NCBI RefSeq assembly: GCF_026914185.1
Contig: NC_070570.1
Span: 372,001-436,000 of the forward strand
DNA length: 64,000 nucleotides
Direction of reading: 5' to 3'
Source of the DNA: Puccinia triticina
Taxonomy: Eukaryota > Basidiomycota > Pucciniomycetes > Pucciniales > Pucciniaceae
The number at the start of each line of letters is the position of its first letter. Within the stretch, counting starts at the first letter, position 1. Shown here piece after piece: positions 1 to 64,000 of this stretch. The position numbers and the translations under genes are program-made. Below the pieces are notes generated by a model. That model saw only the letters and a program-made list of their open reading frames with translations, was not told the DNA's origin and ran no database searches.

Positions 1-360
1 CATTGAGGGGTAATGTACTGTGGAGTCCCCTCGATGACCGGTACAGACCGGCCATCGAGAGGTATGAATCTCCTCAATGCCGGGCTGTTCCGGTCATCAA
101 GAGGTGTTACCTCCCTCAATGACCGCACAGACCGGTCATCGAGAGCTATGACTCCTCTCGATGACCGGCACAGACCAGTCATTGGAGAGGAGGAGAATCT
201 GCTCGAAGCCGGTCTGTACCGGTCATCGAGGGGACTCCACAGTGCATTACCCCTCGATCGTCGTGTGAATCCCCCCGATACCACTACAGATTGGCATCGA
301 GACGAGATGGAGACCTCGGGGAGGATGCCTCTCGGGAACATGTCTCGATGACCCTGACTG
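1..360. repeat. Hairpin-rich satellite-like DNA
   Basis: A cluster of overlapping inverted repeats. The 47-bp segment at 5-51 recurs as its reverse complement at 209-255 with one mismatch. Between them are degenerate copies of a GACCGG/CCGGTC-centred palindrome linked to ATCGAGAGG. Open frames here are by-products of the repeats and carry no recognisable domain. It could be the edge of an LTR or a satellite cut by the window start. Confidence 0.7.
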
Positions 361-1080
361 GTCATCTTGAGGATTCAAGCTCTCAAGCTGACCTGTAAAC
401 ACTCGGATGAGTGTGTACAGGCCAGCATTGTGTCTGCCCAGGTGCAGGGCCCTGACAACCAAAAGTTTTGGTTTGAAGGATGTCAGGGCCCTGTGAGCTT
501 GGTCGGATACTTAAAGGGCTGGGGGGGGGGAGCTGTTTGTCCCCCCAGGGGATCTGGTTTCGTCCACCCCCTCCCTGAAGGCCCCCTATTTCATTTGAGT
601 AGGCCCCTTCTTGATTTCAAAAAACAAAAATTCCAAACCCAAACAAAACTTTAACAATTTAAACTTTAAACTCACACAAAACAAGAAAATTTAAACTTTG
701 AACTCACACAACACAAAAAAATTTAATCTTTGAACTCACACAAAACAAAAACATTTGAACACAATCAAAACACACAAAAACATAAAATAAACTCACACAA
801 AAACAATAATTATATAAACTCAAACAAACCATAAACTCTGTACATAATGAAAAAAACTTAAACTTTTTAAACTTAAGGAACACAAATTTCAAACTTTTAA
901 TTTCTTCTGCCTGCAATTTCAATGAAATGCAGCATGAACCCATGAAGTCAGTTTCTGTGAGACTGTGGTTTTAATAAACTTGGATTCTGAATCTAAGCCT
1001 AATTTAACCTAGGGTAACTCACTTAAAGGTACCCTTAATTGTTATTCCTTCCTTGTGTAAATTGACTTCAAAGTTTAATA
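361..1080. other. No gene seen; A-rich degenerate repeats
   Basis: No coding signal is recognised. From about 630 to 870 an A/C-rich segment repeats a degenerate unit of roughly 35 bp (AACTCACACAAAACAA followed by AAATTTAAACTTTG). A G-run at 521-530 and a C-run at 541-546 flank it. Nothing here resembles a known domain. Confidence 0.5.
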
Positions 1081-2250
1081 GGTGCACCACATCCTGCGTG
1101 GATGCACCTTTATGCTTATGTACATAAGCACATATGCTTTTACCCCAGTTTCAGTGACGAAACTGAGGTGTTGTGTATAGTTTAGAAAATAGCAATATTG
1201 TTGTGTGGCGCATCCAAGCCCGCGTGCTCTGTAGCCAGGCGCACCTGACAACAGTAGAGCCCTGTTGCCAGGAGCTCAAGCCCCCACGCGTGGTGTACAC
1301 ATATGCATAATGCATAAACCAGCCCGCAACCAAAGCGCCTGGGTTACCAGTACCCAAGAATGGGCCAGAATACGCCCCAATAGGAATATTACATGTGTTA
1401 CACGTACCACACACATGTAATTTACAGCTAGATAAGGTATAATAACCATGTCATCAAATATGGACATCTTACACGTCTCACGAGACCAGAATACCCCTTG
1501 TAGCGTGTGCAGGAGAGCATAGAAGGCGCCCTAGCTCCCTCCTACGCCTCAGCACACATGACCTACACATGTAATAAATATGTAGAATGGGGCAAATGAA
1601 CTGGAGCATTCAATGAGCGCCTCCAGAACATGTATTAACCACTGCTTACACATGTACAACTCCACAGAATCCAGTTCTAGTACATTCTGTGGCACATTTC
1701 CACGGAAATAAGTGTCACACAACCCCCCAACCAGCCCCTATGACGTGGTAAAGATGGTATAAAATCACGCAGAACCTCCGCAATTGATCCTTGGCAACCC
1801 TTGTATCCAAGTCACAAGGTTCCACGACCATCAGCGCCCTCCTGCGCAGCCAATTTGCCTCAGAAGGCGCCCACAAGTGTCCCCATGTCCCCTGGGCGCC
1901 CCTGGAGGCCTGCCTAGGCTATAAAAAGGGCTCTTTCTCCGCCCAAAAGGAGATTTTCGATGCTTATTTACACTATTATATTTTACCCGCCTTCAACATG
2001 TGCTCAATAGCCTGTTTCCAGCCTGGTAAGACCCTTAGTAGTTATTTTTAGCCTCATTTTTTCGCCAGAAACTACCCAGTTTCCATCCAGCCTTCAGAAT
2101 CACCTTCTTCAAGCGCTTCCAACTTCCCATTTTCTATCCTGTAGAACCTCAAGACCCTAAGGGCTTTTTACTAGTAAGTTTAAGCCCCTTCTCTTAAGAT
2201 TCTCCGCCATTCTTTGCTGGGATTTAAACCACCCCTGTTCACAGGCCCCA
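1081..2250 (+). promoter_or_regulatory. Probable LTR or promoter region with two TATA boxes
   Basis: Two TATA boxes lie on the plus strand, TATAAAA at 1758-1764 and TATAAAAA at 1920-1927, the latter in a GC-rich context like a polymerase II core promoter. Upstream are short palindromes, for example GCTTATGTACATAAGC at 1114-1129. The arrangement resembles the U3 region of an LTR, but I could not find TG/CA termini or a second copy in the window. No protein gene is recognised downstream before the tandem array at 2258. Confidence 0.35.
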
Positions 2251-2257
2251 GTGTGTT

Positions 2258-3397
2258 CTCCCAGGAAAACTGCTTTAGCAGTTTGCCTGTGGAGTTTTTC
2301 TCCCAGGAAAACTCCTTTAGCAGTTTGCCTGTGGAGTTTTGCTCCCAGGAAAACTTCTAAAGCAGTTTGCCTGTGGAGTTTTGCTCCCAGGAAAACTGCT
2401 AAAGCAGTTTGCCTGTGGAGTTTTGCTCCCAGGAAAACTGCTAAAGCAGTTTGCCTGTGGAGTTTTGCTCCCAGAAAAACTGCTAAAGCAGTTTGCCTGT
2501 GGAGTTTTGCTCCCAGGAAAACTGCTAAAGCAGTTTGCCTGTGGAGTTTTGCTCCCAGGAAAACTGCTAAAGCAGTTTGCCTGTGGAGTTTTGCTCCCAG
2601 GAAAACTGCTAAAGCAGTTTGCCTGTGGAGTTTTGCTCCCAGGAAAACTGCTAAAGCAGTTTGCCTGTGGAGTTTTGCTCCCAGGAAAACTGCTAAAGCA
2701 GTTTGCCTGTGGAGTTTTGCTCCCAGGAAAACTGCTAAAGCAGTTTGCCTGTGGAGTTTTGCTCCCAGGAAAACTGCTAAAGCAGTTTGCCTGTGGAGTT
2801 TTGCTCCCAGGAAAACTGCTAAAGCAGTTTGCCTGTGGAGTTTTGCTCCCAGGAAAACTGCTAAAGCAGTTTGCCTGTGGAGTTTTGCTCCCAGGAAAAC
2901 TGCTAAAGCAGTTTGCCTGTTGAGTTTTGCTCCCAGGAAAACTGCTAAAGCAGTTTGCCTGTGGAGTTTTGCTCCCAGGAAAACTGCTAAAGCAGTTTGC
3001 CTGTGGAGTTTTGCTCCCAGGAAAACTGCTAAAGCAGTTTGCCTGTGGAGTTTTGCTCCCAGGAAAACTGCTAAAGCAGTTTGCCTGTGGAGTTTTGCTC
3101 CCAGGAAAACTGCTAAAGCAGTTTGCCTGTGGAGTTTTGCTCCCAGGAAAACTGCTAAAGCAGTTTGCCTGTGGAGTTTTGCTCCCAGGAAAACTGCTAA
3201 AGCAGTTTGCCTGTGGAGTTTTGCTCCCAGGAAAACTGCTAAAGCAGTTTGCCTGTGGAGTTTTGCTCCCAGGAAAACTGCTAAAGCAGTTTGCCTGTGG
3301 AGTTTTGCTCCCAGGAAAACTGCTAAAGCAGTTTGCCTTTGGAGTTTTGCTCCCAGGAAAACTGCTAAAGCAGTTCGCTTGTGGAGTTTTGCTCCCA
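2258..3397 (+). repeat. 42-bp tandem array, about 27 copies
   Basis: A near-perfect tandem array with a 42-bp period. Every unit contains the perfect palindrome AACTGCTAAAGCAGTT. The first two units differ (TTTAGCAG), the middle is almost invariant with rare substitutions, and the last units are degenerate before giving way to CTGCTCGGCGAGCAG-type repeats. Because 42 is a multiple of three, long repetitive frames stay open. These have no start context or domain and I do not call them genes. Confidence 0.9.
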
Positions 3398-4440
3398 GAG
3401 CAGGTAAAAGCTTGCTGGGCAGGTAAAAGACCGCCGAGCAGGTACTTTTACCTGCTCGACCATTGGGATGAACTGCTCGCCGAGCAGGTACAGTTACAGG
3501 TACCTGCTCCGGCGCGTCCAGCAGGTCAACTGGCCAAGCAAATAACAGCGCCGAGCAGGTAATTCTTCCCGCTTCAAAGCGGCTACAGCTATCTGCTTGC
3601 AGAGCAGGTCAACCTTCTTACCAAGCAGGTAAAAGCAACTGCTTGGCGGGCAGGTCATCCTAATGGCCGAGCAGGTACTGTTACCTGCGTGGCAAGCAGG
3701 ATGACCCGCCGGCCAAGCCGAAACAGGTACCTGTAACTGTACCCGCCCGGCGACCAGGTTGATGGCCGAGCAGGTAAAAATACCTGCTTGGCGACCTTTT
3801 ACCTGCTCGGCGAGTAGGTCAACCTGCTCGCCGAGCAGGTACCGTTACCTCCTTGCCAGTAGGATGACCTGCTGGCCGAGACGGAGTACGTACCTGTAAC
3901 CAGGCGACCAGATCATCCTGACAGCCGAGCAGCTAAAAGTACCCGCTCGGCGAACTTTTACCTGCTCGCCGAGCAGGTACTGTTTCCTGGCCAGCAGGTT
4001 GACCTGCTGGCCGAGTCGGAGCAAGTACCTGTAACCGTACAAGCTCGGCGAGCAGGTCATCCTGATGGCCGAGCAGGTAAAAGAGCTTTTACCTGCTCGG
4101 CGAGTAGGTCAGCATGCTCGCCGAGCAGGTACTTTTAACCTCTTTTAACTGCTTGGCCTGCAGGTTGACCTGCTCGCTGACCAGGTACCTGAACCTGCTT
4201 GGCCTGCAGGTCGACCTACTCGGCCAGCAGCTTGACAGGTTAACCTGCTGGCGAAGCGGGTATAAGTACCTTCTTGGCAAGCAGGCTGACCTGCTCGCCG
4301 AGCAGGTACCTGTACGTGATTGGGCAGCACTGCTCGCCAGTCTGAGCAGTCTGCTTGGACCGGCGAGTCGACTTCTTGGACCAGCGAGCAGACTGCTCCG
4401 GCCACTGTGGCTCGACGTGCTATCTGCCGGAGGGCTCCTC
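3398..4440. repeat. Palindromic CTGCTCGGCGAGCAG repeat region
   Basis: Dozens of irregularly spaced copies and half-copies of CTGCTCGGCGAGCAGGT and variants, in both orientations since the core is self-complementary. Many are joined to TACCTG or AGGTAC. The spacing is not constant, so this is a dispersed hairpin cluster, not a simple tandem array. No protein or RNA gene is recognised. Confidence 0.75.
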
Positions 4441-4459
4441 CCCGGGAAAGTTCTCCGAG

Positions 4460-4905
4460 GAGGGTGGAACAGCCAATGATTCAAAATCATCGGCTGTTGA
4501 CCCACCGATGATTTGAAATCATCGGTGATTTACCCACCGATGATTTGAACTCATCGGTGATTGACCCACCGATATTCATTTTACTCGGTGGGTCCGTAAC
4601 CGAGCTTTCATATCATATGAAAGCTCGCTTGACCTGTCAACCGAGCTTCCATTGCTCGGTTGGTGGCGGCCGAGGTTAACTCGGCTGGCCACTGATCGAG
4701 GAATTTGATTCGTCGGTCAGACAGCCTGCCGGTTTTGGCTTGGCCGCGGACCAGCCGAGTTTGAATCGGGTGGCCAAACCCTTGGGTTACTGTCCCCCGA
4801 TATCAACTCGGATGCGGATTGCATCGGATGCGCGCAACCAATGTTAAATCAGTTGTGTGCATCCCAGATTAACGGGGATGGACGCATCCGAGGCTTAAAT
4901 GCTGG
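4460..4905. repeat. Chain of unrelated short hairpins
   Basis: Successive perfect or near-perfect hairpins with different sequences: CGATGATTTGAAATCATCG (two variants near 4504-4555), a GAGCTTTCATATCATATGAAAGCTC-type stem near 4610, ACCGAGC/GCTCGGT near 4640-4660, and GGCCGAGGTTAACTCGGC near 4670. Each is about 20-40 bp and abuts the next. It may be the remains of an LTR. No gene is seen. Confidence 0.6.
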
Positions 4906-5064
4906 CAGTGTGGCGTCTAGCAGGCTGTCAACTAGGTCCATGGTCAGCGGAAGGGGTTAGTGGTTCTTCACTGTCAGTGCGTTGAGTTTTTGGTAGTCAA
5001 AACAGGGGCAAAGGTTTCCGTCCTTCTTTCCGGTGAATAGAACTGGGGCCGCCCATGGTGACGT

Positions 5065-6300
5065 TGTAAGACTCAAAAGTGGTTGTGAAACCCTTTTGCT
5101 GAATGGAGAAGGGGATGATGGAGGTGCAAACTCTGCCCTTCTATACTATCAGATAACAAGACCCACCAAGCTAAGCTTGGCAAGTTTTAATCAAGTGATA
5201 GGTCTGGTCTAGTTCCAGATGAAGTTGTTTGATGACAGGTATGTGAGAGTTGAGAGGGTTTATGATGACGGAAAGGGTGAAAGTTGACTTGATGTTTCCG
5301 GTGGGGGTTGAACACAGGTCCTTGAGAGGGTGATATAAGAAGTTGAGAAGAGTGTCTGGACTGAGAAGGGTATATGTCTTAGTCGGGAGTTGAACCAGGA
5401 ACCGGGTAACTCGTGACAGGTGCGTGATATGCAACCAGTGATATGAGAGTATGAGAATATGAGAGTGAGCTCAGTGGTTATTGCAGATAAGAGGGATGAT
5501 ATGGTATGTTATAAAAGTGTAAGGGTGATGATGATGGCTAATGGGTGATATCTGTAGCACTGGTGGGTACTGAACTGAGGTAAAAACAACTGGGGGGGAG
5601 AGAGCTCCTTATATAGACAAATTTGAGGGATTTTAGCTACAAGGGGAACCCTGGATGAGGGATTTTAGCTGGTGGGCTGCGTACAAGTGGTGTCAGAAGA
5701 TACTAAATACAGGCAAAAAGTGGGTTGAGAGATGAAAGATGATGTCATACTAATGCAAGGAGTGCATAAACAAAGCGGGGACATGTCAAATAAAGAGGTA
5801 CTTCATGCAAGGGGTGCATGAGTGGTGTCAGACTAATGCAAGGAGTGCAGAAATGGGGTCAGAAGATTGCATACAGCTGCAAGGGGTGCACAAATGAAGC
5901 GGGGACATGTCCAATACAGAAGAAATGGGGTTGGTCCCCTGCATAAGCAGTGGAGATAAGAGGGATGGAAAAGAGTATGTATTTGGCTGGGGATGAGTAT
6001 GTTTATACCTGGGAAAGGTGACTTGAGGGTTGTGACAGGTTGATGACTGGGGATGAGTATGTTTATACCTGGGAAAGGTGACTTGAGGGTTGTGACAGGT
6101 TGATGACTGGGGCTGGCCGTGTCCATGAGGGTGTAACTGACAATCCAGCGGGGTTCCAGTGAGGCTTCCAGTGGTGACTAGGGGTAAAATTGGCCGTAGA
6201 ATCCATTTCTGAGGTCCATTTGGTGGTATCTTGAGGCCTAGGGTGAGTAAATATATGTATAAGGAAAAACTTTTGATTTTTCACTTTTCCGTCTACCACA
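5065..6300 (-). mobile_element. Solo LTR (TGTGG type), TSD ACGT
   Basis: A 1236-bp solo LTR on the minus strand, beginning TGTGGTAGACGG and ending GAGTCTTACA. It is flanked by the perfect 4-bp duplication ACGT (5061-5064 and 6301-6304). A TATA box (TATATAAG on the minus strand, 5608-5615) fits an LTR promoter. A relative in opposite orientation lies at 32605-33541 (937 bp), and both ends align closely. It interrupts the RT of element A. No internal coding region is present, so the element was lost by LTR-LTR recombination. Confidence 0.9.
5988..6112. repeat. 60-bp perfect tandem duplication inside the solo LTR
   Basis: The segment GGGGATGAGTATGTTTATAC and what follows is repeated exactly with a 60-bp period (about 5988-6047 and 6048-6107). 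The related LTR at 32605-33541 lacks this duplication, so it arose in this copy or its sublineage. It accounts for part of the length difference between the two LTRs. Confidence 0.8.
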
Positions 6301-7515
6301 ACGTGGTCCGCCGGATTGTTCCGCTGGCCAGTCCTTCCGCAATCGGTGTGTCGAGTGCCTGGTTCTCCGCGGGTGAAAGCGGAATGATCCGGCTTGCTTG
6401 TGGTGTGTCTCCGGGGACTAGGTCAACACGGAAGTCATACTTTCTTCGTGGCGGTAGGCTCTTAGCGCTGGATTTCCGGAACATGTCGATGAATCAATGG
6501 TAGCACTGCAGGACAAGTTCCTCGACGGTCTGTGTTGCAATAGCGGCCTTTCCCGCCGCTGCTAGCCTGGCGGAGGTCGACCACGATGTCTTGGCGGCGC
6601 TAATCTCTGCAGTGTACAGTTCTAGGAGAGGAAGGGGCTTGCCAGCTGCTTCGGAAAATGATTGCGGAGAAACTTTATCGGACTCACATTGCGGGGGCGG
6701 TAAAATACACACCCCCTCGTCACAAATCCTAGCTTTCCCCATCATGGGCCCTTGGCCCTCTGTTGAGGATGTTTGCGGAGTGGACAATACTGCCGAAGCG
6801 GCAGCAAAATTGTCGGCGGGGTTGGCGGGGTTCCATTTCAGCTGCGGGGGGGCGGGATTCCAGTCGGGGTGCGGAGTACTATCTACATGGAGAAAAAGCT
6901 TGCCAGCCGTTTCAGGGAGTATGGAAGAGGGTAGTCTATTGAACTCACATTGCGGGGGCGGTAAAACACACATCCCCTCGTCACGAATCCTAGCTTTCCC
7001 CATCATGGGCCCTTGGCCCTCTGTTGAGGATGTTTTCGGAGTGGACAAAGCTGCGGAGGCAGCTGCAATGTCGGAGTGGTCGGAGCGGAGTGTGCGGGTG
7101 GTCCAGTCAATTTGGTGTCCGTGTTTGCGGATCCATGGCATCCCAAGGATGCCGTTGTACGTGTCTTTCAGTCGGGTGATAATGAATTTTGAAGGGCGGG
7201 GTTCTTCATTCAGGGTCAGGTCGATCTCATATGCCGCTCGGGATGTGGATCCATCGAATCCCAACACTGTCCGCCTTGAGGCGGTGGCATTGCGGAGTAA
7301 TCCCGCCGCGGCGGCATAGGACTCGCTCAACACATCATGGGTCGCTCGGGAATCAATCAAAAAGGAGGCAGGGGGTAAGGGGTTCTGGGGTGTGGCTCTG
7401 GGAGTTGTGATGGTGCAAGAGATGAAACATCTGGGATCAATTTCATTTCTGGATAAAGTTTGACTAGCACCAATACTACAGGACAACTCCGCTGCGCTCA
7501 GGAAAGGCACAACCT

Positions 7516-7965
7516 TCATTCCTGAGCGCCTCCATTTTTTGACAAGTCGGCCCGGCCTTTTCCGCCTTTATCCGCTGGTCCGCCTCCGCCTATCGCCGCC
7601 ATCCCTTCCACTAATTGTTGGATCTGATCCTCCATTGCCGCAATCCTGGCGTTTCTGCGGCCTTTTCCCTTCTTGGTTGGACAGTCGCGGGAGATGTGGC
7701 CCTGCGCTCTGCATTGGAAACAGAGTCCTTCCCGCATCATCCGGGCCTTCTCGGAGTCGAATAGCCGTCCGTCTAACGCTGATAGGTCCATGGCGTTGGG
7801 GTCGATCTTCTGTTTAGCCGGCGCTGTTCCGGCCTCCGCTCCGCTCATCGCCGTGTCAAGCTCCAGGGCCAAGGTAGCAACTTCATTAATCGTTGTGAAT
7901 GCGGTGCGGGAAACAATGAGCGCCATCTGGATGTCCCGCCGGCCTGGGAACGGTCGAGGCGCGCT
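7516..7965 (-). pseudogene. Ty3/Gypsy gag C-terminus (element A)
   Basis: C-terminal gag (nucleocapsid) piece. Gag assembles the virus-like particle and packages the element RNA. A CCHC zinc knuckle, CFQCRAQGHISRDC, is followed by a basic stretch (KKGKGRRN). The upstream part, with the LIVSRTAF segment, aligns with gag of element B. The N-terminal half is missing because of the junction at 7965. The stop codon overlaps the downstream start as ATGA (7516-7519), which suggests that protease-pol was made by termination-reinitiation or frameshifting. Confident as a gag remnant. Confidence 0.85.
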
Positions 7966-8960
7966 GTCACATCAGCGTCGTTGCTTGGGCTAACAGGGTT
8001 ATCGTCTATCATGCTGGTCAAAAGACTATCAAGGTTATGGGACATAGTACGCTAATCTAGGTTTACGATTACGGAGGGTTGAAGTGTATTGGTAATCCGT
8101 TTCTCTCGATACTAAATGGGGTTAAGAGGATGTTTGGTATCAGATCTAAGGAAAGATTACCTAAATACGGTGACAAAAAGGAAAAGGGTTCCTAATGAAG
8201 ATGAAGAAAAACTGGCGTTATCAGTGGAGCCGATATCTCTAGATATAAAGACCCTCTGTAGGTAACTGGGGATAGGCGACGGGGATGAGTCCTAGGCGAA
8301 TGCGCCGATGGCTCTGAGCCCAGGGTATAAATACCTGCCTCTTATCGCTCCTTATTGGAGCGACTTCCCCATTTGGCCAGAACCCGTGGCCAGTATCAGT
8401 CAACTTGTCTAGATACGGACCTACCGGTGGCCGAGTTTGGCCACCGGCCGGGGATAGGACCGGAGAGCCGCCTACAGGCGGCCACCTAGGTCTTAGGCTG
8501 AAACAACGCCTAATCAGGGATACTAGGGACCCCAAAGGGTCCTAGGGTGAAACTTAGCCGTAGTCTGGAGTACCAGTGCCAGCCCTTTTTAGGCCAGACA
8601 GATCTGTTTGAGTACGGTTCCGCGAACCCGCCTCGCCGTACCGCCCGTCCGGGTTTGGCCTGGTTACCCGGTTATTTGGACAACCCAAAACTCCCGCTGC
8701 GCTCCCGTACAGCAGACAACTCTGATAAAACAGATAACGTTGGCGGCCCTGACCTAACGCATAACTCAAGCTAAAGGCAAGAAAAGAGGAAAACCCTCAG
8801 CCCCAAGTAAGCAAACCTTACCAACCCCAAAAAGGGGAGAAAGAAACGGAGGCTGACGCCAAGACTTAACGTCAACAGACTCAGACTTAACATCAACAGA
8901 CTCAGCCAAAATACCACAAAACACCAACTCTTTCTCTCCCAAAATAAACCCTAGAAGGCG
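7966..8960. other. LTR-like hairpin region joined to a short gag-like start
   Basis: On the minus strand a methionine at 8045 opens a short frame (MSHNLDSLLTSMIDDNPVSP) that meets element A gag at 7966 out of frame, so this is a junction between two elements. Upstream, 8240-8560 is a chain of hairpins (for example GGTGGCCGAGTTTGGCCACC near 8430) with a TATAAATA near 8327. This resembles a 5' LTR plus gag start of another element, but no LTR termini could be fixed. 8600-8960 holds no recognised gene. Confidence 0.4.
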
Positions 8961-9414
8961 GCCTCTAGTCTGCTTCTGGGTAAATTTTCATTTCACTTAT
9001 TACTCACCCGAACCTTATTTGTTGTAGTTTCTAGAATAGTTCCTAATGAAATAATACTTCTAGTTCCTCCAAATCTCTCATTCATCACTTTTATCCTTGA
9101 GAAATATCATCAGAGACAGATAACCATCATTGAAACCAGAACAGATTACCTCAGTGAATAATTGACAGAGAACCAGATGCATCCTTGAATCCTCAACCAT
9201 TCTCCCTCTTCCAACCCTCATTCTTCCCTCCTTGCAGGTTGTCCTTGGAAGACTCCAGTAATAGTTCTCACTAGAATAGAAGTCAGCCACAAATTTATTT
9301 TTATTCTTAGTGAACCCTTCTCCCAGAGTTATTCCAGGAGGGCAGTCTTACCAACACCCAAGTATATTATTTTACTTATCCCCTCCAAGCTCATTTCACC
9401 CAGTTGAGAGGTTC

Positions 9415-9575
9415 CACACCGGAGGGATCTGCCCTGTTGAAGTGGTGTACAACCTCCTTGACCGGAGGGATCTGCCCTGTCAAAGTGGTGTACAAACTTC
9501 TTGGCCGGAGGGATCTCTCCATTCAAAGAGGTGTACATTCCTCCTCAATCAGAGGGATTCCTCGGGTTGAAAAGG
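9415..9575 (+). repeat. Degenerate ~55-bp tandem repeat, three to four units
   Basis: Units share GGAGGGATCTGCCCTGT and AAGTGGTGTACAA with CTTGACC-like spacers; later units diverge. There is no domain in any frame. The flanks 8960-9410 and 9575-9660 show no gene. Confidence 0.6.
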
Positions 9576-9664
9576 TATGTGCACCTCATTGGCTACACTG
9601 TCAATACAATTGTATTGGATGGCTGCATCCACGCTTAAGTCGGATGTTTTGAACCGATGTTACA

Positions 9665-10389
9665 CAAACTTAACACAAGTCCCTCCTTGTGCTCGCGGGG
9701 CACAAGCACCCTCCCGCTTGCGGGAGGGACTTGTGCCTAATGTCCCAAATTTGGCTTGAGGCTGCCCAGCCATTTGTCCAAAATTCCCTTCAAACCCACC
9801 TATCACCGTATACCCTTCTGATTTCTTCACAGCCTTGAGTACCATTAGAATCAGCTTTCATTTCTACATAATATCATGTATTCAGCACAATACCTACCCC
9901 CATCCCCTCAAAGAGAAATTGATGTAAAAAACCCCACTTTAGAGCCTATCCGGCCTAAACACATGAAAATAAGGTTGGACATCTCTACCTCAAGCTGCCT
10001 GCATGGGATGGCACTCTTTGAGAGACCAGTCATTTTTAAGTTAATACCAAACGAACCCGTGAGAGCATGTCCAACGGCGACCTTCGGATGATCCAATGGC
10101 TTGTTCACATTGCTCAAGAAGAGCCCTCGCAAAAATGGCTGCTGAGCGGTCAGTGATGAATGGATTTACTTGAAAAAACTTGTACAAGATAGCTAAGATC
10201 AAGGCCTACAAACTGGCACATGAGGCATGGAAATTGAAGCCGAAAGAGGGGAGTAAAAAGAGATGTAATTTCAAAAAACACAATTTTCTCTGTAAAACCC
10301 CGTCAGACTCAGGCCAAGAATGGGACTTTAGTCATAAGCCTCTCCTTCGGAGACGCTTTGCGCCTCCTCAGAGAGGCTTACTTAAGCTT
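9665..10389. mobile_element. MITE-like element, copy 1, 9-bp TSD
   Basis: A ~725-bp non-coding element flanked by the perfect 9-bp duplication GATGTTACA (9656-9664 and 10390-10398). The left end carries a hairpin with ACAAGTCCCTC/GAGGGACTTGT arms; the right end carries AAGCCTCTC/GAGAGGCTT arms. The two ends are imperfect inverted repeats (AACTTAA...AAGTCCCTC versus AGCTTAAG...AGCCTCTC). A relative with the same end order lies at 11724-12439. Nine- to ten-bp duplications are typical of Mutator-like elements, so a non-autonomous MULE is the best guess. No transposase is present. Confidence 0.5.
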
Positions 10390-10398
10390 GATGTTACA

Positions 10399-11713
10399 TC
10401 GGTGCAATCGTCCGACGTAACTGCCTTGTGATGTTAAATCGGCGATGGCAGATGTTACATTGCTGTGGTCCGATCTGAAAAGGCCGGTGGGCAATGTAAG
10501 ATTGGCAGACACCCCACCAACACAACCCCCGGTTGATGTTGTGTCGCCCAGGTTGTAAACCGACCCAAAGGCCCCCCAACTCAACGTCGGCCCCAAGCCA
10601 CATTGCATCAACCATCTGCGACGCTACAATTGACTCAATATTGCGTGATGCCGCTTTTTGATGGGCTTTCGCGAGATTCCACCGGGCTGGCACAATGCGA
10701 CCTCGCCCTTGCTCAACACAATAGCGCTTTTGCTCGATGCAAACCCGCTCCCGGTCGATAAAATATCAATTTCTGCCGGTGCAATCTCGGTCAGAGGACG
10801 CGACGCAATCTCAAAGTGGGATCACACCAGGTCCATAAGGCAAAACTCTCAAATTACCCCGGGGCCTCCCTCCTTGAATTTTCCGCGTCTCTCTAATGGA
10901 TCTGCTAACTGGGAATATTCGCGCACAGGAACTTCATACTCCGGTCTCCCGCCATGCATGGCTATCTGGACGGACTTGCCTCCCACCCCACACACCCGGC
11001 TGCTCCTCTTCCGCCGCCAAAAAAATCGTGCGGCTGCCCATACATAGACCTGCCTGTGTCTCGGCGAGTCTAGAGCCGACGGCCCGCTCTGGCAACACTT
11101 TGTCGGCCTCTTTGCCAGCTCCAACAAGCGCCACCTGCGCCTCGCACCGCGCTTGTTAATTGGCTTGAGAACACCCATGCGCCTAAGGATGCACTCAACC
11201 ATCCGGTATCAGAGGACGAGAATCATGTGCCCCGTGCGGCCCTCATCCTCGCGGCCAAGATCCCTCTAGTTCAGTGCCCCCATTGATGAAGCCCCCTCCC
11301 GCGCCACTGACCCCTGACCATCTGTGTAGCCTGCAGATTTCGCAGGCACATGTCTCGTGGAACCAGACCTGGAGTCCCTGTTCGACGCCCTTGAGCTGCT
11401 CAGCTTCTGAAGCCTCCGAAGGATCTACGCGGTGCCCGTGCATGACCGCCGTTTTCCTGGCTGCCCCCTTACCGCCTTCCCCGCCCGCCATCAAACCCTG
11501 GACGCCCAACAAGGCCGCGCACCGACTAGACGCCTATCTCCAACGCCGCGCGAGATCTCGCGCGAGATCTTGGACATGGGTGTGGAGGTTGCGCACTGGA
11601 AAGCCAGACAGGAGAGTCAACGGCGGCGCCTTCCTGCCACTTGGTGGCCCAAGTGATGGTGGAATGCGCGCTGGGTGTGCCGCTATGCCTGGCCAGACAT
11701 CCGTGCGTCAGTC
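10399..11713. other. No gene seen
   Basis: Between the two MITE-like elements I find no frame with a recognisable domain. 10390-10500 repeats short GATGTTACAT/AATCGG motifs. 11500-11580 includes the palindromic CGCGAGATCTCGCG. The longer open frames here look like chance frames in GC-rich DNA. Confidence 0.4.
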
Positions 11714-11723
11714 AACGCATCCG

Positions 11724-12439
11724 CGAACTTGACACAAGTCCCTCGTACCCAGTTTGGTAGAGGGGCGCGGGAGGCGTGTGCAACCCCACTACCATTGATA
11801 GAGGGACTGGCGCGCAATGTCAGCCTTTTGGCCTGAGAGCAGGAAATCGTTTGGTGTAGAGCACCCTTTTTCCGCACTACACCTCACGAACTCAGAAAAC
11901 CTTGATTTGTTTTTCAACAGATAGGATGGCCTGTGTCATTCCATCATAATAGTCTCTTCAAAATTTTGAATTTTCCATTATAAGTAGTTTATACCTATTT
12001 TTGAAAGTTGCTGATTTTGGTGAATCCTTCACCATCAGAATCAAACCCCATAATATGTAGTAAAAAACCTAAATAAAATTTCCTGTGCCTTTTCTTGTTC
12101 TTTGCTGGCCAAAATGAATTAATAATACATTTGCCATAAAGTGGAATAAGGCAATATTGCACTTTAAAAAAGAGGAGTTTGAATTGATTTTCTTTTGCCA
12201 CTCAAAAATCAGGTTTGCAAGATATGAGAAAGCTACATATCACCAAAACTGTGCGCCAGGACAATGATGGATTCCATCTGCTGGGATAGTCACCCAAGTG
12301 TGTTTCTTTCCTGCAACAATTTCTAAAGAGGTAATTTGAGTGATTTTGAGATGCTGCCAGCCCCGCGGCCTGACTTTGCGCATAAGCCTCTCTACAAGAG
12401 TGTTGTCCCACAACATCTCCAGAGAGGCTGCGTAAGCTC
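11724..12439. mobile_element. MITE-like element, copy 2, 10-bp near-perfect TSD
   Basis: A ~716-bp relative of the element at 9665-10389, in the same orientation, with the ACAAGTCCCTC hairpin at the left and the AAGCCTCTC hairpin at the right. The flanks AACGCATCCG (11714-11723) and AACACATCCG (12440-12449) match at nine of ten positions, the difference being a CpG-to-CpA change as expected for a decayed TSD. The interior has diverged strongly from copy 1. The right flank continues into a short degenerate CACATCTGTG repeat to about 12520. Confidence 0.45.
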
Positions 12440-12924
12440 AACACATCCGTGTGTCAGTCCACAGATCTGTGAGTGAGTCAACACATCTGTGCTTCAATCA
12501 ACACATCTTATGTCAGTCAACGAGGAGTTCTGAGAAAGGGAAGAAGCAATGTGTTTCAACTTCTCTAACCCTTCCAGCAGCAAGGCAAAATAATCAAACC
12601 CACCACTTAGTCAACCCAACATCCAATTGATGCTCAGGAGACAGTACTGCCCCTGACACCCTCCTGATTCAGCCCTCAAGAAAACTTGCCCCCCCCCCCC
12701 TTTCACCTATTCAACAGTTCATTTGACAATTGAGATTCTCCAGCTCTGGCCACTTTCCAAGCTGACAAACGGCACATCTTGGCTCAAATAGTATTTTTTT
12801 ATAATTGATTGAGGAGGAAGGCAGATTATTTATGATGTTGGGCAGCCAAGTAATAGGGCTTTCCAATTATGTAATTTTTTTTGTTGAAATATTTCATGGT
12901 TCCAGAGCTATGACAGAATTGATT

Positions 12925-14095
12925 GGAAAAGGCACCCTGAGTAGTGCCAAAGGCACCATGAATAGTTCCCTGGAATCCTGAATAGTGCCAAAGGCACTAT
13001 AAATAGTGCCAAAGGCACTATGAATAGTGCCAAAGGCACTATGAATAGTGCCAAAGGCACTATGAATAGTGCCAAAGGCACTATGAATAGTGCCAAAGGC
13101 ACTATGAATAGTGCCAAAGGCACTATGAATAGTGCCAAAGGCACTATGAATAGTGCCAAAGGCACTATGAATAGTGCCAAAGGCACTATGAATAGTGCCA
13201 AAGGCACTATGAATAGTGCCAAAGGCACTATGAATAGTGCCAAAGGCACTATGAATAGTGCCAAAGGCACTATGAATAGTGCCAAAGGCACTATGAATAG
13301 TGCCAAAGGCACTATGAATAGTGCCAAAGGCACTATGAATAGTGCCAAAGGCACTATGAATAGTGCCAAAGGCACTATGAATAGTGCCAAAGGCACTATG
13401 AATAGTGCCAAAGGCACTATGAATAGTGCCAAAGGCACTATGAATAGTGCCAAAGGCACTATGAATAGTGCCAAAGGCACTATGAATAGTGCCAAAGGCA
13501 CTATGAATAGTGCCAAAGGCACTATGAATAGTGCCAAAGGCACTATGAATAGTGCCAAAGGCACTATGAATAGTGCCAAAGGCACTATGAATAGTGCCAA
13601 AGGCACTATGAATAGTGCCAAAGGCACTATGAATAGTGCCCAGGCACCCTGAATAGTGCCAAAGGCACTATGAATAGTGCCCAGGCACCCTGAATAGTGC
13701 CAAAGGCACTATGAATAGTGCTCAGGCACCCTGAATAGTGCCTCTGGCACTATGAATAGTGCTCAGGCACCCTGAATAGTGCCTCTGGCACTATGAATAG
13801 TGCTCAGGCACCCTGAATAGTGCCTCTGGCACTATGAATAGTGCCCAGGCACCCTGAATAGTGCCTCTGGCACTATGAATAGTGCCTCTGGCACTATGAA
13901 TAGTGCCCAGGCACCCTGAATAGTGCCTCTGGCACTATGAATAGTGCCCAGGCACCCTGAATAGTGCCTCTGGCACTATGAATAGTGCCCAGGCACCCTG
14001 AATAGTGCCTCTGGCACTATGAATAGTGCCCAGGCACCCTGAATAGTGCCTCTGGCACTATGAATAGTGCCCAGGCACCCTGAATAGTGCCTCTG
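12925..14095 (+). repeat. 21-bp palindromic tandem array grading into 42-bp higher-order units
   Basis: About 30 essentially perfect copies of a 21-bp unit (ATGAATAGTGCCAAAGGCACT) span 12990-13640. Each contains the perfect hairpin AGTGCCAAAGGCACT. From 13640 to 14095 the array becomes a 42-bp unit alternating an AGTGCCTCTGGCACT hairpin with AGTGCCCAGGCACCCT. Both strands stay open for more than 200 codons only because 21 is a multiple of three. The array is cut at 14096 by the LTR of element F. Confidence 0.92.
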
Positions 14096-15036
14096 TGTCA
14101 GCCTGTATGTAACTAACCCTGTCTGAGAGGGTTGTTACTATCAAGATGATGGTGTAAGATGCCAAGGATGGGCCAATGGGTTTGTGGTAAGAACTGTAAA
14201 AGGTTTCACTCTATCAGTAATCTTGACTGAGAGGCTTGCTCAATTAAGGCGCATCCAGATCAACACAGGGTGTTAATAGGCAACCAAGGAATAACTCAAC
14301 TTGGGTTTGTGGTTTTACCTACAGAAAGGTAAGGGTAATCAAGAGTTGGGGGTATTCCTCAATTGAATGATGGGTGAGAATGAAAGCACTGTTTAACTAT
14401 AGTATGGGTTAAACTTTGCTGTAAATATATTCTGAGGGATACACAGTCCTGGGGGGTGTGTTTATATAAAGAGGAAAAGAGCAGGAGGGAACATGAGGCG
14501 CTTGGAGGCACTTCAGAACCAGGGGGGAACTGGAAGCGCTCAAGGGAGACAGATCCTCATGAGGATCAACATTGGAAATGATCAGGGCAGTGTAATGATC
14601 AGTACTGATCCTGGATCAGTAGCTGTGCACACTAGCTGATCATAACCAATCATTGATTCCATTCAGTGCTCTTTGAATTGGATTACATCATGTATTGTTT
14701 ATGTATTTATATCATAACCAATAGGAACTGAGGCGTAACAGGGGATAAATGAGTGATACCTGTCTTGGGGTATTTCACGTGTACAGTAATATTACAATGT
14801 ATTGTAATCTTACTTTTGCACGTAACTTAACTCTCATAACAACAGTACATTATGGTAACTGTATTTAACTATGGTTATCTGTAATGTAATGTATAACAGG
14901 AGTACATTCTTAAGCTTGTATCTAATGATATACATATGTAATAAAAGGTGTAAAAATGAATGTACTATATGTAATGTGAACAATTGCAGGTACTTGGTAT
15001 GTGTAAGGTACTGTGACATGTACTCTGTGGCTGACA
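14096..15036 (-). mobile_element. 3' LTR of element F (TGTCAGCC type)
   Basis: On the minus strand the LTR starts TGTCAGCCACAG and ends CAGGCTGACA, giving 8-bp inverted termini TGTCAGCC/GGCTGACA. It is preceded by the purine-rich tract GGACGGAGGAAG, the expected polypurine tract, just downstream of the integrase stop. A TTTATATAAA box at 14461-14470 is a plausible promoter. The same terminal octamer occurs in the LTRs at 28289-29420 and 50549-51371. The outer flank is the 21-bp array; the partner TSD is not visible because the 5' LTR was not found. Confidence 0.8.
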
Positions 15037-15068
15037 CTTCCTCCGTCCAAAAAAGGCTGATCAAAGAA

Positions 15069-18000
15069 TTAAAGATTTCTTTTATCAGCTCTGTATTTTC
15101 TAAGGACTTTTTCAGAGTCTGGTATTTGGTCAGTAGTGAGCCATTCATCTTCTTTAGAACCACTGTATCTAACTAGATATTGTTTAATGTCCACATTGTT
15201 TTTTCTGATTTTTCTGTGTTGCAAAACCTTCTTTATTTTCACAACTTCTTTCTCCAGTCTTGGAATTACAACTTTAATATTGTCTTTCCTTAAAGGGAAA
15301 TTTTCATTGTCACTAGGCACGTAAAGTTTGATTAAGCTAACAGGAAAAGTAGGATGTTTTCTTTCTAATTCTCCTGTCAGTATGACTTCAACAGCATTCT
15401 TTCCGTGTAAGGCTTTGATAACAAATGGTCCTACAAATGAGTCTCTCAATTTCTTAGGGCCAGTAAGGTTGGTAAAGTTAAATTTAGAAATAAGAACTTC
15501 TTCTCCAACTTTAAACTGGTGAGGTTTATGGGTCTTGTCCCATCTAGTTTTATTGTATTCAAAAGATTTTTTAATACATTCTGCGGCGTAATTAGCTGTC
15601 TTAGTCATCATTTGATGGAAGTCTGCTGCATTAGGATGTATTGTTTCAGATTTAGATAAAACCAAGTCTCTGGGGAACCATGGAATCCATCCTCTTTCCA
15701 ATTCAAAAGGCGTAATATTTGTAGAGCTATGTTTGCTGGAATTGTAGGCAAACTCAAGGGCTGGTAAGAGTGAGCACCAATCATGAGTATAATTATCTTT
15801 TTCCTTAAATTCCAATCCATAGGCACAATATCTTCTGATCATATCTTCAAGAGTTTGAATCATCCTTTCAGCTAATCCATCAGTCTGTGGGTGATAAGCT
15901 GTGGAGAACTTTAATTGTGTACCACATAGATCATAAAGTCCTCTCCAGAATTCTGATGTAAATTTAGGATCCCTGTCTGTAATGATGTATCTTGGGCATC
16001 CTACATCAGCAATTATCTTTTGCCAAAACAACATAGCTATATCAAAAGCTGTATTCTCTTTATGACATGGAAGGAATTTGGTTCTTTTGGAAAATCTGTC
16101 TACTACTACTAGGACTGAATTATAGTTATCTTGTCCTGCAGGTGGTAATCCTGTAACAAAATCCATATTAATTACAGACCATCTTTCAGTAGGTTCTTCA
16201 ATTTCCTGTAATAGTCCATATCTCTTTCCTGTAGCTTTGTTGGCTTTTTGGCACCTTTCACAAGATTCACAGTAGTCTTTGGTTTCATTCTTAAAGTTTG
16301 GCCACCATGCAATGTGCTTTACTCTCTCTGTAGTGCGCTCTACGGAGAAATGCCCAGCAGTGATATTATCATGGCATTCTCTAAGAAATAAATTGATATG
16401 TTCTCTTTGCACCAGTACTACCACACTAGTATGTTTGGTTCTATGGTAAAATAATCCATCAAGAAGGGAAAATCTGTCTTCTTTAAAAGCTGTAGCTCAG
16501 GGTTCTTCTAATGAGTTAATTAAATCCATATTCTTATACTTACTCTGTAGTATTTCTTTGATGGTAGAAGTATTCTTATTGGTATCATAGGATTTTCTGA
16601 TTTCATCCCAGAATTCTTCTTCCATTTCACATACATGTAAACCAAGGATATCATAATTTTCTGAAGGAGCATCATATGCAGGATTCTCTTCATCATTTTC
16701 AAGGGGAAATAAAGCCATGATTTTTGCAGCAACTTCTCCGTCTCATGCTGGGTTCTCTGGTAAATTTTCTAGAGACCATCTGCTAAGACCATCTGCATTT
16801 TTATGGATATTTCCAGCTCTGTGGATAATATTCATGCTTCCTCTCCAGATTTGAATAGCAATTTGCCATCTAAGCATATGTCTATTGGGAGTTTTCATAC
16901 CTAAGAGACTTTTAAGGGCTATACAATCAGTAATGACTTCAAAGTCACATCCATCCAAGTAGTAATACAATTTTTCAAGTGCCCATACTAGACAAAGACA
17001 TTCTAGCTGGCTGGCTCCATATCTTTTTTCACTGTCTTTCAAGGTGCGTGAAATGTAGCATATGACTCCTTCTCTGGGGACTTCAAAATCCTGTATCTGA
17101 TGTAATGCAGCGCCTAAACCTTCCATGCTGGCATCTACATATAATCTGTAAGGTTTATGGGGATCAGCCATGAACAGTATTGGTGCTGATGTAAGTTTTT
17201 CTCTCATTACATTAAAAGCTTCTACTCTAGTACTTGTCATCTTAAATGCAGTGTTGGGACTACTGAGTTGATAAAGTGGGCCACTTATTTTTGCAAAATC
17301 CTTAATATGTTGTCTATAGTAACTTGCAAAACCTAAGAATGACTGTACTTCCTTCAGGTTAGTTGGCATAGGTTTGAGCAAAACAGCTGCTACTTTATTC
17401 ATGTCTATAGCTATACTGAGTCCTGATACAATATGTCCAAGAGCTTTAAGTTCCTGAAATCCAAATTGGCATTTACTCATTGATATTTTCATATTCATTT
17501 GAATTACTCTTTCTAAGACTATGGTCAACTTCTTGAGGTGTTCTTGCCAGTCTTGGCTGAATATGATAATGTCATCAATGTAAATTATAAGCCATCCCTC
17601 ACGTAACTCTCTGTGGAATTCAGTATCCATCATTCTCTGGAAGTGAGATGGTGCATTTTTAATACCAAAGGGCATTCTGAGATATTCATAAATACCCATA
17701 TGTAATATAATGCGCAACAAATGTCTACTGTCTTAATGAATTACATTTTGGTGGAATCCTTTTAGTACATCCATACAGGTAATAAATTTTGCATTCTTGA
17801 GTTGCGTGATTGCTTCACTAATCTTGGGCATAGGATATCTATCAGGAATAGTGTAGGTATTGAGGGCTCTAAAATCACCAACCATCCTGGACTTATCATT
17901 ATGCCACGCAATGATTACAGGTGTTGTAACTTCCACATTCTCATTTGCGCCAACCTTGCGCAGAACTTTCATTCTAACTAATTCATTTACATGTTGTTGC

Positions 18001-18630
18001 AAGGCTTCTCTGCTTCTAGGGGACGCTGGGTAGGAGGCTTTTCTCAAAGCTGGTGGATAAGGTCTGGAAGTATTAAGATTGATTCTTACTTCATGTCCTT
18101 TAATACATCCAAAGGGTTCATCAACTGTAGCAAAGGCCAATTTATGTTTATGCAGTAATGAAACTAATTTGTCTGTTTGTTCTGGTGTCAGATCTGGTGA
18201 AATTCTGGCGTCAGATATGGTGTTAGAGAATTTTGAGGCTTCCACAGCATTACATTCTAGTTGCTCTAATGTAAATTTTTCCGTAATTCCTAGTTCAAAT
18301 TTAGTCAAGAGATCTCCATTAATGGTAAAGTATCTGCCATTACTGTTAATGACGTCAATACCATAATTAATAATGTAATCATTACCAAGGATAATGTATT
18401 TCATCTTGGAATCTGCCATTACTACTAGCTCTGTAATTTGTACACTAGATCTTGTGTGAGGGAAAATAATATCTAGAGTAATGATACCTAGTGGGGACAA
18501 TTTGCTATTGCAGCTGTAGAAGTTCTCCTTCTTGACTGGGGATAGCTTGGTCTTCCAGTCAGACATAATAGTGTCTATTAATTTGGGCCTAATTATTGAA
18601 CAGAATGCTCCGCCATCGATGAGACATTTA
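15069..18630 (-). pseudogene. Pol polyprotein of element F (PR-RT-RH-IN-chromodomain), nonsense-broken
   Basis: The protease begins in the minus-1 frame relative to gag with CLIDGGAFCS (about 18600-18620), so the active site is D-G-G. RT follows, with YIDD intact (LIIYIDDIIIFS near 17580). RNase H, a zinc-binding HHCC integrase head (HFSVERTTERVKH...CESCERC) and a DDE core (MDFVTG, TDRDPKF, AERMIQ) are all present. The C-terminus, near QYLVRYSGSKEDEWLTTDQI, looks like a chromodomain, known in this clade to steer integration to marked chromatin. Stops occur near 17734, 16743 and 16497. All can be read as single C-to-T changes. Parts are otherwise collinear. Confidence 0.9.
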
Positions 18631-20506
18631 GTTTATACTTGTTACATAGTATATTAGAAGTGTTGGTTCCTGCTGTAGTGTGCATATTACCTACTTGGTC
18701 AGGTTTAACTACTGGTAACTTCCTAATATGATGTGGGGCTGTATCCTCTGGGATCTTGGAAATATTAGATATAAGCCTGTCTGCTTTACATGTAATGGCG
18801 TGATTTGAATTGCTTGCTGATTCATCATCTGAGTCATCAGAATCACTAGGAAGGGATTCTCCTGAGGAAATGCTAATGGTGTCACATGGCAATTGGTTAT
18901 CTTCACTCTGAATCACTGATATCTTCTTGCTGATCTTCTTGGGACATTTGGTAGACTTATGCCCAGTCTTACCACATTCATAGCATGTAATTTCTTTAGG
19001 AGCTGCTGGTTCTTTGGTCTCAGGTTTCTTATACTTGTAATTGTCTCTTCTGTTTGTTTTGCTTCTAGCTTTGTCTTTTTTACAAACATTCACTATACTT
19101 TCAAGTTTGTTAATGAATTCTGAAGTGTCATCATTAGTTCTGATAGCTAGGCGCATTTTGTACTCAGTTTTGGGGTCAAGTTGAGACAGTAATTTATCAT
19201 TGATAGATTGGTTATCCAAGTGTCTTTCCACAGCTTGTATCCTGTTAACTTGGCTGGTAACCCATTCAGAAGGTTCAGTCTCACCATACACGTCAAATTT
19301 AGATCTTCTAAAGGCATCTCTGACTTTTCTTTTCCATTCAGGGGAGCTATACTTCTTAATGATTTCTGCTTTCCAGAAAGCCCAATCTTTTGGTCCTTGA
19401 GCTTCTTTCTTTCTATTGTTGTACCATATGTTTGCTGGTCCTGTAAATAATGAATTAAGTTTGGAACAAATGATTTGATCAGGTGCATTTGTATCATCCT
19501 GTAAGCTGTCAATCCATTCTATAAATTTGTAATGGTCATATTCTTCTTTGCCAGAGAATGTGGCCCATTCACTCATTTTGGGTAAATTGGCTAATACTAA
19601 TTTATTAATGGCTTTGTCCTCTTCATTTGTTGGAAAATTACGTGGAGTAGAATATGTTGTTCTTCTGTTGGGAGCTGGTAGTGGAATGTCTACATCACTA
19701 TCATCTGAATCTGAATTTTCTCCTTTGTGATGAGGTGGAGTATCTTTATTCACGCTCTCTTTCACCGGGGAATTAGGTGATGAGTGTCCAATATTGTTAA
19801 TAGAATTTATTACTTGTAAAATTATAGTTTCCAATTTATCTTGTTTTGATGCTGTATCCGTGGTTTGTTTCTCAAACCTGTTTACTACATCTTCAAATGT
19901 GGTAAATTGTGATGTAATTTTATCTTTAGTATCATTCTGCAGGGTTCTGAAGCGTGATTCCAACAAATTCAATTTTTGTAATATTTCTTGTTTGGTATTT
20001 TCTTGATCTTCAACCAGTTCTTCAGTTCTAGCCAGGGATCTAGTAACTTGGGTACTCAATATCTCAAGAGCAGAGGGCACTGCATCAAGCTTCTTATCCA
20101 TACTGTCCAATTTATTCAAGATGACAGTGAAGGCATCATCTTCTGAATTTACCTGCTCATCTACACGCTGTGTAACTTTGTGGCACAATTTCTTAAGATC
20201 TGAAGATAATTCTTTGTTACTTTGCGTAATTCTCTCTACAACAAAGTAATTAAGAGTTTCTGTGTACATATGTAAAGCAGTTCTGAAGGGAGTATCTGGA
20301 TTGTTAACAAAATTTGGAATATCAGGGACATTTGATGCGTGTTCAGAACCAGAGTTACTATTACTACTAAAGAAATGGGAGCTATTTAAGGATCTAGGTC
20401 CATCTGACGCTCCTGGCGGGCTATTTTGCCTTGCTCCAGATGTTGATAAGTGCCTTGGAGGGATCTGCCCAGGCGTATCATTTCTTCGTAAATTTGACTG
20501 CGCCAT
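18593..20506 (-). CDS. Gag of chromovirus element F
   Basis: A 637-residue frame, intact from its methionine to the stop. The N-terminal third is rich in S/N/P. Residues ~60-260 are polar with heptad-like spacing, consistent with coiled coil. The retrotransposon gag core follows (WATFSGKEEYDHYKFIEWID), then a CCHC knuckle CYECGKTGHKSTKC near residue 505 and an acidic serine-rich tail (DSDDSDDES). The product would form the virus-like particle. The upstream frame continues in phase to about 20710 with one TAG, so the true N-terminus may lie further upstream, possibly behind an intron whose acceptor (GTGTACAG) is at 20711. The end overlaps the protease frame by ~35 nt. Confidence 0.85.
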   Translation of the reverse strand: MAQSNLRRNDTPGQIPPRHLSTSGARQNSPPGASDGPRSLNSSHFFSSNSNSGSEHASNVPDIPNFVNNPDTPFRTALHMYTETLNYFVVERITQSNKELSSDLKKLCHKVTQRVDEQVNSEDDAFTVILNKLDSMDKKLDAVPSALEILSTQVTRSLARTEELVEDQENTKQEILQKLNLLESRFRTLQNDTKDKITSQFTTFEDVVNRFEKQTTDTASKQDKLETIILQVINSINNIGHSSPNSPVKESVNKDTPPHHKGENSDSDDSDVDIPLPAPNRRTTYSTPRNFPTNEEDKAINKLVLANLPKMSEWATFSGKEEYDHYKFIEWIDSLQDDTNAPDQIICSKLNSLFTGPANIWYNNRKKEAQGPKDWAFWKAEIIKKYSSPEWKRKVRDAFRRSKFDVYGETEPSEWVTSQVNRIQAVERHLDNQSINDKLLSQLDPKTEYKMRLAIRTNDDTSEFINKLESIVNVCKKDKARSKTNRRDNYKYKKPETKEPAAPKEITCYECGKTGHKSTKCPKKISKKISVIQSEDNQLPCDTISISSGESLPSDSDDSDDESASNSNHAITCKADRLISNISKIPEDTAPHHIRKLPVVKPDQVGNMHTTAGTNTSNILCNKYKLNVSSMAEHSVQ

Positions 20507-20743
20507 TGTTGATTGGGCCCAGTATTCCGCGGGTGTCTGGAATTCACATTTCTCCCCCTGCGTGATTGGGGTCTTGAAGCTGGTCTACGGCGCTGGGGGC
20601 TTCTTAATGGAGAGTGGTTTCGTCTGCGGGACGGCTGGTGGATTAGGAGAGAGTCTGAGCTGCTCCAAGGGATTGAAGTTCTGGGGTGAGGGTGTCAACG
20701 TTGGTGGACACTGTACACAATCAAAAACACAAAAATATTAGTA

Positions 20744-21169
20744 TTAAAAAATACAAATCTGACGGGAAAAGGGTAAGGAAAAAGATGTACTTTTCAGATT
20801 TGGGATTTTCTGAGTACTTTTAAAGTTATAGTGATTTTCCCGGAAAATCAGTGAACGAAATTTTTCCTGTTGATGGAAAGGTTTGAATTTTGGTTGGATG
20901 AAAGCTAAGGAGGTGGCGCAGAAGTTTATCAACTTGGTTTGTTGATTGCTCAAACGGCGTGGAGTGGAGGTCCTTTTAAACTCTTGGAACAGCGGTTCTA
21001 CAAGAGGGGGGGAAGTAATGATGCGCTTGTACAGCGCTTTTGGGATCTGTAGGCTAGGTATATTACTTCTAGTCTTATCCGCTAGGCTCGCGCGGTTCGA
21101 TCGGCGGTCTAAGATCGTCTGTAGCTGCTCTAGATCAGGAGCTACAGGTGTTACAGTGATCCTGCTCAA
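20744..21169 (-). CDS. Unrecognised 141-codon frame upstream of gag
   Basis: An open frame on the same strand as element F, starting MSRITVTPVAPDLEQLQ. I do not recognise a domain. It could be an upstream exon of gag: a TACTAAT branch-site-like motif and an acceptor (GTGTACAG) lie between it and gag. However, the only good donor I see (AAAA/GTACAT) is in the wrong phase, so this is unproven. It may equally be chance coding in leader or flanking DNA. Confidence 0.25.
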   Translation of the reverse strand: MSRITVTPVAPDLEQLQTILDRRSNRASLADKTRSNIPSLQIPKALYKRIITSPPLVEPLFQEFKRTSTPRRLSNQQTKLINFCATSLAFIQPKFKPFHQQEKFRSLIFRENHYNFKSTQKIPNLKSTSFSLPFSRQICIF

Positions 21170-21388
21170 GGGTTGCGGCTCGAGGAGGGTATGTACGGTA
21201 GGTATGCGCCTGTATGCGCTCTCTAATTGAGTTGGGTGGAGTGCGTCTAGCGTTTAAATCCCTGTAGATCCTTGCAGATCCGGGGTAATACAGTAGTACA
21301 GTGTAATTGAACTGTGATTGAGTTATGTAGATCCTGTATACACAGGATGCGCACGGTGTATGTAGTACCACTTAGTCCTGCAATGACT

Positions 21389-22445
21389 CTGGAAACCCCC
21401 TATAAATGGGGGTAATGAAAATGTATGAATTTTTTGGAAAAACCCAAAAATGGTATGCATGAAAAGTGTATGAATGGCCTTTTTTTGGGTTAAACGTACG
21501 CATCTCAAATGTATGTTAAACATCCAGCGGATAAGAGGGTAGTAATTAGAAATGTATGTTAGTCCACAGGAAAAGCTCCTCTTTCCCCCCCCCCCCCCCC
21601 CCGTTGGCAGCAACCCCCCCCCCCCCCTCAACAGCAACCCCCCCCCCCCCCTCAACAGCAACCCCCCCCCCCCCCCCCCTCAACAGCAACCCCCCCCCCC
21701 CCCCCCCTCAACAGCAACCCCCCCCCCCCCCCCCCCTCAACAGCAACCCCCCCCCCCCCCCCTCAACAGCAACCCCCCCCCCCCCCCCCTCAACAGAGAC
21801 CCCCCCCCCCTGTACCCTTCTGGTCTCCTTTGTCATGTACATGTACCCCTTGGAGCCCCTTGGACCCCCTTGATATGCACCTGGGTTTTCTGTTTTGCCC
21901 AAATTGGACTATTGCATGCATAGATAGCTATCTCTGACATCATGCACGAGCACCAGGAAAATCAAATAGTCAGTTGATGGCAAGTGACATCACACGGGCT
22001 CAATATTACTGATGTTGAGGGCAATTGTGTATCTTTCCCCCAACAATTGCAGCCAATTCTTCTTGCAATGTCTCAAGCCCCATTCTTAGATTAGTGGGAA
22101 GAAGAGTTCTTGCATGTCAAAGCCCTTTCAAAGAAGAATAAAAATTGAAGTTCCAGTTGGTTGTAGTTAGTAAAACTTACAGTAATTCAATAAATTTTGA
22201 TTTTGTTGTTTTCCTTTGTGTATTTACCCATACTGGTGCCCCTGAAGCTCGCAGAAATGTCTAGCTGCAAGGAAAGCAGGCTTGGTGCCCCCCACGGGAA
22301 AAAAAATGGTATGCATTAAAAATGTATGAAAAACTGGAAATCCCCTGAGCGCAGGCATGAAACGTGTATGAATGGGGTAAAAAAATGTATGAATTTTGGC
22401 GAAATTCCGGATTTTACATTACCCCCATTTATAGGGGGTTTCCAG
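21389..22445. mobile_element. Foldback or MITE-like element with 29-bp terminal inverted repeats
   Basis: CTGGAAACCCCCTATAAATG at 21389 begins a 29-bp sequence repeated exactly as its reverse complement at 22417-22445. Each arm is itself a hairpin (ACCCCC-TATAAAT-GGGGGT). Just inside, ATGTATGAATTTT-type motifs recur in direct orientation at both ends. There is no convincing TSD: the flanks are TGACT and GGTCC. The interior has no coding domain and contains the poly-C array. It is likely a non-autonomous DNA element or a foldback structure. Confidence 0.55.
21586..21812 (+). repeat. Poly-C minisatellite
   Basis: About eight runs of 10-18 cytosines separated by TCAACAGCAA or a close variant. 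The proline-rich frames it opens are an artefact of the C runs. Run lengths are prone to sequencing and assembly error and should not be taken literally. The opposite strand is G-rich and could form quadruplexes. Confidence 0.85.
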
Positions 22446-23344
22446 GGTCCTGTCCCGCGACCTGATGCGCTTTCAAGTGGGAATGCAGTACAAATGCTTT
22501 CCTGCCATAGGAATGGTAGAGTTTGGAGTCTCACGAGAAAAAACCTAGTAGTGTAAATCAACCCTTGCGGTTCGATTGGTCTACTCAGAATTTTCGCATC
22601 TCTTCTCCTTTTGGGGGGAACAAGCGTTCCGGTGTGTTTTCCGCAGAGAAAATGAATGAAATTCACTAGAATTTCAATGTGTAGAGTCAACCAAGTGTGT
22701 ATGATTCAATTTCTATGGGTTTTTGGCGAAAGAGAGACAATTTTTCCAGTACAAAAATAGAGAGATAGTCAACAAATAGGATGATTTTTTATGGATTTTT
22801 CCGGTTTTATAGAAGGAAACAGGGTGAAGAGTCTAGGAAATGATGAGAAAATAAGGGAGAATCTAAGACACAATCACGGGAAATCTAGTTAATGATTTGA
22901 CTTCTCTTTCTGCGCGTAAGTTGCGGAGGAGGGCCGTCAGAAGTGAAGGGGGGAAGCGTGGAGTAGGAGGTATGTTCTGTATGAGAGCAGTATTCCTCGT
23001 CAAAGGGAGGATATCCAAATGGAAAAGCTGTAAGTTGTGTTTTTCTAACAAGTTTAGTTTGTTCTTCTTCCACAAATTCTGATTCTTCAGTAGTATCAAT
23101 AAGTGTACCGTCAGGATGATAGATACAAGTTATCTAAAGAGTACTGTAAGTTATCCAGGTACAGGTGTAGAATTGGTCCTCTCCAATCAGTGTACACTAC
23201 AAACATTTATTATTTTGCCCAAAAAAATAATAAAAGTCAACATGAAAAAAATAAAACCAAAATTTCACTCAGGGGAACAAACTGAGCATGCTGAGCCAAA
23301 AAAATAAAATGTCCCAAACTGAGCAAAAAACATTGGACAATGTT
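22446..23344. other. No gene seen
   Basis: AT-rich DNA with several chance frames of 60-125 codons and no recognisable domain. No LTR ends or tandem repeats are evident. Confidence 0.4.
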
Positions 23345-24051
23345 TTGGGATGGTTTTTTTCACGGGCCTGGCGGGCCTGGAGCGGGCTTGAGCGGGCCTT
23401 GAGCGGGCCTGAGACGGGCCTGCCCCAAAAGCACATTGGGTCAGTATTAAAGAAGTTTTGCCTTGACCTGGGAGCTTCTTGGGCTTTTGATGGGCCCAAA
23501 TCTCAACATGGGCTTTTGGTGGTCTAGAAGTATCAACCCGGGCTACTGAATAGCCCATGGGCCTTTGAATTCCCAGAAAGCCCACCATGAGCCCCCACAT
23601 AGCTAATGGGCTCTTGGTGGCCCATGAAGATCCCTATGGGCCAACAGATACTTCCAATGGAAAAGTTCCATCATGGGATCCCATGGGCTTTTTGCTTCCT
23701 TTCTGGGCCACAAAAAGCCCATGGGGAGCTTTTTGGACCACCAAAAGCCCATGAGGGTATCTGTTGTCCCATGGAGATCTTCATGGGCTACCAACAACCC
23801 ATTAGCTATGTGGGGGCTCATGGTGGGCTTTCTGGGAAATCAAAGGCCCATGGGCTATTCATTGGCCCGGGTTGATACTTCTAGATTACCAAAAGCCCAT
23901 GTTGAGATTTTGGGCCCACCAAAAGCCCAAGAAGCTCCCAGGGCAAGGCAAAACTTCTTCAATACTGAGCCAATGTGCTTTTGGGGCAGGCCCGTCTCAG
24001 GCCCGTTCAAGGCCCACTCAAGCCCGCTCCAGGCCCGCCAGGCCCGTGAAA
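23345..24051. mobile_element. Foldback element with ~300-bp inverted arms
   Basis: The two halves are near-perfect inverted copies over about 300 bp. TTTTCACGGGCCTGGCGGG at the left end is mirrored by the sequence ending CCCGTGAAAA near 24051. Each arm begins with five to six spaced GGGCCT/GGGCTT motifs, then carries matching CCCACCATGAGCCCCCACAT stretches. The short centre (about 23660-23745) is the loop. The right end abuts integrase sequence of another Ty3 element at 24052; the left flank is unrelated, so no TSD can be tested. Subterminal motif clusters like these are known in hAT-type MITEs. No transposase is present. Confidence 0.65.
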
Positions 24052-24242
24052 ACCGATCTCTAGAAGTGCAATGGGGGCAGCTTTTCGCCCACAAGTGGAA
24101 CGGCCCCTACCGAATTGTCAAGCAGGTTCAAGGGGGTTCTTACGTCCTCGCGGAGCTTGATGGGACGGAGCTCAAACTCCGTTTCGCGGCGGATCAGGTC
24201 AAGCGGTACTTTCCGCGTGGGGGCATTACTGACCAAAAGTAA
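24052..24242 (+). pseudogene. Integrase C-terminus of a Ty3 element related to C and D (fragment E)
   Basis: The last ~63 residues of integrase, from NRSLEVQWGQLFAHKWNG through GSYVLAELDGTEL to the stop, which is embedded in AAGTAAGT at 24239. It aligns without gaps to the ends of element C (45230-45416) and element D (31670-31860). Everything upstream is lost at the foldback junction. The 3' untranslated part keeps an intron-like module (24239-24355) and the start of the LTR at 24426. Confidence 0.85.
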
Positions 24243-24355
24243 GTCCCCCTCCTTAGTATGCACCTCGGGCTCTACTGCCACCTTCGTCGTAAGCTCTACT
24301 CCAGCCACTGTCGTGAGCCGCCCGCGGGGACCCCTCCTCTTTCCGCATTCTTTAG
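24239..24355 (+). other. Intron-like module, fragment E copy
   Basis: Starts GTAAGTCC at the pol stop, shares TATGCACCTCGGG and GTCGTGAGCC with the modules in C and D, and ends in a pyrimidine tract with TTCTTTAG. It is 117 bp, within the 108-122 bp range of all eight copies. It sits at the same place as the copies at 45413 and 31671. Confidence 0.55.
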
Positions 24356-24425
24356 GTTTTCCCTCTCTCTCTTGGCCGCGAATCCGTAGAAGGAGTCTGG
24401 GGACAGACTCCAAGTGGTGGGTGGA

Positions 24426-25640
24426 TGTGGTGGCCCCTCTCGTGGCCAGCTATTCAGGAGCATCACCGCCGCCAGCAGGATCATCAAGACTCAAGTTTAT
24501 TTTCACTTCCCAAGACTCAATTTCCACGCTGGGGTGGACAGAAATCCGTCATTGGGTCCCGCGACTCAATGAAAGTTGATTAGGTAATCCGACATTGGGT
24601 CCCGCGACTCAATGAAAGTTGATTAGGTAATCCGACATTGGGTCTTGCGACTCAATGAAAGTTATGGTGCAGTCCCGACTCCCCAGGCCTCAAGATCTCT
24701 TCTCATCACATTTCCACCTTCAACTGGCTCCCCTATCTCTCCTTTTCCTTCTGTCCATTTTCCCATCTCCCTTCCTTCTCAGTTCCCCATGCCTCTTCAG
24801 CTTTCTTGGTCCTAACACAGCGCCTGATGTGGGTTTATTTCCTTGTTTGTTTCTGATTTCTTTCTCTTCTGTTTGTTCTGCCTGTCTTGAGTGTTTTCTG
24901 TTTTCTCTTTCCTCTTTTTATTTTCCTCCCTCTGGTTCTTTTCTTCCTGACTCATCACGCTGTGTTTTCCTTAATTTTCCCTTGTGTTGTTTCCTTTCTT
25001 CTTTTTTATCTTGTTTGTTGTGAGTGTGTGCGCGTGTAGCGCGCGGAGGATGTGATGAAATGTATGTGACATGTCGCCCGGAGTCCAAGTTCAGCTCGAA
25101 CTTGGATGATGGGTGGCCATGGCATTCTGATCCCCGGAATACGGACCATCACTGAGCTTATAGATCCTATCTTCAGAGTTTCAACTTACGGGCTCCGCCC
25201 GCCGATCATCCTTCATCAGAGTTTTCCGGATCTTTTTCCTTCCTCTTCCTTAAGATCACATCTCCCTTCCCCTCAAACAAAACAACCGCCGCCGAGGATC
25301 CAAACCCCCGGCGAACTTCTCAAAACCACCCAAAACCCAATAGCTATCCCTGATCCCCCCCATTTTCAGCGCTCATCACCACGGACCACCCAGCCACGAG
25401 GGCAGCCTAAACAGCACCCATCCCCTCACACGACTGCCTCCGCTTGTACGGACAGGAGTCTCTCACCGCGCAGTTCCCAATTTCCGCACCAACGTTCCCG
25501 CTCTTGTCCATTCCCGCTTCCCGCTTGTCATTTGCCCCTGTTGCAGAGTCACGGCTCACCACAGTGGCGCTGTGGTAGTGCTTTGATACTTCCACACTCA
25601 GAGATGCACACAATAGAAAGCTCACTTGAGTATTGAGTCC
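24426..25640 (+). mobile_element. 3' LTR of fragment E (right end uncertain)
   Basis: Begins TGTGGTGGCCCC at the place where elements C and D start their LTRs, after the same GGGACAGACT leader. It shares with the D and G LTRs the CTAACACAGCGCCTG block, the GTCCAAGTTC/GAACTTGGAT hairpin at about 25085-25112, and the GCCGCCGAGGATCCAAAC block near 25290. A three-copy 43-bp repeat lies near its start. I could not fix the CA terminus; 25640 is an estimate. Confidence 0.6.
24549..24664 (+). repeat. 43-bp tandem repeat, three units
   Basis: Three near-identical 43-bp units within the LTR of fragment E. Each contains CATTGGGTC..GACTCAATG, which is itself an inverted repeat. The C, D and G LTRs lack this expansion. 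Confidence 0.8.
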
Positions 25641-25736
25641 CTCTCTGTCCTTTCGCCAATACCCTCCCGCTTCTTAAATTTCAACTGTCCAGGCTGAGTC
25701 AAAGCTTCCTCCGCCTGGATAGCTCGGCCGACAACT

Positions 25737-27065
25737 AAAAATCCTTTGCGGGAGGCTCCGCACAGTGATGCGGTTCCCCGTCGCCCACCTCCTTCACCCA
25801 GTCTCCGCTTTGAGGCTGGAAGATGATCGTCTTGTACTGCTTTCCGTTGTGGAACTACTCTTGGGATGAATAGAGCTGGAGAGGGAATGGTGCTTTAATG
25901 GGCTACCTTTCTGGGAACAAGAAAAAGATATAAGAGTGTGGACTCTTATGGAAAGGTGTGGCTATAGAGGATTCTTGAGGTATGTCTTGAGGGTTACTTT
26001 TCTACTAATCTAATATTTTGTACACAGATAACAAGCTTGTCCAATCTGATTTATTGGCATAAGCAAGGCTAATGATAGGTGACCAGTGATCTGAATTACT
26101 TTGACAGGATCTGATGGGGAACAAATGAAGAGGAAAACAACCCAGTTTATATACACAAGAAAGAGGAGCCATGAGGAAACAAGGATAACCTGAAGGGAAG
26201 CATAGAACATTCTACTTCTATAGGATGAAACAGCCATGTGGTCAGAGTAGTGGGTCAAGGAGTCACATGATGGTGTAATAGTGGGTGGGGATGATGCCAT
26301 CTTCTGGGGGCTATGGTTCAATCTTCCTAGTTAGAGGAGGGGATATGTGAGACATAACAGGGGTAGAATATTCTATGATCTAAGATAGGAGTAGTTAGGC
26401 GTTTCAGGAAGTGTTTCAGGAAGTGTTTCAGGGAGAAATAATCTAGGTGGGGTTTGGGGCTATGTCTAGTATAATGTGTACCATGTTGGGTTTGGAGGGT
26501 GAAGGGTTTCAAGGGTGCTTATACATCTTTGAGCACATGGTTCTAAGGAAACACTAGAAGAAGGGGGTAACATGTGATCTGGGTAGATGTTTGAGACTAG
26601 GGAGAGGGTTTATCCAAGAGAGGGGGAGTGTGGGAAGAGGGAATACTATTATCCAGGGTATGACCATTGAGTGGGGATGTTGAGGGCCTTGGGCTTTGCT
26701 GACAAGGGGGCCAGAGGTATGGGAATTAGTCTTGAGGTGTGACAGCCTTGTGATTGATGGTTGCTGGTTTTCTGGGTAGATCAGGATTGGCTTACCACAC
26801 CGTGAGTCCCTTCCACCCGCATCACTTCCTCTTGCCTTGCGGGGAAGAAGCGCAATTGCGCTTGAAAAGCAAAGAGAGCCGGTCGGCCAAGAATGATTTT
26901 GTGAGACCTGGTCACCAAGAACAATAGCTTTTTGACCACTTTTGCCACCTCCACGGTCTCTGCTTCCGCTATCCCGTCCACTTCCCAAGTAAACCCGCCC
27001 ATCGTGAGGATTTTGATGTGTGTTTTCCGCAGCACTAAACTTTCCCGCACTAGTCCTCCAGCTCC
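25737..27065 (-). pseudogene. Retropepsin-like fragment of a Ty3 element, split by a solo LTR
   Basis: On the minus strand a retropepsin-like C-terminal region reads ILTMGGFTWEVDGIAEAETV and SHKIILGRPALFAFQAQLRF, comparable with LIFGRPFLMDFNATLNF in element C. It breaks at 26804 and resumes in phase at 25843 (KQYKTIIFQPQSGDWVKEV) when the 25848-26799 LTR and one TSD copy are removed. A stop follows at about 25737. The catalytic aspartate region and the rest of pol are not present. The upstream limit (~27065) is uncertain because the Myb-like gene starts at 27273 on the other strand. Confidence 0.5.
25848..26799 (-). mobile_element. Solo LTR (TGTGG type), TSD CCGT
   Basis: A 952-bp solo LTR. 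The plus-strand ends are TGTGGAACTACTC and GGCTTACCACA, flanked by perfect CCGT duplications at 25844-25847 and 26800-26803. A TATATAAAC box on the minus strand near 26150 supports minus orientation. Removing it restores the frame of the surrounding protease fragment. Its terminal bases resemble those of the LTRs at 5065 and 32605, but the body differs, so it is another member of the same broad LTR class. Confidence 0.9.
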
Positions 27066-27272
27066 GCCCACAGCCATGCTGCAGATGTATTCAGTGGTAC
27101 AACTGTGATTAGTGCTCCAAATGGCCAACCCTACACCCCCAGCAAGGCCGATCGCCAATACCAGCGCGCTTGTGGGTATATCCCCCAAACATCCAACCCG
27201 TCGTTGATCCCATATGACGCAGCCCCCCTGGCCCCTCGGTAACAGCACCCGCCTGTCCAATCCCGCCTTCCA

Positions 27273-30260
27273 ATGGCTCCCCAGCAAGCAGCCGGCCAGT
27301 ATATCCCTATGAATGTGCACCGCGGTGGCCAGTACTTACCAAACACCCACACGGGGATCAAACAAACAACCCCCAGTGGTGCAATCACCTACAACCCGGA
27401 AGCCTGTGTCCAGTATGTGCCGATAGATGCAGCGGCCCTCAATCACCTACTCCCCAGCTTGGAATCCCTCGGTCTGGCTAGTCTTCCCAACCCCGCCGGC
27501 CCAATTCCTCACTCGGCTATCCCTCTCAAACAACCACCTGCAACTGCTCCCGCCGCGCTTGCCTCCAGTGACAAAAAGCGGGCCCGGGGCTCGGCGCGCA
27601 AGGCCAAACAATTGGCAGAACAAATTGGCAAGGATGACGAGGAGGCAGCGGTTGGGCGTGCCTACCAGTTGAAGAAGGCCGCGGGCCGGGCTGCCAGTGT
27701 CAAGGACAAGGCCGCGGCAAAACGAGCACTTGGCATTATCCGCGAGACGGAGTCATCTGCCGTTGTTCCTCGCTTGGTATGGGGGGATGCCAACTCCCTT
27801 GAGCTCCTGGCGTTCTGGAGATCCATGAAGGATACGCACACTGAGCTCAAGAATAAGGAGGCCGGCTTCAAGAACTTCAGAAAGTTCGCCAAGGATTTCG
27901 AACTTGATCCGGATCTATTCCCCCTCCTGGCTGAGCTCGATTGCGCGCAGTTGAAGCGTCGATACGACGCCATAATGGTGCTTTATAGGGTATGTTTCAC
28001 CCCCCTGAATTGTGTGGCTCATGGGCGCATGAACTAATTCTTTCCTCCGTCTCAGGCTGTTAAGGATGTTGTCGCTCGTTCCCGGAGTGAGGCGATTCAT
28101 GCTGCGTTGGCCGAGGAAAAACTCTCCCTACCGGTATGCTCCTTTCCCATTGGCCCTTGTTGATGGGTTATAAATTCTGACTTATGCTTCATTGTCTGTA
28201 AGCTTTGGGAATTCCTGTGCAATATGTACAGTGGTAACCAAGCCGCAGATGGCTTTGGTCACAAGGAATTGGGACAGTCCTCTGAAGATGTCAGCCGGGC
28301 TACTATAATAAGTTAGAGCCCGGCTAACAATTCTAGCATATGTAGTAGTGGCGCAAAGGGCCGCTAAAGATAAGATAGAAAATACATTCTTTCACTATTA
28401 GTAGCGGCGCAGAGCGCTGCGCACAAGGATAGAAAGGGTATTCATTAATGAATATTAATTGCAGCGCACCAGAAACTATGCAATACATATCCCCTCAAAC
28501 CTTAAACCAAGTTGAGGGGTGAATAGTAGAACTCCAGCCGAAAACGGCTGGAGAACCAGTTATGAATTGGTTGAAACCCGTTCTCAAGGTAAGAGAACGG
28601 GTTGCGAGACATTCTCCAGTTCGATAGAACTAGGAGAAACAACAACAGAAGGACCGATGTGAAACGGCCAGAGGAGTGTAGCAGTAAAATGAACTACTGA
28701 ATCTCCCCGGCCGCAGATGAACAGTCCGAGAATGACTAGAAAATCAAATACCCTCCCTCGGATCAAGGGAGAGAACCCGTCATCTCCAAAAGATGAATGA
28801 CAGGAGCGATGTGGATACTAGAATTCTCGAACGCTCCTGTCCACGCTCTACTCCTCCGGCCGAAGAACCGAAGGAAGGATAACTAAACAGAGCTACAACC
28901 CTACCGGTTGTAGCTCAAATATATAAATGGGGGCCTTTGGGCGATTCAAGGTCCCCCAGATACATTTATAACCACTTTGAAGCTTTTCCCATCTCGCCCT
29001 CGTCTAATTGACCTGTGCGCCAGCCGGACCTTGCCTCGACCTCGGTTTACTTGAATCAGTAGTCTTTTTTACCGCAGACCCTCGCTGAGAGTAAGTCTGC
29101 GTTTTTTCCCTTTTCTATCGGGATTTTATCCCAAACTATATCCTGGGTGCGAGTAATCGCGCAACTACCCCCTTTAGTCACAGGACACAAAAACCCCTGC
29201 GCATTTGGTGCGCAGGCCCTGTAAGAACCGCGGAGGGCACTAAACCACCCCAGGCGCCCCTGGCCCCTCCGTTAACCTCTTTTTTTGTTTCATTAGAAGT
29301 AGCTTTTCCTAAGCTACTTTGCACTTCTACCGCGCATTTGCTGCGCGCTACATCGCACCGTGCTCTGTCGCCGGCGTAGCTAGAGGAGTATTCATACTCT
29401 TGGCATCACCGAGCCTGACAGAAGACAAGTACTCTGATGCGGGAGTGGGGGCTCCAATTTCCGATTTGGACGAGGACAATGCGGAAGGAGCTCCACCCAA
29501 CAAACGGGGCGCCCCCAAGCCTCGTAGACTTGGCAAAAACCACCGTCTATCCGACCAACTAACGCCCGCCGAGAGGGCGCTAGACCCATCGTTGGATGAT
29601 GAGCTCTCAGAACCCCCGACGGCTAGATCGACCCATAGGGTCCCTGCAAGCAAAACCGCACCAGTTTCGACCCCCACCCCTGGATCAACTGGACTTAATG
29701 GTCGCCCGCCGACTGTTGGCGCCAGCGTCCCCCGCCGCCGGGGCCGGACTGAAGAGGCCCCGAAGAAGGACACCAGTGATGCGATGGCCCTGAGGGCCTT
29801 GATGGCAAAGACGCAGGAGACGAATACCGCCTGGATGATGGACAAACGGGCTTGTTCCGAAGCGACACGCAAGGAATAATGGTTAGCTGAGTCGGAGCAG
29901 AGGCGATTGATGGAGGAGGTGCGAAGGGACAAACATCGTGAGGCGGCGGCGCGGGACGAACGCAAGGATTGACAACGCCAAGATGACCTGGCTCAAGCCA
30001 AAATGGACCGTGAGGAGGCTAAGGAGCGATCTCGAGATGTGGAGCGCAAGGCGGATCAAGATTTGGTCTTAAAGCTTGCAGAGGCCAAAGAACGACAGCG
30101 CGAGGCGGACCGGAAGGCTGAGCGCGAAGAGGCCCAGTTAGCCAGACTGGAGGAGGCTCGTCGATACGAGGCGGCTCAGGCCCGCCAGGAGCAGTCCCGC
30201 CAGGCATACGATGCGGCGATGTTAGCTATCTTGGGAAACTTGGGTGCCAGAGGGCCGTGA
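27273..30260 (+). pseudogene. Myb/SANT-like gene with two introns, split by an LTR
   Basis: Exon 1 (27273-27989) encodes a P/Q-rich start, a basic K/R/A segment and a Myb/SANT-like region (LELLAFWRSMKDTHTELKNK ... LKRRYDAIMVLYR). Exon 2 is 28056-28133 and exon 3 starts at 28203; the introns are 66 and 69 bp with GTATG donors and CAG/AAG acceptors, all in phase. The LTR at 28289-29420 interrupts the acidic region, and removing it with one GAAGA copy joins SSED to KYSDAG in frame. The C-terminus (29880-30260) is a long E/R/K/A-rich coiled coil like NAM-associated or trihelix-type proteins. Stops TAA at 29877 and TGA at ~29970 look like C-to-T changes. Role unknown; it may be transposon-derived. 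Confidence 0.65.
28289..29420 (+). mobile_element. Solo LTR (TGTCAGCC type), TSD GAAGA
   Basis: An 1132-bp insertion starting TGTCAGCCGGGC and ending GAGCCTGACA, flanked by perfect GAAGA duplications (28284-28288 and 29421-29425). It opens with an AGCCGGGCT/AGCCCGGCT hairpin and continues as a chain of hairpins, for example GAGCTACAACC/GGTTGTAGCTC near 28890. A TATATAAAT box near 28920 fits a plus-strand promoter. The termini match those of the element F LTR. No coding domain is present, so it is a solo LTR. Confidence 0.85.
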
Positions 30261-30634
30261 GGGATGTCTCTCCTTCCCTTGCCCTGACTCTCCTCGCGGC
30301 CCTTGCGGCCCAGTTGCGATCAGATGATTTTTCTTCACATTGTTGTCTCTCCCTTGCTTGGTCCCTCCTCGCGCCCCGCTGGCATTTGGATGATTTTTCA
30401 TGTTATTGTATATAGCATTCTCTATTTTACAAATAACATACACGGTCTCAGTTTTACTGGTACATCGGACATCTGTTGGCAGCTCGGTCCAACGGGCCTG
30501 AAGAACTATTCCCACCGCACCAATTTGGGGGTGAGGTTGGGACTTATCATATCCTTTGCGATATGAATATCCAGCGGCCCGTGTCTTGGCCTGTATTGCG
30601 GCCGCTACCACAAATCAGCCGGGGGGGGGGGCGC
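30261..30634. other. No gene seen
   Basis: Sequence between the end of the Myb-like frame and the D LTR. It holds a run of ten G at 30621-30630 and no recognisable coding or RNA feature. Confidence 0.4.
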
Positions 30635-31506
30635 TGATATAAAGCTCTATTGGAGCAGAGGGATTTCCCTAGTCCCAATATTCCCTCAACTCAATGGCCA
30701 TCACGGGCCCCACCACCCGAAGCGCTCGCAGGGCCATGAATACGTACGACGAACTAATCGCCTCCACCCCAGCACAACCGCTATGGAGCTCCGCTCAGTG
30801 GGGCCGGCGGCAGCGCTGTGAGGGGAAGGTGTCAAGTGACTGCCCTCAAACTGATCCGAGTGAAATCGCCGGTGTGATCGAAAATAGATAGCTAGTGGGG
30901 GGGGTGGTTTTGAGAGTTCGCCGTGGTTTGGATCCTCGGCGGCGTTTGTGTTTGGGCGTTGAGTTTCAGGGATCAGGCTTGGTGCGCAGGTATCGGAAAA
31001 TAATCCAAAGTCAATCAAATTTCTTGATAGCCCGTCGTGGATCAGACTGAATGCTATGGCCTCCTATCCTCCAAGTTCGCCGGGAACTTGGATTCCTGGA
31101 GGCCTGTCACAGACGTTTCATCATCTCCTCGCGCGCCGTGCGCGCGCACACAACACAAACAACAGAGAAAAGAAAAGAAACAGACAACATGAAGAGGAGA
31201 AAAACAAAGAAACAGAACCAAGAGCTGAAAAACATGAAACCAATGAGAACACTAAGCAATGAAAGAGGAACCAAGAGGAATGAAAATAAACATGACCATG
31301 AAAAGAAAGAAACAGCCCAGAAATAAAAGACAAACAAACAAGAATAAACCCACAGACAGATCTGTGTTAGGACCAAGAAAGAAAAGATGAGACAGGAAGG
31401 GAAGTGAGGAATAATAAGAAGGAAGGGGAGGAAGCTGGACTTGAGAATTGAGAATTGAGTCTTGAGTCTTGAGAATCTTGAGTCTTGAACCGGTGTGGCC
31501 ACCACA
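30635..31506 (-). mobile_element. 3' LTR of element D (inner end uncertain)
   Basis: On the minus strand it begins TGTGGTGGCCAC at 31506, directly after the same pre-LTR leader as elements C and E. It shares the ATCCAAGTTC/GAACTTGGAG hairpin near 31070-31095 and the GCCGCCGAGGATCCAAAC block. The other end is placed at 30635 because TGATATAAAG there is preceded by GCGC and the resulting 872 bp fits the 814-908 bp of its relatives. That end lacks independent support. The D 5' end is missing, so no TSD test is possible. Confidence 0.55.
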
Positions 31507-31557
31507 TCTACCCCCAACTTGCAGTCTATCCCTAGACTGCTCCTGCCGCGCACCATC

Positions 31558-31671
31558 CTAAAACGCAAGAAACAAAAGAAGGTCCCGCCGGGCTCACATG
31601 TGTGGCAATTGTAATGCTTACAAACAAACGGTAGAGGATACCCTGAGGTGCATACACATGGGAGGACTTAC
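31558..31671 (-). other. Intron-like module, element D copy c
   Basis: Begins GTAAGTCCTCCCA at the pol stop, keeps TATGCACCTC, GCCACACATGTGAGC and a long pyrimidine tract, and ends GCGTTTTAG. It is 114 bp and collinear with 45413-45534 in C. Confidence 0.55.
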
Positions 31672-32604
31672 TTTTGCTCAGAAGTGCCTCCACGGGGAAA
31701 ATATTGTTTGACCTGATCCGCCGCACACCAGCGCTTCAGCTCCGTGCCGTCCAGCTCCGCCAAGACGTAAGAACCTCCGTTAACTTGCTTCACGATTCTA
31801 TACGGGCTGTTCCACTTGTGGGCAAAGAGTTGTCCCCACTGTACTTCGAGAGAACGGTTGTGAGCAAGCACTAGGTCGCCGGGCGAGAGAGAATGACGAA
31901 GTTGGCTGGCGTTCCTTTCTTCCCAGTAGCGGACGGACTCTCCACAAGATTTCATCATCCGATCATAAGCAAGCTGACGAGTTTCTTCGCTCCGTTTGAA
32001 TTGTCTAGACCAAGCCACGAGCAGGTCAGAGGTTTCACGAACCGCCTCCCAATCAACTCCTAGAAAAGATTCTATGTCAAGGTCAATGGGCAAAGCCGCC
32101 CGCTGTCCGAAAACAATTTTGTACGGCGAGTGCGAGTATCTGGTCGTGCGTTTCGCCGAGGTCCGATCAGCGAAAAGAACTAGTGGCAAGAACTTTTGAC
32201 AGTTCTTGCCTGACTCGCCTGCCAACTTGATTAGGGCGGACTTGAGCGGCGCATGTCCCCTCTCGACCATGCCTTGAGCTTTGGGGTAATAAGGAGTTGA
32301 CACCCTATGCTGGCCTGGCAGTGCTCTCAACATTTCTGCCAGTGCACCGCCGAACTCCGATCCACCGTCTGTCGAGTAAGCCCGCGCCAAACCATATCTC
32401 ATTGTCCAGTGCTCTTGGAGGAAAGCGGCCACGGATTCTGAGTTGATGTTGTTGAGGAATTTTGCCTCAACCCAGCCTGAGAAATCGTCACGAGTGACAA
32501 TCAGATACTTTGCACCCCCGGCCTTGATGTGTACCACATCCATCTACACACGTCCAAACACGGTCTGTTCGCCAGTTGGGTATCTCGCCTCTGCGGGTCG
32601 CCGG

Positions 32605-33541
32605 TGTGGTAGAGGGAAAAGTGAAAAATCAAAAGTTTTTTTCTATACTACATATTTACTCACAATACGCCTCAAGATACCACCAAATGGACCCCAGAAA
32701 TGGATTCTACGGCCAATTTTACCCCTAGTCACCACTGGAAGCATCACCTGAACTCCGCAGGATTGGAACCTACACTTCTTTGGACACTGGACACCCATCA
32801 CACGTTCAGCATACCCAGTCACCAGCCTGTCACAAGACTCAAGTCAAGGATCACAGCATTATGCTTATACACATCACAGGATACAAACATACATCTCCCC
32901 ATCAGACTACAGTCATTACATATTATCAAGTACTCTAGTTCTATTTCCATATTATGAGGTCATCACAATCACACACTGACTCTGCAGCCTCAGAATTCAT
33001 TTATGCACCCCCTGCATCCACCTGTCAACTCATGCAGTCTACTGTCACTTTACGCAGCCTTCATGCGGCCCTACTGCATTCTTATGACATCATTTATGTA
33101 CCCCTGACACATTATGACATCATTTGTATCTACTCCCACCAGCTAGAATCCCTCACACTGTTGTCTAGATTAGTTGAAACCCTAACCCACAAGCCCTCTG
33201 GGGCTCCACTTTTGTCTATATAAGGAGCTCTCTCCTCCCCAGTTATCAGCTCCTCAGTTCATTACTCACCAATCACAGTCACCCCAACATTTACAATTAC
33301 AGTCTTACATATACTTAACAACCTACATACATGACAACCCTTACATTAACAATAACAACAATTTATTTAGTGTCATCAACAAGCTTATCTTGAACCAACC
33401 AACCCTATCACTTCATTAAAACTTGCCAAGCTTCCCTTGGTGGGTCTTGTTATCTGATAGTATAGAAGGGCAGAGTTTGCACCTCCATCATCCCCTTCTC
33501 CATTCAGCAGAAGGTTCTCAGGAACACTTTTGAGTCTTACA
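32605..33541 (+). mobile_element. Solo LTR (TGTGG type), TSD CCGG
   Basis: A 937-bp solo LTR starting TGTGGTAGAGGG and ending GAGTCTTACA, flanked by perfect CCGG duplications (32601-32604 and 33542-33545). A TATATAAG box lies at 33217-33224, upstream of CTCTCTCCTCCCC. It is the same family as the LTR at 5065-6300, in opposite orientation. It interrupts the integrase of element D; deleting it leaves an alignment to C without gap. An apparent frame at 33518-34021 crosses its end and is not a separate gene. Confidence 0.92.
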
Positions 33542-34113
33542 CCGGAGGTCTTGCTTTTGACAAGCCTTGCAGCTCTGGCACCATTGAATAACAGCCTGCT
33601 TCAACCTCGGCCACCAGAACCTCTCTGACGTCCGCCTATACGTCTTGGCCACTCCGCGGTGACCCAAGTCTTTGTGGAGTTGTTGGAGGATCATTTGCTG
33701 TTTATCCGGAATGGTTACGACAATCCTTGGCAGCAGGGTGCCTCTCTTCATGAGGCGCCCTGCTTGGACAAAAAATTCTGATGATTTCCTCTTCATCGCC
33801 TGAAACGTTTTGGAGTCCATCCCTTCTGGTCTCACCAAACTCGTCAGAAAGTCTTCGAGCTGTCGCCAGAATCCCTCCTGGTGTCCTGAATATGCCTGAG
33901 GGGATAAGTCAGCTGCAAAACCATGAACCAGCCTGGTATGTGGGGCGTCCTCGTCAAACTCCGACGAGGGCGGATCAGACTCATCGTCTGCCTGAGGTCG
34001 TCTAGAAAGGCCGTCCGGCATCGTGAAAAGCTTTCCCTGTCAATGAACGATGTCAAAACTGAAAAGGTGGATGAAAGCCACCCAGCGCGTCATCGGCGTG
34101 TTGGGTAGGCTGG

Positions 34114-34452
34114 TGTGAGCCCCACCCTTGGGGGTCTCACAGAATTTTACATAGCCTTTCACATGCTTACATCATTACAGACTTTCCACGAGTACATAGA
34201 CTTGCCTCCTCCCCCACCTTCCTAGTCCGGTAGAGAGTTTTCCCTCTCTCCGGTCTAGGTAAGCCATTCCTCCTTTTCCCCTTCTTCTCCCTCTTCCAGT
34301 TGTACTTACAGAGAGAGTTTTCCCTCTCTCCGGTCTAGTTACCTGCAATATAGTCCCCCCCACGATGATACTAGAACGTTCTCCGGCTCTCTGCCTTGTC
34401 CCTTGCGCCCCTCGACGACAATCAGTGAAGACCCCTATTTAGGAGTCTTACA
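34114..34452. mobile_element. Small solo LTR, 339 bp, TSD GCTGG
   Basis: Starts TGTGAGCCCCAC and ends GGAGTCTTACA, with perfect 5-bp duplications GCTGG (34109-34113 and 34453-34457). It contains a direct repeat of GAGAGTTTTCCCTCTCTCCG at about 34223 and 34314. Orientation is not determined; the 5-bp duplication separates it from the TGTGG family. It splits the RNase H/connection region of element D, and excision restores alignment with element C. Confidence 0.85.
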
Positions 34453-36119
34453 GCTGGGCACGTTGATCATCTCAATCAGGGACTGTGCCTCCACCTGTAA
34501 CTTGAAGTGTTGCCCCCACAGCACTGTCTGGAGCTTATTGAGCATGCGGGCAACTCCGCACAGTTCTAATTTTGGCTGGGAGTACCTATTTTTGACGTCG
34601 GAAAACAACAATGACTCGTACCTTGCCGGCTGATCCAACCCGTTTTGATCTTCCTGCAAAAGCACCGCACCCGTCGCGTGGAAACTGGAGTCCACAGCTA
34701 GCTTGATCTTTCCTGCTCCGGGCCCGTACTGTATCTTTGCCAAAACAATGTCCCTCCCGACGACCTCCTTCAAGTACTTGACTGCAACTACACACTCCTC
34801 TGTCCAATTCCACTCGGAATCCTTGCGAGTCAGTCGACGCAACGGCGCACAGATCTGGGACAGGGCTGGGATAAAGATCCTTACGTACACCACGACACCA
34901 AGAAACCCTCTGACCTCGGAGGGGTTGGACGGAGTCGGCCAAGCGAGGATCTTGTTGACCTTGGTCGCCGCCATCCTTTGTCCCTCCTTGCATACTACAT
35001 GCCCCACAATTTCCAGGGCCGGCACGCACGCCGCTAGTTTTGACGCGGAGACCGTCAACCCCGACTCCTCGATCCGGAACAGAATGCGTTCCAGGGTCTC
35101 AGCATACTCCCATATGAAACGACGGATTCCGGGGTGCCAAGATAGTACCGCGTTGTCGTAGTCTGATGTTGGTCCTTTTATTCCCCCGTCATTGATGAAG
35201 ATGCCGGCGTGTTCGGGGATCTTGGGCTGCAGGATCCACATCATCTGCGCTTGATAGACGGCGACAGAATTTGTGGCCCCCTGAGGCAACCTGGTGAGCT
35301 GGAACCGTCCCAGAGGTGTATTGAATGTGGTGAGGGGCTGGGAAATTGGGTCCAATGCACGCTCATCGAAGCCGCCCATTATGTCACCAAGTCTGTAGCA
35401 AACCCGTCCTGAAAAAGATTCCACGAACTCCTCTGTTGCAGGCGGGAGACCGGCATCCTTCAAAGTGACTTTGTTCAATGCCTGGAGGTCGTAGACGACC
35501 CGCAACTTCCCATTTGACTTGAGAACGCAGAAAACGGGGCTTGAGTATGAGGAAGTGGATTGCTCGTACAGTCTGTTGCGCTCGCGCTCCCGGATCAGCT
35601 TGATGAACTCCTCCGCTATTGCCGCTGGGATCGGAATTCTCTTCTTTTGCCACGGTACGTGCTCTACTACCGGTATGATGTAAGGAAGGCCGTAGGAATC
35701 CTTTAAGAGGCCCCTTTCCTCCGGAGTGAAGGCAATTGACTGTTCTTGAAAAGACAAGACATTTTTGATGAGGTCAAGTTTGTCCGGATAGAGCCACCCC
35801 TGTGGGCCGAAGTTCACGACGCTCAGCCTCTCCTCTGTCACCCGTCCCCGCGGAAAAAATGGTCCTGCCAAAGATCGTGGAAGCCCTCGATAGGGGTCCT
35901 GGGACAACGGTGGACGCCTAAGTGGAGGGTTGAGTCCCAGAGGCATTGGCTCATTCACTGGTTGGACCTTGCGCGATACTGGCTTGTATTTGGTCGCGAA
36001 AACCAAGTGCTCTCCGCGACTCCAGGCGTCCAAAATGGCGCTCCTCGCCGTAAGATCCAGCCCATGTTCAATCAAAAGACAAGTCCGGTGCTCCTCACGT
36101 CCCTCAAAAGCGGCCTTTG

Positions 36120-36231
36120 CTGCAAATGAAAAACCAAAAGGAAAAGGGCCGCTCACGACTGTGGCACGAGATAGAGTTTTCGGAAACAGGGGCGCATCTT
36201 GCCTCGGAGGTGCACATTGGGAGGAACTTAC
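36120..36231 (-). other. Intron-like module, element D copy b
   Basis: Starts AAA/GTAAGTTCCTCCCA, includes GTGCACCTCCGAGG and GCCACAGTCGTGAGC, and ends TTTTTCATTTGCAG. It is 112 bp. The pol frame is open through it. It matches the C copy at 42150-42261. Confidence 0.55.
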
Positions 36232-36545
36232 TTTTGTTTCTCCCATCCTCCACGGAAGCCTGAAATCCACTACGCCTCCCTCCGCCGCCAAACTGTAGGT
36301 GAATAATTTACCCTCGTTTCGGAGATCTTGCTGGCCAGATTCCCGGGGATGATCTTGCTGTGGAAATAGTTTCACCTCATCTTGGAGGATCTTCAGTTTC
36401 CCCTCGTCGCGGAGGCTCGGAAGTTTAACCTCATTGCGGAGGGTCTCTGCAGACAGGCCTAGATTAACCTCATTGCGGAGGGTCTCGAAAGACAAAGCTA
36501 GTTTATTCTTGTTGCAGAGACGTTCTTGATGGGATGAAGGTCCGC

Positions 36546-36660
36546 CTGGAACCGGAGAAGAGGGAAGATTGGGGGATTTGCTCACGAGTGTGGCACTAGA
36601 TAGGGTTTTTGATGATGCGGTAGTAGCTACCCGGGGATGCATACTATGGGAGGAACTTAC
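36546..36660 (-). other. Intron-like module, element D copy a
   Basis: Starts AAA/GTAAGTTCCTCCCA, includes TATGCATCCCCGGG, CTACTACCGC and GCCACACTCGTGAGC, and ends CTCCGGTTCCAG. It is 115 bp. The pol frame is open through it. It matches the C copy at 41916-42024. Confidence 0.55.
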
Positions 36661-36814
36661 TTTCATAGTTTGTGTTCCCGCGAGTTCCCCATACTGCATA
36701 TCCTTCCTCACGCTTGGGTCGCGGGCCCATTGTGTTCTACTTGAAGATCCGCAAGAGAAAAGGTCGGAAATTTGAGGAAAAGGAGATTGAAACGAAGTCA
36801 ATTGAATTGTTATG

Positions 36815-37154
36815 AGCCGCGTTCACGCGCCGTGCGCTGCCCCGGGAGGACATGTCACTCAGTTGTACATACATGTCACGCGCCTTTGTTACTTAGAGGC
36901 GCTCAGGGGAGATCATCATAGTTTCCCCATCTAGCAATCTACATTCTAGCCAGGACCACCAGACCGCCTCTCAACCCCCTCAGACCAGTCCTAACATATT
37001 GCTAGATCTACATGCGGGGACAAGGCCGACAAAGAAAATTGAACCAACAAACAAGAAAAGAACAAAACAGAACGATTACCAAACTAGAACCAAACCCAGA
37101 CCACACAGAATCCGCAACATACGAACTTGATCCGAACACAAGCAAACCCTCACA
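36815..37154 (+). mobile_element. Probable 5' LTR and leader of element B
   Basis: TGTTATGAGCCGCG at 36815 and CAGTCCTAACA ending at 36998 would give a 184-bp LTR. I see no second copy to confirm it and no clear tRNA match directly after it (TATTGCTAGATCTACATG). 36999-37154 is an A/C-rich leader up to the gag start. The boundary with the truncated element D is close to 36801-36815. Confidence 0.35.
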
Positions 37155-38328
37155 ATGGACGACGATGCTGCAGCGTTACGGGCCCGAGTTGAGGAACTCG
37201 CAGCCTCCATCCAAGAGGAACGGAGCCTTTGACAACGAGCCGAGGCCAAACTCACGGCGACTAGAGTCGGCATGGTTGCCCCGGCAGTGGTGCCCATCCT
37301 ACCAGGACAACCGCCAAACGTCCCACAGGCTCTGAACGAAGCCCCCGCGAAAGGACCCAAAGTGGGTCTTCCAGACAAATACGACGGCACAAAGGGGCCG
37401 AAGGCGGAGGTCTATGTGACCCAGATCAGCCTATACGTCCTCTCCAACCCCCGGATGTTTCCCGACGACCGCAGCAAGATTATATTCTCGATCTCTTATC
37501 TCACCGGCCAGGCTAGCGAATGGGCCCAACCGTTCACAACAAAGCTTTTCGCCAGCCAACCAGTCTCATACCTTGAATTCGCCACAGCGTTTCAAATGAT
37601 GTATTACAATACTGAACAAAAATCGAAGGCGGAGAAGGCACTACAACAGCTGAAACAGACGAAATCTGTGGCGCATTATACATTCCAGTTCAACCAGCAC
37701 GCCTCAAACACCGGGTGGGAAATGTCGACCCTAATGAGCCAGTACCAGCAGGGGCTCAAAAAGGACGTTTGATTAGCGCTTGTGATTGCGCGGGCCCAGT
37801 TCACCGCTCTGACCGACCTCAGCAACCTAGCTCTGAAAATTGACAACGAGATTAACGGCGCCGATGTGGAACTCCGACCGGTGCTGGGCCGTCGGCAGTT
37901 ACTGGAAGGGAATGTTGCGCTGTGCGCTGCCTTCGCGGTGGTCCAGGGGAGATTCTAGGATTCGAGAGATAGCGGAATTTTTGGGGGGGGGGATTTTGGT
38001 TTGAGACGACGAGAGGTAGATTCCCGTCGGCGGTGGTTTGTTTGTTGAGAATCTGGGGAAAAACCGGCGAACTGGACCGGGGAACAGTGATCTTAAGAAG
38101 AGGAATCTGGAAAAGGATCGGCGCGGGGCTGAGAGGAGAAACTCAGAAGCTCCGCGAGTATATCGGTGAACAAGGATCAATAAACTTTTAGATTCGAGTT
38201 GATGAGATGATCTGACAAAGAAAATTTTTGGTTCAGACGAAATCCCATGCCGCCCCATCGTCTGAGTTCGAACTGAACTCAGACTCCGGGGACTGCGACA
38301 TGCTGCGGACAAGTCATCATACACCCGC

Positions 38329-39142
38329 TGTGGTGGACAATCTGGTACACGCGGAGGAATCAAGCTTTTTGCCGCGCACGGCGCGCGCCAGAGGACGTCA
38401 AGACTCAAGACATCAAGATTCAGCTTTCAGCCCTTGAGGCCTCCTCAAGTTCAACGGCGCGGCGTGGCGCGCATCCTCAAGGCGTTTCAGGTCTTCTTTC
38501 CCCCCCCCCTCTTCCTTGTGTTTTGGCTTTCTTGGTCCTGTTTTCTTTTAAGTTTATCTTTCATCATGTTTTGTTATTTCCTCTTTCGCATTGCGCGCGT
38601 TGGATAGGTTTTGTATGAGGAGGGTTGGTTTGTTTTGTTTCTGTTTTGTTTTGTTTTGTTTCTGTCTTTGTCTTATGTTGTTGTTGCGCGCGCGTGCGCG
38701 CTAGGTTGTGATGAGATGTCTGCTACATGTCACCAACTCCAAGGTTTGAGTTCAGTTTGAACTCAGGCTTTGGAGCGGCATGGACCCACTCTGAACGATA
38801 TAGTTTTCAGTCAATCCATCAAAGTTCAAAGTTCACGTCTTGGCATTTGTTTGCCCGAATCTCACGGCTTTTAAGTTCTTTACCCCGCAAAACGTCGATC
38901 TCCTCCACCTTCCTGGTTTAGATCACACCTCTCACTCCTGCCGGCAGTATCCCGGCCTCTCTCAAAACAAACCCGCCGACGCGCATCTCCCGCCGTCGTA
39001 AAATCAAACCCCCTTCACGCTTACACGAATCTCAGCGCTCTTTTTCGGCCAATCATCCCGGAGGGCATACGTAGATAAATCTCAGCTTTTCTTTTTCCCC
39101 TCCCCGAACTGCTGCCGGCCTAGCACCGGCCAGAGTTCCTCA
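38329..39142 (+). mobile_element. 5' LTR of element C
   Basis: 814 bp, TGTGGTGGACAATC to CAGAGTTCCTCA. It carries the family hairpin TTGAGTTCAGTTTGAACTCA near 38746, a CGCGCGCGTGCGCGC stretch near 38686 and an inverted CCGGCC..AGCACCGGCC near the end. It provides the promoter and, as the 3' copy, the polyadenylation region; I do not see a canonical TATA box. Confidence 0.92.
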
Positions 39143-39144
39143 TT

Positions 39145-39196
39145 TGGTCCCCCGAGCCGGGATCGAACCAGCGACCTCAAGATTTACAGTCTCGGC
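39145..39196 (+). promoter_or_regulatory. Primer-binding site extended into tRNA-Tyr anticodon arm
   Basis: Two bases after the LTR, TGGTCCCCCGAGCCGGGATC starts a stretch whose reverse complement reads like the 3' portion of a tRNA: CCA end, acceptor strand, T-arm (GGTTCGATCCC), variable loop and an anticodon arm CGAGA-CTGTAAA-TCTTG with anticodon GTA (tyrosine). Stem pairing 27-43 is intact, allowing one G-U. No intron is present at the position where eukaryotic tRNA-Tyr genes carry one, so it corresponds to a mature tRNA. An ordinary primer-binding site is about 18 nt; this match runs to about 50 nt. Confidence 0.7.
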
Positions 39197-39299
39197 GATT
39201 TGGACGGTCTCGAGACGCTTGGCGGTCTTTGTTTTCTTTTTTTTAGGTGTTATTTTGTTATTTCTTTGGGTTCAGCGGCGGAGGCACAGGAGACTAAAA

Positions 39300-39407
39300 G
39301 TAAGTCCTCCCAATTGTGCACCTCCGAGGGCTCTTCTACTTCGAAGTCAAAGCATTACGTTGCCACGGTCGTGAGCCTCGAAAAATTTTCCGATCTTTCC
39401 TCTTCAG
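39300..39407 (+). other. Intron-like module, element C copy 1 (leader)
   Basis: GTAAGTCCTCCCAATTGTGC to CTTTCCTCTTCAG, 108 bp, in the untranslated leader just before gag. It shares CACCTCCGAGGGCTC, AAGCATTACGTTGCCAC and GTCGTGAGCC with the other copies. A second pyrimidine-AG (GGGTTCAG) lies upstream at about 39273. Confidence 0.6.
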
Positions 39408-39420
39408 TTAGGCCGTCGTG

Positions 39421-41556
39421 ATGGCAGAACCTGTTGGCGCTGAACAGGTAGCGCGGATGGTGAAGATCAAGCCGCAAGATAAGTCTTTGGGCTTTGATGG
39501 CTCCAACGTGGAGCGCTTTTTGGCCGACTATCAGCTAGCGGCACGTCTAGATGGTGCCTCCGAGATGGACATGGCTCAGCAAGTCCGGTTTTTCATCCGC
39601 ACGGCAGAGGTGAAGGATGTAGTCGAGACGCTAGACGGATTCGACCCTCCCAACTGGACTCTGCTCAAAGCGGCGATGCTCTCCCATTGGGGCAAGATCG
39701 ACACCGCGCGTTTTACGACTAGAGATCTGGAGGATTTGGTGCAAGGGTGGAAGGACAAAGGTGGCGTTCGATCGGTAGTGGATTTTCAGGACTTCCGCAA
39801 GTCGTGGCAGCCAATCCAGTCCTACCTGTTGCGGAAGGACCACATCGATTCCGTCGAGGAAATTAAGAGGTTGTACTATCAGTCTTTTTCATTGGGCCTT
39901 CAGGAGCGCATCCGTGATCAGTTGATCAAGGATAAGACTATGATCACAACTCAGGATAATAGATTCAAGCTCCCCACCTTCGAGATTCTGAAGAAGGCGG
40001 TAGAAGAAGTGATGAAGAATCAGACGGCGCTTACCTTTGAAGGTTCTCGTGCGGACGTTCCGGTGCCTGCTGAAGTCTTCAAGCAATCCAACGACGTTAT
40101 GCAGAAGATGGAATCGGACCGTCGCCCCCGAGAAGCTCCTACACAGACGCGGGCCCCTGCGACAGTGGACGAGATAGAGCGAATGTTACAGTCCTTCGAA
40201 CAGCGCTTGGAGAAGAAGTTTTCAGCACAGGCTCGGCCGACGACGCCGCGGGGACCTATGGTGTGCTACTATTGCCACAGAGAGGGTCACGGGCTGGGAC
40301 GATGCGCGGAGCTGCAGAAGGACAAGGATGAAAAACTGGTGGAGCAGCGAGGAGGTAGTTTCTTCTTACCAAACGGGGCGCTGATTCCAGTGGACAACTC
40401 TCGTCCTATCCGTCACGTGGTGGCGTCCTACCAGCCGAAGACGTCTGCAGCGACGGCTGCTGAGTCCGAGTTCAGGACCACGTGCGGTTCGCTTGAGCCG
40501 TGGAGACCGCCTTCGATTACTTCGCAGTCTTTCACGGGTGTTTATCAGGCGGATCCAGCTCGGAAGAAGCATGAGGCTTCTAAGCCCTATAAGGCTCCGA
40601 TAGTTCCGCCCTCGGCAGCTCAGCGACCGCCGAGGAAGAAGTCCATTGGTACACCCAAATCCGGCTCAGATACCGAGGAGATGGGAGCGGAACCAGAGCT
40701 ATTCGAGCGAGGACAGCCCCTCGCTGCCAACGACGATGCTTCGAAGGATGACCCGGTTGCGACGGAAGTTCCCAAGCCAAACTCCCCCACTCCTAAGGTC
40801 AGATTTGAGCGAGGAGTGGCTAGAGATCATCCGCAGGCAGTGGACGGTGTATTGCGGAAAATGTTCGACTTGCCAGTTCCTAACGTCACGGTTTCGGAAA
40901 TTTTGGCTATTTCTCCCTCGGTTTCCGAAGGCATGAAGAAGTGGGTTTCAAGGCGGCGTGTGGAGGTTGGAGCTGAAGAGATGAGGGTCGCGTCAGGGAC
41001 ATTGGCGGAGGACTCGGAGGGCGAAGGCAGGATTGACGGCATGAAGCTCTATTCATGCCCGTTGGGTCATATGCCGTGTCTGGTCGGCGACGAGGAGAGT
41101 AACGCCCTTCCTCTCATTGACTCGGGATCTCAATTGAATTTGATTTCAGACACGATGGCTAACAAATTCAATATTAGCCCACGTGTAAATTTTAGCTCCG
41201 CCGTTTATGGCATCGGGAACCAGGCGTGTGAGCTTGTCGGCGTCGCGGAGGATGTCCCGATCCGAGTAGGGAAGACCATTGTTGGCACCTGTCATTTCTG
41301 GATTACGCGTATGGATGGGCCGCTCATTTTCGGCAGGCCTTTTCTCATGGACTTCAACGCGACGCTGAATTTCGATAACCAAGTAGGCGAACGTATTCTG
41401 TTGCCGGACTCAACGGGCCGCAAGATCGAGGTCTCTTTGTGCTCAGTGGACTCCGGCCGATGGGAGCGCGAATTTCCTGGCCAGGGGCGCAAGGCGGTTC
41501 TTTCTCACAAGGGAAAGGCTCGCGACGACCCTTTGGAGGGTCGCCATTTTTTGTAG
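39421..41556 (+). CDS. Gag-protease of element C
   Basis: 711 residues from ATG 39421. Residues ~1-230 are a helical gag core (DKSLGFDGSNVERFLADYQL, capsid-like). The CCHC knuckle CYYCHREGHGLGRC is near residue 282. A proline/charged linker runs to ~480. A retropepsin with LPLIDSGSQLNLIS near residue 565 closes with GPLIFGRPFLMDFNA. Gag builds the particle and the protease matures gag and pol. The start follows an intron-like module and is the first methionine of the frame. It ends CAT TTT TTG TAG, a slippery heptamer directly before the stop, so a fraction of ribosomes should enter pol. Confidence 0.92.
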   Translation: MAEPVGAEQVARMVKIKPQDKSLGFDGSNVERFLADYQLAARLDGASEMDMAQQVRFFIRTAEVKDVVETLDGFDPPNWTLLKAAMLSHWGKIDTARFTTRDLEDLVQGWKDKGGVRSVVDFQDFRKSWQPIQSYLLRKDHIDSVEEIKRLYYQSFSLGLQERIRDQLIKDKTMITTQDNRFKLPTFEILKKAVEEVMKNQTALTFEGSRADVPVPAEVFKQSNDVMQKMESDRRPREAPTQTRAPATVDEIERMLQSFEQRLEKKFSAQARPTTPRGPMVCYYCHREGHGLGRCAELQKDKDEKLVEQRGGSFFLPNGALIPVDNSRPIRHVVASYQPKTSAATAAESEFRTTCGSLEPWRPPSITSQSFTGVYQADPARKKHEASKPYKAPIVPPSAAQRPPRKKSIGTPKSGSDTEEMGAEPELFERGQPLAANDDASKDDPVATEVPKPNSPTPKVRFERGVARDHPQAVDGVLRKMFDLPVPNVTVSEILAISPSVSEGMKKWVSRRRVEVGAEEMRVASGTLAEDSEGEGRIDGMKLYSCPLGHMPCLVGDEESNALPLIDSGSQLNLISDTMANKFNISPRVNFSSAVYGIGNQACELVGVAEDVPIRVGKTIVGTCHFWITRMDGPLIFGRPFLMDFNATLNFDNQVGERILLPDSTGRKIEVSLCSVDSGRWEREFPGQGRKAVLSHKGKARDDPLEGRHFL

Positions 41557-41622
41557 ACTCGGTTGATTCGGGAGGCGGCAGATTTAATTTAGAGTCTCGA
41601 CATCTAGCCGCTGAATCAACTG
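41547..41622 (+). promoter_or_regulatory. Minus-1 programmed frameshift signal
   Basis: Slippery heptamer T-TTT-TTG (41547-41553) in gag phase, immediately followed by the gag stop TAG. After an 8-nt spacer a stem forms: GTTGATTC (41562-41569) pairs perfectly with GAATCAAC (41613-41620), and inside it GCGGC (41575-41579) pairs with GCCGC (41607-41611). Loop bases GAGTCT (41592-41597) can also pair with AGACTC (41555-41560). The minus-1 frame is the pol frame (HF-FVDSVDSGGG) and stays open to 45416. Confidence 0.85.
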
Positions 41623-44600
41623 CAAAACTAGAGACTCACAGGCCCTATTTCTCTTTGTCTTCTCAAGTTCATTCCGAAAAACACGCAAAAGAATTCAAAA
41701 AACATTTACAAAACCGTCAAAAATCTAAAAAAATCTCTCTTCAAGTTGACTCGGTTCCGTCTCTAGTTCCTCCTCAATCTATTCAATCTCCCTTCGACTC
41801 TCATCATCTGGCGGTTCCGTTTAAGGCTTTCAGTGGGTTCGGGTTTAGTTGCGACCGGGTGGAGGCGGATGAGGAGGAAGAAATGGGTATCGTGCGGAGG
41901 TCGGGAGAACTGAAAGTAAGTTCCTCCCAGTTATGCACCTCCGAGGGCTCTCTACTACATTGTCGAAAGCATTACGTCGCCACACATGTGAGCCTTGGAC
42001 AATTTCGTTATGGGCTCCCTCCAGGTCCGAAGTTGGCCGCGCTTGCCGAGAAGCCGCTCCGCAATGAGGATAAACTAGGCTCTCTGGTGTTGGAAGGCGG
42101 TTGGGGCAAGGTGGAATTTGGGATTCCATGGGAGGAGATTGGTACAGAAGTAAGTTCTGACCAATATGCACCTCCGAGGGTATCTACTACCGAAGTTGTC
42201 GAAACTCTATCATGTGCCACACTCGTGAGCGATCCCCAAATGTTTGGTTTCTCTTATTCAGAGAAGGCACCCTTCGAGGATCGGTCCGAGCATCGAACAC
42301 GGATTCTGCTGGAGTGCGGATTGCGATGGCACGAACAACTGGTGTTGTTGGACTCTTGGGCGAAGGGCGGATTTCTAGCGTTCGCTGCCAAGTACAAGCC
42401 GGTGTCTCGGAAAATCAAGCCTCTTAACCAGCCGATGCCGCAGGAGATTAACCCGCCACTTAGAAGACCGCCGCTGTCGAGGGATCCCTACCGCGAGTTG
42501 CCGAGATCCATGGCGGGGCCCTTTGTGCCTAGGGGTCGCGTAACTGAGGAAAGGCTGAAGGTGGTGAACTTTGGCCCCGAGGGGTGGTTGTCTCCGGATG
42601 AGTTGAACGTTATCAAGAACGTGCTGGCGGAAAGAAATCTCTCAATAGCTTTCACGGAACGTGAACGGGGTTTGTTGAAGGAGACTTACGGCTTGCCCTA
42701 CATCATCCCAGTGGTAGAGCACGTACCTTGGCAGAAGAGGCGAATCCCGATCCCAGCCGCTAAAAAGGACGAGTATATCCGGGTCATACGTGAACGCGTG
42801 GAAACGGGCCTGTACGAGCAGTCCACGTCGAGCTATACGAGCCCGGTGTTTTGCGTTTTGAAAAGCAACGGGAAGATTCGGGTGGTGCATGATCTTCAGG
42901 CCCTCAACAAGGTGACCATCAAGGATGCTGGGGTGCCTCCAGCGACGGAGGAATTTGTTGAATCTTTCGCTGGGCGTGCGTGTTACGGGCTCGGCGACAT
43001 TATGGGCGGGTATGATGAGCGCGCTCTGCACCCTATCTCTCGACCGCTTACAACCTTCGACACGCCATTGGGTCGTTTTCAGTTAACGCGACTCCCACAG
43101 GGTGCGACTAATTCTGTGGCCGTGTATCAGGCGCAGATGCTTTGGATTCTGCAGGAGGAAGTCCCGGAGTACGCCGGGATATTTATAGACGATGGCGGGA
43201 TAAAAGGTCCCGTTTCCGACTATGATCAGGAGTGTCTACCGTGGCATCCCGGAATTCGTCGTTTTATCTGGGAGTACGCGACCACTCTCGAGCGGATTCT
43301 GTTTCGCATTGAAGAATCTGGGTTAACCGTCTCGGCGTCGAAATTGGCCGCGTGTGTTCCGGCACTTGAGATCGTCGGGCACGTAGTGTGCAAGGAAGGT
43401 CGTAAGATGTCTAAAGTCAAAGTGAACAAGATCTTGTCGTGGCCGACACCTGTAAACCCTACGGAAGTGCGCGGGTTCTTGGGAGTGGTGGTCTACGTGC
43501 GGATCTTCATACCTCAGTTGTCCGAGATATGCCTCCCGTTACGTCGTCTGACGAGGAAAGATTCGGAATGGGAGTGGACAGAGGAGTGCGAGGAAGCGTT
43601 TAAAAGGCTGAAGATCCTGGTGGGCCAGGACATTGTTCTGGTGAAGATCACGTACGGGCCGGACGCGGGCAGGCTCAAGCTGGCGGTCGATTCGAGCTTT
43701 CATGCAGCAGGGGCGGTTCTCACTCAGGAAGATGCGAACGGTCTAGATCGGCCGGCTCTCTATGAATCCCTTCTTTTTTCAGACGTCGAATCACGTTATT
43801 CTCAACCCAAACTCGAATTGTGCGGTGTGGCGCGTATCCTCAAGAAAATGCAGACGATACTGTGGGGCCAGCACTTCGAGCTCCAGGTCGACGCTCACTC
43901 GCTGATAGAGATGATCAACGCTCCCAGTCTGCCCAACGCGCCGATGACGCGGTGGGTAGCGTTCATCCAGCTGTTTTCCTTTGATATTGTGCATAGACCG
44001 GGCAAGTCTTTCACAATGCCTGATGGACTCTCTCGGCGACCTAGAGGGGACGATGAGTCGGATCCTCCCTCGGATTTTGATGAAGAATCTCCCCACATAA
44101 AACCGCGACACTCGTATACGGTGGGCGCGGAGGATGACTACTCTGGGTATCAAGAAGGCTATTGGCTCGAGATGGAAAGGTTTTTAGCTACGCTGCACAG
44201 GCCGGAAGGAATGGACGCTAGGGAGTTCCGTGCTTTAAAGCGACGGTCTTCGGATTTTTTCCTGCAGGCTGGTCGACTGATGAAGAGGGGAACCCCTCTG
44301 CCTAGGATAGTGGTCACCGCGCCGTCGAAACAACAGGAGATTCTGACAAGGATGCACGAGGACTTGGGTCACCGGGGGTCGACGGAAACCTATCGCCGGA
44401 TTTCGGAGCGCTTTTGGTGGCCAGCGTTGAAGCAGGCGGTGGTCAAGTGGTGCCAGAGTTGTGAGGCCTGTCAGAAGAAGGACTTGCGGAGGCCGCATGA
44501 GCTGCGGTACCCGACTGGCGAGTCTACGGTTTTTGGGCGAGTCTCAATGGATGTGGTCCACCTTAAAGCGGGCGGAGCTAAGTATTTAATCGTAGCTCGT

Positions 44601-45416
44601 GACGACCTTTCGGGTTGGGTAGAGGCCAAGATACTTAATAATCTTACGTCTGAGGCAGTGGCGGCTTTTCTCCAGGACCATTGGACCATGCGCTACGGGT
44701 TGGCCCAGTCTTACTCGACGGATGGAGGATCGGAATTCGGAGGCGCGTTGGCGGAGATGCTGCGGGCGCTGCCGGGGCAGCACAGAGTGTCCACACCGTA
44801 CTATCCGGAGGGTCAAGGAATGGTCGAACGGGGTCATGGACCGCTCAAGGCGGCGTTGGTGAAGCTGGCCGGGGAAAGCGGGAAGAACTGTAGGAAACTC
44901 CTCCCTTTAGTTCTTTTTGCGGATCGCATTTCCACTAAGCGGACTACGGGCTATTCACCGTATGAGTTGGTGTTTGGGCAACGTGCGGTGCTCCCGTTGG
45001 ATTTGGAGATCGAATCTTACCTGGGAGTCGACTGGGAGACGGTCAAGACCACGGCGGACTTGTTGGTGGCGCGCTCTCGCCAGCTGGAGCGCAGTGAAGA
45101 ATCTCGTGGATTGGCGTACAGGAGGATGATGGATTCACGCGGGGATTCGGTGCGCTACTGGGCGGAAAAGCAGCCGGGTGTCGCGAGGGAACCTCTCAAG
45201 CCGGGCGACAAAGTGTTGGCTTACAACCGCTCCCTCGAGACTCAGTGGGGACAGTTGTTTGCCCATCGATGGAACGGGCCCTTCCGCATCGTGAAGCAAG
45301 TCGACGGCGGCTCGTATGTATTGGAGGAACTCGACGGCACCGAGCTCAAGCGTCGGTTTGCGGCGGACCAGGTCAAGCGGTTTTATTCTCGCGAGGACAT
45401 TCTTGACCAGAAGTAA
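41554..45416 (+). CDS. Pol of element C: RT, RNase H, integrase
   Basis: Expressed by frameshift from gag; the frame is open from 41439, so its own first methionine is not meaningful. Counting from 41439: RT about residues 460-640, with SPVFCVLKSNGKIRVVHDLQ and catalytic GIFIDDGG (an F-I-D-D box) near 582. RNase H starts LAVDSSFHAAGAVL near 747. Integrase zinc head HRGSTETYRRISERFWWP..CQSCEACQKK is near 975-1013. The DDE core is SMDVVHLKAGG (1036), YSTDGGSEF (1093) and GMVERGHGP (1127). The C-terminal domain ends GTELKRRFAADQVKRF. No stops or frameshifts. The first ~280 residues lack a known domain and include two intron-like modules. Confidence 0.92.
41916..42024 (+). other. Intron-like module, element C copy 2
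   Basis: AAA/GTAAGTTCCTCCCAGTTA to GGGCTCCCTCCAG, 109 bp. It shares TATGCACCTCCGAGGGCTC, CATTACGTCGCCACACATG and GTGAGCC with its relatives. Pol stays open through it; precise removal shifts frame (109 is not a multiple of three) and meets a stop within 18 codons, so splicing here would not make full pol. Confidence 0.6.
42150..42261 (+). other. Intron-like module, element C copy 3
   Basis: GAA/GTAAGTTCTGACCAATAT to GGTTTCTCTTATTCAG, 112 bp, with CACCTCCGAGGG, CTACTACCG and GCCACACTCGTGAGC. Pol is open through it. Its acceptor has the strongest pyrimidine tract of the coding copies. Confidence 0.6.
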
Positions 45417-45534
45417 GTTCCTCTCCAAGTATGCATCTCCCGGGTAGTTACTACCGCGTATCGTCAAAACCCTACTCTATGCCACGCTCGTGAGCACCGC
45501 GGAGGCCCTGGTTTGTTTCCCTTTCTTTCTCTAG
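45413..45534 (+). other. Intron-like module, element C copy 4
   Basis: AA/GTAAGTTCCTCTCCAAG to CCCTTTCTTTCTCTAG, 122 bp. The TAA of the donor is the pol stop codon, so splicing would remove the stop and add a short tail before the LTR. The same arrangement is seen in D (31671) and E (24239). Confidence 0.6.
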
Positions 45535-45602
45535 GACTTGGAGTTCTTTTAGGCACGGTATTGGACGAGCAGTCTAGGGACAGACTGCAAGTCATGGGTG
45601 GA

Positions 45603-46416
45603 TGTGGTGGACAATCTGGTACACGCGGAGGAATCAAGCTTTTTGCCGCGCACGGCGCGCGCCAGAGGACGTCAAGACTCAAGACATCAAGATTCAGCTT
45701 TCAGCCCTTGAGGCCTCCTCAAGTTCAACGGCGCGGCGTGGCGCGCATCCTCAAGGCGTTTCAGGTCTTCTTTCCCCCCCCCCTCTTCCTTGTGTTTTGG
45801 CTTTCTTGGTCCTGTTTTCTTTTAAGTTTATCTTTCATCATGTTTTGTTATTTCCTCTTTCGCATTGCGCGCGTTGGATAGGTTTTGTATGAGGAGGGTT
45901 GGTTTGTTTTGTTTCTGTTTTGTTTTGTTTTGTTTCTGTCTTTGTCTTATGTTGTTGTTGCGCGCGCGTGCGCGCTAGGTTGTGATGAGATGTCTGCTAC
46001 ATGTCACCAACTCCAAGGTTTGAGTTCAGTTTGAACTCAGGCTTTGGAGCGGCATGGACCCACTCTGAACGATATAGTTTTCAGTCAATCCATCAAAGTT
46101 CAAAGTTCACGTCTTGGCATTTGTTTGCCCGAATCTCACGGCTTTTAAGTTCTTTACCCCGCAAAACGTCGATCTCCTCCACCTTCCTGGTTTAGATCAC
46201 ACCTCTCACTCCTGCCGGCAGTATCCCGGCCTCTCTCAAAACAAACCCGCCGACGCGCATCTCCCGCCGTCGTAAAATCAAACCCCCTTCACGCTTACAC
46301 GAATCTCAGCGCTCTTTTTCGGCCAATCATCCCGGAGGGCATACGTAGATAAATCTCAGCTTTTCTTTTTCCCCTCCCCGAACTGCTGCCGGCCTAGCAC
46401 CGGCCAGAGTTCCTCA
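45603..46416 (+). mobile_element. 3' LTR of element C
   Basis: 814 bp with the same start, end, C-run length and internal frames as the 5' copy at 38329-39142. It is preceded by GGGTGGA, a weak polypurine candidate. It is followed by the CCGC duplication and then the right half of solo LTR G. Confidence 0.92.
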
Positions 46417-47159
46417 CCGCGCGCACAAGCGCGCAACAACAACCAAGAGAAATAGGAGGAAAGAAAATAAATGCAGAAGTAAGGAAAACACAGTGATATG
46501 AGGCAGAAGGAAAGAAACTACGAGCAAAGAAAAGAAGAGGGTAAACAGAACACACAGACCAGAACAAACAGAGAGAACAACAAAAAAACAAAACAAAAAA
46601 AAAGAAACAGTTGATAAAAACAGAGAGATAAACCCACAGCAGGCGCTGTGTTAGGACCAAGAAAGGTGAAGAAATCTGGGGAACTGAGAGGGAGTAGGAA
46701 TGAAAGGCTGATAATCTTGAAGATCTTGAAGGGAAGTTGATTTATTGAAGCTTGGAAAACCAGGGAGAAGCTTGAGTCTTGATGATCTTGCGGTCACTGC
46801 GCCTGGAATAGGGAAATGATTGAAAACTAGGCGCGCCGCTGGCACCACGAGATTGATCACCACACCAACCAGTTCGCGGGCGACACTAACCCTACCCAAG
46901 CTGATCCAAACGCCATGAATATTTCGGTGATGAGGGGAGCGCTGGCGAGCTTGGATAAGGTCACGATGATGCGAGCGGGGTTGTGTTTTCACTGCGGAGA
47001 CAAGGGCCACATCGCACGGGGTTGTCCGAAGAAGGGAAAGAACAAGGCCAACGTCAATGCGACGATTGCCGAGTTGGAGGATCAGGTCCGAAGTTTGACC
47101 ATGAACGAAGGGAAGAGTGGAGGGGCTGGGCGGGCGGATGAGTCAAAAAATGGTGATGC

Positions 47160-49650
47160 TTGGGTGTGAGGGTTGTGCCTCACCCAAGCAAGGAGGGCAA
47201 TGTAGTAGTTAACGTTGGGGCTTATGATTTCGTTACTCTAAATGAAATGGATAACCGGCTGTTTGTCAGCACCCCATTCCTCCCACTACTACCCTCCAGT
47301 GCCACAACCACCCTGACCCAAGCAAGATTCCTTATTGACTCTGGGGCTACCCACGATGTCGTGAGCAAAAAATTTGCGGCTGAAGCCGGCCTGGAGCTTA
47401 CTCCGGCCAGGACGACGAAGACCATCTCAGGCTTCGATGGATCCCTGAGCAAATCCTCTTTTGAAGTGTCCTTATTGCTGGACAGAGAGACCAAACCCTT
47501 GACATTCATGGTTGCGCGACTGAAGGACACTTACGACGGGATCCTTGGCATGCCGTGGATCAGAAGACACGGCAATAGGATTGACTGGCGTACGCGCTGT
47601 TTTAGACCCTCTTCACGGGAAATCGCCACCGCTGACGCGGTGTCGTCAGTTCCGAAAAAAACCTCGCAGGACGGGGAGGAGCCCGTAGTTAGGCACGCTA
47701 GGAAAACTGACGAGGGGGTGCGTGCTTTATGCCGATCAACACCCCCGCGATGTGAGTTATATTCTTTCTTTCCTACTCCCTCTTCCTCAGAAAGTGTAGG
47801 AGCATCTGGCAAGCGGATACCCTTTCTAGAACTTCCAGGACAGGGACCGACTGCCAAAGCCTGGCCGAGACCCACCGTCACCTCAACCACCGAGATAGGA
47901 CCCGCCACCGTCATGGCGGTGTCGTCAGTTCCGAAAGAAACCTTGCAGGACAGGGAGGAGCCCGTAGTGAGGCACGCTAGGAAAACTGACGAGGGGGTGC
48001 GTGCTTTATGCTGATCAACACCCCCGCGATGTGAGTCCCCAACCATTTCTTTGTCATCCCAAGAGTCAAGGAGTGTAAGGACAACTGGCAAGCGGGTACA
48101 CTTTATAGGACATACCCAGCAGGTTCCACCGACGGAAACGGCTCTCATCAGCGCGGCAAAGACCTCGTGGTCTACTTTGGCTAAGATCGCGGCGGAGGCT
48201 AAAGGTTCCTCACCGACAAAGATGGCAGAAGAGCTCGTACCTCAACAATACCACGCTCACATTGGGATGTTCTGCAAATTGGAGGCGCAACGACTGCCGC
48301 CTAGGCGCAAATATGATTTCAGGGTCGAGCTCGTACCAGGAGCCCTTCCACAAGCCAGCCGCATCATACCCCTTTCTCCGGCCGAAAACAAAGCACTTGA
48401 CAAGCTCATTCAAGAAGGACTTGAAAATGGCACGATACGCAGAACCACGTCACCGTGGGCGGCACCGGTTCTGTTCACAGGGAAGAAGGACGGGAATTTG
48501 AGACCATGTTTCGACTATAGGAAACTCAACGCAGTGACGATTAAAAATAAGTACCCCTTACCTCTGACGATGGAACTCGTGGACAGCCTGCTCAATGCCG
48601 ACAGGTTCACCAAGCTCGACCTCAGGAATGCGTACGGTAACCTCCGCGTGGCAGAGGGCGACGAAGAGAAGCTGGCGTTCGTGTGTCGGGCTGGGCAGTT
48701 CGCGCCGTTGACTATGCTGTTCGGGCCAACGGGAGCACCAGGTTTCTTTCAGTTTTTCATGCAGGACATATTACTCGGGAGGATCGGGAAAGACACGGCG
48801 GTGTACCTTGACGACATCATGGTTTATTTGCAACAAGGCGAGGACCACGAGGCGGCGGTAATGGGTATTCTAGACATACTAAGCAAGCATCAGCTGTGGT
48901 TGAAACCAGAGAAATGTGAGTTCTCAAGGGATGAGGTCGAATACCTCGGCCTATTGATTTCGTGCAACAGAGTTCGAATGGATCCGGCCAAGGTGAAAGC
49001 GGTTTCAGACTGGCCGCCACCGTCCAACGTAACGGAACTACAGAGATTCATTGGCTTCGCGAACTTTTACCGGAGGTTCATTGATCAATTTTCGAGGACG
49101 ACGAGGCCGCTGCACAACCTGACTAAGCTGGGGACGCGGTTCGTCTGGGACAGAAATTGCAACGAGGCGTTCAAAAGCCTAAAGACAGCGTTCACGTCAG
49201 CGCCAATCCTGAAGATCGCGGACCCCTACCAACCGTTCTTACTGGAATGCGACTGTTCCGATTTTGCACTGGGAGCGGTCCTGTCCCAGGTTTGCCCAAA
49301 AGACAATTTGCTGCACCCGGTGGCTTACTTGTCCCGTTCATTGATACAAGCCAAGAGGAATTATTAAATATTCGACAAAGAATTGTTAGCTATCGTCGCA
49401 GCGTTTAAGGAGTGGCACCAATACTTGGAAGGGAACCCCCACAGATTGAAAGCCATAGTGTATACCGACCACCAAAACCTCGAAAGCTTTATGCCCACTA
49501 GGCCCGGTGGGCCAAGACACTGGGAAATTTCAATTTTGAAATTGTCTTCCGACCTGGAAGGCAGGCGACAAAGCCAGACGCGTTATCGAGACGCCCGTAT
49601 TTGGCTCCCAGTAGCAAAGACAAACTTACATTTGGCCAACTCCTGAAACC
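47160..49650 (+). pseudogene. Protease-RT-RNase H of element B
   Basis: The retropepsin active site is intact (FLIDSGATHDVV near 47335) and the domain closes with LGMPWIRRHGNRIDW. A linker with a 93-codon duplication follows (copies near 47637 and 47916). The second copy has TGA where the first has CGA, ending the frame at 48014. RT resumes to 49367 with [16 protein letters not shown] and an intact YLDD (AVYLDDIMVY near 48805). RNase H starts LLECDCSDFALGAVLS; a TAA at 49367 interrupts [13 protein letters not shown], and a frameshift follows near 49500. Integrase is missing. Confidence 0.9.
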
Positions 49651-49718
49651 CTCAAACATCACCCCCAAGACGTTCGCGGCGGTATCACTACCAAGATGGA
49701 TGAATTTGCAATGTCGTA

Positions 49719-50296
49719 TATTGATCAATATAGCTTATATTGATCAATTTTTTTTTTTTATTATTCCTCTTGATACCTTTGTCTGTTTTCCATGTCTCCT
49801 TGATACTATTCTATAATCTCTCTCCTTCTGCCTGTGTTAGCTTCAAGCCACAGGATTTTTTTTTTTTTCTTTTGCCTGATAACATTCATAAATTTTTACA
49901 TACACCACTCAATTCTTCCTGAAAAAAAGATGTTGCAAGTTTTAGGATTAATCCAGGGTAGCTGAGGGGTCTCAAATTTTTTTTCTTTTTTTTTTTGCTT
50001 CAACAATTGATGTTATCAGAAGTCTCCAAATCGACTTTTTTTCAAAACAGGAAAAACATTGACCCCTGACCTCTCTCATGATACCATCCTGCACAAATTT
50101 TTAATTTAGTTGGTTGAACTTGCTCAAGATATTGCATATCATACTTGAAGTGCTACATGCATAGAAGGCCTTTTTGAAATTAGTTTACCATGGTTTAGCA
50201 TATTTTTGTCAGGTTCTTTTTTTTATCTACTTTTGTTATCAACCACAGATTAATGAGGAATATTTCCACATAAAATTTCATCGGACAATTTTTCTG
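49719..50296. other. AT-rich spacer, no gene
   Basis: Starts at the 3' truncation of element B with ATATTGATCAATATAGC and a second ATATTGATCAAT, then T-rich DNA with several runs of nine or more T. No coding or LTR features are seen. Confidence 0.5.
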
Positions 50297-53200
50297 CATA
50301 TAAAACCCAGAAATATTTTAAATTATAATTTATTTGGGGTCGCATCCATTATGCAGCAGCAACAATGTGATCAGTTCCCAAATATCACTAATTTGGTAGT
50401 TTCTGGCCCTTTCTGCCACTATATCTCAACACAGCGTGGGAGTTCTTCCATGATATTGGTATCAAAATGATCAATAGCCCCCAAGGATTCATTTTGTACC
50501 TTAAATTACCACATAACCCAAATGTAGCAGCTACAATCTGATCAGTTGTGTCAGCCTTAGAGTCAACACAGTTGACCTAAAACTGCCTTTTATATCCATT
50601 TTATACCTAAATGTGCTCGTATCTTTTTAACCTTAAGACATAAGGTTGTTTTCACTTCAGATTCTGATTTCTCATGCATCTTTGACCCTAGTGTTCACTG
50701 ATCACTTTACAATATCTCTACTCCTTCATAGAGTTTGTGGTTTGTGACACACATGCGCAGCAGCGCCGTGTAGTTGCGCCTGAGCGCTCCCAACCACATG
50801 TACATGTGTGATTATGTCATCCAACTTTGAAAATTTTCGAAGTCAGGATCCCCCATGCAGCTGGAGGATCCACAGACTTCAGCACACCAGAACCATACCC
50901 CAGAGACACCCAGGATCACTAACCAGAGGCCACTTCACTCCCAGTATCACTACAGGATATTGACAGTAAGTACCCTCTTCTACTGACCTTGTTTATCTCA
51001 GAGGAAAGTCTGTTGCTCTTGACTGCTCTCTCCCTGCTTCTGTTTCTCTCTTCTGCTTCAAAAGATCTATAGGTTATCTCTTGTTAAGACCTTTAAAACC
51101 AGAGCAGAGTAGTCATCCTACTTCTGAATCCCACCACCGTTTCCTTGGTGTGAGTGGAGACTGTTGCATCTCTAGCACAGTTGGCAGCCTACTTTTCTAG
51201 GTAGAGCTTGGCCCACATTAAATTAAACTCAAAAGATCAAGTTTCTCTCTTCTCAGTTTCTCTCTTCTATTTCTCTTCTCCTCACTGCTTGTATTTCTTT
51301 ATCCCCAGAAATTCAACCAGTGTCCCCCTTTTCTTTGTGTCCTGTTGTCACACAAGAGACTCAGGCTCACAAGTTGCCAAATGTCACTAATTTGGTAGTC
51401 TCTTGGTTTTGCTGCCACTATATCTCAACACAGCCTGGGAATTCTTCCACGATATTGCGATCAAAATGATTAATAGCCCCCAAGGATTCATTGTGTACCT
51501 TAAATGACCACGAAACCCCCTAATGTAGCCCCTACGATCTGATCAGTTGCCAAATGTATTTGGTAGTTTCTTGGTGTTTCTGCCACTATATCTCAACACA
51601 GCCTGGAAGTTCTTCCATGATATTGGTATCATAATGATCAATAGCCACCAAGGATTCATTGTGTACCTTAAATGACCACGAAACCCCCTAATGTAGCCCC
51701 TACGATCTGATCAGTTGCCAAATGTATTTGGTAGTTTCTTGGTGTTTCTGCCACTATATCTCAACACAGCCTGGGAGTTCTTCCATGATATTGGTATCAT
51801 AATGATTAATAGCCACCAAGGATTCATTGTGTACCTTAAATGACCACAAAACCTCCAAATGGAGCAGCTACAATCTGACCAGTTGCCAAATCTCACTAAT
51901 TTGGTAGTTTCTTGGTGTTTCTGCCACTATATCTCAGCGCAGCATGGGAGTTCTTCCATGATATTGGTACCAAGATGATCAAATGCCCTCAAACATTGAT
52001 TGGGTAGCTCCAATGAGCACAAAACCCCCAAATGTAGCAGGCACAATGTGATCGGTTGCAAAATATCACTAATTTGGTAGTTCCTTGGTGTTTCTGCCAC
52101 TATATCTCAGCGCAGCATGGGAGTTCTTCCATGATATTGGTACAAAAATGATCAAATGCCCCTGAAGATTCATTGGGTACCTTGAATGACCACAAAACCC
52201 CCAAATGTAGCAGCTACAATGTGATTGGTTGCCAAATATCACTAATTTGGTAGTTTCTTGGTGGTTCTGCCACTATATCTCAGCACAGCATGGGATTTCT
52301 TTCATGATATTGGTACCAAAATGATTAATCACCCCTGAAGATTCATTAGGTACCTTGGATGACCACAAAACCCCAGATGTAGCAGCCACAATGTGATCAG
52401 TTGCCAAATATCACTAATTTGGTAGTTTCTTGATTTTTCTGCGACTATATCTCAGCACAGCGTGGGAGTTCTTCCATGATATTGGTACCAAAATTATCAC
52501 ATGCCCCTGAAGATTCATTGTGTACCTTGAATGACCACAAAACCCCCAAATGTAGCAGCCACAATGTGATCAGTTGCCAAATATCACTAATTTGGTAGTT
52601 TCTTGATGTTTCTGCCACTATATCTCAGCACAGCGTGGGAGTTCTTCCATGATACTGGTACCAAAATGATGAGATGCCCTCAAAGATTCATTGAGTACCT
52701 TGCATGACCACAAAAGCCCCAAATGTAGCAGCCACAATGTGATCAGTTGCCAAATATCACTAATTTGGTAGTTTGTTGGTGTTTCTGCCACTATATCTCC
52801 GCCCAGCATGGGAGTTCTTCCATGATATTGGTACCATAATGATCAAATGGCCCTGAATATTCATTGAGTACCTTGAATGACCACACAACCCCCAAATGTA
52901 GGAGCTACAGTGTGATTGGTTGCCAAATATCACTAATTTGGTAGTTTCTTGGTGGTTCTGCCACTATATCTCAGCGCAGCATGGGAGTTCTTCCATTATA
53001 TTGGTACCAAAATGATTAATCACCACTGAAGATTCATTGTGTACCTTGGATGACCACAAAACCCCAGATGTAGCAGCCACAATGTGATCAGTTGCCAAAT
53101 ATCACTAATTTGGTAGTTTCTTGATGTTTCTGCCACTATATCTAAGCACAGCGTGGGAGTTCTTCCATGATACTGGTACCAAAATGATCAAATGCCCCCA

Positions 53201-54834
53201 AAGATTCATTGAGTACCTTGGATGACCACAAAACCCCCAAATGTAGCAGCCACAATGTGATCAGTTGGCAAATGTTCTAATTTGGTAGTTTCTTGGTGTT
53301 TCTGCCACTATATCTCAGCGCAGCAAGGGAGTTCTTACATGATATTTGTACCAAAATTATCACATGCCCTCAAATATTCATTGAGTACCTTGGATGACCA
53401 CAAAACCCCCAAATGTAGAAGCCACAATGTGATCAGTTGCCAAATATCACTACTTTGGTAGTTTCTTGGTGTTTCTGCCACAATATCTCAGCGCAGCATG
53501 GGAGTTCTTCCATGATATTGGTACCAAAATGATCAAATGGCCCTGAATATTCTTTGAGTACCTTAAATGACCACACAACCCCCAAATGTAGCAGCTACAA
53601 TGTGATTGGTTGCCAAATATCACTAATTTGGTAGTTTCTTGATGTTTCTGCCACTATATCTCAGGGCAGCGTGGGAGTTCTTCCATGATATTGGTACCAA
53701 GATGATCAAACACCCTCAAAGATTCATTGAGTACCTTGGACGACCACAATACCCCCAAATGTAGCAGCTAGGATGTGATCAGTTGCAAAATATCACTAAT
53801 TTGGTAGTTTCTGGTGTTTCTGCCACTATATCTCAGCGCAGCATAGGAGTTCTTCCATGATATTGGTACCAAAATGATCAAACACCCTCAAAGATTCATT
53901 GAGTACCTTGGACGACCACAATACCCCCAAATGTAGCAGCTAGGATGTGATCAGTTGCAAAATATCACTAATTTGGTAGTTTCTGGTGTTTCTGCCACTA
54001 TATCTCAGCGCAGCATAGGAGTTCTTCCATGATATTGGTACCAAAATGATCAAATGCCCTCAAACATTCATTTGGTACCTTGGATGACCACAAAACCCCC
54101 AAATTTAGCACCCACAAGGTGATCAGTTGCCAAATATCACTAATTTGGTAGTTTCTTGGTGTTTCTGCCACAATATCTCAGCGCAGCATGGGAGTTCTTC
54201 CATGATATTGGTACCAAAATGATCAAATGGCCTCAAATGCCCCTGAAGATTCATTGTATACCTTGGATGGCCACAAAACCCCCAAATGTAGCAGCCACAA
54301 TGTGATCAGTTGGCAAATGTTCTAATTTGGTAGTTTCTTGGTGTTTCTGCCACTATATCTCAGCGCAGCATGGGAGTTATTCCATGATATTGGTACCAAA
54401 ATGATCACATGCCCTCAAACATTCATTGAGTACCTTGGATGACCACAAAACCCCCAAATGTAGCAGCCACAATGTGATCAGTTGCCAAATATCACTAATT
54501 TGGTAGTTTCTTGGTGTTTCTGCCACTATATCTCAGCGCAGCATGGGAGTTCTTCCATGATATTGGTACCAAAATGATCAAATGGCCCTGAATATTTATT
54601 GTGTACCTTGGACGACCACAAAACCCCCAAATGTAGCAGCCACAATGTGATCAGTTGCCAAATATCACTAATTTGGTAGTTTCTTGGTGTTTCTGCCACT
54701 ATATCTCAGCACAGCGTGGGAGTTCTTCCATGATGTTGGTACCAAAATGATCAAATTCTTCTGAAGATTCATTGTGTACCTTGAATGACCACAATACCCC
54801 CAAATGTAGCAGCCACACTGTGATCAGTTGCCAA
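50297..54834 (+). repeat. ~172-bp satellite array, forward arm
   Basis: About 21 copies of a 172-173 bp unit measured between successive GCCAAATATCACTAATTTGG boxes (52231, 52403, 52576, 52749, 52922, 53094). Each unit carries the hairpin CCAAATATCACTAATTTGG and conserved TCTGCCACTATATCTCAGC and TTCCATGATATTGGTACC. A solo LTR interrupts the array at 50549-51371. The left edge carries a terminal sequence (ACCCAGAAATA...GGGGTCGCATCCATTATGCA) that recurs inverted at the far right edge near 63720-63772. Confidence 0.92.
50549..51371 (+). mobile_element. Solo LTR in the satellite, TSD AGTTG
   Basis: An 823-bp insertion from TGTCAGCCTTAG to CTCAGGCTCACA with perfect 5-bp duplications AGTTG (50544-50548 and 51372-51376). 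The satellite unit is continuous when it is removed. The terminal octamer matches the LTRs at 14096 and 28289, with one change at the right end. Strand is provisional. No coding domain is present. Confidence 0.88.
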
Positions 54835-55477
54835 ATTAGTGATATTTGGCAACCATTCACATTGTAGCTGCTACATTTGGGGTTTTTGTGGTCATTCAAG
54901 GTACACAATTCATCTTTGAGGGCATTTAATCATTTTGGTACCAATATCATTGAAGAATTCCCACGCTGTGCTGAGATATAGTGGCAGAAACACCAAGAAA
55001 CTACCAAATTGGTGATATTTGGCAACTGATCAAATTGTGCCTGCTACATATGGGGGTTTTGTGGTCATTCCAGGTACTCAATGAATCTTTGAGGGAATTT
55101 GATCATTTTGATACCAATATTATGGAATAAATCCCATGCTGCGCTGAGATATAGTGGCAGAAACACCAGAAACTACCAAATTAGTGATATTTTGCAACTG
55201 ATCACATCCTAGCTGCTACCTTTGGGGGTATTGTGGTAATTCAAGGTACACAATTAATCTTCAGGGGAATTTGATCATTTTGGTACCAATATCATGGAAG
55301 AACTCCCACGCTGTGCTGAGATATAGTGGCAGAAACACCAAGAAACTACCAAATTAGTGATATTTGGCAACTGATCACATTGTGGCTGCTACATTTGGGG
55401 GATTTGTGTTCATTCAAGGTACACAATGAATCTTCAGGGGCATGTGATCATTTTGGTACCAATATCATGGAAGAACC

Positions 55478-55868
55478 TGTTGAAATTCCAGTGCTACCGG
55501 TCTCTCCCTCTTCCTCTTTCCCTTCCCTGTCACACTTCTCCTTTCCCTGTCACTCCCTCACTCCCTCCAGATTGCATATGCATAGTTCACCTTCTGTCCC
55601 ACATTCTGGCCCCTCCACTTGTAATAGCTTATATATCCCTGGCTTAGACAGAAATAAACCCATCTGCTTTCTGCGCGCATTTCCCTGAGGTCTCTACGGC
55701 ATACAACCTCTTGTAGCGTGTGCGCTTTTCCGCCACGCAAGCTAGCAGCTTCTAGCCCTCCTTGAGGGCTTCCTTGGCCCCCTTTGTTGTTGTCCTCTGA
55801 GCATCCTCGAGGTTGTTTTTCCTTTGGGTCATCTCTCATCTCTTCGACCTCCGGCCATAGCTTCAACA
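55478..55868 (+). mobile_element. 5' LTR of the gag-only Copia-type element
   Basis: 391 bp, TGTTGAAATTCC to TAGCTTCAACA, with 7-bp inverted termini TGTTGAA/TTCAACA. A TTATATATCC box near 55629 is a plausible TATA element. The 3' copy differs by a 2-bp CT indel near 55501 and few substitutions. Confidence 0.88.
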
Positions 55869-55880
55869 CGATTAACAGTC
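55869..55880 (+). promoter_or_regulatory. Primer-binding site complementary to tRNA-Asn anticodon arm
   Basis: CGATTAACAGTC follows the LTR directly. Its reverse complement GACTGTTAATCG reads as an anticodon loop CTGTTAA with anticodon GTT (asparagine) and the start of the stem. Ty1/Copia elements are known to prime with tRNA halves cut in the anticodon loop; the known case is initiator Met, so an Asn half would be unusual. The match is short. Confidence 0.5.
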
Positions 55881-56057
55881 TCAGTCGCTTTCACTTTGGT
55901 CAAAACTCTTCTCAACCAATTTTTTCTGTCTTTGTTCAAAAAGAAACCATCCTATTCGAACGAATTCAACGATCAGGTTCCTCGGATCGACTTCTCTCTC
56001 ACTTCCGGATCAGCTCTATCGACTTGATCTTCTTTGTACACATCACGTACTCTGATC

Positions 56058-56999
56058 ATGACGTCCAGAAACGTCCCTCTCTATCTGGACGAGAACAACT
56101 ACGACTCCTGGTCGTTTCTCATGATGTCACGACTGGATTGCATCGGAGCCCTTGGACTCGTTCAAGGAACATTGAAACCACCCTCGCCAACGGACAAGCC
56201 AGACGAGAAGAACGTCTATCAAAAGTTGAATCGCCAAGCGTACCACGAAATTGTCGAACATCTCGACAGCAACAATCTCGCGTATGTTTCTCAAACCCTC
56301 ACCGACCAGCACATGTTCAGCGGGTACGCAGTCTGGGCAATACTCAAGCAGAAATACAACGGAGACGATCATGTTGCTAGAGATCGGGCTCTTGATCAGT
56401 TCCTTGACATTGAATACGAGAACCCACCGTCGGCCTTCATAGCAGAAGTACGGGCCGCAAATCATCGACTGGTCTCGACGAAAGTCGGTCTTGACGATCA
56501 GAGCAAGACAGCGATCATTCTTCGCAAGCTGCCATCAGCTGAATGCAAGTCCTTCCGTGATGTTGTCAACGTCGGTTTCCCTAACGACACTGTAGCGGCA
56601 CTCTTAACGCGCTTAGAGAAGCATGTAGCTCAGAATCGACTCGACCGTGTCTCAAACACTCCTGCTCAAATGGCTCTCCTCACCACCAACGACAAGTTCT
56701 ACCTCTGTCCCCATTGCAAGAAAGGCTTCACCATTTGCTCTCACTGCGACAAAGCCGGTCATCGAGAATCAATATGCTTCGAGAAACATCCTGAACAACG
56801 TCCATCGAAGTCTTCAACGTCGAAATCAGTGTCAAAGCCCTCTTCTACTGCGCAAGCTCACCTGGCGTTCGCACACACCGGTTCGTCATCAAACTCAACC
56901 AACGGATTCACTGAAGAGCAAATCAAGTCGGAACAAAATTTTCAGGCGATGCTGGCAAACCCCGAGTTCAAGAAATTAAACATTGGCCGTGGTCTCTAG
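56058..56999 (+). CDS. Copia-type Gag
   Basis: 313 residues from ATG 56058 (an upstream in-frame methionine exists at 56034). It starts MTSRNVPLYLDENNYDSWSF, the N-terminal pattern of Copia/UBN2-type gag (L-x-x-x-N-Y-x-x-W). The central helical gag core includes YAVWAILKQKYNGDD. A CCHC knuckle CSHCDKAGHRESICFEKHPEQ lies near residue 235, preceded by CPHCKKGF. The tail is serine-rich. The frame is intact. It would supply or co-assemble particles. The stop is followed within ~30 bp by the purine tract and LTR. Confidence 0.88.
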   Translation: MTSRNVPLYLDENNYDSWSFLMMSRLDCIGALGLVQGTLKPPSPTDKPDEKNVYQKLNRQAYHEIVEHLDSNNLAYVSQTLTDQHMFSGYAVWAILKQKYNGDDHVARDRALDQFLDIEYENPPSAFIAEVRAANHRLVSTKVGLDDQSKTAIILRKLPSAECKSFRDVVNVGFPNDTVAALLTRLEKHVAQNRLDRVSNTPAQMALLTTNDKFYLCPHCKKGFTICSHCDKAGHRESICFEKHPEQRPSKSSTSKSVSKPSSTAQAHLAFAHTGSSSNSTNGFTEEQIKSEQNFQAMLANPEFKKLNIGRGL

Positions 57000-57431
57000 G
57001 TCCAAAGTTTGTGGGTCATCAGTTGGGGGGGGTTTTGAAATTCCAGTGCTACCGGTCTCTCCCTCTTCCTCTTTCCCTTCCCTGTCACACTTCTCCTTTC
57101 CCTGTCATTGATGGCACGCGAGCAAGGCACGCAGGAGGGTGCCAAAGTCCATGCGCAGGATTGGACGGGCGTGTTTCGTAGACCAGCGGTCCGTCCGTGA
57201 TAGAATAGACAGGCCTGAGCGTTGGTCAAGAATGTAGTCTTGAGTTGATAAAGAGTCTCTATCCCCGAGATCTCTTCCCCTTGCTCACCACTCCCTGACC
57301 GTCAATCCCAGCTATTTCATTTAAAACCTTCTTTTTACAGCGGCACATCGTAAAAAGTTTTAAAATCTCAAATTCTTTTTGTTGACCTTTTTTCAGAACG
57401 TTGAACCAAAATTTACTTCATAGCATAGAGA

Positions 57432-58987
57432 ATGGGCAAATCAAACACTGTAAGAGCTTCGAAGAACTCAAACAAAGCAAATAGCAAGAGAGCAGAAGAC
57501 GAGAACGTTTTGAATACCCTGGTTCCAGGCCCAAACACGGGAGATAACGGTAACAACGAAAGTAAGCAAGCTCATTCTAGAAACAAACTGCGAAACAGTT
57601 TTAGATGAACAGAGCCTTATTCAAAAACTTAATACTCCGTGAATCATTTAGTTACTAGTCAACCTTTACCTGTTGAGTCTCCACACTCAGAGGAGGAATT
57701 ATTGTTCGAATCAGAAGTTGATCCGGTTCCAGGCAACTCTGTTGAGAAACCAAACGACATCGGAACGGTGATTGAACCAAAGACTGGTACGATTAATCTT
57801 CCAGATCTCCTATTCTCACCTGTACTATGAAACTAATACCCATGATGATGTTAATGTCTAAAACAGTAACTCTCGCCGAGAAAAGAGCGCAGATTTTGAG
57901 TCAAGCTTTGTCGGCCCAAGATGCAGGTTTCCAGCTAGCAGCAAATATCTTGTTCAAAGCGTTGTCGGAGACCGGCACGGCTGCGTTATCCGAGACCGGA
58001 CCGCTTTTGAATCGCTTGACTGAGATCGTGTCGTCTGATGTGACATCAGTGACGCCAATCGATAACATAGAATCAACCGACCGCGATGGAGAGTTACTCT
58101 ACGCGATAGGCACTTTAAGCTCTCATAATCACATTGGTTATGCTCCGTTCCTTGACGAGAACATCAAGAAACTCAGAGGACCTTTACCCCTAACTATTTT
58201 CAATCCGAAATGGCAAAGGGATGCAATGCATTACCACACCGAGAGGAGAGTGAAAGACGACGTCGAACGCTCGAGCTACAAAGGTTTCCCTTTTATCCCA
58301 GAATGGCATATGACTTTTGCACATTGGACCTGGAATCATCGCAACTTCCTCAAGACCTGCGAAGAAGTATACGGCTTGCAAAATTTTGCCCCGTTACTCA
58401 AGCAACATAAAGAGAACTGCGACCAAATGATCGAAAAAGACTGTTGTTTCATGGTGGCTTTTCGATACGATATGATCATGAGGTGGAATACTTTCTCCAC
58501 CAGGATTCTTGTGGACGGGAAACAGAAGCTTCAAGATATTTCGAAAATCAAGGAAGACGTGCTAGCTTCTTGTATCACTGTTTCTTGCAATTTAGGCGAG
58601 TGGAATTGGGAGGAGAACTATTACGCTCCGGGTTACGCATACGCGAATCGTGACCCTTACACCGGAATCAAGAAGCAAGTGAAACAGAACACAGGTTTTA
58701 ATTCAACTTCTAGTTACATGAATCAAAACAATCAAATCTCCGGTTACGTGAATCAAAACTCCATAAACCAAGGTTATTACGCAAACTCCAATCAGAATCA
58801 TTTGAACCATAATAGAGCAAATTCGTCTAATAATCATAACAATCAAGAGTCGAAGAAACAAGCTAGATCGGGATACAAGGGATCTCATTGGATCAATGGT
58901 TTTGTCGACAGGAGAGCGTCGTCCAACCCTCCCCCGAGTAATTCTGGATCTGCTCCTGGCGCATCTGGCTCAGGCGCTAAGAAGTAG
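57432..58987 (+). CDS. DIRS-like gag, spliced
   Basis: Proposed exons 57432-57561, 57652-57786 and 57867-58987 (461 residues). Intron 1 is 90 bp (GTAAGC...ATTTAG). Intron 2 is 80 bp (GTACGA...AAACAG) and holds an AACTAATA branch-like site. Both junctions are in phase, and together they connect three otherwise separate frames to a starting methionine. The N-terminus is polar; the central region (FIPEWHMTFAHWTWNHRNFL, DCCFMVAFRYDMIMRWNTFS) resembles gag-like proteins of YR retrotransposons, and the C-terminus is N/Q/S-rich. The function as structural protein is inferred from position. Confidence 0.65.
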
Positions 58988-59221
58988 GCAGATTTTTCTA
59001 TTTTCGTTCCTATCCTGCAGAGATTTCGCATTTCCTTTCCAGGTCACTTTCCCTATTTACCAAAGACCGAGCTACAGAATTATTTCATTCTTGTGCACTC
59101 TCTCCTTTTCTTTTTTTGATTGCTTTGATTTTTTGGCTGTTTCCAATCATATTGCTTTTTCCTGATCTTTGTTTTTCTAATTTTTGTGAATGTCGTTATT
59201 GTACTCTTTAGAACGAACATT

Positions 59222-60853
59222 ATGTTGCAATGGCCAGATAAGATATCGTGCGAAATGAATATCCCGTTTTGGGAGTACGCATTGAAGAAAGCCGCGCTAA
59301 ACGAGATCTACAGCGATGTGATTGATGGTTTTCGGTCTGGTTTTGACCAAGGCATACCGAAACATCAGGTTGGAAACTTGTCATGGTTCACGCCACCAAA
59401 CCATAAATCTTCTGCATTGGCGGCGGAAAAAATCTCAGAATCGTTTGCGAAAGAAGTTAAGGCGAAAAGGATGTTTGGTCCTTTCAAACATGAACAAGTG
59501 GCGACTAAGTTCGACTTCTTCAGGAGCAGCCCTTTAGGCGCTGTAGTAAACAATGATGGGTCGGTCAGACCGATCAACGACTTATCTTTCCCTCGAGGTG
59601 ACCCGAATGTACCGTCCGTCAACTCCTTTGTCGACAAGAACGACTTCAACACGACTTGGGATGATTTTGCAACTGTTTCAAAAAATTTCGCATCACTAAA
59701 CCGTCCGGTGCAGCTTGCCCTTTTTGATTGGGAAAAAGCATACAGACAGATCCCTACCAAACGGGAGCAATGGCCTTTCCTCCTAGTTTTGGACCTAAAC
59801 GGCGATTTATATGTAGACACTAGGATCACTTTCGGTGGTGTGGCAGGGTGCGGTTCTTTTGGCCGACCTGCGGATGCTTGGAAAGATATCATGCAAGATC
59901 AGTTCGACCTAATAAAAAATTTTCGCTGGGTCGATGATAACCTATTTCTGAAGGACATCAATTCAGATACTTCCATGGATCAAATTGTCGCATACTCTAC
60001 AAAGATGGGAGTACAGACAAACGAGAAAAAATGTTGCAGTTTTTCAAACGAACAAAAATTCATTGGTTTCGTTTGGAACGGAGTAGACAAAACTGTACGG
60101 CTACCAGAAGAAAAACTTGCAAAACGAATTGAAAAAATTAAACCTTTTCTTATTGAGATAAGGATATTCTCGTTCAATGAAGTAGAAGTTATCGCAGGAC
60201 AACTCAACCATGTCTCGTACATTTTACCTCAACTCAGATGTTACCTGAAAAGTCTGTACAAATGGATGGCCGAATGGAAGTATATTTACGCGAAACGGGT
60301 CTCCCCAGTTGAGGTGATGGAAGATCTTGAAGTGTGGCTGAAAACCCTGGAGAATTTCGAACATACTCGTTTGGTCCCGTCAACAATCCCAACAAATATT
60401 GAGTGGGTAGGAGACGCATCGACAAGTTTCGGTATTGGAGTAAAAATCGGGCCGTTATGGACACAAGTGAAACTGAAAGAGAAAGCGGACCCGTTAGAGA
60501 AACGCCATAATATATCTTGGTTAGAAACGGTGGCAATAAGATTGGGACTACTTATGTTGAAACATACGAGTAGGATCAGAAGAGGCATGAACTTGATTGT
60601 ATGGACCGACAACAACACAACCTTAGCAGTCATAGAGAACAGGAAGTCAAAAGATATTGCTGTAAACGAAGAATGGAAGATAATCCAGTCTTTTTTATTG
60701 GAAGAACAGCTGGATCTAACTGCGAAACGGGTCAAATCAGAAGATAACGTTGCAGACGCCTTGTCGAGAGGCGTGAGGGGATCACACCAAGAAAAAAACA
60801 GGGTTTTGTTCGACATTCCCAGAGACTTGTTACCTTGGGTGGATCACGCTTGA
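59222..60853 (+). CDS. DIRS-like reverse transcriptase-RNase H
   Basis: 543 residues from ATG 59222. RT motifs: GAVVNNDGSVRPINDLSFPR, LALFDWEKAYRQIP with a catalytic aspartate, GGVAGCGSFGRPAD, and the catalytic FRWVDDNLFL near residue 238. RNase H follows: IEWVGDASTSFGIG (~397), WLETVAIRLG, LIVWTDNNTTLAVI (~461) and DNVADALSRG (~509), giving D-E-D-D residues. It converts element RNA into DNA. An acceptor-like TACTCTTTAG sits just before the start at 59211, so the mRNA may be spliced. No stops. Confidence 0.88.
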   Translation: MLQWPDKISCEMNIPFWEYALKKAALNEIYSDVIDGFRSGFDQGIPKHQVGNLSWFTPPNHKSSALAAEKISESFAKEVKAKRMFGPFKHEQVATKFDFFRSSPLGAVVNNDGSVRPINDLSFPRGDPNVPSVNSFVDKNDFNTTWDDFATVSKNFASLNRPVQLALFDWEKAYRQIPTKREQWPFLLVLDLNGDLYVDTRITFGGVAGCGSFGRPADAWKDIMQDQFDLIKNFRWVDDNLFLKDINSDTSMDQIVAYSTKMGVQTNEKKCCSFSNEQKFIGFVWNGVDKTVRLPEEKLAKRIEKIKPFLIEIRIFSFNEVEVIAGQLNHVSYILPQLRCYLKSLYKWMAEWKYIYAKRVSPVEVMEDLEVWLKTLENFEHTRLVPSTIPTNIEWVGDASTSFGIGVKIGPLWTQVKLKEKADPLEKRHNISWLETVAIRLGLLMLKHTSRIRRGMNLIVWTDNNTTLAVIENRKSKDIAVNEEWKIIQSFLLEEQLDLTAKRVKSEDNVADALSRGVRGSHQEKNRVLFDIPRDLLPWVDHA

Positions 60854-60962
60854 TCCCTACCATTTTTCTCTATTTATATGAGAAACCTGAATGGTCTTTT
60901 TTCCTGTTTTTCATTTCGTTTTGTTGTCTTTCTACTTGTTATCTCTTTTTCACGAAAACAAG

Positions 60963-62048
60963 ATGACCGCCGTAACGGATGTGAAGGACTGGGAATCCAG
61001 ACTTGGACATTTTCTAAAGTCAGGATCATTCGCATGCACCCTCAGTCCAATAAACAAGCGGATCCTAAATGGTTGGAAATTCAACACAGTCACTGGTTAC
61101 AACAGCGCTGTAAAGAAATTTGCAGTTTTCCAAAGTCAAGCAGGATATACGGAATACACTTTGCCGATAACACCAGAGGAACTAGAAGGTTTTTGTTTTT
61201 GGGCTGGTAGAGACCTACACGAAAACGACCGACAGAAGATAAACGCGAAGACCATTAAGAAGTATTTATGCGGGCTGAAGGCGTGGCACACTCTCCACGA
61301 TAAAAAATTCCCTTCGGTGTCTGATAAGAGGATAGAACTACTTATGAAGGCTTCGGCTAGAGCGGACGCAACTATACCCCCGAAACCGCCGAAACCGGCT
61401 ATAATGCTGCGCCACCTCGTTTGGCTATTGAACAATCTCTCCATTAGCTCAGAGGAAGATAAAGCGATTGGCGATCTAGCAATAGTAGCTTTCTGGGGAA
61501 TGGCGAGAATGGGCGAAGTTACTTATACCATTACGACAGGGGAGCTAAACGAGCATTCAGCTTTACTCACGACAGACGTGCGAAGTGGCGAAGTAGGGAA
61601 GAAGAGATTTACGTATTTGACCTTAAGAAACGCGAAGACAGCCGCACCCGGGACCTCTCAAACGTTAACTTTACAAAGCACAGGAAACATGCTGTGTCCC
61701 ATAGAAGCAGTTACCAGGAGATTAATAGAGGCGGGAGGTTTTAAAACGTCACTTTTTGGATATTATAAAGACGGCGTACGACACCACTTAACAAAGGCGG
61801 TCGTAGTCTCTAAGATACAATCCGTACTTCGACGTGGAGGTTTTGACGGTTACCTCGGCCACTCCTTTAGAGTAGGGGGGGCATCGCTGCGTTTTGCTTT
61901 CAAAAAACGAATAGAAGACATTTGCGACGTAGGCCGATGGAAATCAAGTTGCTATAAACTATACATCAGAGACTACTCAATGGAAGACTTAGAGGAGGCG
62001 AGGAAGATACTTAGGGAACTGAAGATTGTGTGGAAAGGGCAGAAATGA
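60963..62048 (+). CDS. Tyrosine recombinase of the DIRS-like element
   Basis: 361 residues from ATG 60963. N-terminal SAM-like core-binding part (TVTGYNSAVKKFAVFQSQAG), then the catalytic domain: Arg in FWGMARMGEVTY (~181), HSFRVGGAS (His-x-x-Arg, ~300), GRWKSS (~324, the His/Trp position) and nucleophile Tyr in YIRDYS (~336). All R-H-R-W-Y residues are visible. It would integrate a circular DNA intermediate by site-specific recombination, without target duplication. It lies 109 bp after the RT gene on the same strand. Confidence 0.88.
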   Translation: MTAVTDVKDWESRLGHFLKSGSFACTLSPINKRILNGWKFNTVTGYNSAVKKFAVFQSQAGYTEYTLPITPEELEGFCFWAGRDLHENDRQKINAKTIKKYLCGLKAWHTLHDKKFPSVSDKRIELLMKASARADATIPPKPPKPAIMLRHLVWLLNNLSISSEEDKAIGDLAIVAFWGMARMGEVTYTITTGELNEHSALLTTDVRSGEVGKKRFTYLTLRNAKTAAPGTSQTLTLQSTGNMLCPIEAVTRRLIEAGGFKTSLFGYYKDGVRHHLTKAVVVSKIQSVLRRGGFDGYLGHSFRVGGASLRFAFKKRIEDICDVGRWKSSCYKLYIRDYSMEDLEEARKILRELKIVWKGQK

Positions 62049-63772
62049 TTAGAATTATGTTTTTCTTGTTGATAACTCCGTAAAACAAGAATTTTAGAAT
62101 GCAGATTTGGGTTTTTCGTGCAAAGGCTCAGGCTCACATTAGAAAATCCTCTCCTTGAGATATGGGTTTTTTGCCCTCAAACTATCTTTTGGAAAATTCT
62201 ATATTCAACAAAACATTCTTTTCTAGTCTGGTTGAGTACTAACCCTTCGAACTGCCCAATGGCCAGAAAATCAGGGGTTTCTACTCTCAACCTTTTCCCG
62301 CACTCGGGCTAGCTGAGGACTCATCACCCCTACTAGCCCTAGAGGAGAAATGTACACCCAGCGCATAGCGTTAGCTGCGGCGCAGTAAAAACCGGGTGAA
62401 GTTTACACTATCCTCGACACGAGTACTAGAAATAAACGGCAGTGAATGCTAAATGGACTCCCTCACTCCCTCCAGATTGCATATGCATAGTTCACCTTCT
62501 GTCCCACATTCTGGCCCCTCCACTTGTAATAGCTTATATATCCCTGGCTTAGACAGAAATAAACCCATCTGCTTTCTGCGCGCATTTCCCTGGGGTCTCT
62601 ACGGCATACAACCTCTTGTAGCGTGTGCGCTTTTCCGCCACGCAAGCTAGCAGCTTCTAGCCCTCCTTGAGGGCTTCCTTGGCCCCCTTTGTTGTTGTCC
62701 TCTGAGCATCCTCAAGGTTGTTTTGCCTTTGGGTCATATCTCATCTCTTCGACCTCCGGCCATAGCTTCAACAGAACTCCCACGCTGCGCTGAGATATAG
62801 TGGCAGAAACACCAAGAAACTACCAAATTAGTGATATTTGGTAACTGATCACATTGTGACTGCTACATTTGGGGGTTTTGTGGTCATCAAATGTACTCAA
62901 TGAATGTTTGAGGGCATGTGATTATTTTGGTACCAATATCATGGAAGAACTCCCAGGCTGCTTTGAGATATAGTGGCAGAAACACCAAGAAACTACCAAA
63001 TTAGTGATATTTGGCAACTGATCAGGTCGTAGGGCTACATTAGGGAGTTTCATGGTGATTTAAGGTACACAATCAATCTTCGGGGACTATTGATCATTTT
63101 GAAACCAATATCATGGAAGAACTCCCAGGTTGTGTTGAGATATAGTGGCAGAAACACCAAGAACCTGCCAAATTAGTGAGATTTGGCAACTGATGAGATT
63201 GTAGCTGCCACATTTGGGGGTTTTGTGGTCATTTAAGGTACACAATGGATCCTTGGGGGCTACTGAACATTTTGATACCAATATCATGGAAGAACCCCCA
63301 GGCTGTGTTGAGATATAGTGGCAGAAACACCAAGAAACTACCAAATTAGTGATATTTGGCAACTGATCAGGTCGTAGGGGCTACATTAGGGAGTTTCGTG
63401 GTCATTTAAGGTACACAATGAATCCTTGGGGACTATTGATCATTTTGAAACCAATATCATGGAAGAACTCCTGGGCTGTGTTGAGATATAGTGGCAGAAA
63501 CACCAATAAACTACCAAATTAGTCATATTTGGCCACTGATCAGATTGTAGCAGCTACATTTGGGGATGTTGTGGTCATTCAAGGTACACAATGAATCTAT
63601 GGGGGCTTTTAAAAATTTCGGTACCAATTTCATGGAAAAATTCCCAGGCTGTGTTGAGATATAGTTGCAGAAATACCAAGAAACTAACAAAGTAGTGAGA
63701 TTTGGCAACTGATCAGATTGCAGCTGCTGCATAATGGATGTGACCCCAAAAAAATTATTTCTGGGTTTCATA

Positions 63773-64000
63773 TGGGTCAGCCTAAAGGCACCCCAAAAAT
63801 TTACTTCATGTACACCAAAATTTTGGTGTACCCACATGCGCACCCCAATATTACTGGGGTGCACTTCTGGAGTACCCCAATTTATTGGTGTGCAGACCTG
63901 CTTACCCCAAAAACATTGGGGTGAGGGTGTTGAAACCCCCAGACTGCTTCAATTTTTGGGGTGAAATTTAATGTACACCAAGTGAAATGGTGTACATCAG
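63773..64000. repeat. Hairpin chain at the right edge
   Basis: Successive hairpins with arms GTACACCA/TGGTGTAC (about 63810-63832 and 63972-63995) and ACCCCAAT/ATTGGGGT variants (about 63842, 63874, 63905). It resembles the chains at 1-360 and 4460-4905. It lies just outside the satellite and continues past the window. Confidence 0.65.

What the first reader, a model, noticed from the sequence alone, without database searches (positions are those of the whole stretch)
24239..45534. A family of ~110-bp intron-like modules repeated within one Ty3 lineage
Eight copies (39300-39407, 41916-42024, 42150-42261, 45413-45534; minus strand 36660-36546, 36231-36120, 31671-31558; 24239-24355) share GTAAGTYCCTCCCA, a TATGCACCTCCGAGGG block, a CATTACG..GCCAC block and a TCGTGAGC block. 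Each then ends in its own pyrimidine tract plus AG. All are 108-122 bp. Paralogous introns at up to four positions of one retrotransposon look like introner-type elements captured by a retroelement. Two lie in the open pol frame without breaking it when unspliced, and one carries the pol stop in its donor. They could regulate full-length versus subgenomic RNA.
Basis: partly seen in the sequence, partly recalled or inferred. Interest (0 to 1): 0.87.

Follow-up and report, generated by a model that had tools for sequence, protein, structure and literature searches.

The report
Repeated structured introns in rust retrotransposons
A family of jumping genes in a rust fungus carries the same short, folded intron at up to five places; copies elsewhere in the genome show that two of these introns can be cut out, while the ones inside the enzyme gene stay readable, which suggests built-in control over which RNA becomes a new copy and which becomes message.

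Summary
Two of four positions are spliced introns: a sister element lacks leader copy A exactly GT to AG, and five places lack end copy D by junction-spanning matches. Copies inside pol are kept readable: 47 of 47 measure a multiple of 3 from donor to GTGAGC; A and D copies do not. Splicing pol copy C would end pol within 15-101 codons; no C-spliced copy was found, B was not searched. New: the last ~24 exon bases pair with the intron start into a hairpin with the donor in its loop, supported by compensatory changes. The copied unit crosses the splice site, so it is not a classical introner; none of 20 sampled loci was an evident host gene. A Ty1/Copia family has a similar leader intron. Best reading: a repeated, structured, alternatively used intron that divides transcripts between genome/Pol RNA and spliced message, like BARE1 or copia but multi-copy. 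No RNA data were available.

The parts
38329..39142 (+). 5' LTR of the complete plus-strand Ty3 element
   Evidence: 814 bp identical to 45603-46416
39143..39196 (+). primer-binding region; looks complementary to much of the 3' half of tRNA-Tyr(GUA) (tRNA recalled)
   Evidence: follows the LTR directly; 52 bases identical in related element L107
39272..39334 (+). 5' splice-site hairpin of module A (exon arm plus intron arm)
   Evidence: R2 match E 3.2e-15, not in the training set
39300..39407 (+). module A: leader intron
   Evidence: exactly absent in sister copy L059, 394 aligned flanking bases identical
39421..41556 (+). gag ORF (711 aa)
41379..45416 (+). pol ORF (RT, RNase H, H2C2 integrase), open through modules B and C, stop in donor of D
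41888..41951 (+). 5' splice-site hairpin of module B
   Evidence: R2 match E 5.2e-18 (this copy is in the training set)
41916..42024 (+). module B inside pol, readable unspliced
42122..42184 (+). 5' splice-site hairpin of module C
   Evidence: R2 match E 7.4e-7; fold -25.4 kcal/mol with GUAAG as loop
42150..42261 (+). module C inside pol, readable unspliced
45387..45449 (+). 5' splice-site hairpin of module D
   Evidence: R2 match E 4.1e-5
45413..45534 (+). module D: intron at the pol stop codon (AAG TAA)
   Evidence: absent at 5 other places by junction-spanning matches
45603..46416 (+). 3' LTR
36546..36660 (-). in-pol module (upstream one) of a degenerate minus-strand element
   Evidence: the hairpin model R2 misses it
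36120..36231 (-). module C of the minus-strand element
   Evidence: hairpin R2 E 5e-14
31558..31671 (-). module D of the minus-strand element
24239..24355 (+). module D of a third, fragmentary copy
25549..25616 (-). decayed ninth module
   Evidence: E 3.2e-5

Best explanation
Each module is one folded RNA unit made of a spliceosomal intron plus the last ~24 exon bases before it. The exon arm and the intron's first ~30 bases form a hairpin that shows the donor AA|GUAA in its loop; conserved internal blocks, an invariant small hairpin GCCAC-N3/4-GUGAGC and a free pyrimidine tract plus YAG follow. Shown: the leader intron (A) is removed base-exactly in an integrated sister copy and, by alignment, the intron at the pol stop (D) is missing at five places, which is what reverse transcription of spliced RNA leaves behind. 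Shown: modules B and C inside pol are kept open and in frame, so Pol is made from RNA in which they are retained; removing C shifts the frame and ends pol soon after. Inferred: the element makes two kinds of RNA from one transcript, unspliced RNA (genome and Pol message) and spliced RNA (Gag-biased message), and the hairpin repeated at the donors sets the ratio, by a bound protein or by folding. Inferred: modules multiply and are kept alike by template switching or conversion within the element during reverse transcription, not by introner transposition.
For: A excised exactly GT..AG in L059 with 394 of 394 aligned flanking bases identical; a second family, 72% alike over the junction query, lacks A from the donor on but keeps the exon arm; D missing in 5 junction-spanning matches among 40 scored candidates, three of them with equal query and target length (111/111), at 93, 93, 88, 88 and 77% identity. 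Frame constraint: 47 of 47 in-pol copies 0 mod 3 (lengths 72, 75, 78, 81) against A 3/3/3 and D 3/3/9; 46 of 47 open through module and flanks. RNA-level selection: the TGCACCTCC block is read in different frames in different in-pol copies (LCTS or APP) with the frame restored after it; the donor is GTAAGT in 81 of 85 copies (the model favours it); all 20 C copies with the [DEA]K[AS].F exon start have CAG with A in the free third codon position. Hairpin: 85.2% of cells paired versus 81.9 +- 0.7 shuffled and 41-58% slid; 25 double-change cells versus 11.3, 0 of 500 shuffles; re-pairing exon and intron halves among 30 dissimilar copies, 0 of 20,000 as stable. Conversion: 2050598 and 2051027 of one element identical from -30 to +56 with unrelated flanks.
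Against: No RNA reads were available, so no spliced RNA was seen. No C-spliced copy: the C-junction pattern gave 12 places versus 9 reversed, and the joined C flanks gave no spanning match among 9 candidates, with only one close relative to find; B was not searched. The folding model does not say that the hairpin hides the donor: opening -3..+8 costs 3.55 kcal native versus 3.95 with shuffled flanks (p 0.21), -3..+6 2.84 versus 2.85, and +1..+4 is easier to open than in shuffles, so repression by masking is not supported. Covariation is not uniform: the 14 copies not labelled in-pol give p 0.17 and 0.28, and sliding the 3' partners by +2 gives 21 double-change cells and 9 such pairs, close to or above the observed 25 and 8, though with only 49% of cells paired; the structure was drawn from one of the sequences, which favours it over slid versions. 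The D-less places were judged from alignment coordinates, not read base by base.
Confidence: 0.6

Rival explanations
1. The module is first of all a repeated RNA signal for packaging, dimerisation or Gag binding; splice sites at B and C are incidental or rarely used, and A and D are simply tolerated introns.
For: Hairpin with covariation; C not seen spliced; copying unit is the hairpin plus intron body rather than the intron; A and D can be lost in integrated copies.
Against: GTAAGT and YAG are kept at B and C, including a free third codon position at the C acceptor; a pure packaging signal needs neither. Loss of A in a transposed copy shows that A itself is not needed for packaging.
Confidence: 0.2
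2. The module is an export element: it lets intron-containing RNA leave the nucleus, like the transport elements of simple retroviruses and IAP/MusD, with one copy in every intron so that any retained intron carries its own pass.
For: One structured unit per intron, inside the retained sequence; such elements exist in LTR elements (passages of PMC12786077), and Cer1 needs a protein from a spliced mRNA to export unspliced RNA (abstract of PMC10309623).
Against: No Rfam family matches the plus-strand element (38300-46500); other similarity to transport elements was not searched. Part of the structured unit is exon and remains after splicing, as seen in L059 and L107.
Confidence: 0.12
3. Introner-type element: a mobile intron family that inserts into genes and was captured by a retroelement.
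For: Many similar introns, and intron number varies between elements.
Against: No evident host-gene copy in 20 sampled loci; copies share the upstream exon to about -22 to -30. A eukaryote-wide survey, seen in passages, names Pezizomycotina among introner-bearing groups, and its main text has no word beginning 'basidiomyc' (PMC9860276).
Confidence: 0.06
4. Conservation is protein-coding only.
For: In-pol copies are open.
Against: Copies A and D are non-coding or carry the stop; block 2 is read in different frames in different copies; A is excised exactly and D is missing at five places.
Confidence: 0.02

Closest known systems
BARE1 (barley Ty1/Copia) alternative splicing (PMC3735527, passages seen)
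   Same: A ~100-nt intron (104 nt) whose removal shifts the frame, knocks out pol and leaves a Gag-only message; other, unspliced RNA serves for replication.
   Different: One intron in a Copia element; DNA copies of its spliced RNA could not be amplified. Here up to five paralogous introns, a conserved donor hairpin, and integrated copies lacking A or D.
Drosophila copia and Arabidopsis EVADE short-GAG splicing (passages of PMC3735527 and PMC12786077)
   Same: Splicing separates Gag message from full-length RNA.
   Different: Copia removes 2950 nt, EVADE the protease domain; no repeated module is described in the passages seen.
Ogre (plant LTR element) intron (mentioned in PMC3735527 and PMC12786077; the primary paper is not held)
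   Same: LTR element with a spliced intron between its ORFs.
   Different: As recalled, Ogre splicing joins pol parts; here splicing at C would break pol, and there are several paralogous copies.
HIV-1 splice-donor hairpin (abstract of PMC4974535)
   Same: Donor inside a local RNA hairpin in a retroelement that must balance spliced and unspliced RNA.
   Different: The HIV-1 hairpin is said to mask the donor; here the model shows the donor in the loop, and the hairpin recurs at each intron.
Introners / introner-like elements (PMC9860276, passages)
   Same: Families of similar short introns.
   Different: Those sit in host genes; these were found in retroelements and their copy unit includes exon sequence.
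Exitrons (PMC4484396 and PMC10985678, search listing only)
   Same: In-frame intron inside a coding exon, open when retained.
   Different: Splicing of B and C is not shown; C is 1 mod 3 long, so splicing would not keep the frame.

Membership tests
Spliceosomal intron | GT..AG ends with pyrimidine tract | tested here: met
   8 of 8 window copies; GTAAGT in 81 of 85 held copies
Spliceosomal intron | Removed exactly from RNA | tested here: met
   Indirect, from integrated copies. A: base-exact in L059, donor-exact in L107. D: 5 junction-spanning places. C: no spliced copy found. B: not searched
Spliceosomal intron | Branch site | not tested
   Only noted by eye: the A of the invariant GUGAGC is a candidate but does not fit the fungal consensus (recalled)
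Introner | Copies in many unrelated host genes | tested here: not met
   20 C1 loci examined, none an evident host gene; not a whole-genome test
Introner | Target-site duplications or terminal repeats | not tested
   Copying unit instead spans the donor
Exitron | Open reading frame when retained | tested here: met
   46 of 47 in-pol copies
Exitron | Alternatively spliced | not testable with these tools
   No RNA data; no genomic trace for C
BARE1-like Gag-only splicing | Splicing shifts the frame and ends pol early | tested here: met
   For C: length 1 mod 3 and 15-101 codons open in the spliced frame, 21 of 21 rows; B not computed over the set
BARE1-like Gag-only splicing | Spliced message translated | not testable with these tools
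   Needs RNA or ribosome data
Donor-masking hairpin as in HIV-1 | Hairpin at the donor with compensatory changes | tested here: met
   with the reservations given under evidence against
Donor-masking hairpin as in HIV-1 | Donor less accessible than expected | tested here: not met
   Opening energy not above shuffles

The most novel reading that the evidence does not exclude
A portable splice-control cassette: one folded exon-intron unit that retrotransposons copy within themselves and that has passed between superfamilies (Ty3 and Ty1/Copia), displaying the donor in a hairpin loop to a dedicated element or host protein that decides between genome/Pol RNA and spliced message.
Probability: 0.3. 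Interest if true: 0.87.

Novelty: new variant of a known kind. Interest (0 to 1): 0.72.

Why it matters
Splicing in LTR retrotransposons is known, but in the cases I saw as one intron per element. Here the same structured intron recurs at up to five places of one element, in leader, pol and stop codon, with different coding consequences at each. That is a natural experiment on how a retroelement keeps introns although it replicates through RNA that can lose them: A and D are lost now and then, B and C are held by the reading frame. It also gives intron-less copies as a read-out of past splicing without RNA data, and a case where introns multiply inside a retroelement without being introners.

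Tried and rejected
Pure protein-coding conservation: rejected (block 2 read in different frames; A and D non-coding). Known RNA family: no Rfam match up to E 1 over 38300-46500. Masking of the donor by the hairpin: my own first guess, not supported. RNAalifold on MAFFT alignments gave five invariant pairs for the whole module and none for 58 hairpins; a subset of 24 of the 58 with uniform spacing was used for pair counts, and two more rows of the same gap pattern (L044:8186, L045:7506) were left out of it. Bacterial and viral collections: 45 and 2 pattern matches; the two viral contigs scored E 0.3-0.5 with the module profile, and the 45 bacterial ones were not examined further. Pol region 150-340 as a protein query: nothing at E <= 0.001. 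The window tRNA scan was empty. In some searches the gag query was one base out of frame; the class table was redone and only that one is used for the length counts, but the in-pol/other split and the sets use the older labels. In one search the column 'third_frame' repeats the retained frame by mistake and is not used; its acceptor rule itself asks for [CT]AG, so the 20 C copies were counted by the peptide motif. Rows without GTAAGT or without GTGAGC are left out of the length counts (78 of 86 counted).
Full report
What was checked. The eight modules are at the stated coordinates, 108-122 bp, all GT..AG. A model from the eight finds them at E <= 6.7e-17 and one decayed copy at E 3.2e-5; every other window match has E >= 1.4. 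The window lies in an 18-contig, 122.8-Mb assembly. The closest named relatives of pol are Puccinia coronata and P. striiformis proteins, and 41 of the 60 matches of gag are P. triticina proteins, best full-length one 69% identical, so the host is a Puccinia rust; P. triticina would fit the karyotype (recalled), but no near-identical protein was found and the species is not settled.

The element. The plus-strand element has 814-bp LTRs identical to each other (38329-39142, 45603-46416), a gag ORF from 39421 and a pol ORF 41379-45416 with RT, RNase H and H2C2 integrase domains. Modules sit at A (leader, between primer-binding site and gag ATG), B and C (inside pol) and D (pol stop). The minus-strand copies lie in stretches of the same lineage (36660, 36231 and 31671; blocks of 66-68% identity to the plus element), and 24239 is D of a third fragment. 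Some elements have a further in-pol copy, e.g. L044 with five modules. The P. coronata protein P0002 contains three module peptides, so the arrangement is older than one species.

How common. GCCACNNNYGTGAGC: 1,264 places, reversed pattern 6. From the 100 places listed, all on contig C1, I fetched 20 loci, chosen as 6 clusters and 14 isolated or paired hits: 14 have gag or pol homology, L051 and L057 are leader introns of another element, L050 and L058 hold decayed pieces, L046 and L053 have no module. None was an evident host gene, but the loci were not annotated in depth and this is 20 loci, not the genome.

Splicing read from integrated copies. A DNA search with the leader region gave 41 matches; one place on C8 matched in two pieces that meet at the donor and the first exon base. 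Read out, the stretch (L059) is identical over 394 aligned bases and lacks precisely 39300-39407. The same sister keeps B and C at 100% over 601 bases and D at 100% as rounded. With the intron-less junction as query, 2 of 40 scored candidates (of 105) span it: L059 and a second family on C8 at 72%, which read out (L107) keeps the exon arm up to the donor and then continues directly with another untranslated sequence, so its acceptor side cannot be judged. For D, joined flanks of 60+60 bases gave five spanning matches among 40 scored of 98 candidates: C3:1523146-1523256 and C3:1519448-1519558 (93%), C1:6718043-6718162 (88%), C18:302422-302532 (88%), C13:2884363-2884481 (77%); the remaining listed matches stop within a few bases of the junction on one side or the other. 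I could not read these five base by base. In one search all 40 scored places of the intact D region are single matches. Places at similar distance carry A and D, so loss after splicing is the simple reading; no tree was built. For C the same kind of search found no spanning match among 9 candidates, but only one close relative exists, and a junction pattern over all families gave 12 against 9 reversed. B was not searched this way.

Reading frame. Copies were classed by the gag or pol homology of their flanks. From donor to the end of GTGAGC, in-pol copies measure 72, 75, 78 or 81, 47 of 47 divisible by three; A copies are 3/3/3 and D copies 3/3/9 over the residues 0/1/2; 7 further copies were in neither class. 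One of the 47 (C1_27151) appears to lie in an internally deleted element. In one search, on a slightly different set of 47, which holds two copies without GTAAGT, 46 are open through 60 nt upstream, module and 75 nt downstream; the one with stops is a decayed copy. Many copies are related, so these counts are not independent events, but four different lengths occur. In the peptides, the TGCACCTCC block appears as LCTS in some and APP in others, with the frame restored afterwards: the bases are conserved, not the residues. For C, the acceptor is CAG in all 20 copies whose exon starts with the [DEA]K[AS].F motif, with A in the free third position of the S, A or T codon. Removing C leaves 15-101 codons in the new frame (21 of 21 rows). 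At D every copy reads AAG TAA across the donor (15 of 15; upstream 50 codons open in 13 of 15).

The hairpin. Upstream exon bases resemble each other around the modules (CGGAGG..GGGAGAACTARAA), and they pair with the intron's start (TTCCTCCC..TGCACCTCCG). Folds of -28..+36 are stable (mean -19.6 kcal/mol, shuffled -15.6; mean z -1.42 over 58 copies, 19 of them below -2; 166 control windows mean -0.14, 14 below -2). Exchanging exon and intron halves among 30 copies less than 75% alike destabilises them: own -18.7, mismatched -16.5, none of 20,000 re-pairings as stable; inner part alone p 0.0014; in-pol copies p 1e-4 and 0.0016; the 14 others p 0.17 and 0.28. On 24 copies of uniform spacing, 85.2% of 384 cells pair (shuffles 81.9 +- 0.7; slides 41-58%) and 25 cells have double changes (shuffles 11.3 +- 3.5, none of 500 as high); pairs with double changes 8 versus 4.7 (6 of 500), further pair types 19 versus 16.7 (31 of 500). 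Sliding by +2 also gives 21 double-change cells and 9 pairs, at 49% paired, so the double-change count alone is not decisive. A model from these 24 finds 7 of the 8 window copies and nothing else in the window up to E 1; one of the seven was in training, and the copy at 36660 is missed. The donor lies in the loop: G and U are unpaired with probability 0.76 against 0.48 and 0.54 with shuffled flanks, while +6 is more paired (0.34 against 0.45), and opening the U1 footprint costs no more than in shuffles. So the hairpin shows rather than hides the donor, and I cannot say from folding whether it promotes or restrains splicing. The second hairpin, GCCAC-N3/4-GTGAGC, is present in 77 of 81 copies with 28 different loops but an invariant stem, so covariation is silent on it; part of that invariance comes from the pattern by which many loci were fetched.

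How modules spread. In one element, modules 2050598 and 2051027 are identical from -30 to +56 while the sequence before that is unrelated; 1438762/1439194 and 1166785/1166464 share the exon arm and part of the intron. The copied unit therefore crosses the splice site. In the gag-only derivatives L047 and L055 modules have a front like C and a tail like D, as if modules were template-switch points that delete pol; this is by eye.

Copia. L051 has GTAAGTCGGTCTACGTGTGCACCTCC, GCCACAGCCGTGAGC and TTTTCAG in the leader before a 1430-aa ORF with RVT_2 (E 1.1e-44) and other Copia domains. L057 has a similar leader. The 17-base start occurs five times in the genome, all exact; with one mismatch allowed the reversed pattern gives 2. 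The loci were found through GCCAC..GTGAGC, so only the other blocks are independent evidence of kinship. The donor-hairpin model gives E 0.066 for L057 and nothing for L051, so the hairpin is not shown there.

Interpretation. Shown: real introns at A and, by alignment, D; in-pol copies kept readable; base-level conservation; a covarying donor hairpin, clearest in the in-pol copies; conversion within elements. Inferred: B and C are spliced in part of the RNA, giving Gag-biased message as in BARE1 (passages of PMC3735527), and the hairpin tunes this. Literature searches listed, in the titles and abstract starts shown (at most 20 each), no report of paralogous introns repeated within an LTR element or of such introns in rust retroelements; they cover open-licence papers only. 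A paper on non-autonomous LTR elements of rusts (PMC10886601, passages) does not mention such introns in the passages seen.

Noticed in passing
window 39143-39196: The primer-binding region looks complementary to much of the 3' half of tRNA-Tyr(GUA), anticodon included (tRNA recalled); 52 bases are identical in L107 although its surroundings have diverged, so an extended primer-binding site may be under selection.
   Followed up: partly
window 50218-55512 and 62687-63850: Tandem satellite of about 173 bp, partly in inverted orientation, with an element whose 300-nt end repeats are 99% alike (55552-62756) between the arrays; possibly centromeric.
   Followed up: no
window 21561-21813: Array of long poly-C runs separated by TCAACAGCAA-like spacers.
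   Followed up: no
L047 (C1:687573), L055 (C1:6957730): Gag-only, pol-less derivatives with modules that look like hybrids of C (front) and D (tail), suggesting modules as recombination points.
   Followed up: partly
G000 C1 near 4156138, 4233512, 4310870: Three module sets with the same motifs about 77.4 kb apart, suggesting a large tandem segmental duplication.
   Followed up: no
G000 C3:1519448 and C3:1523146: Two D-less places 3.7 kb apart on the same strand at the same identity, perhaps a nested or tandem pair of elements.
   Followed up: no
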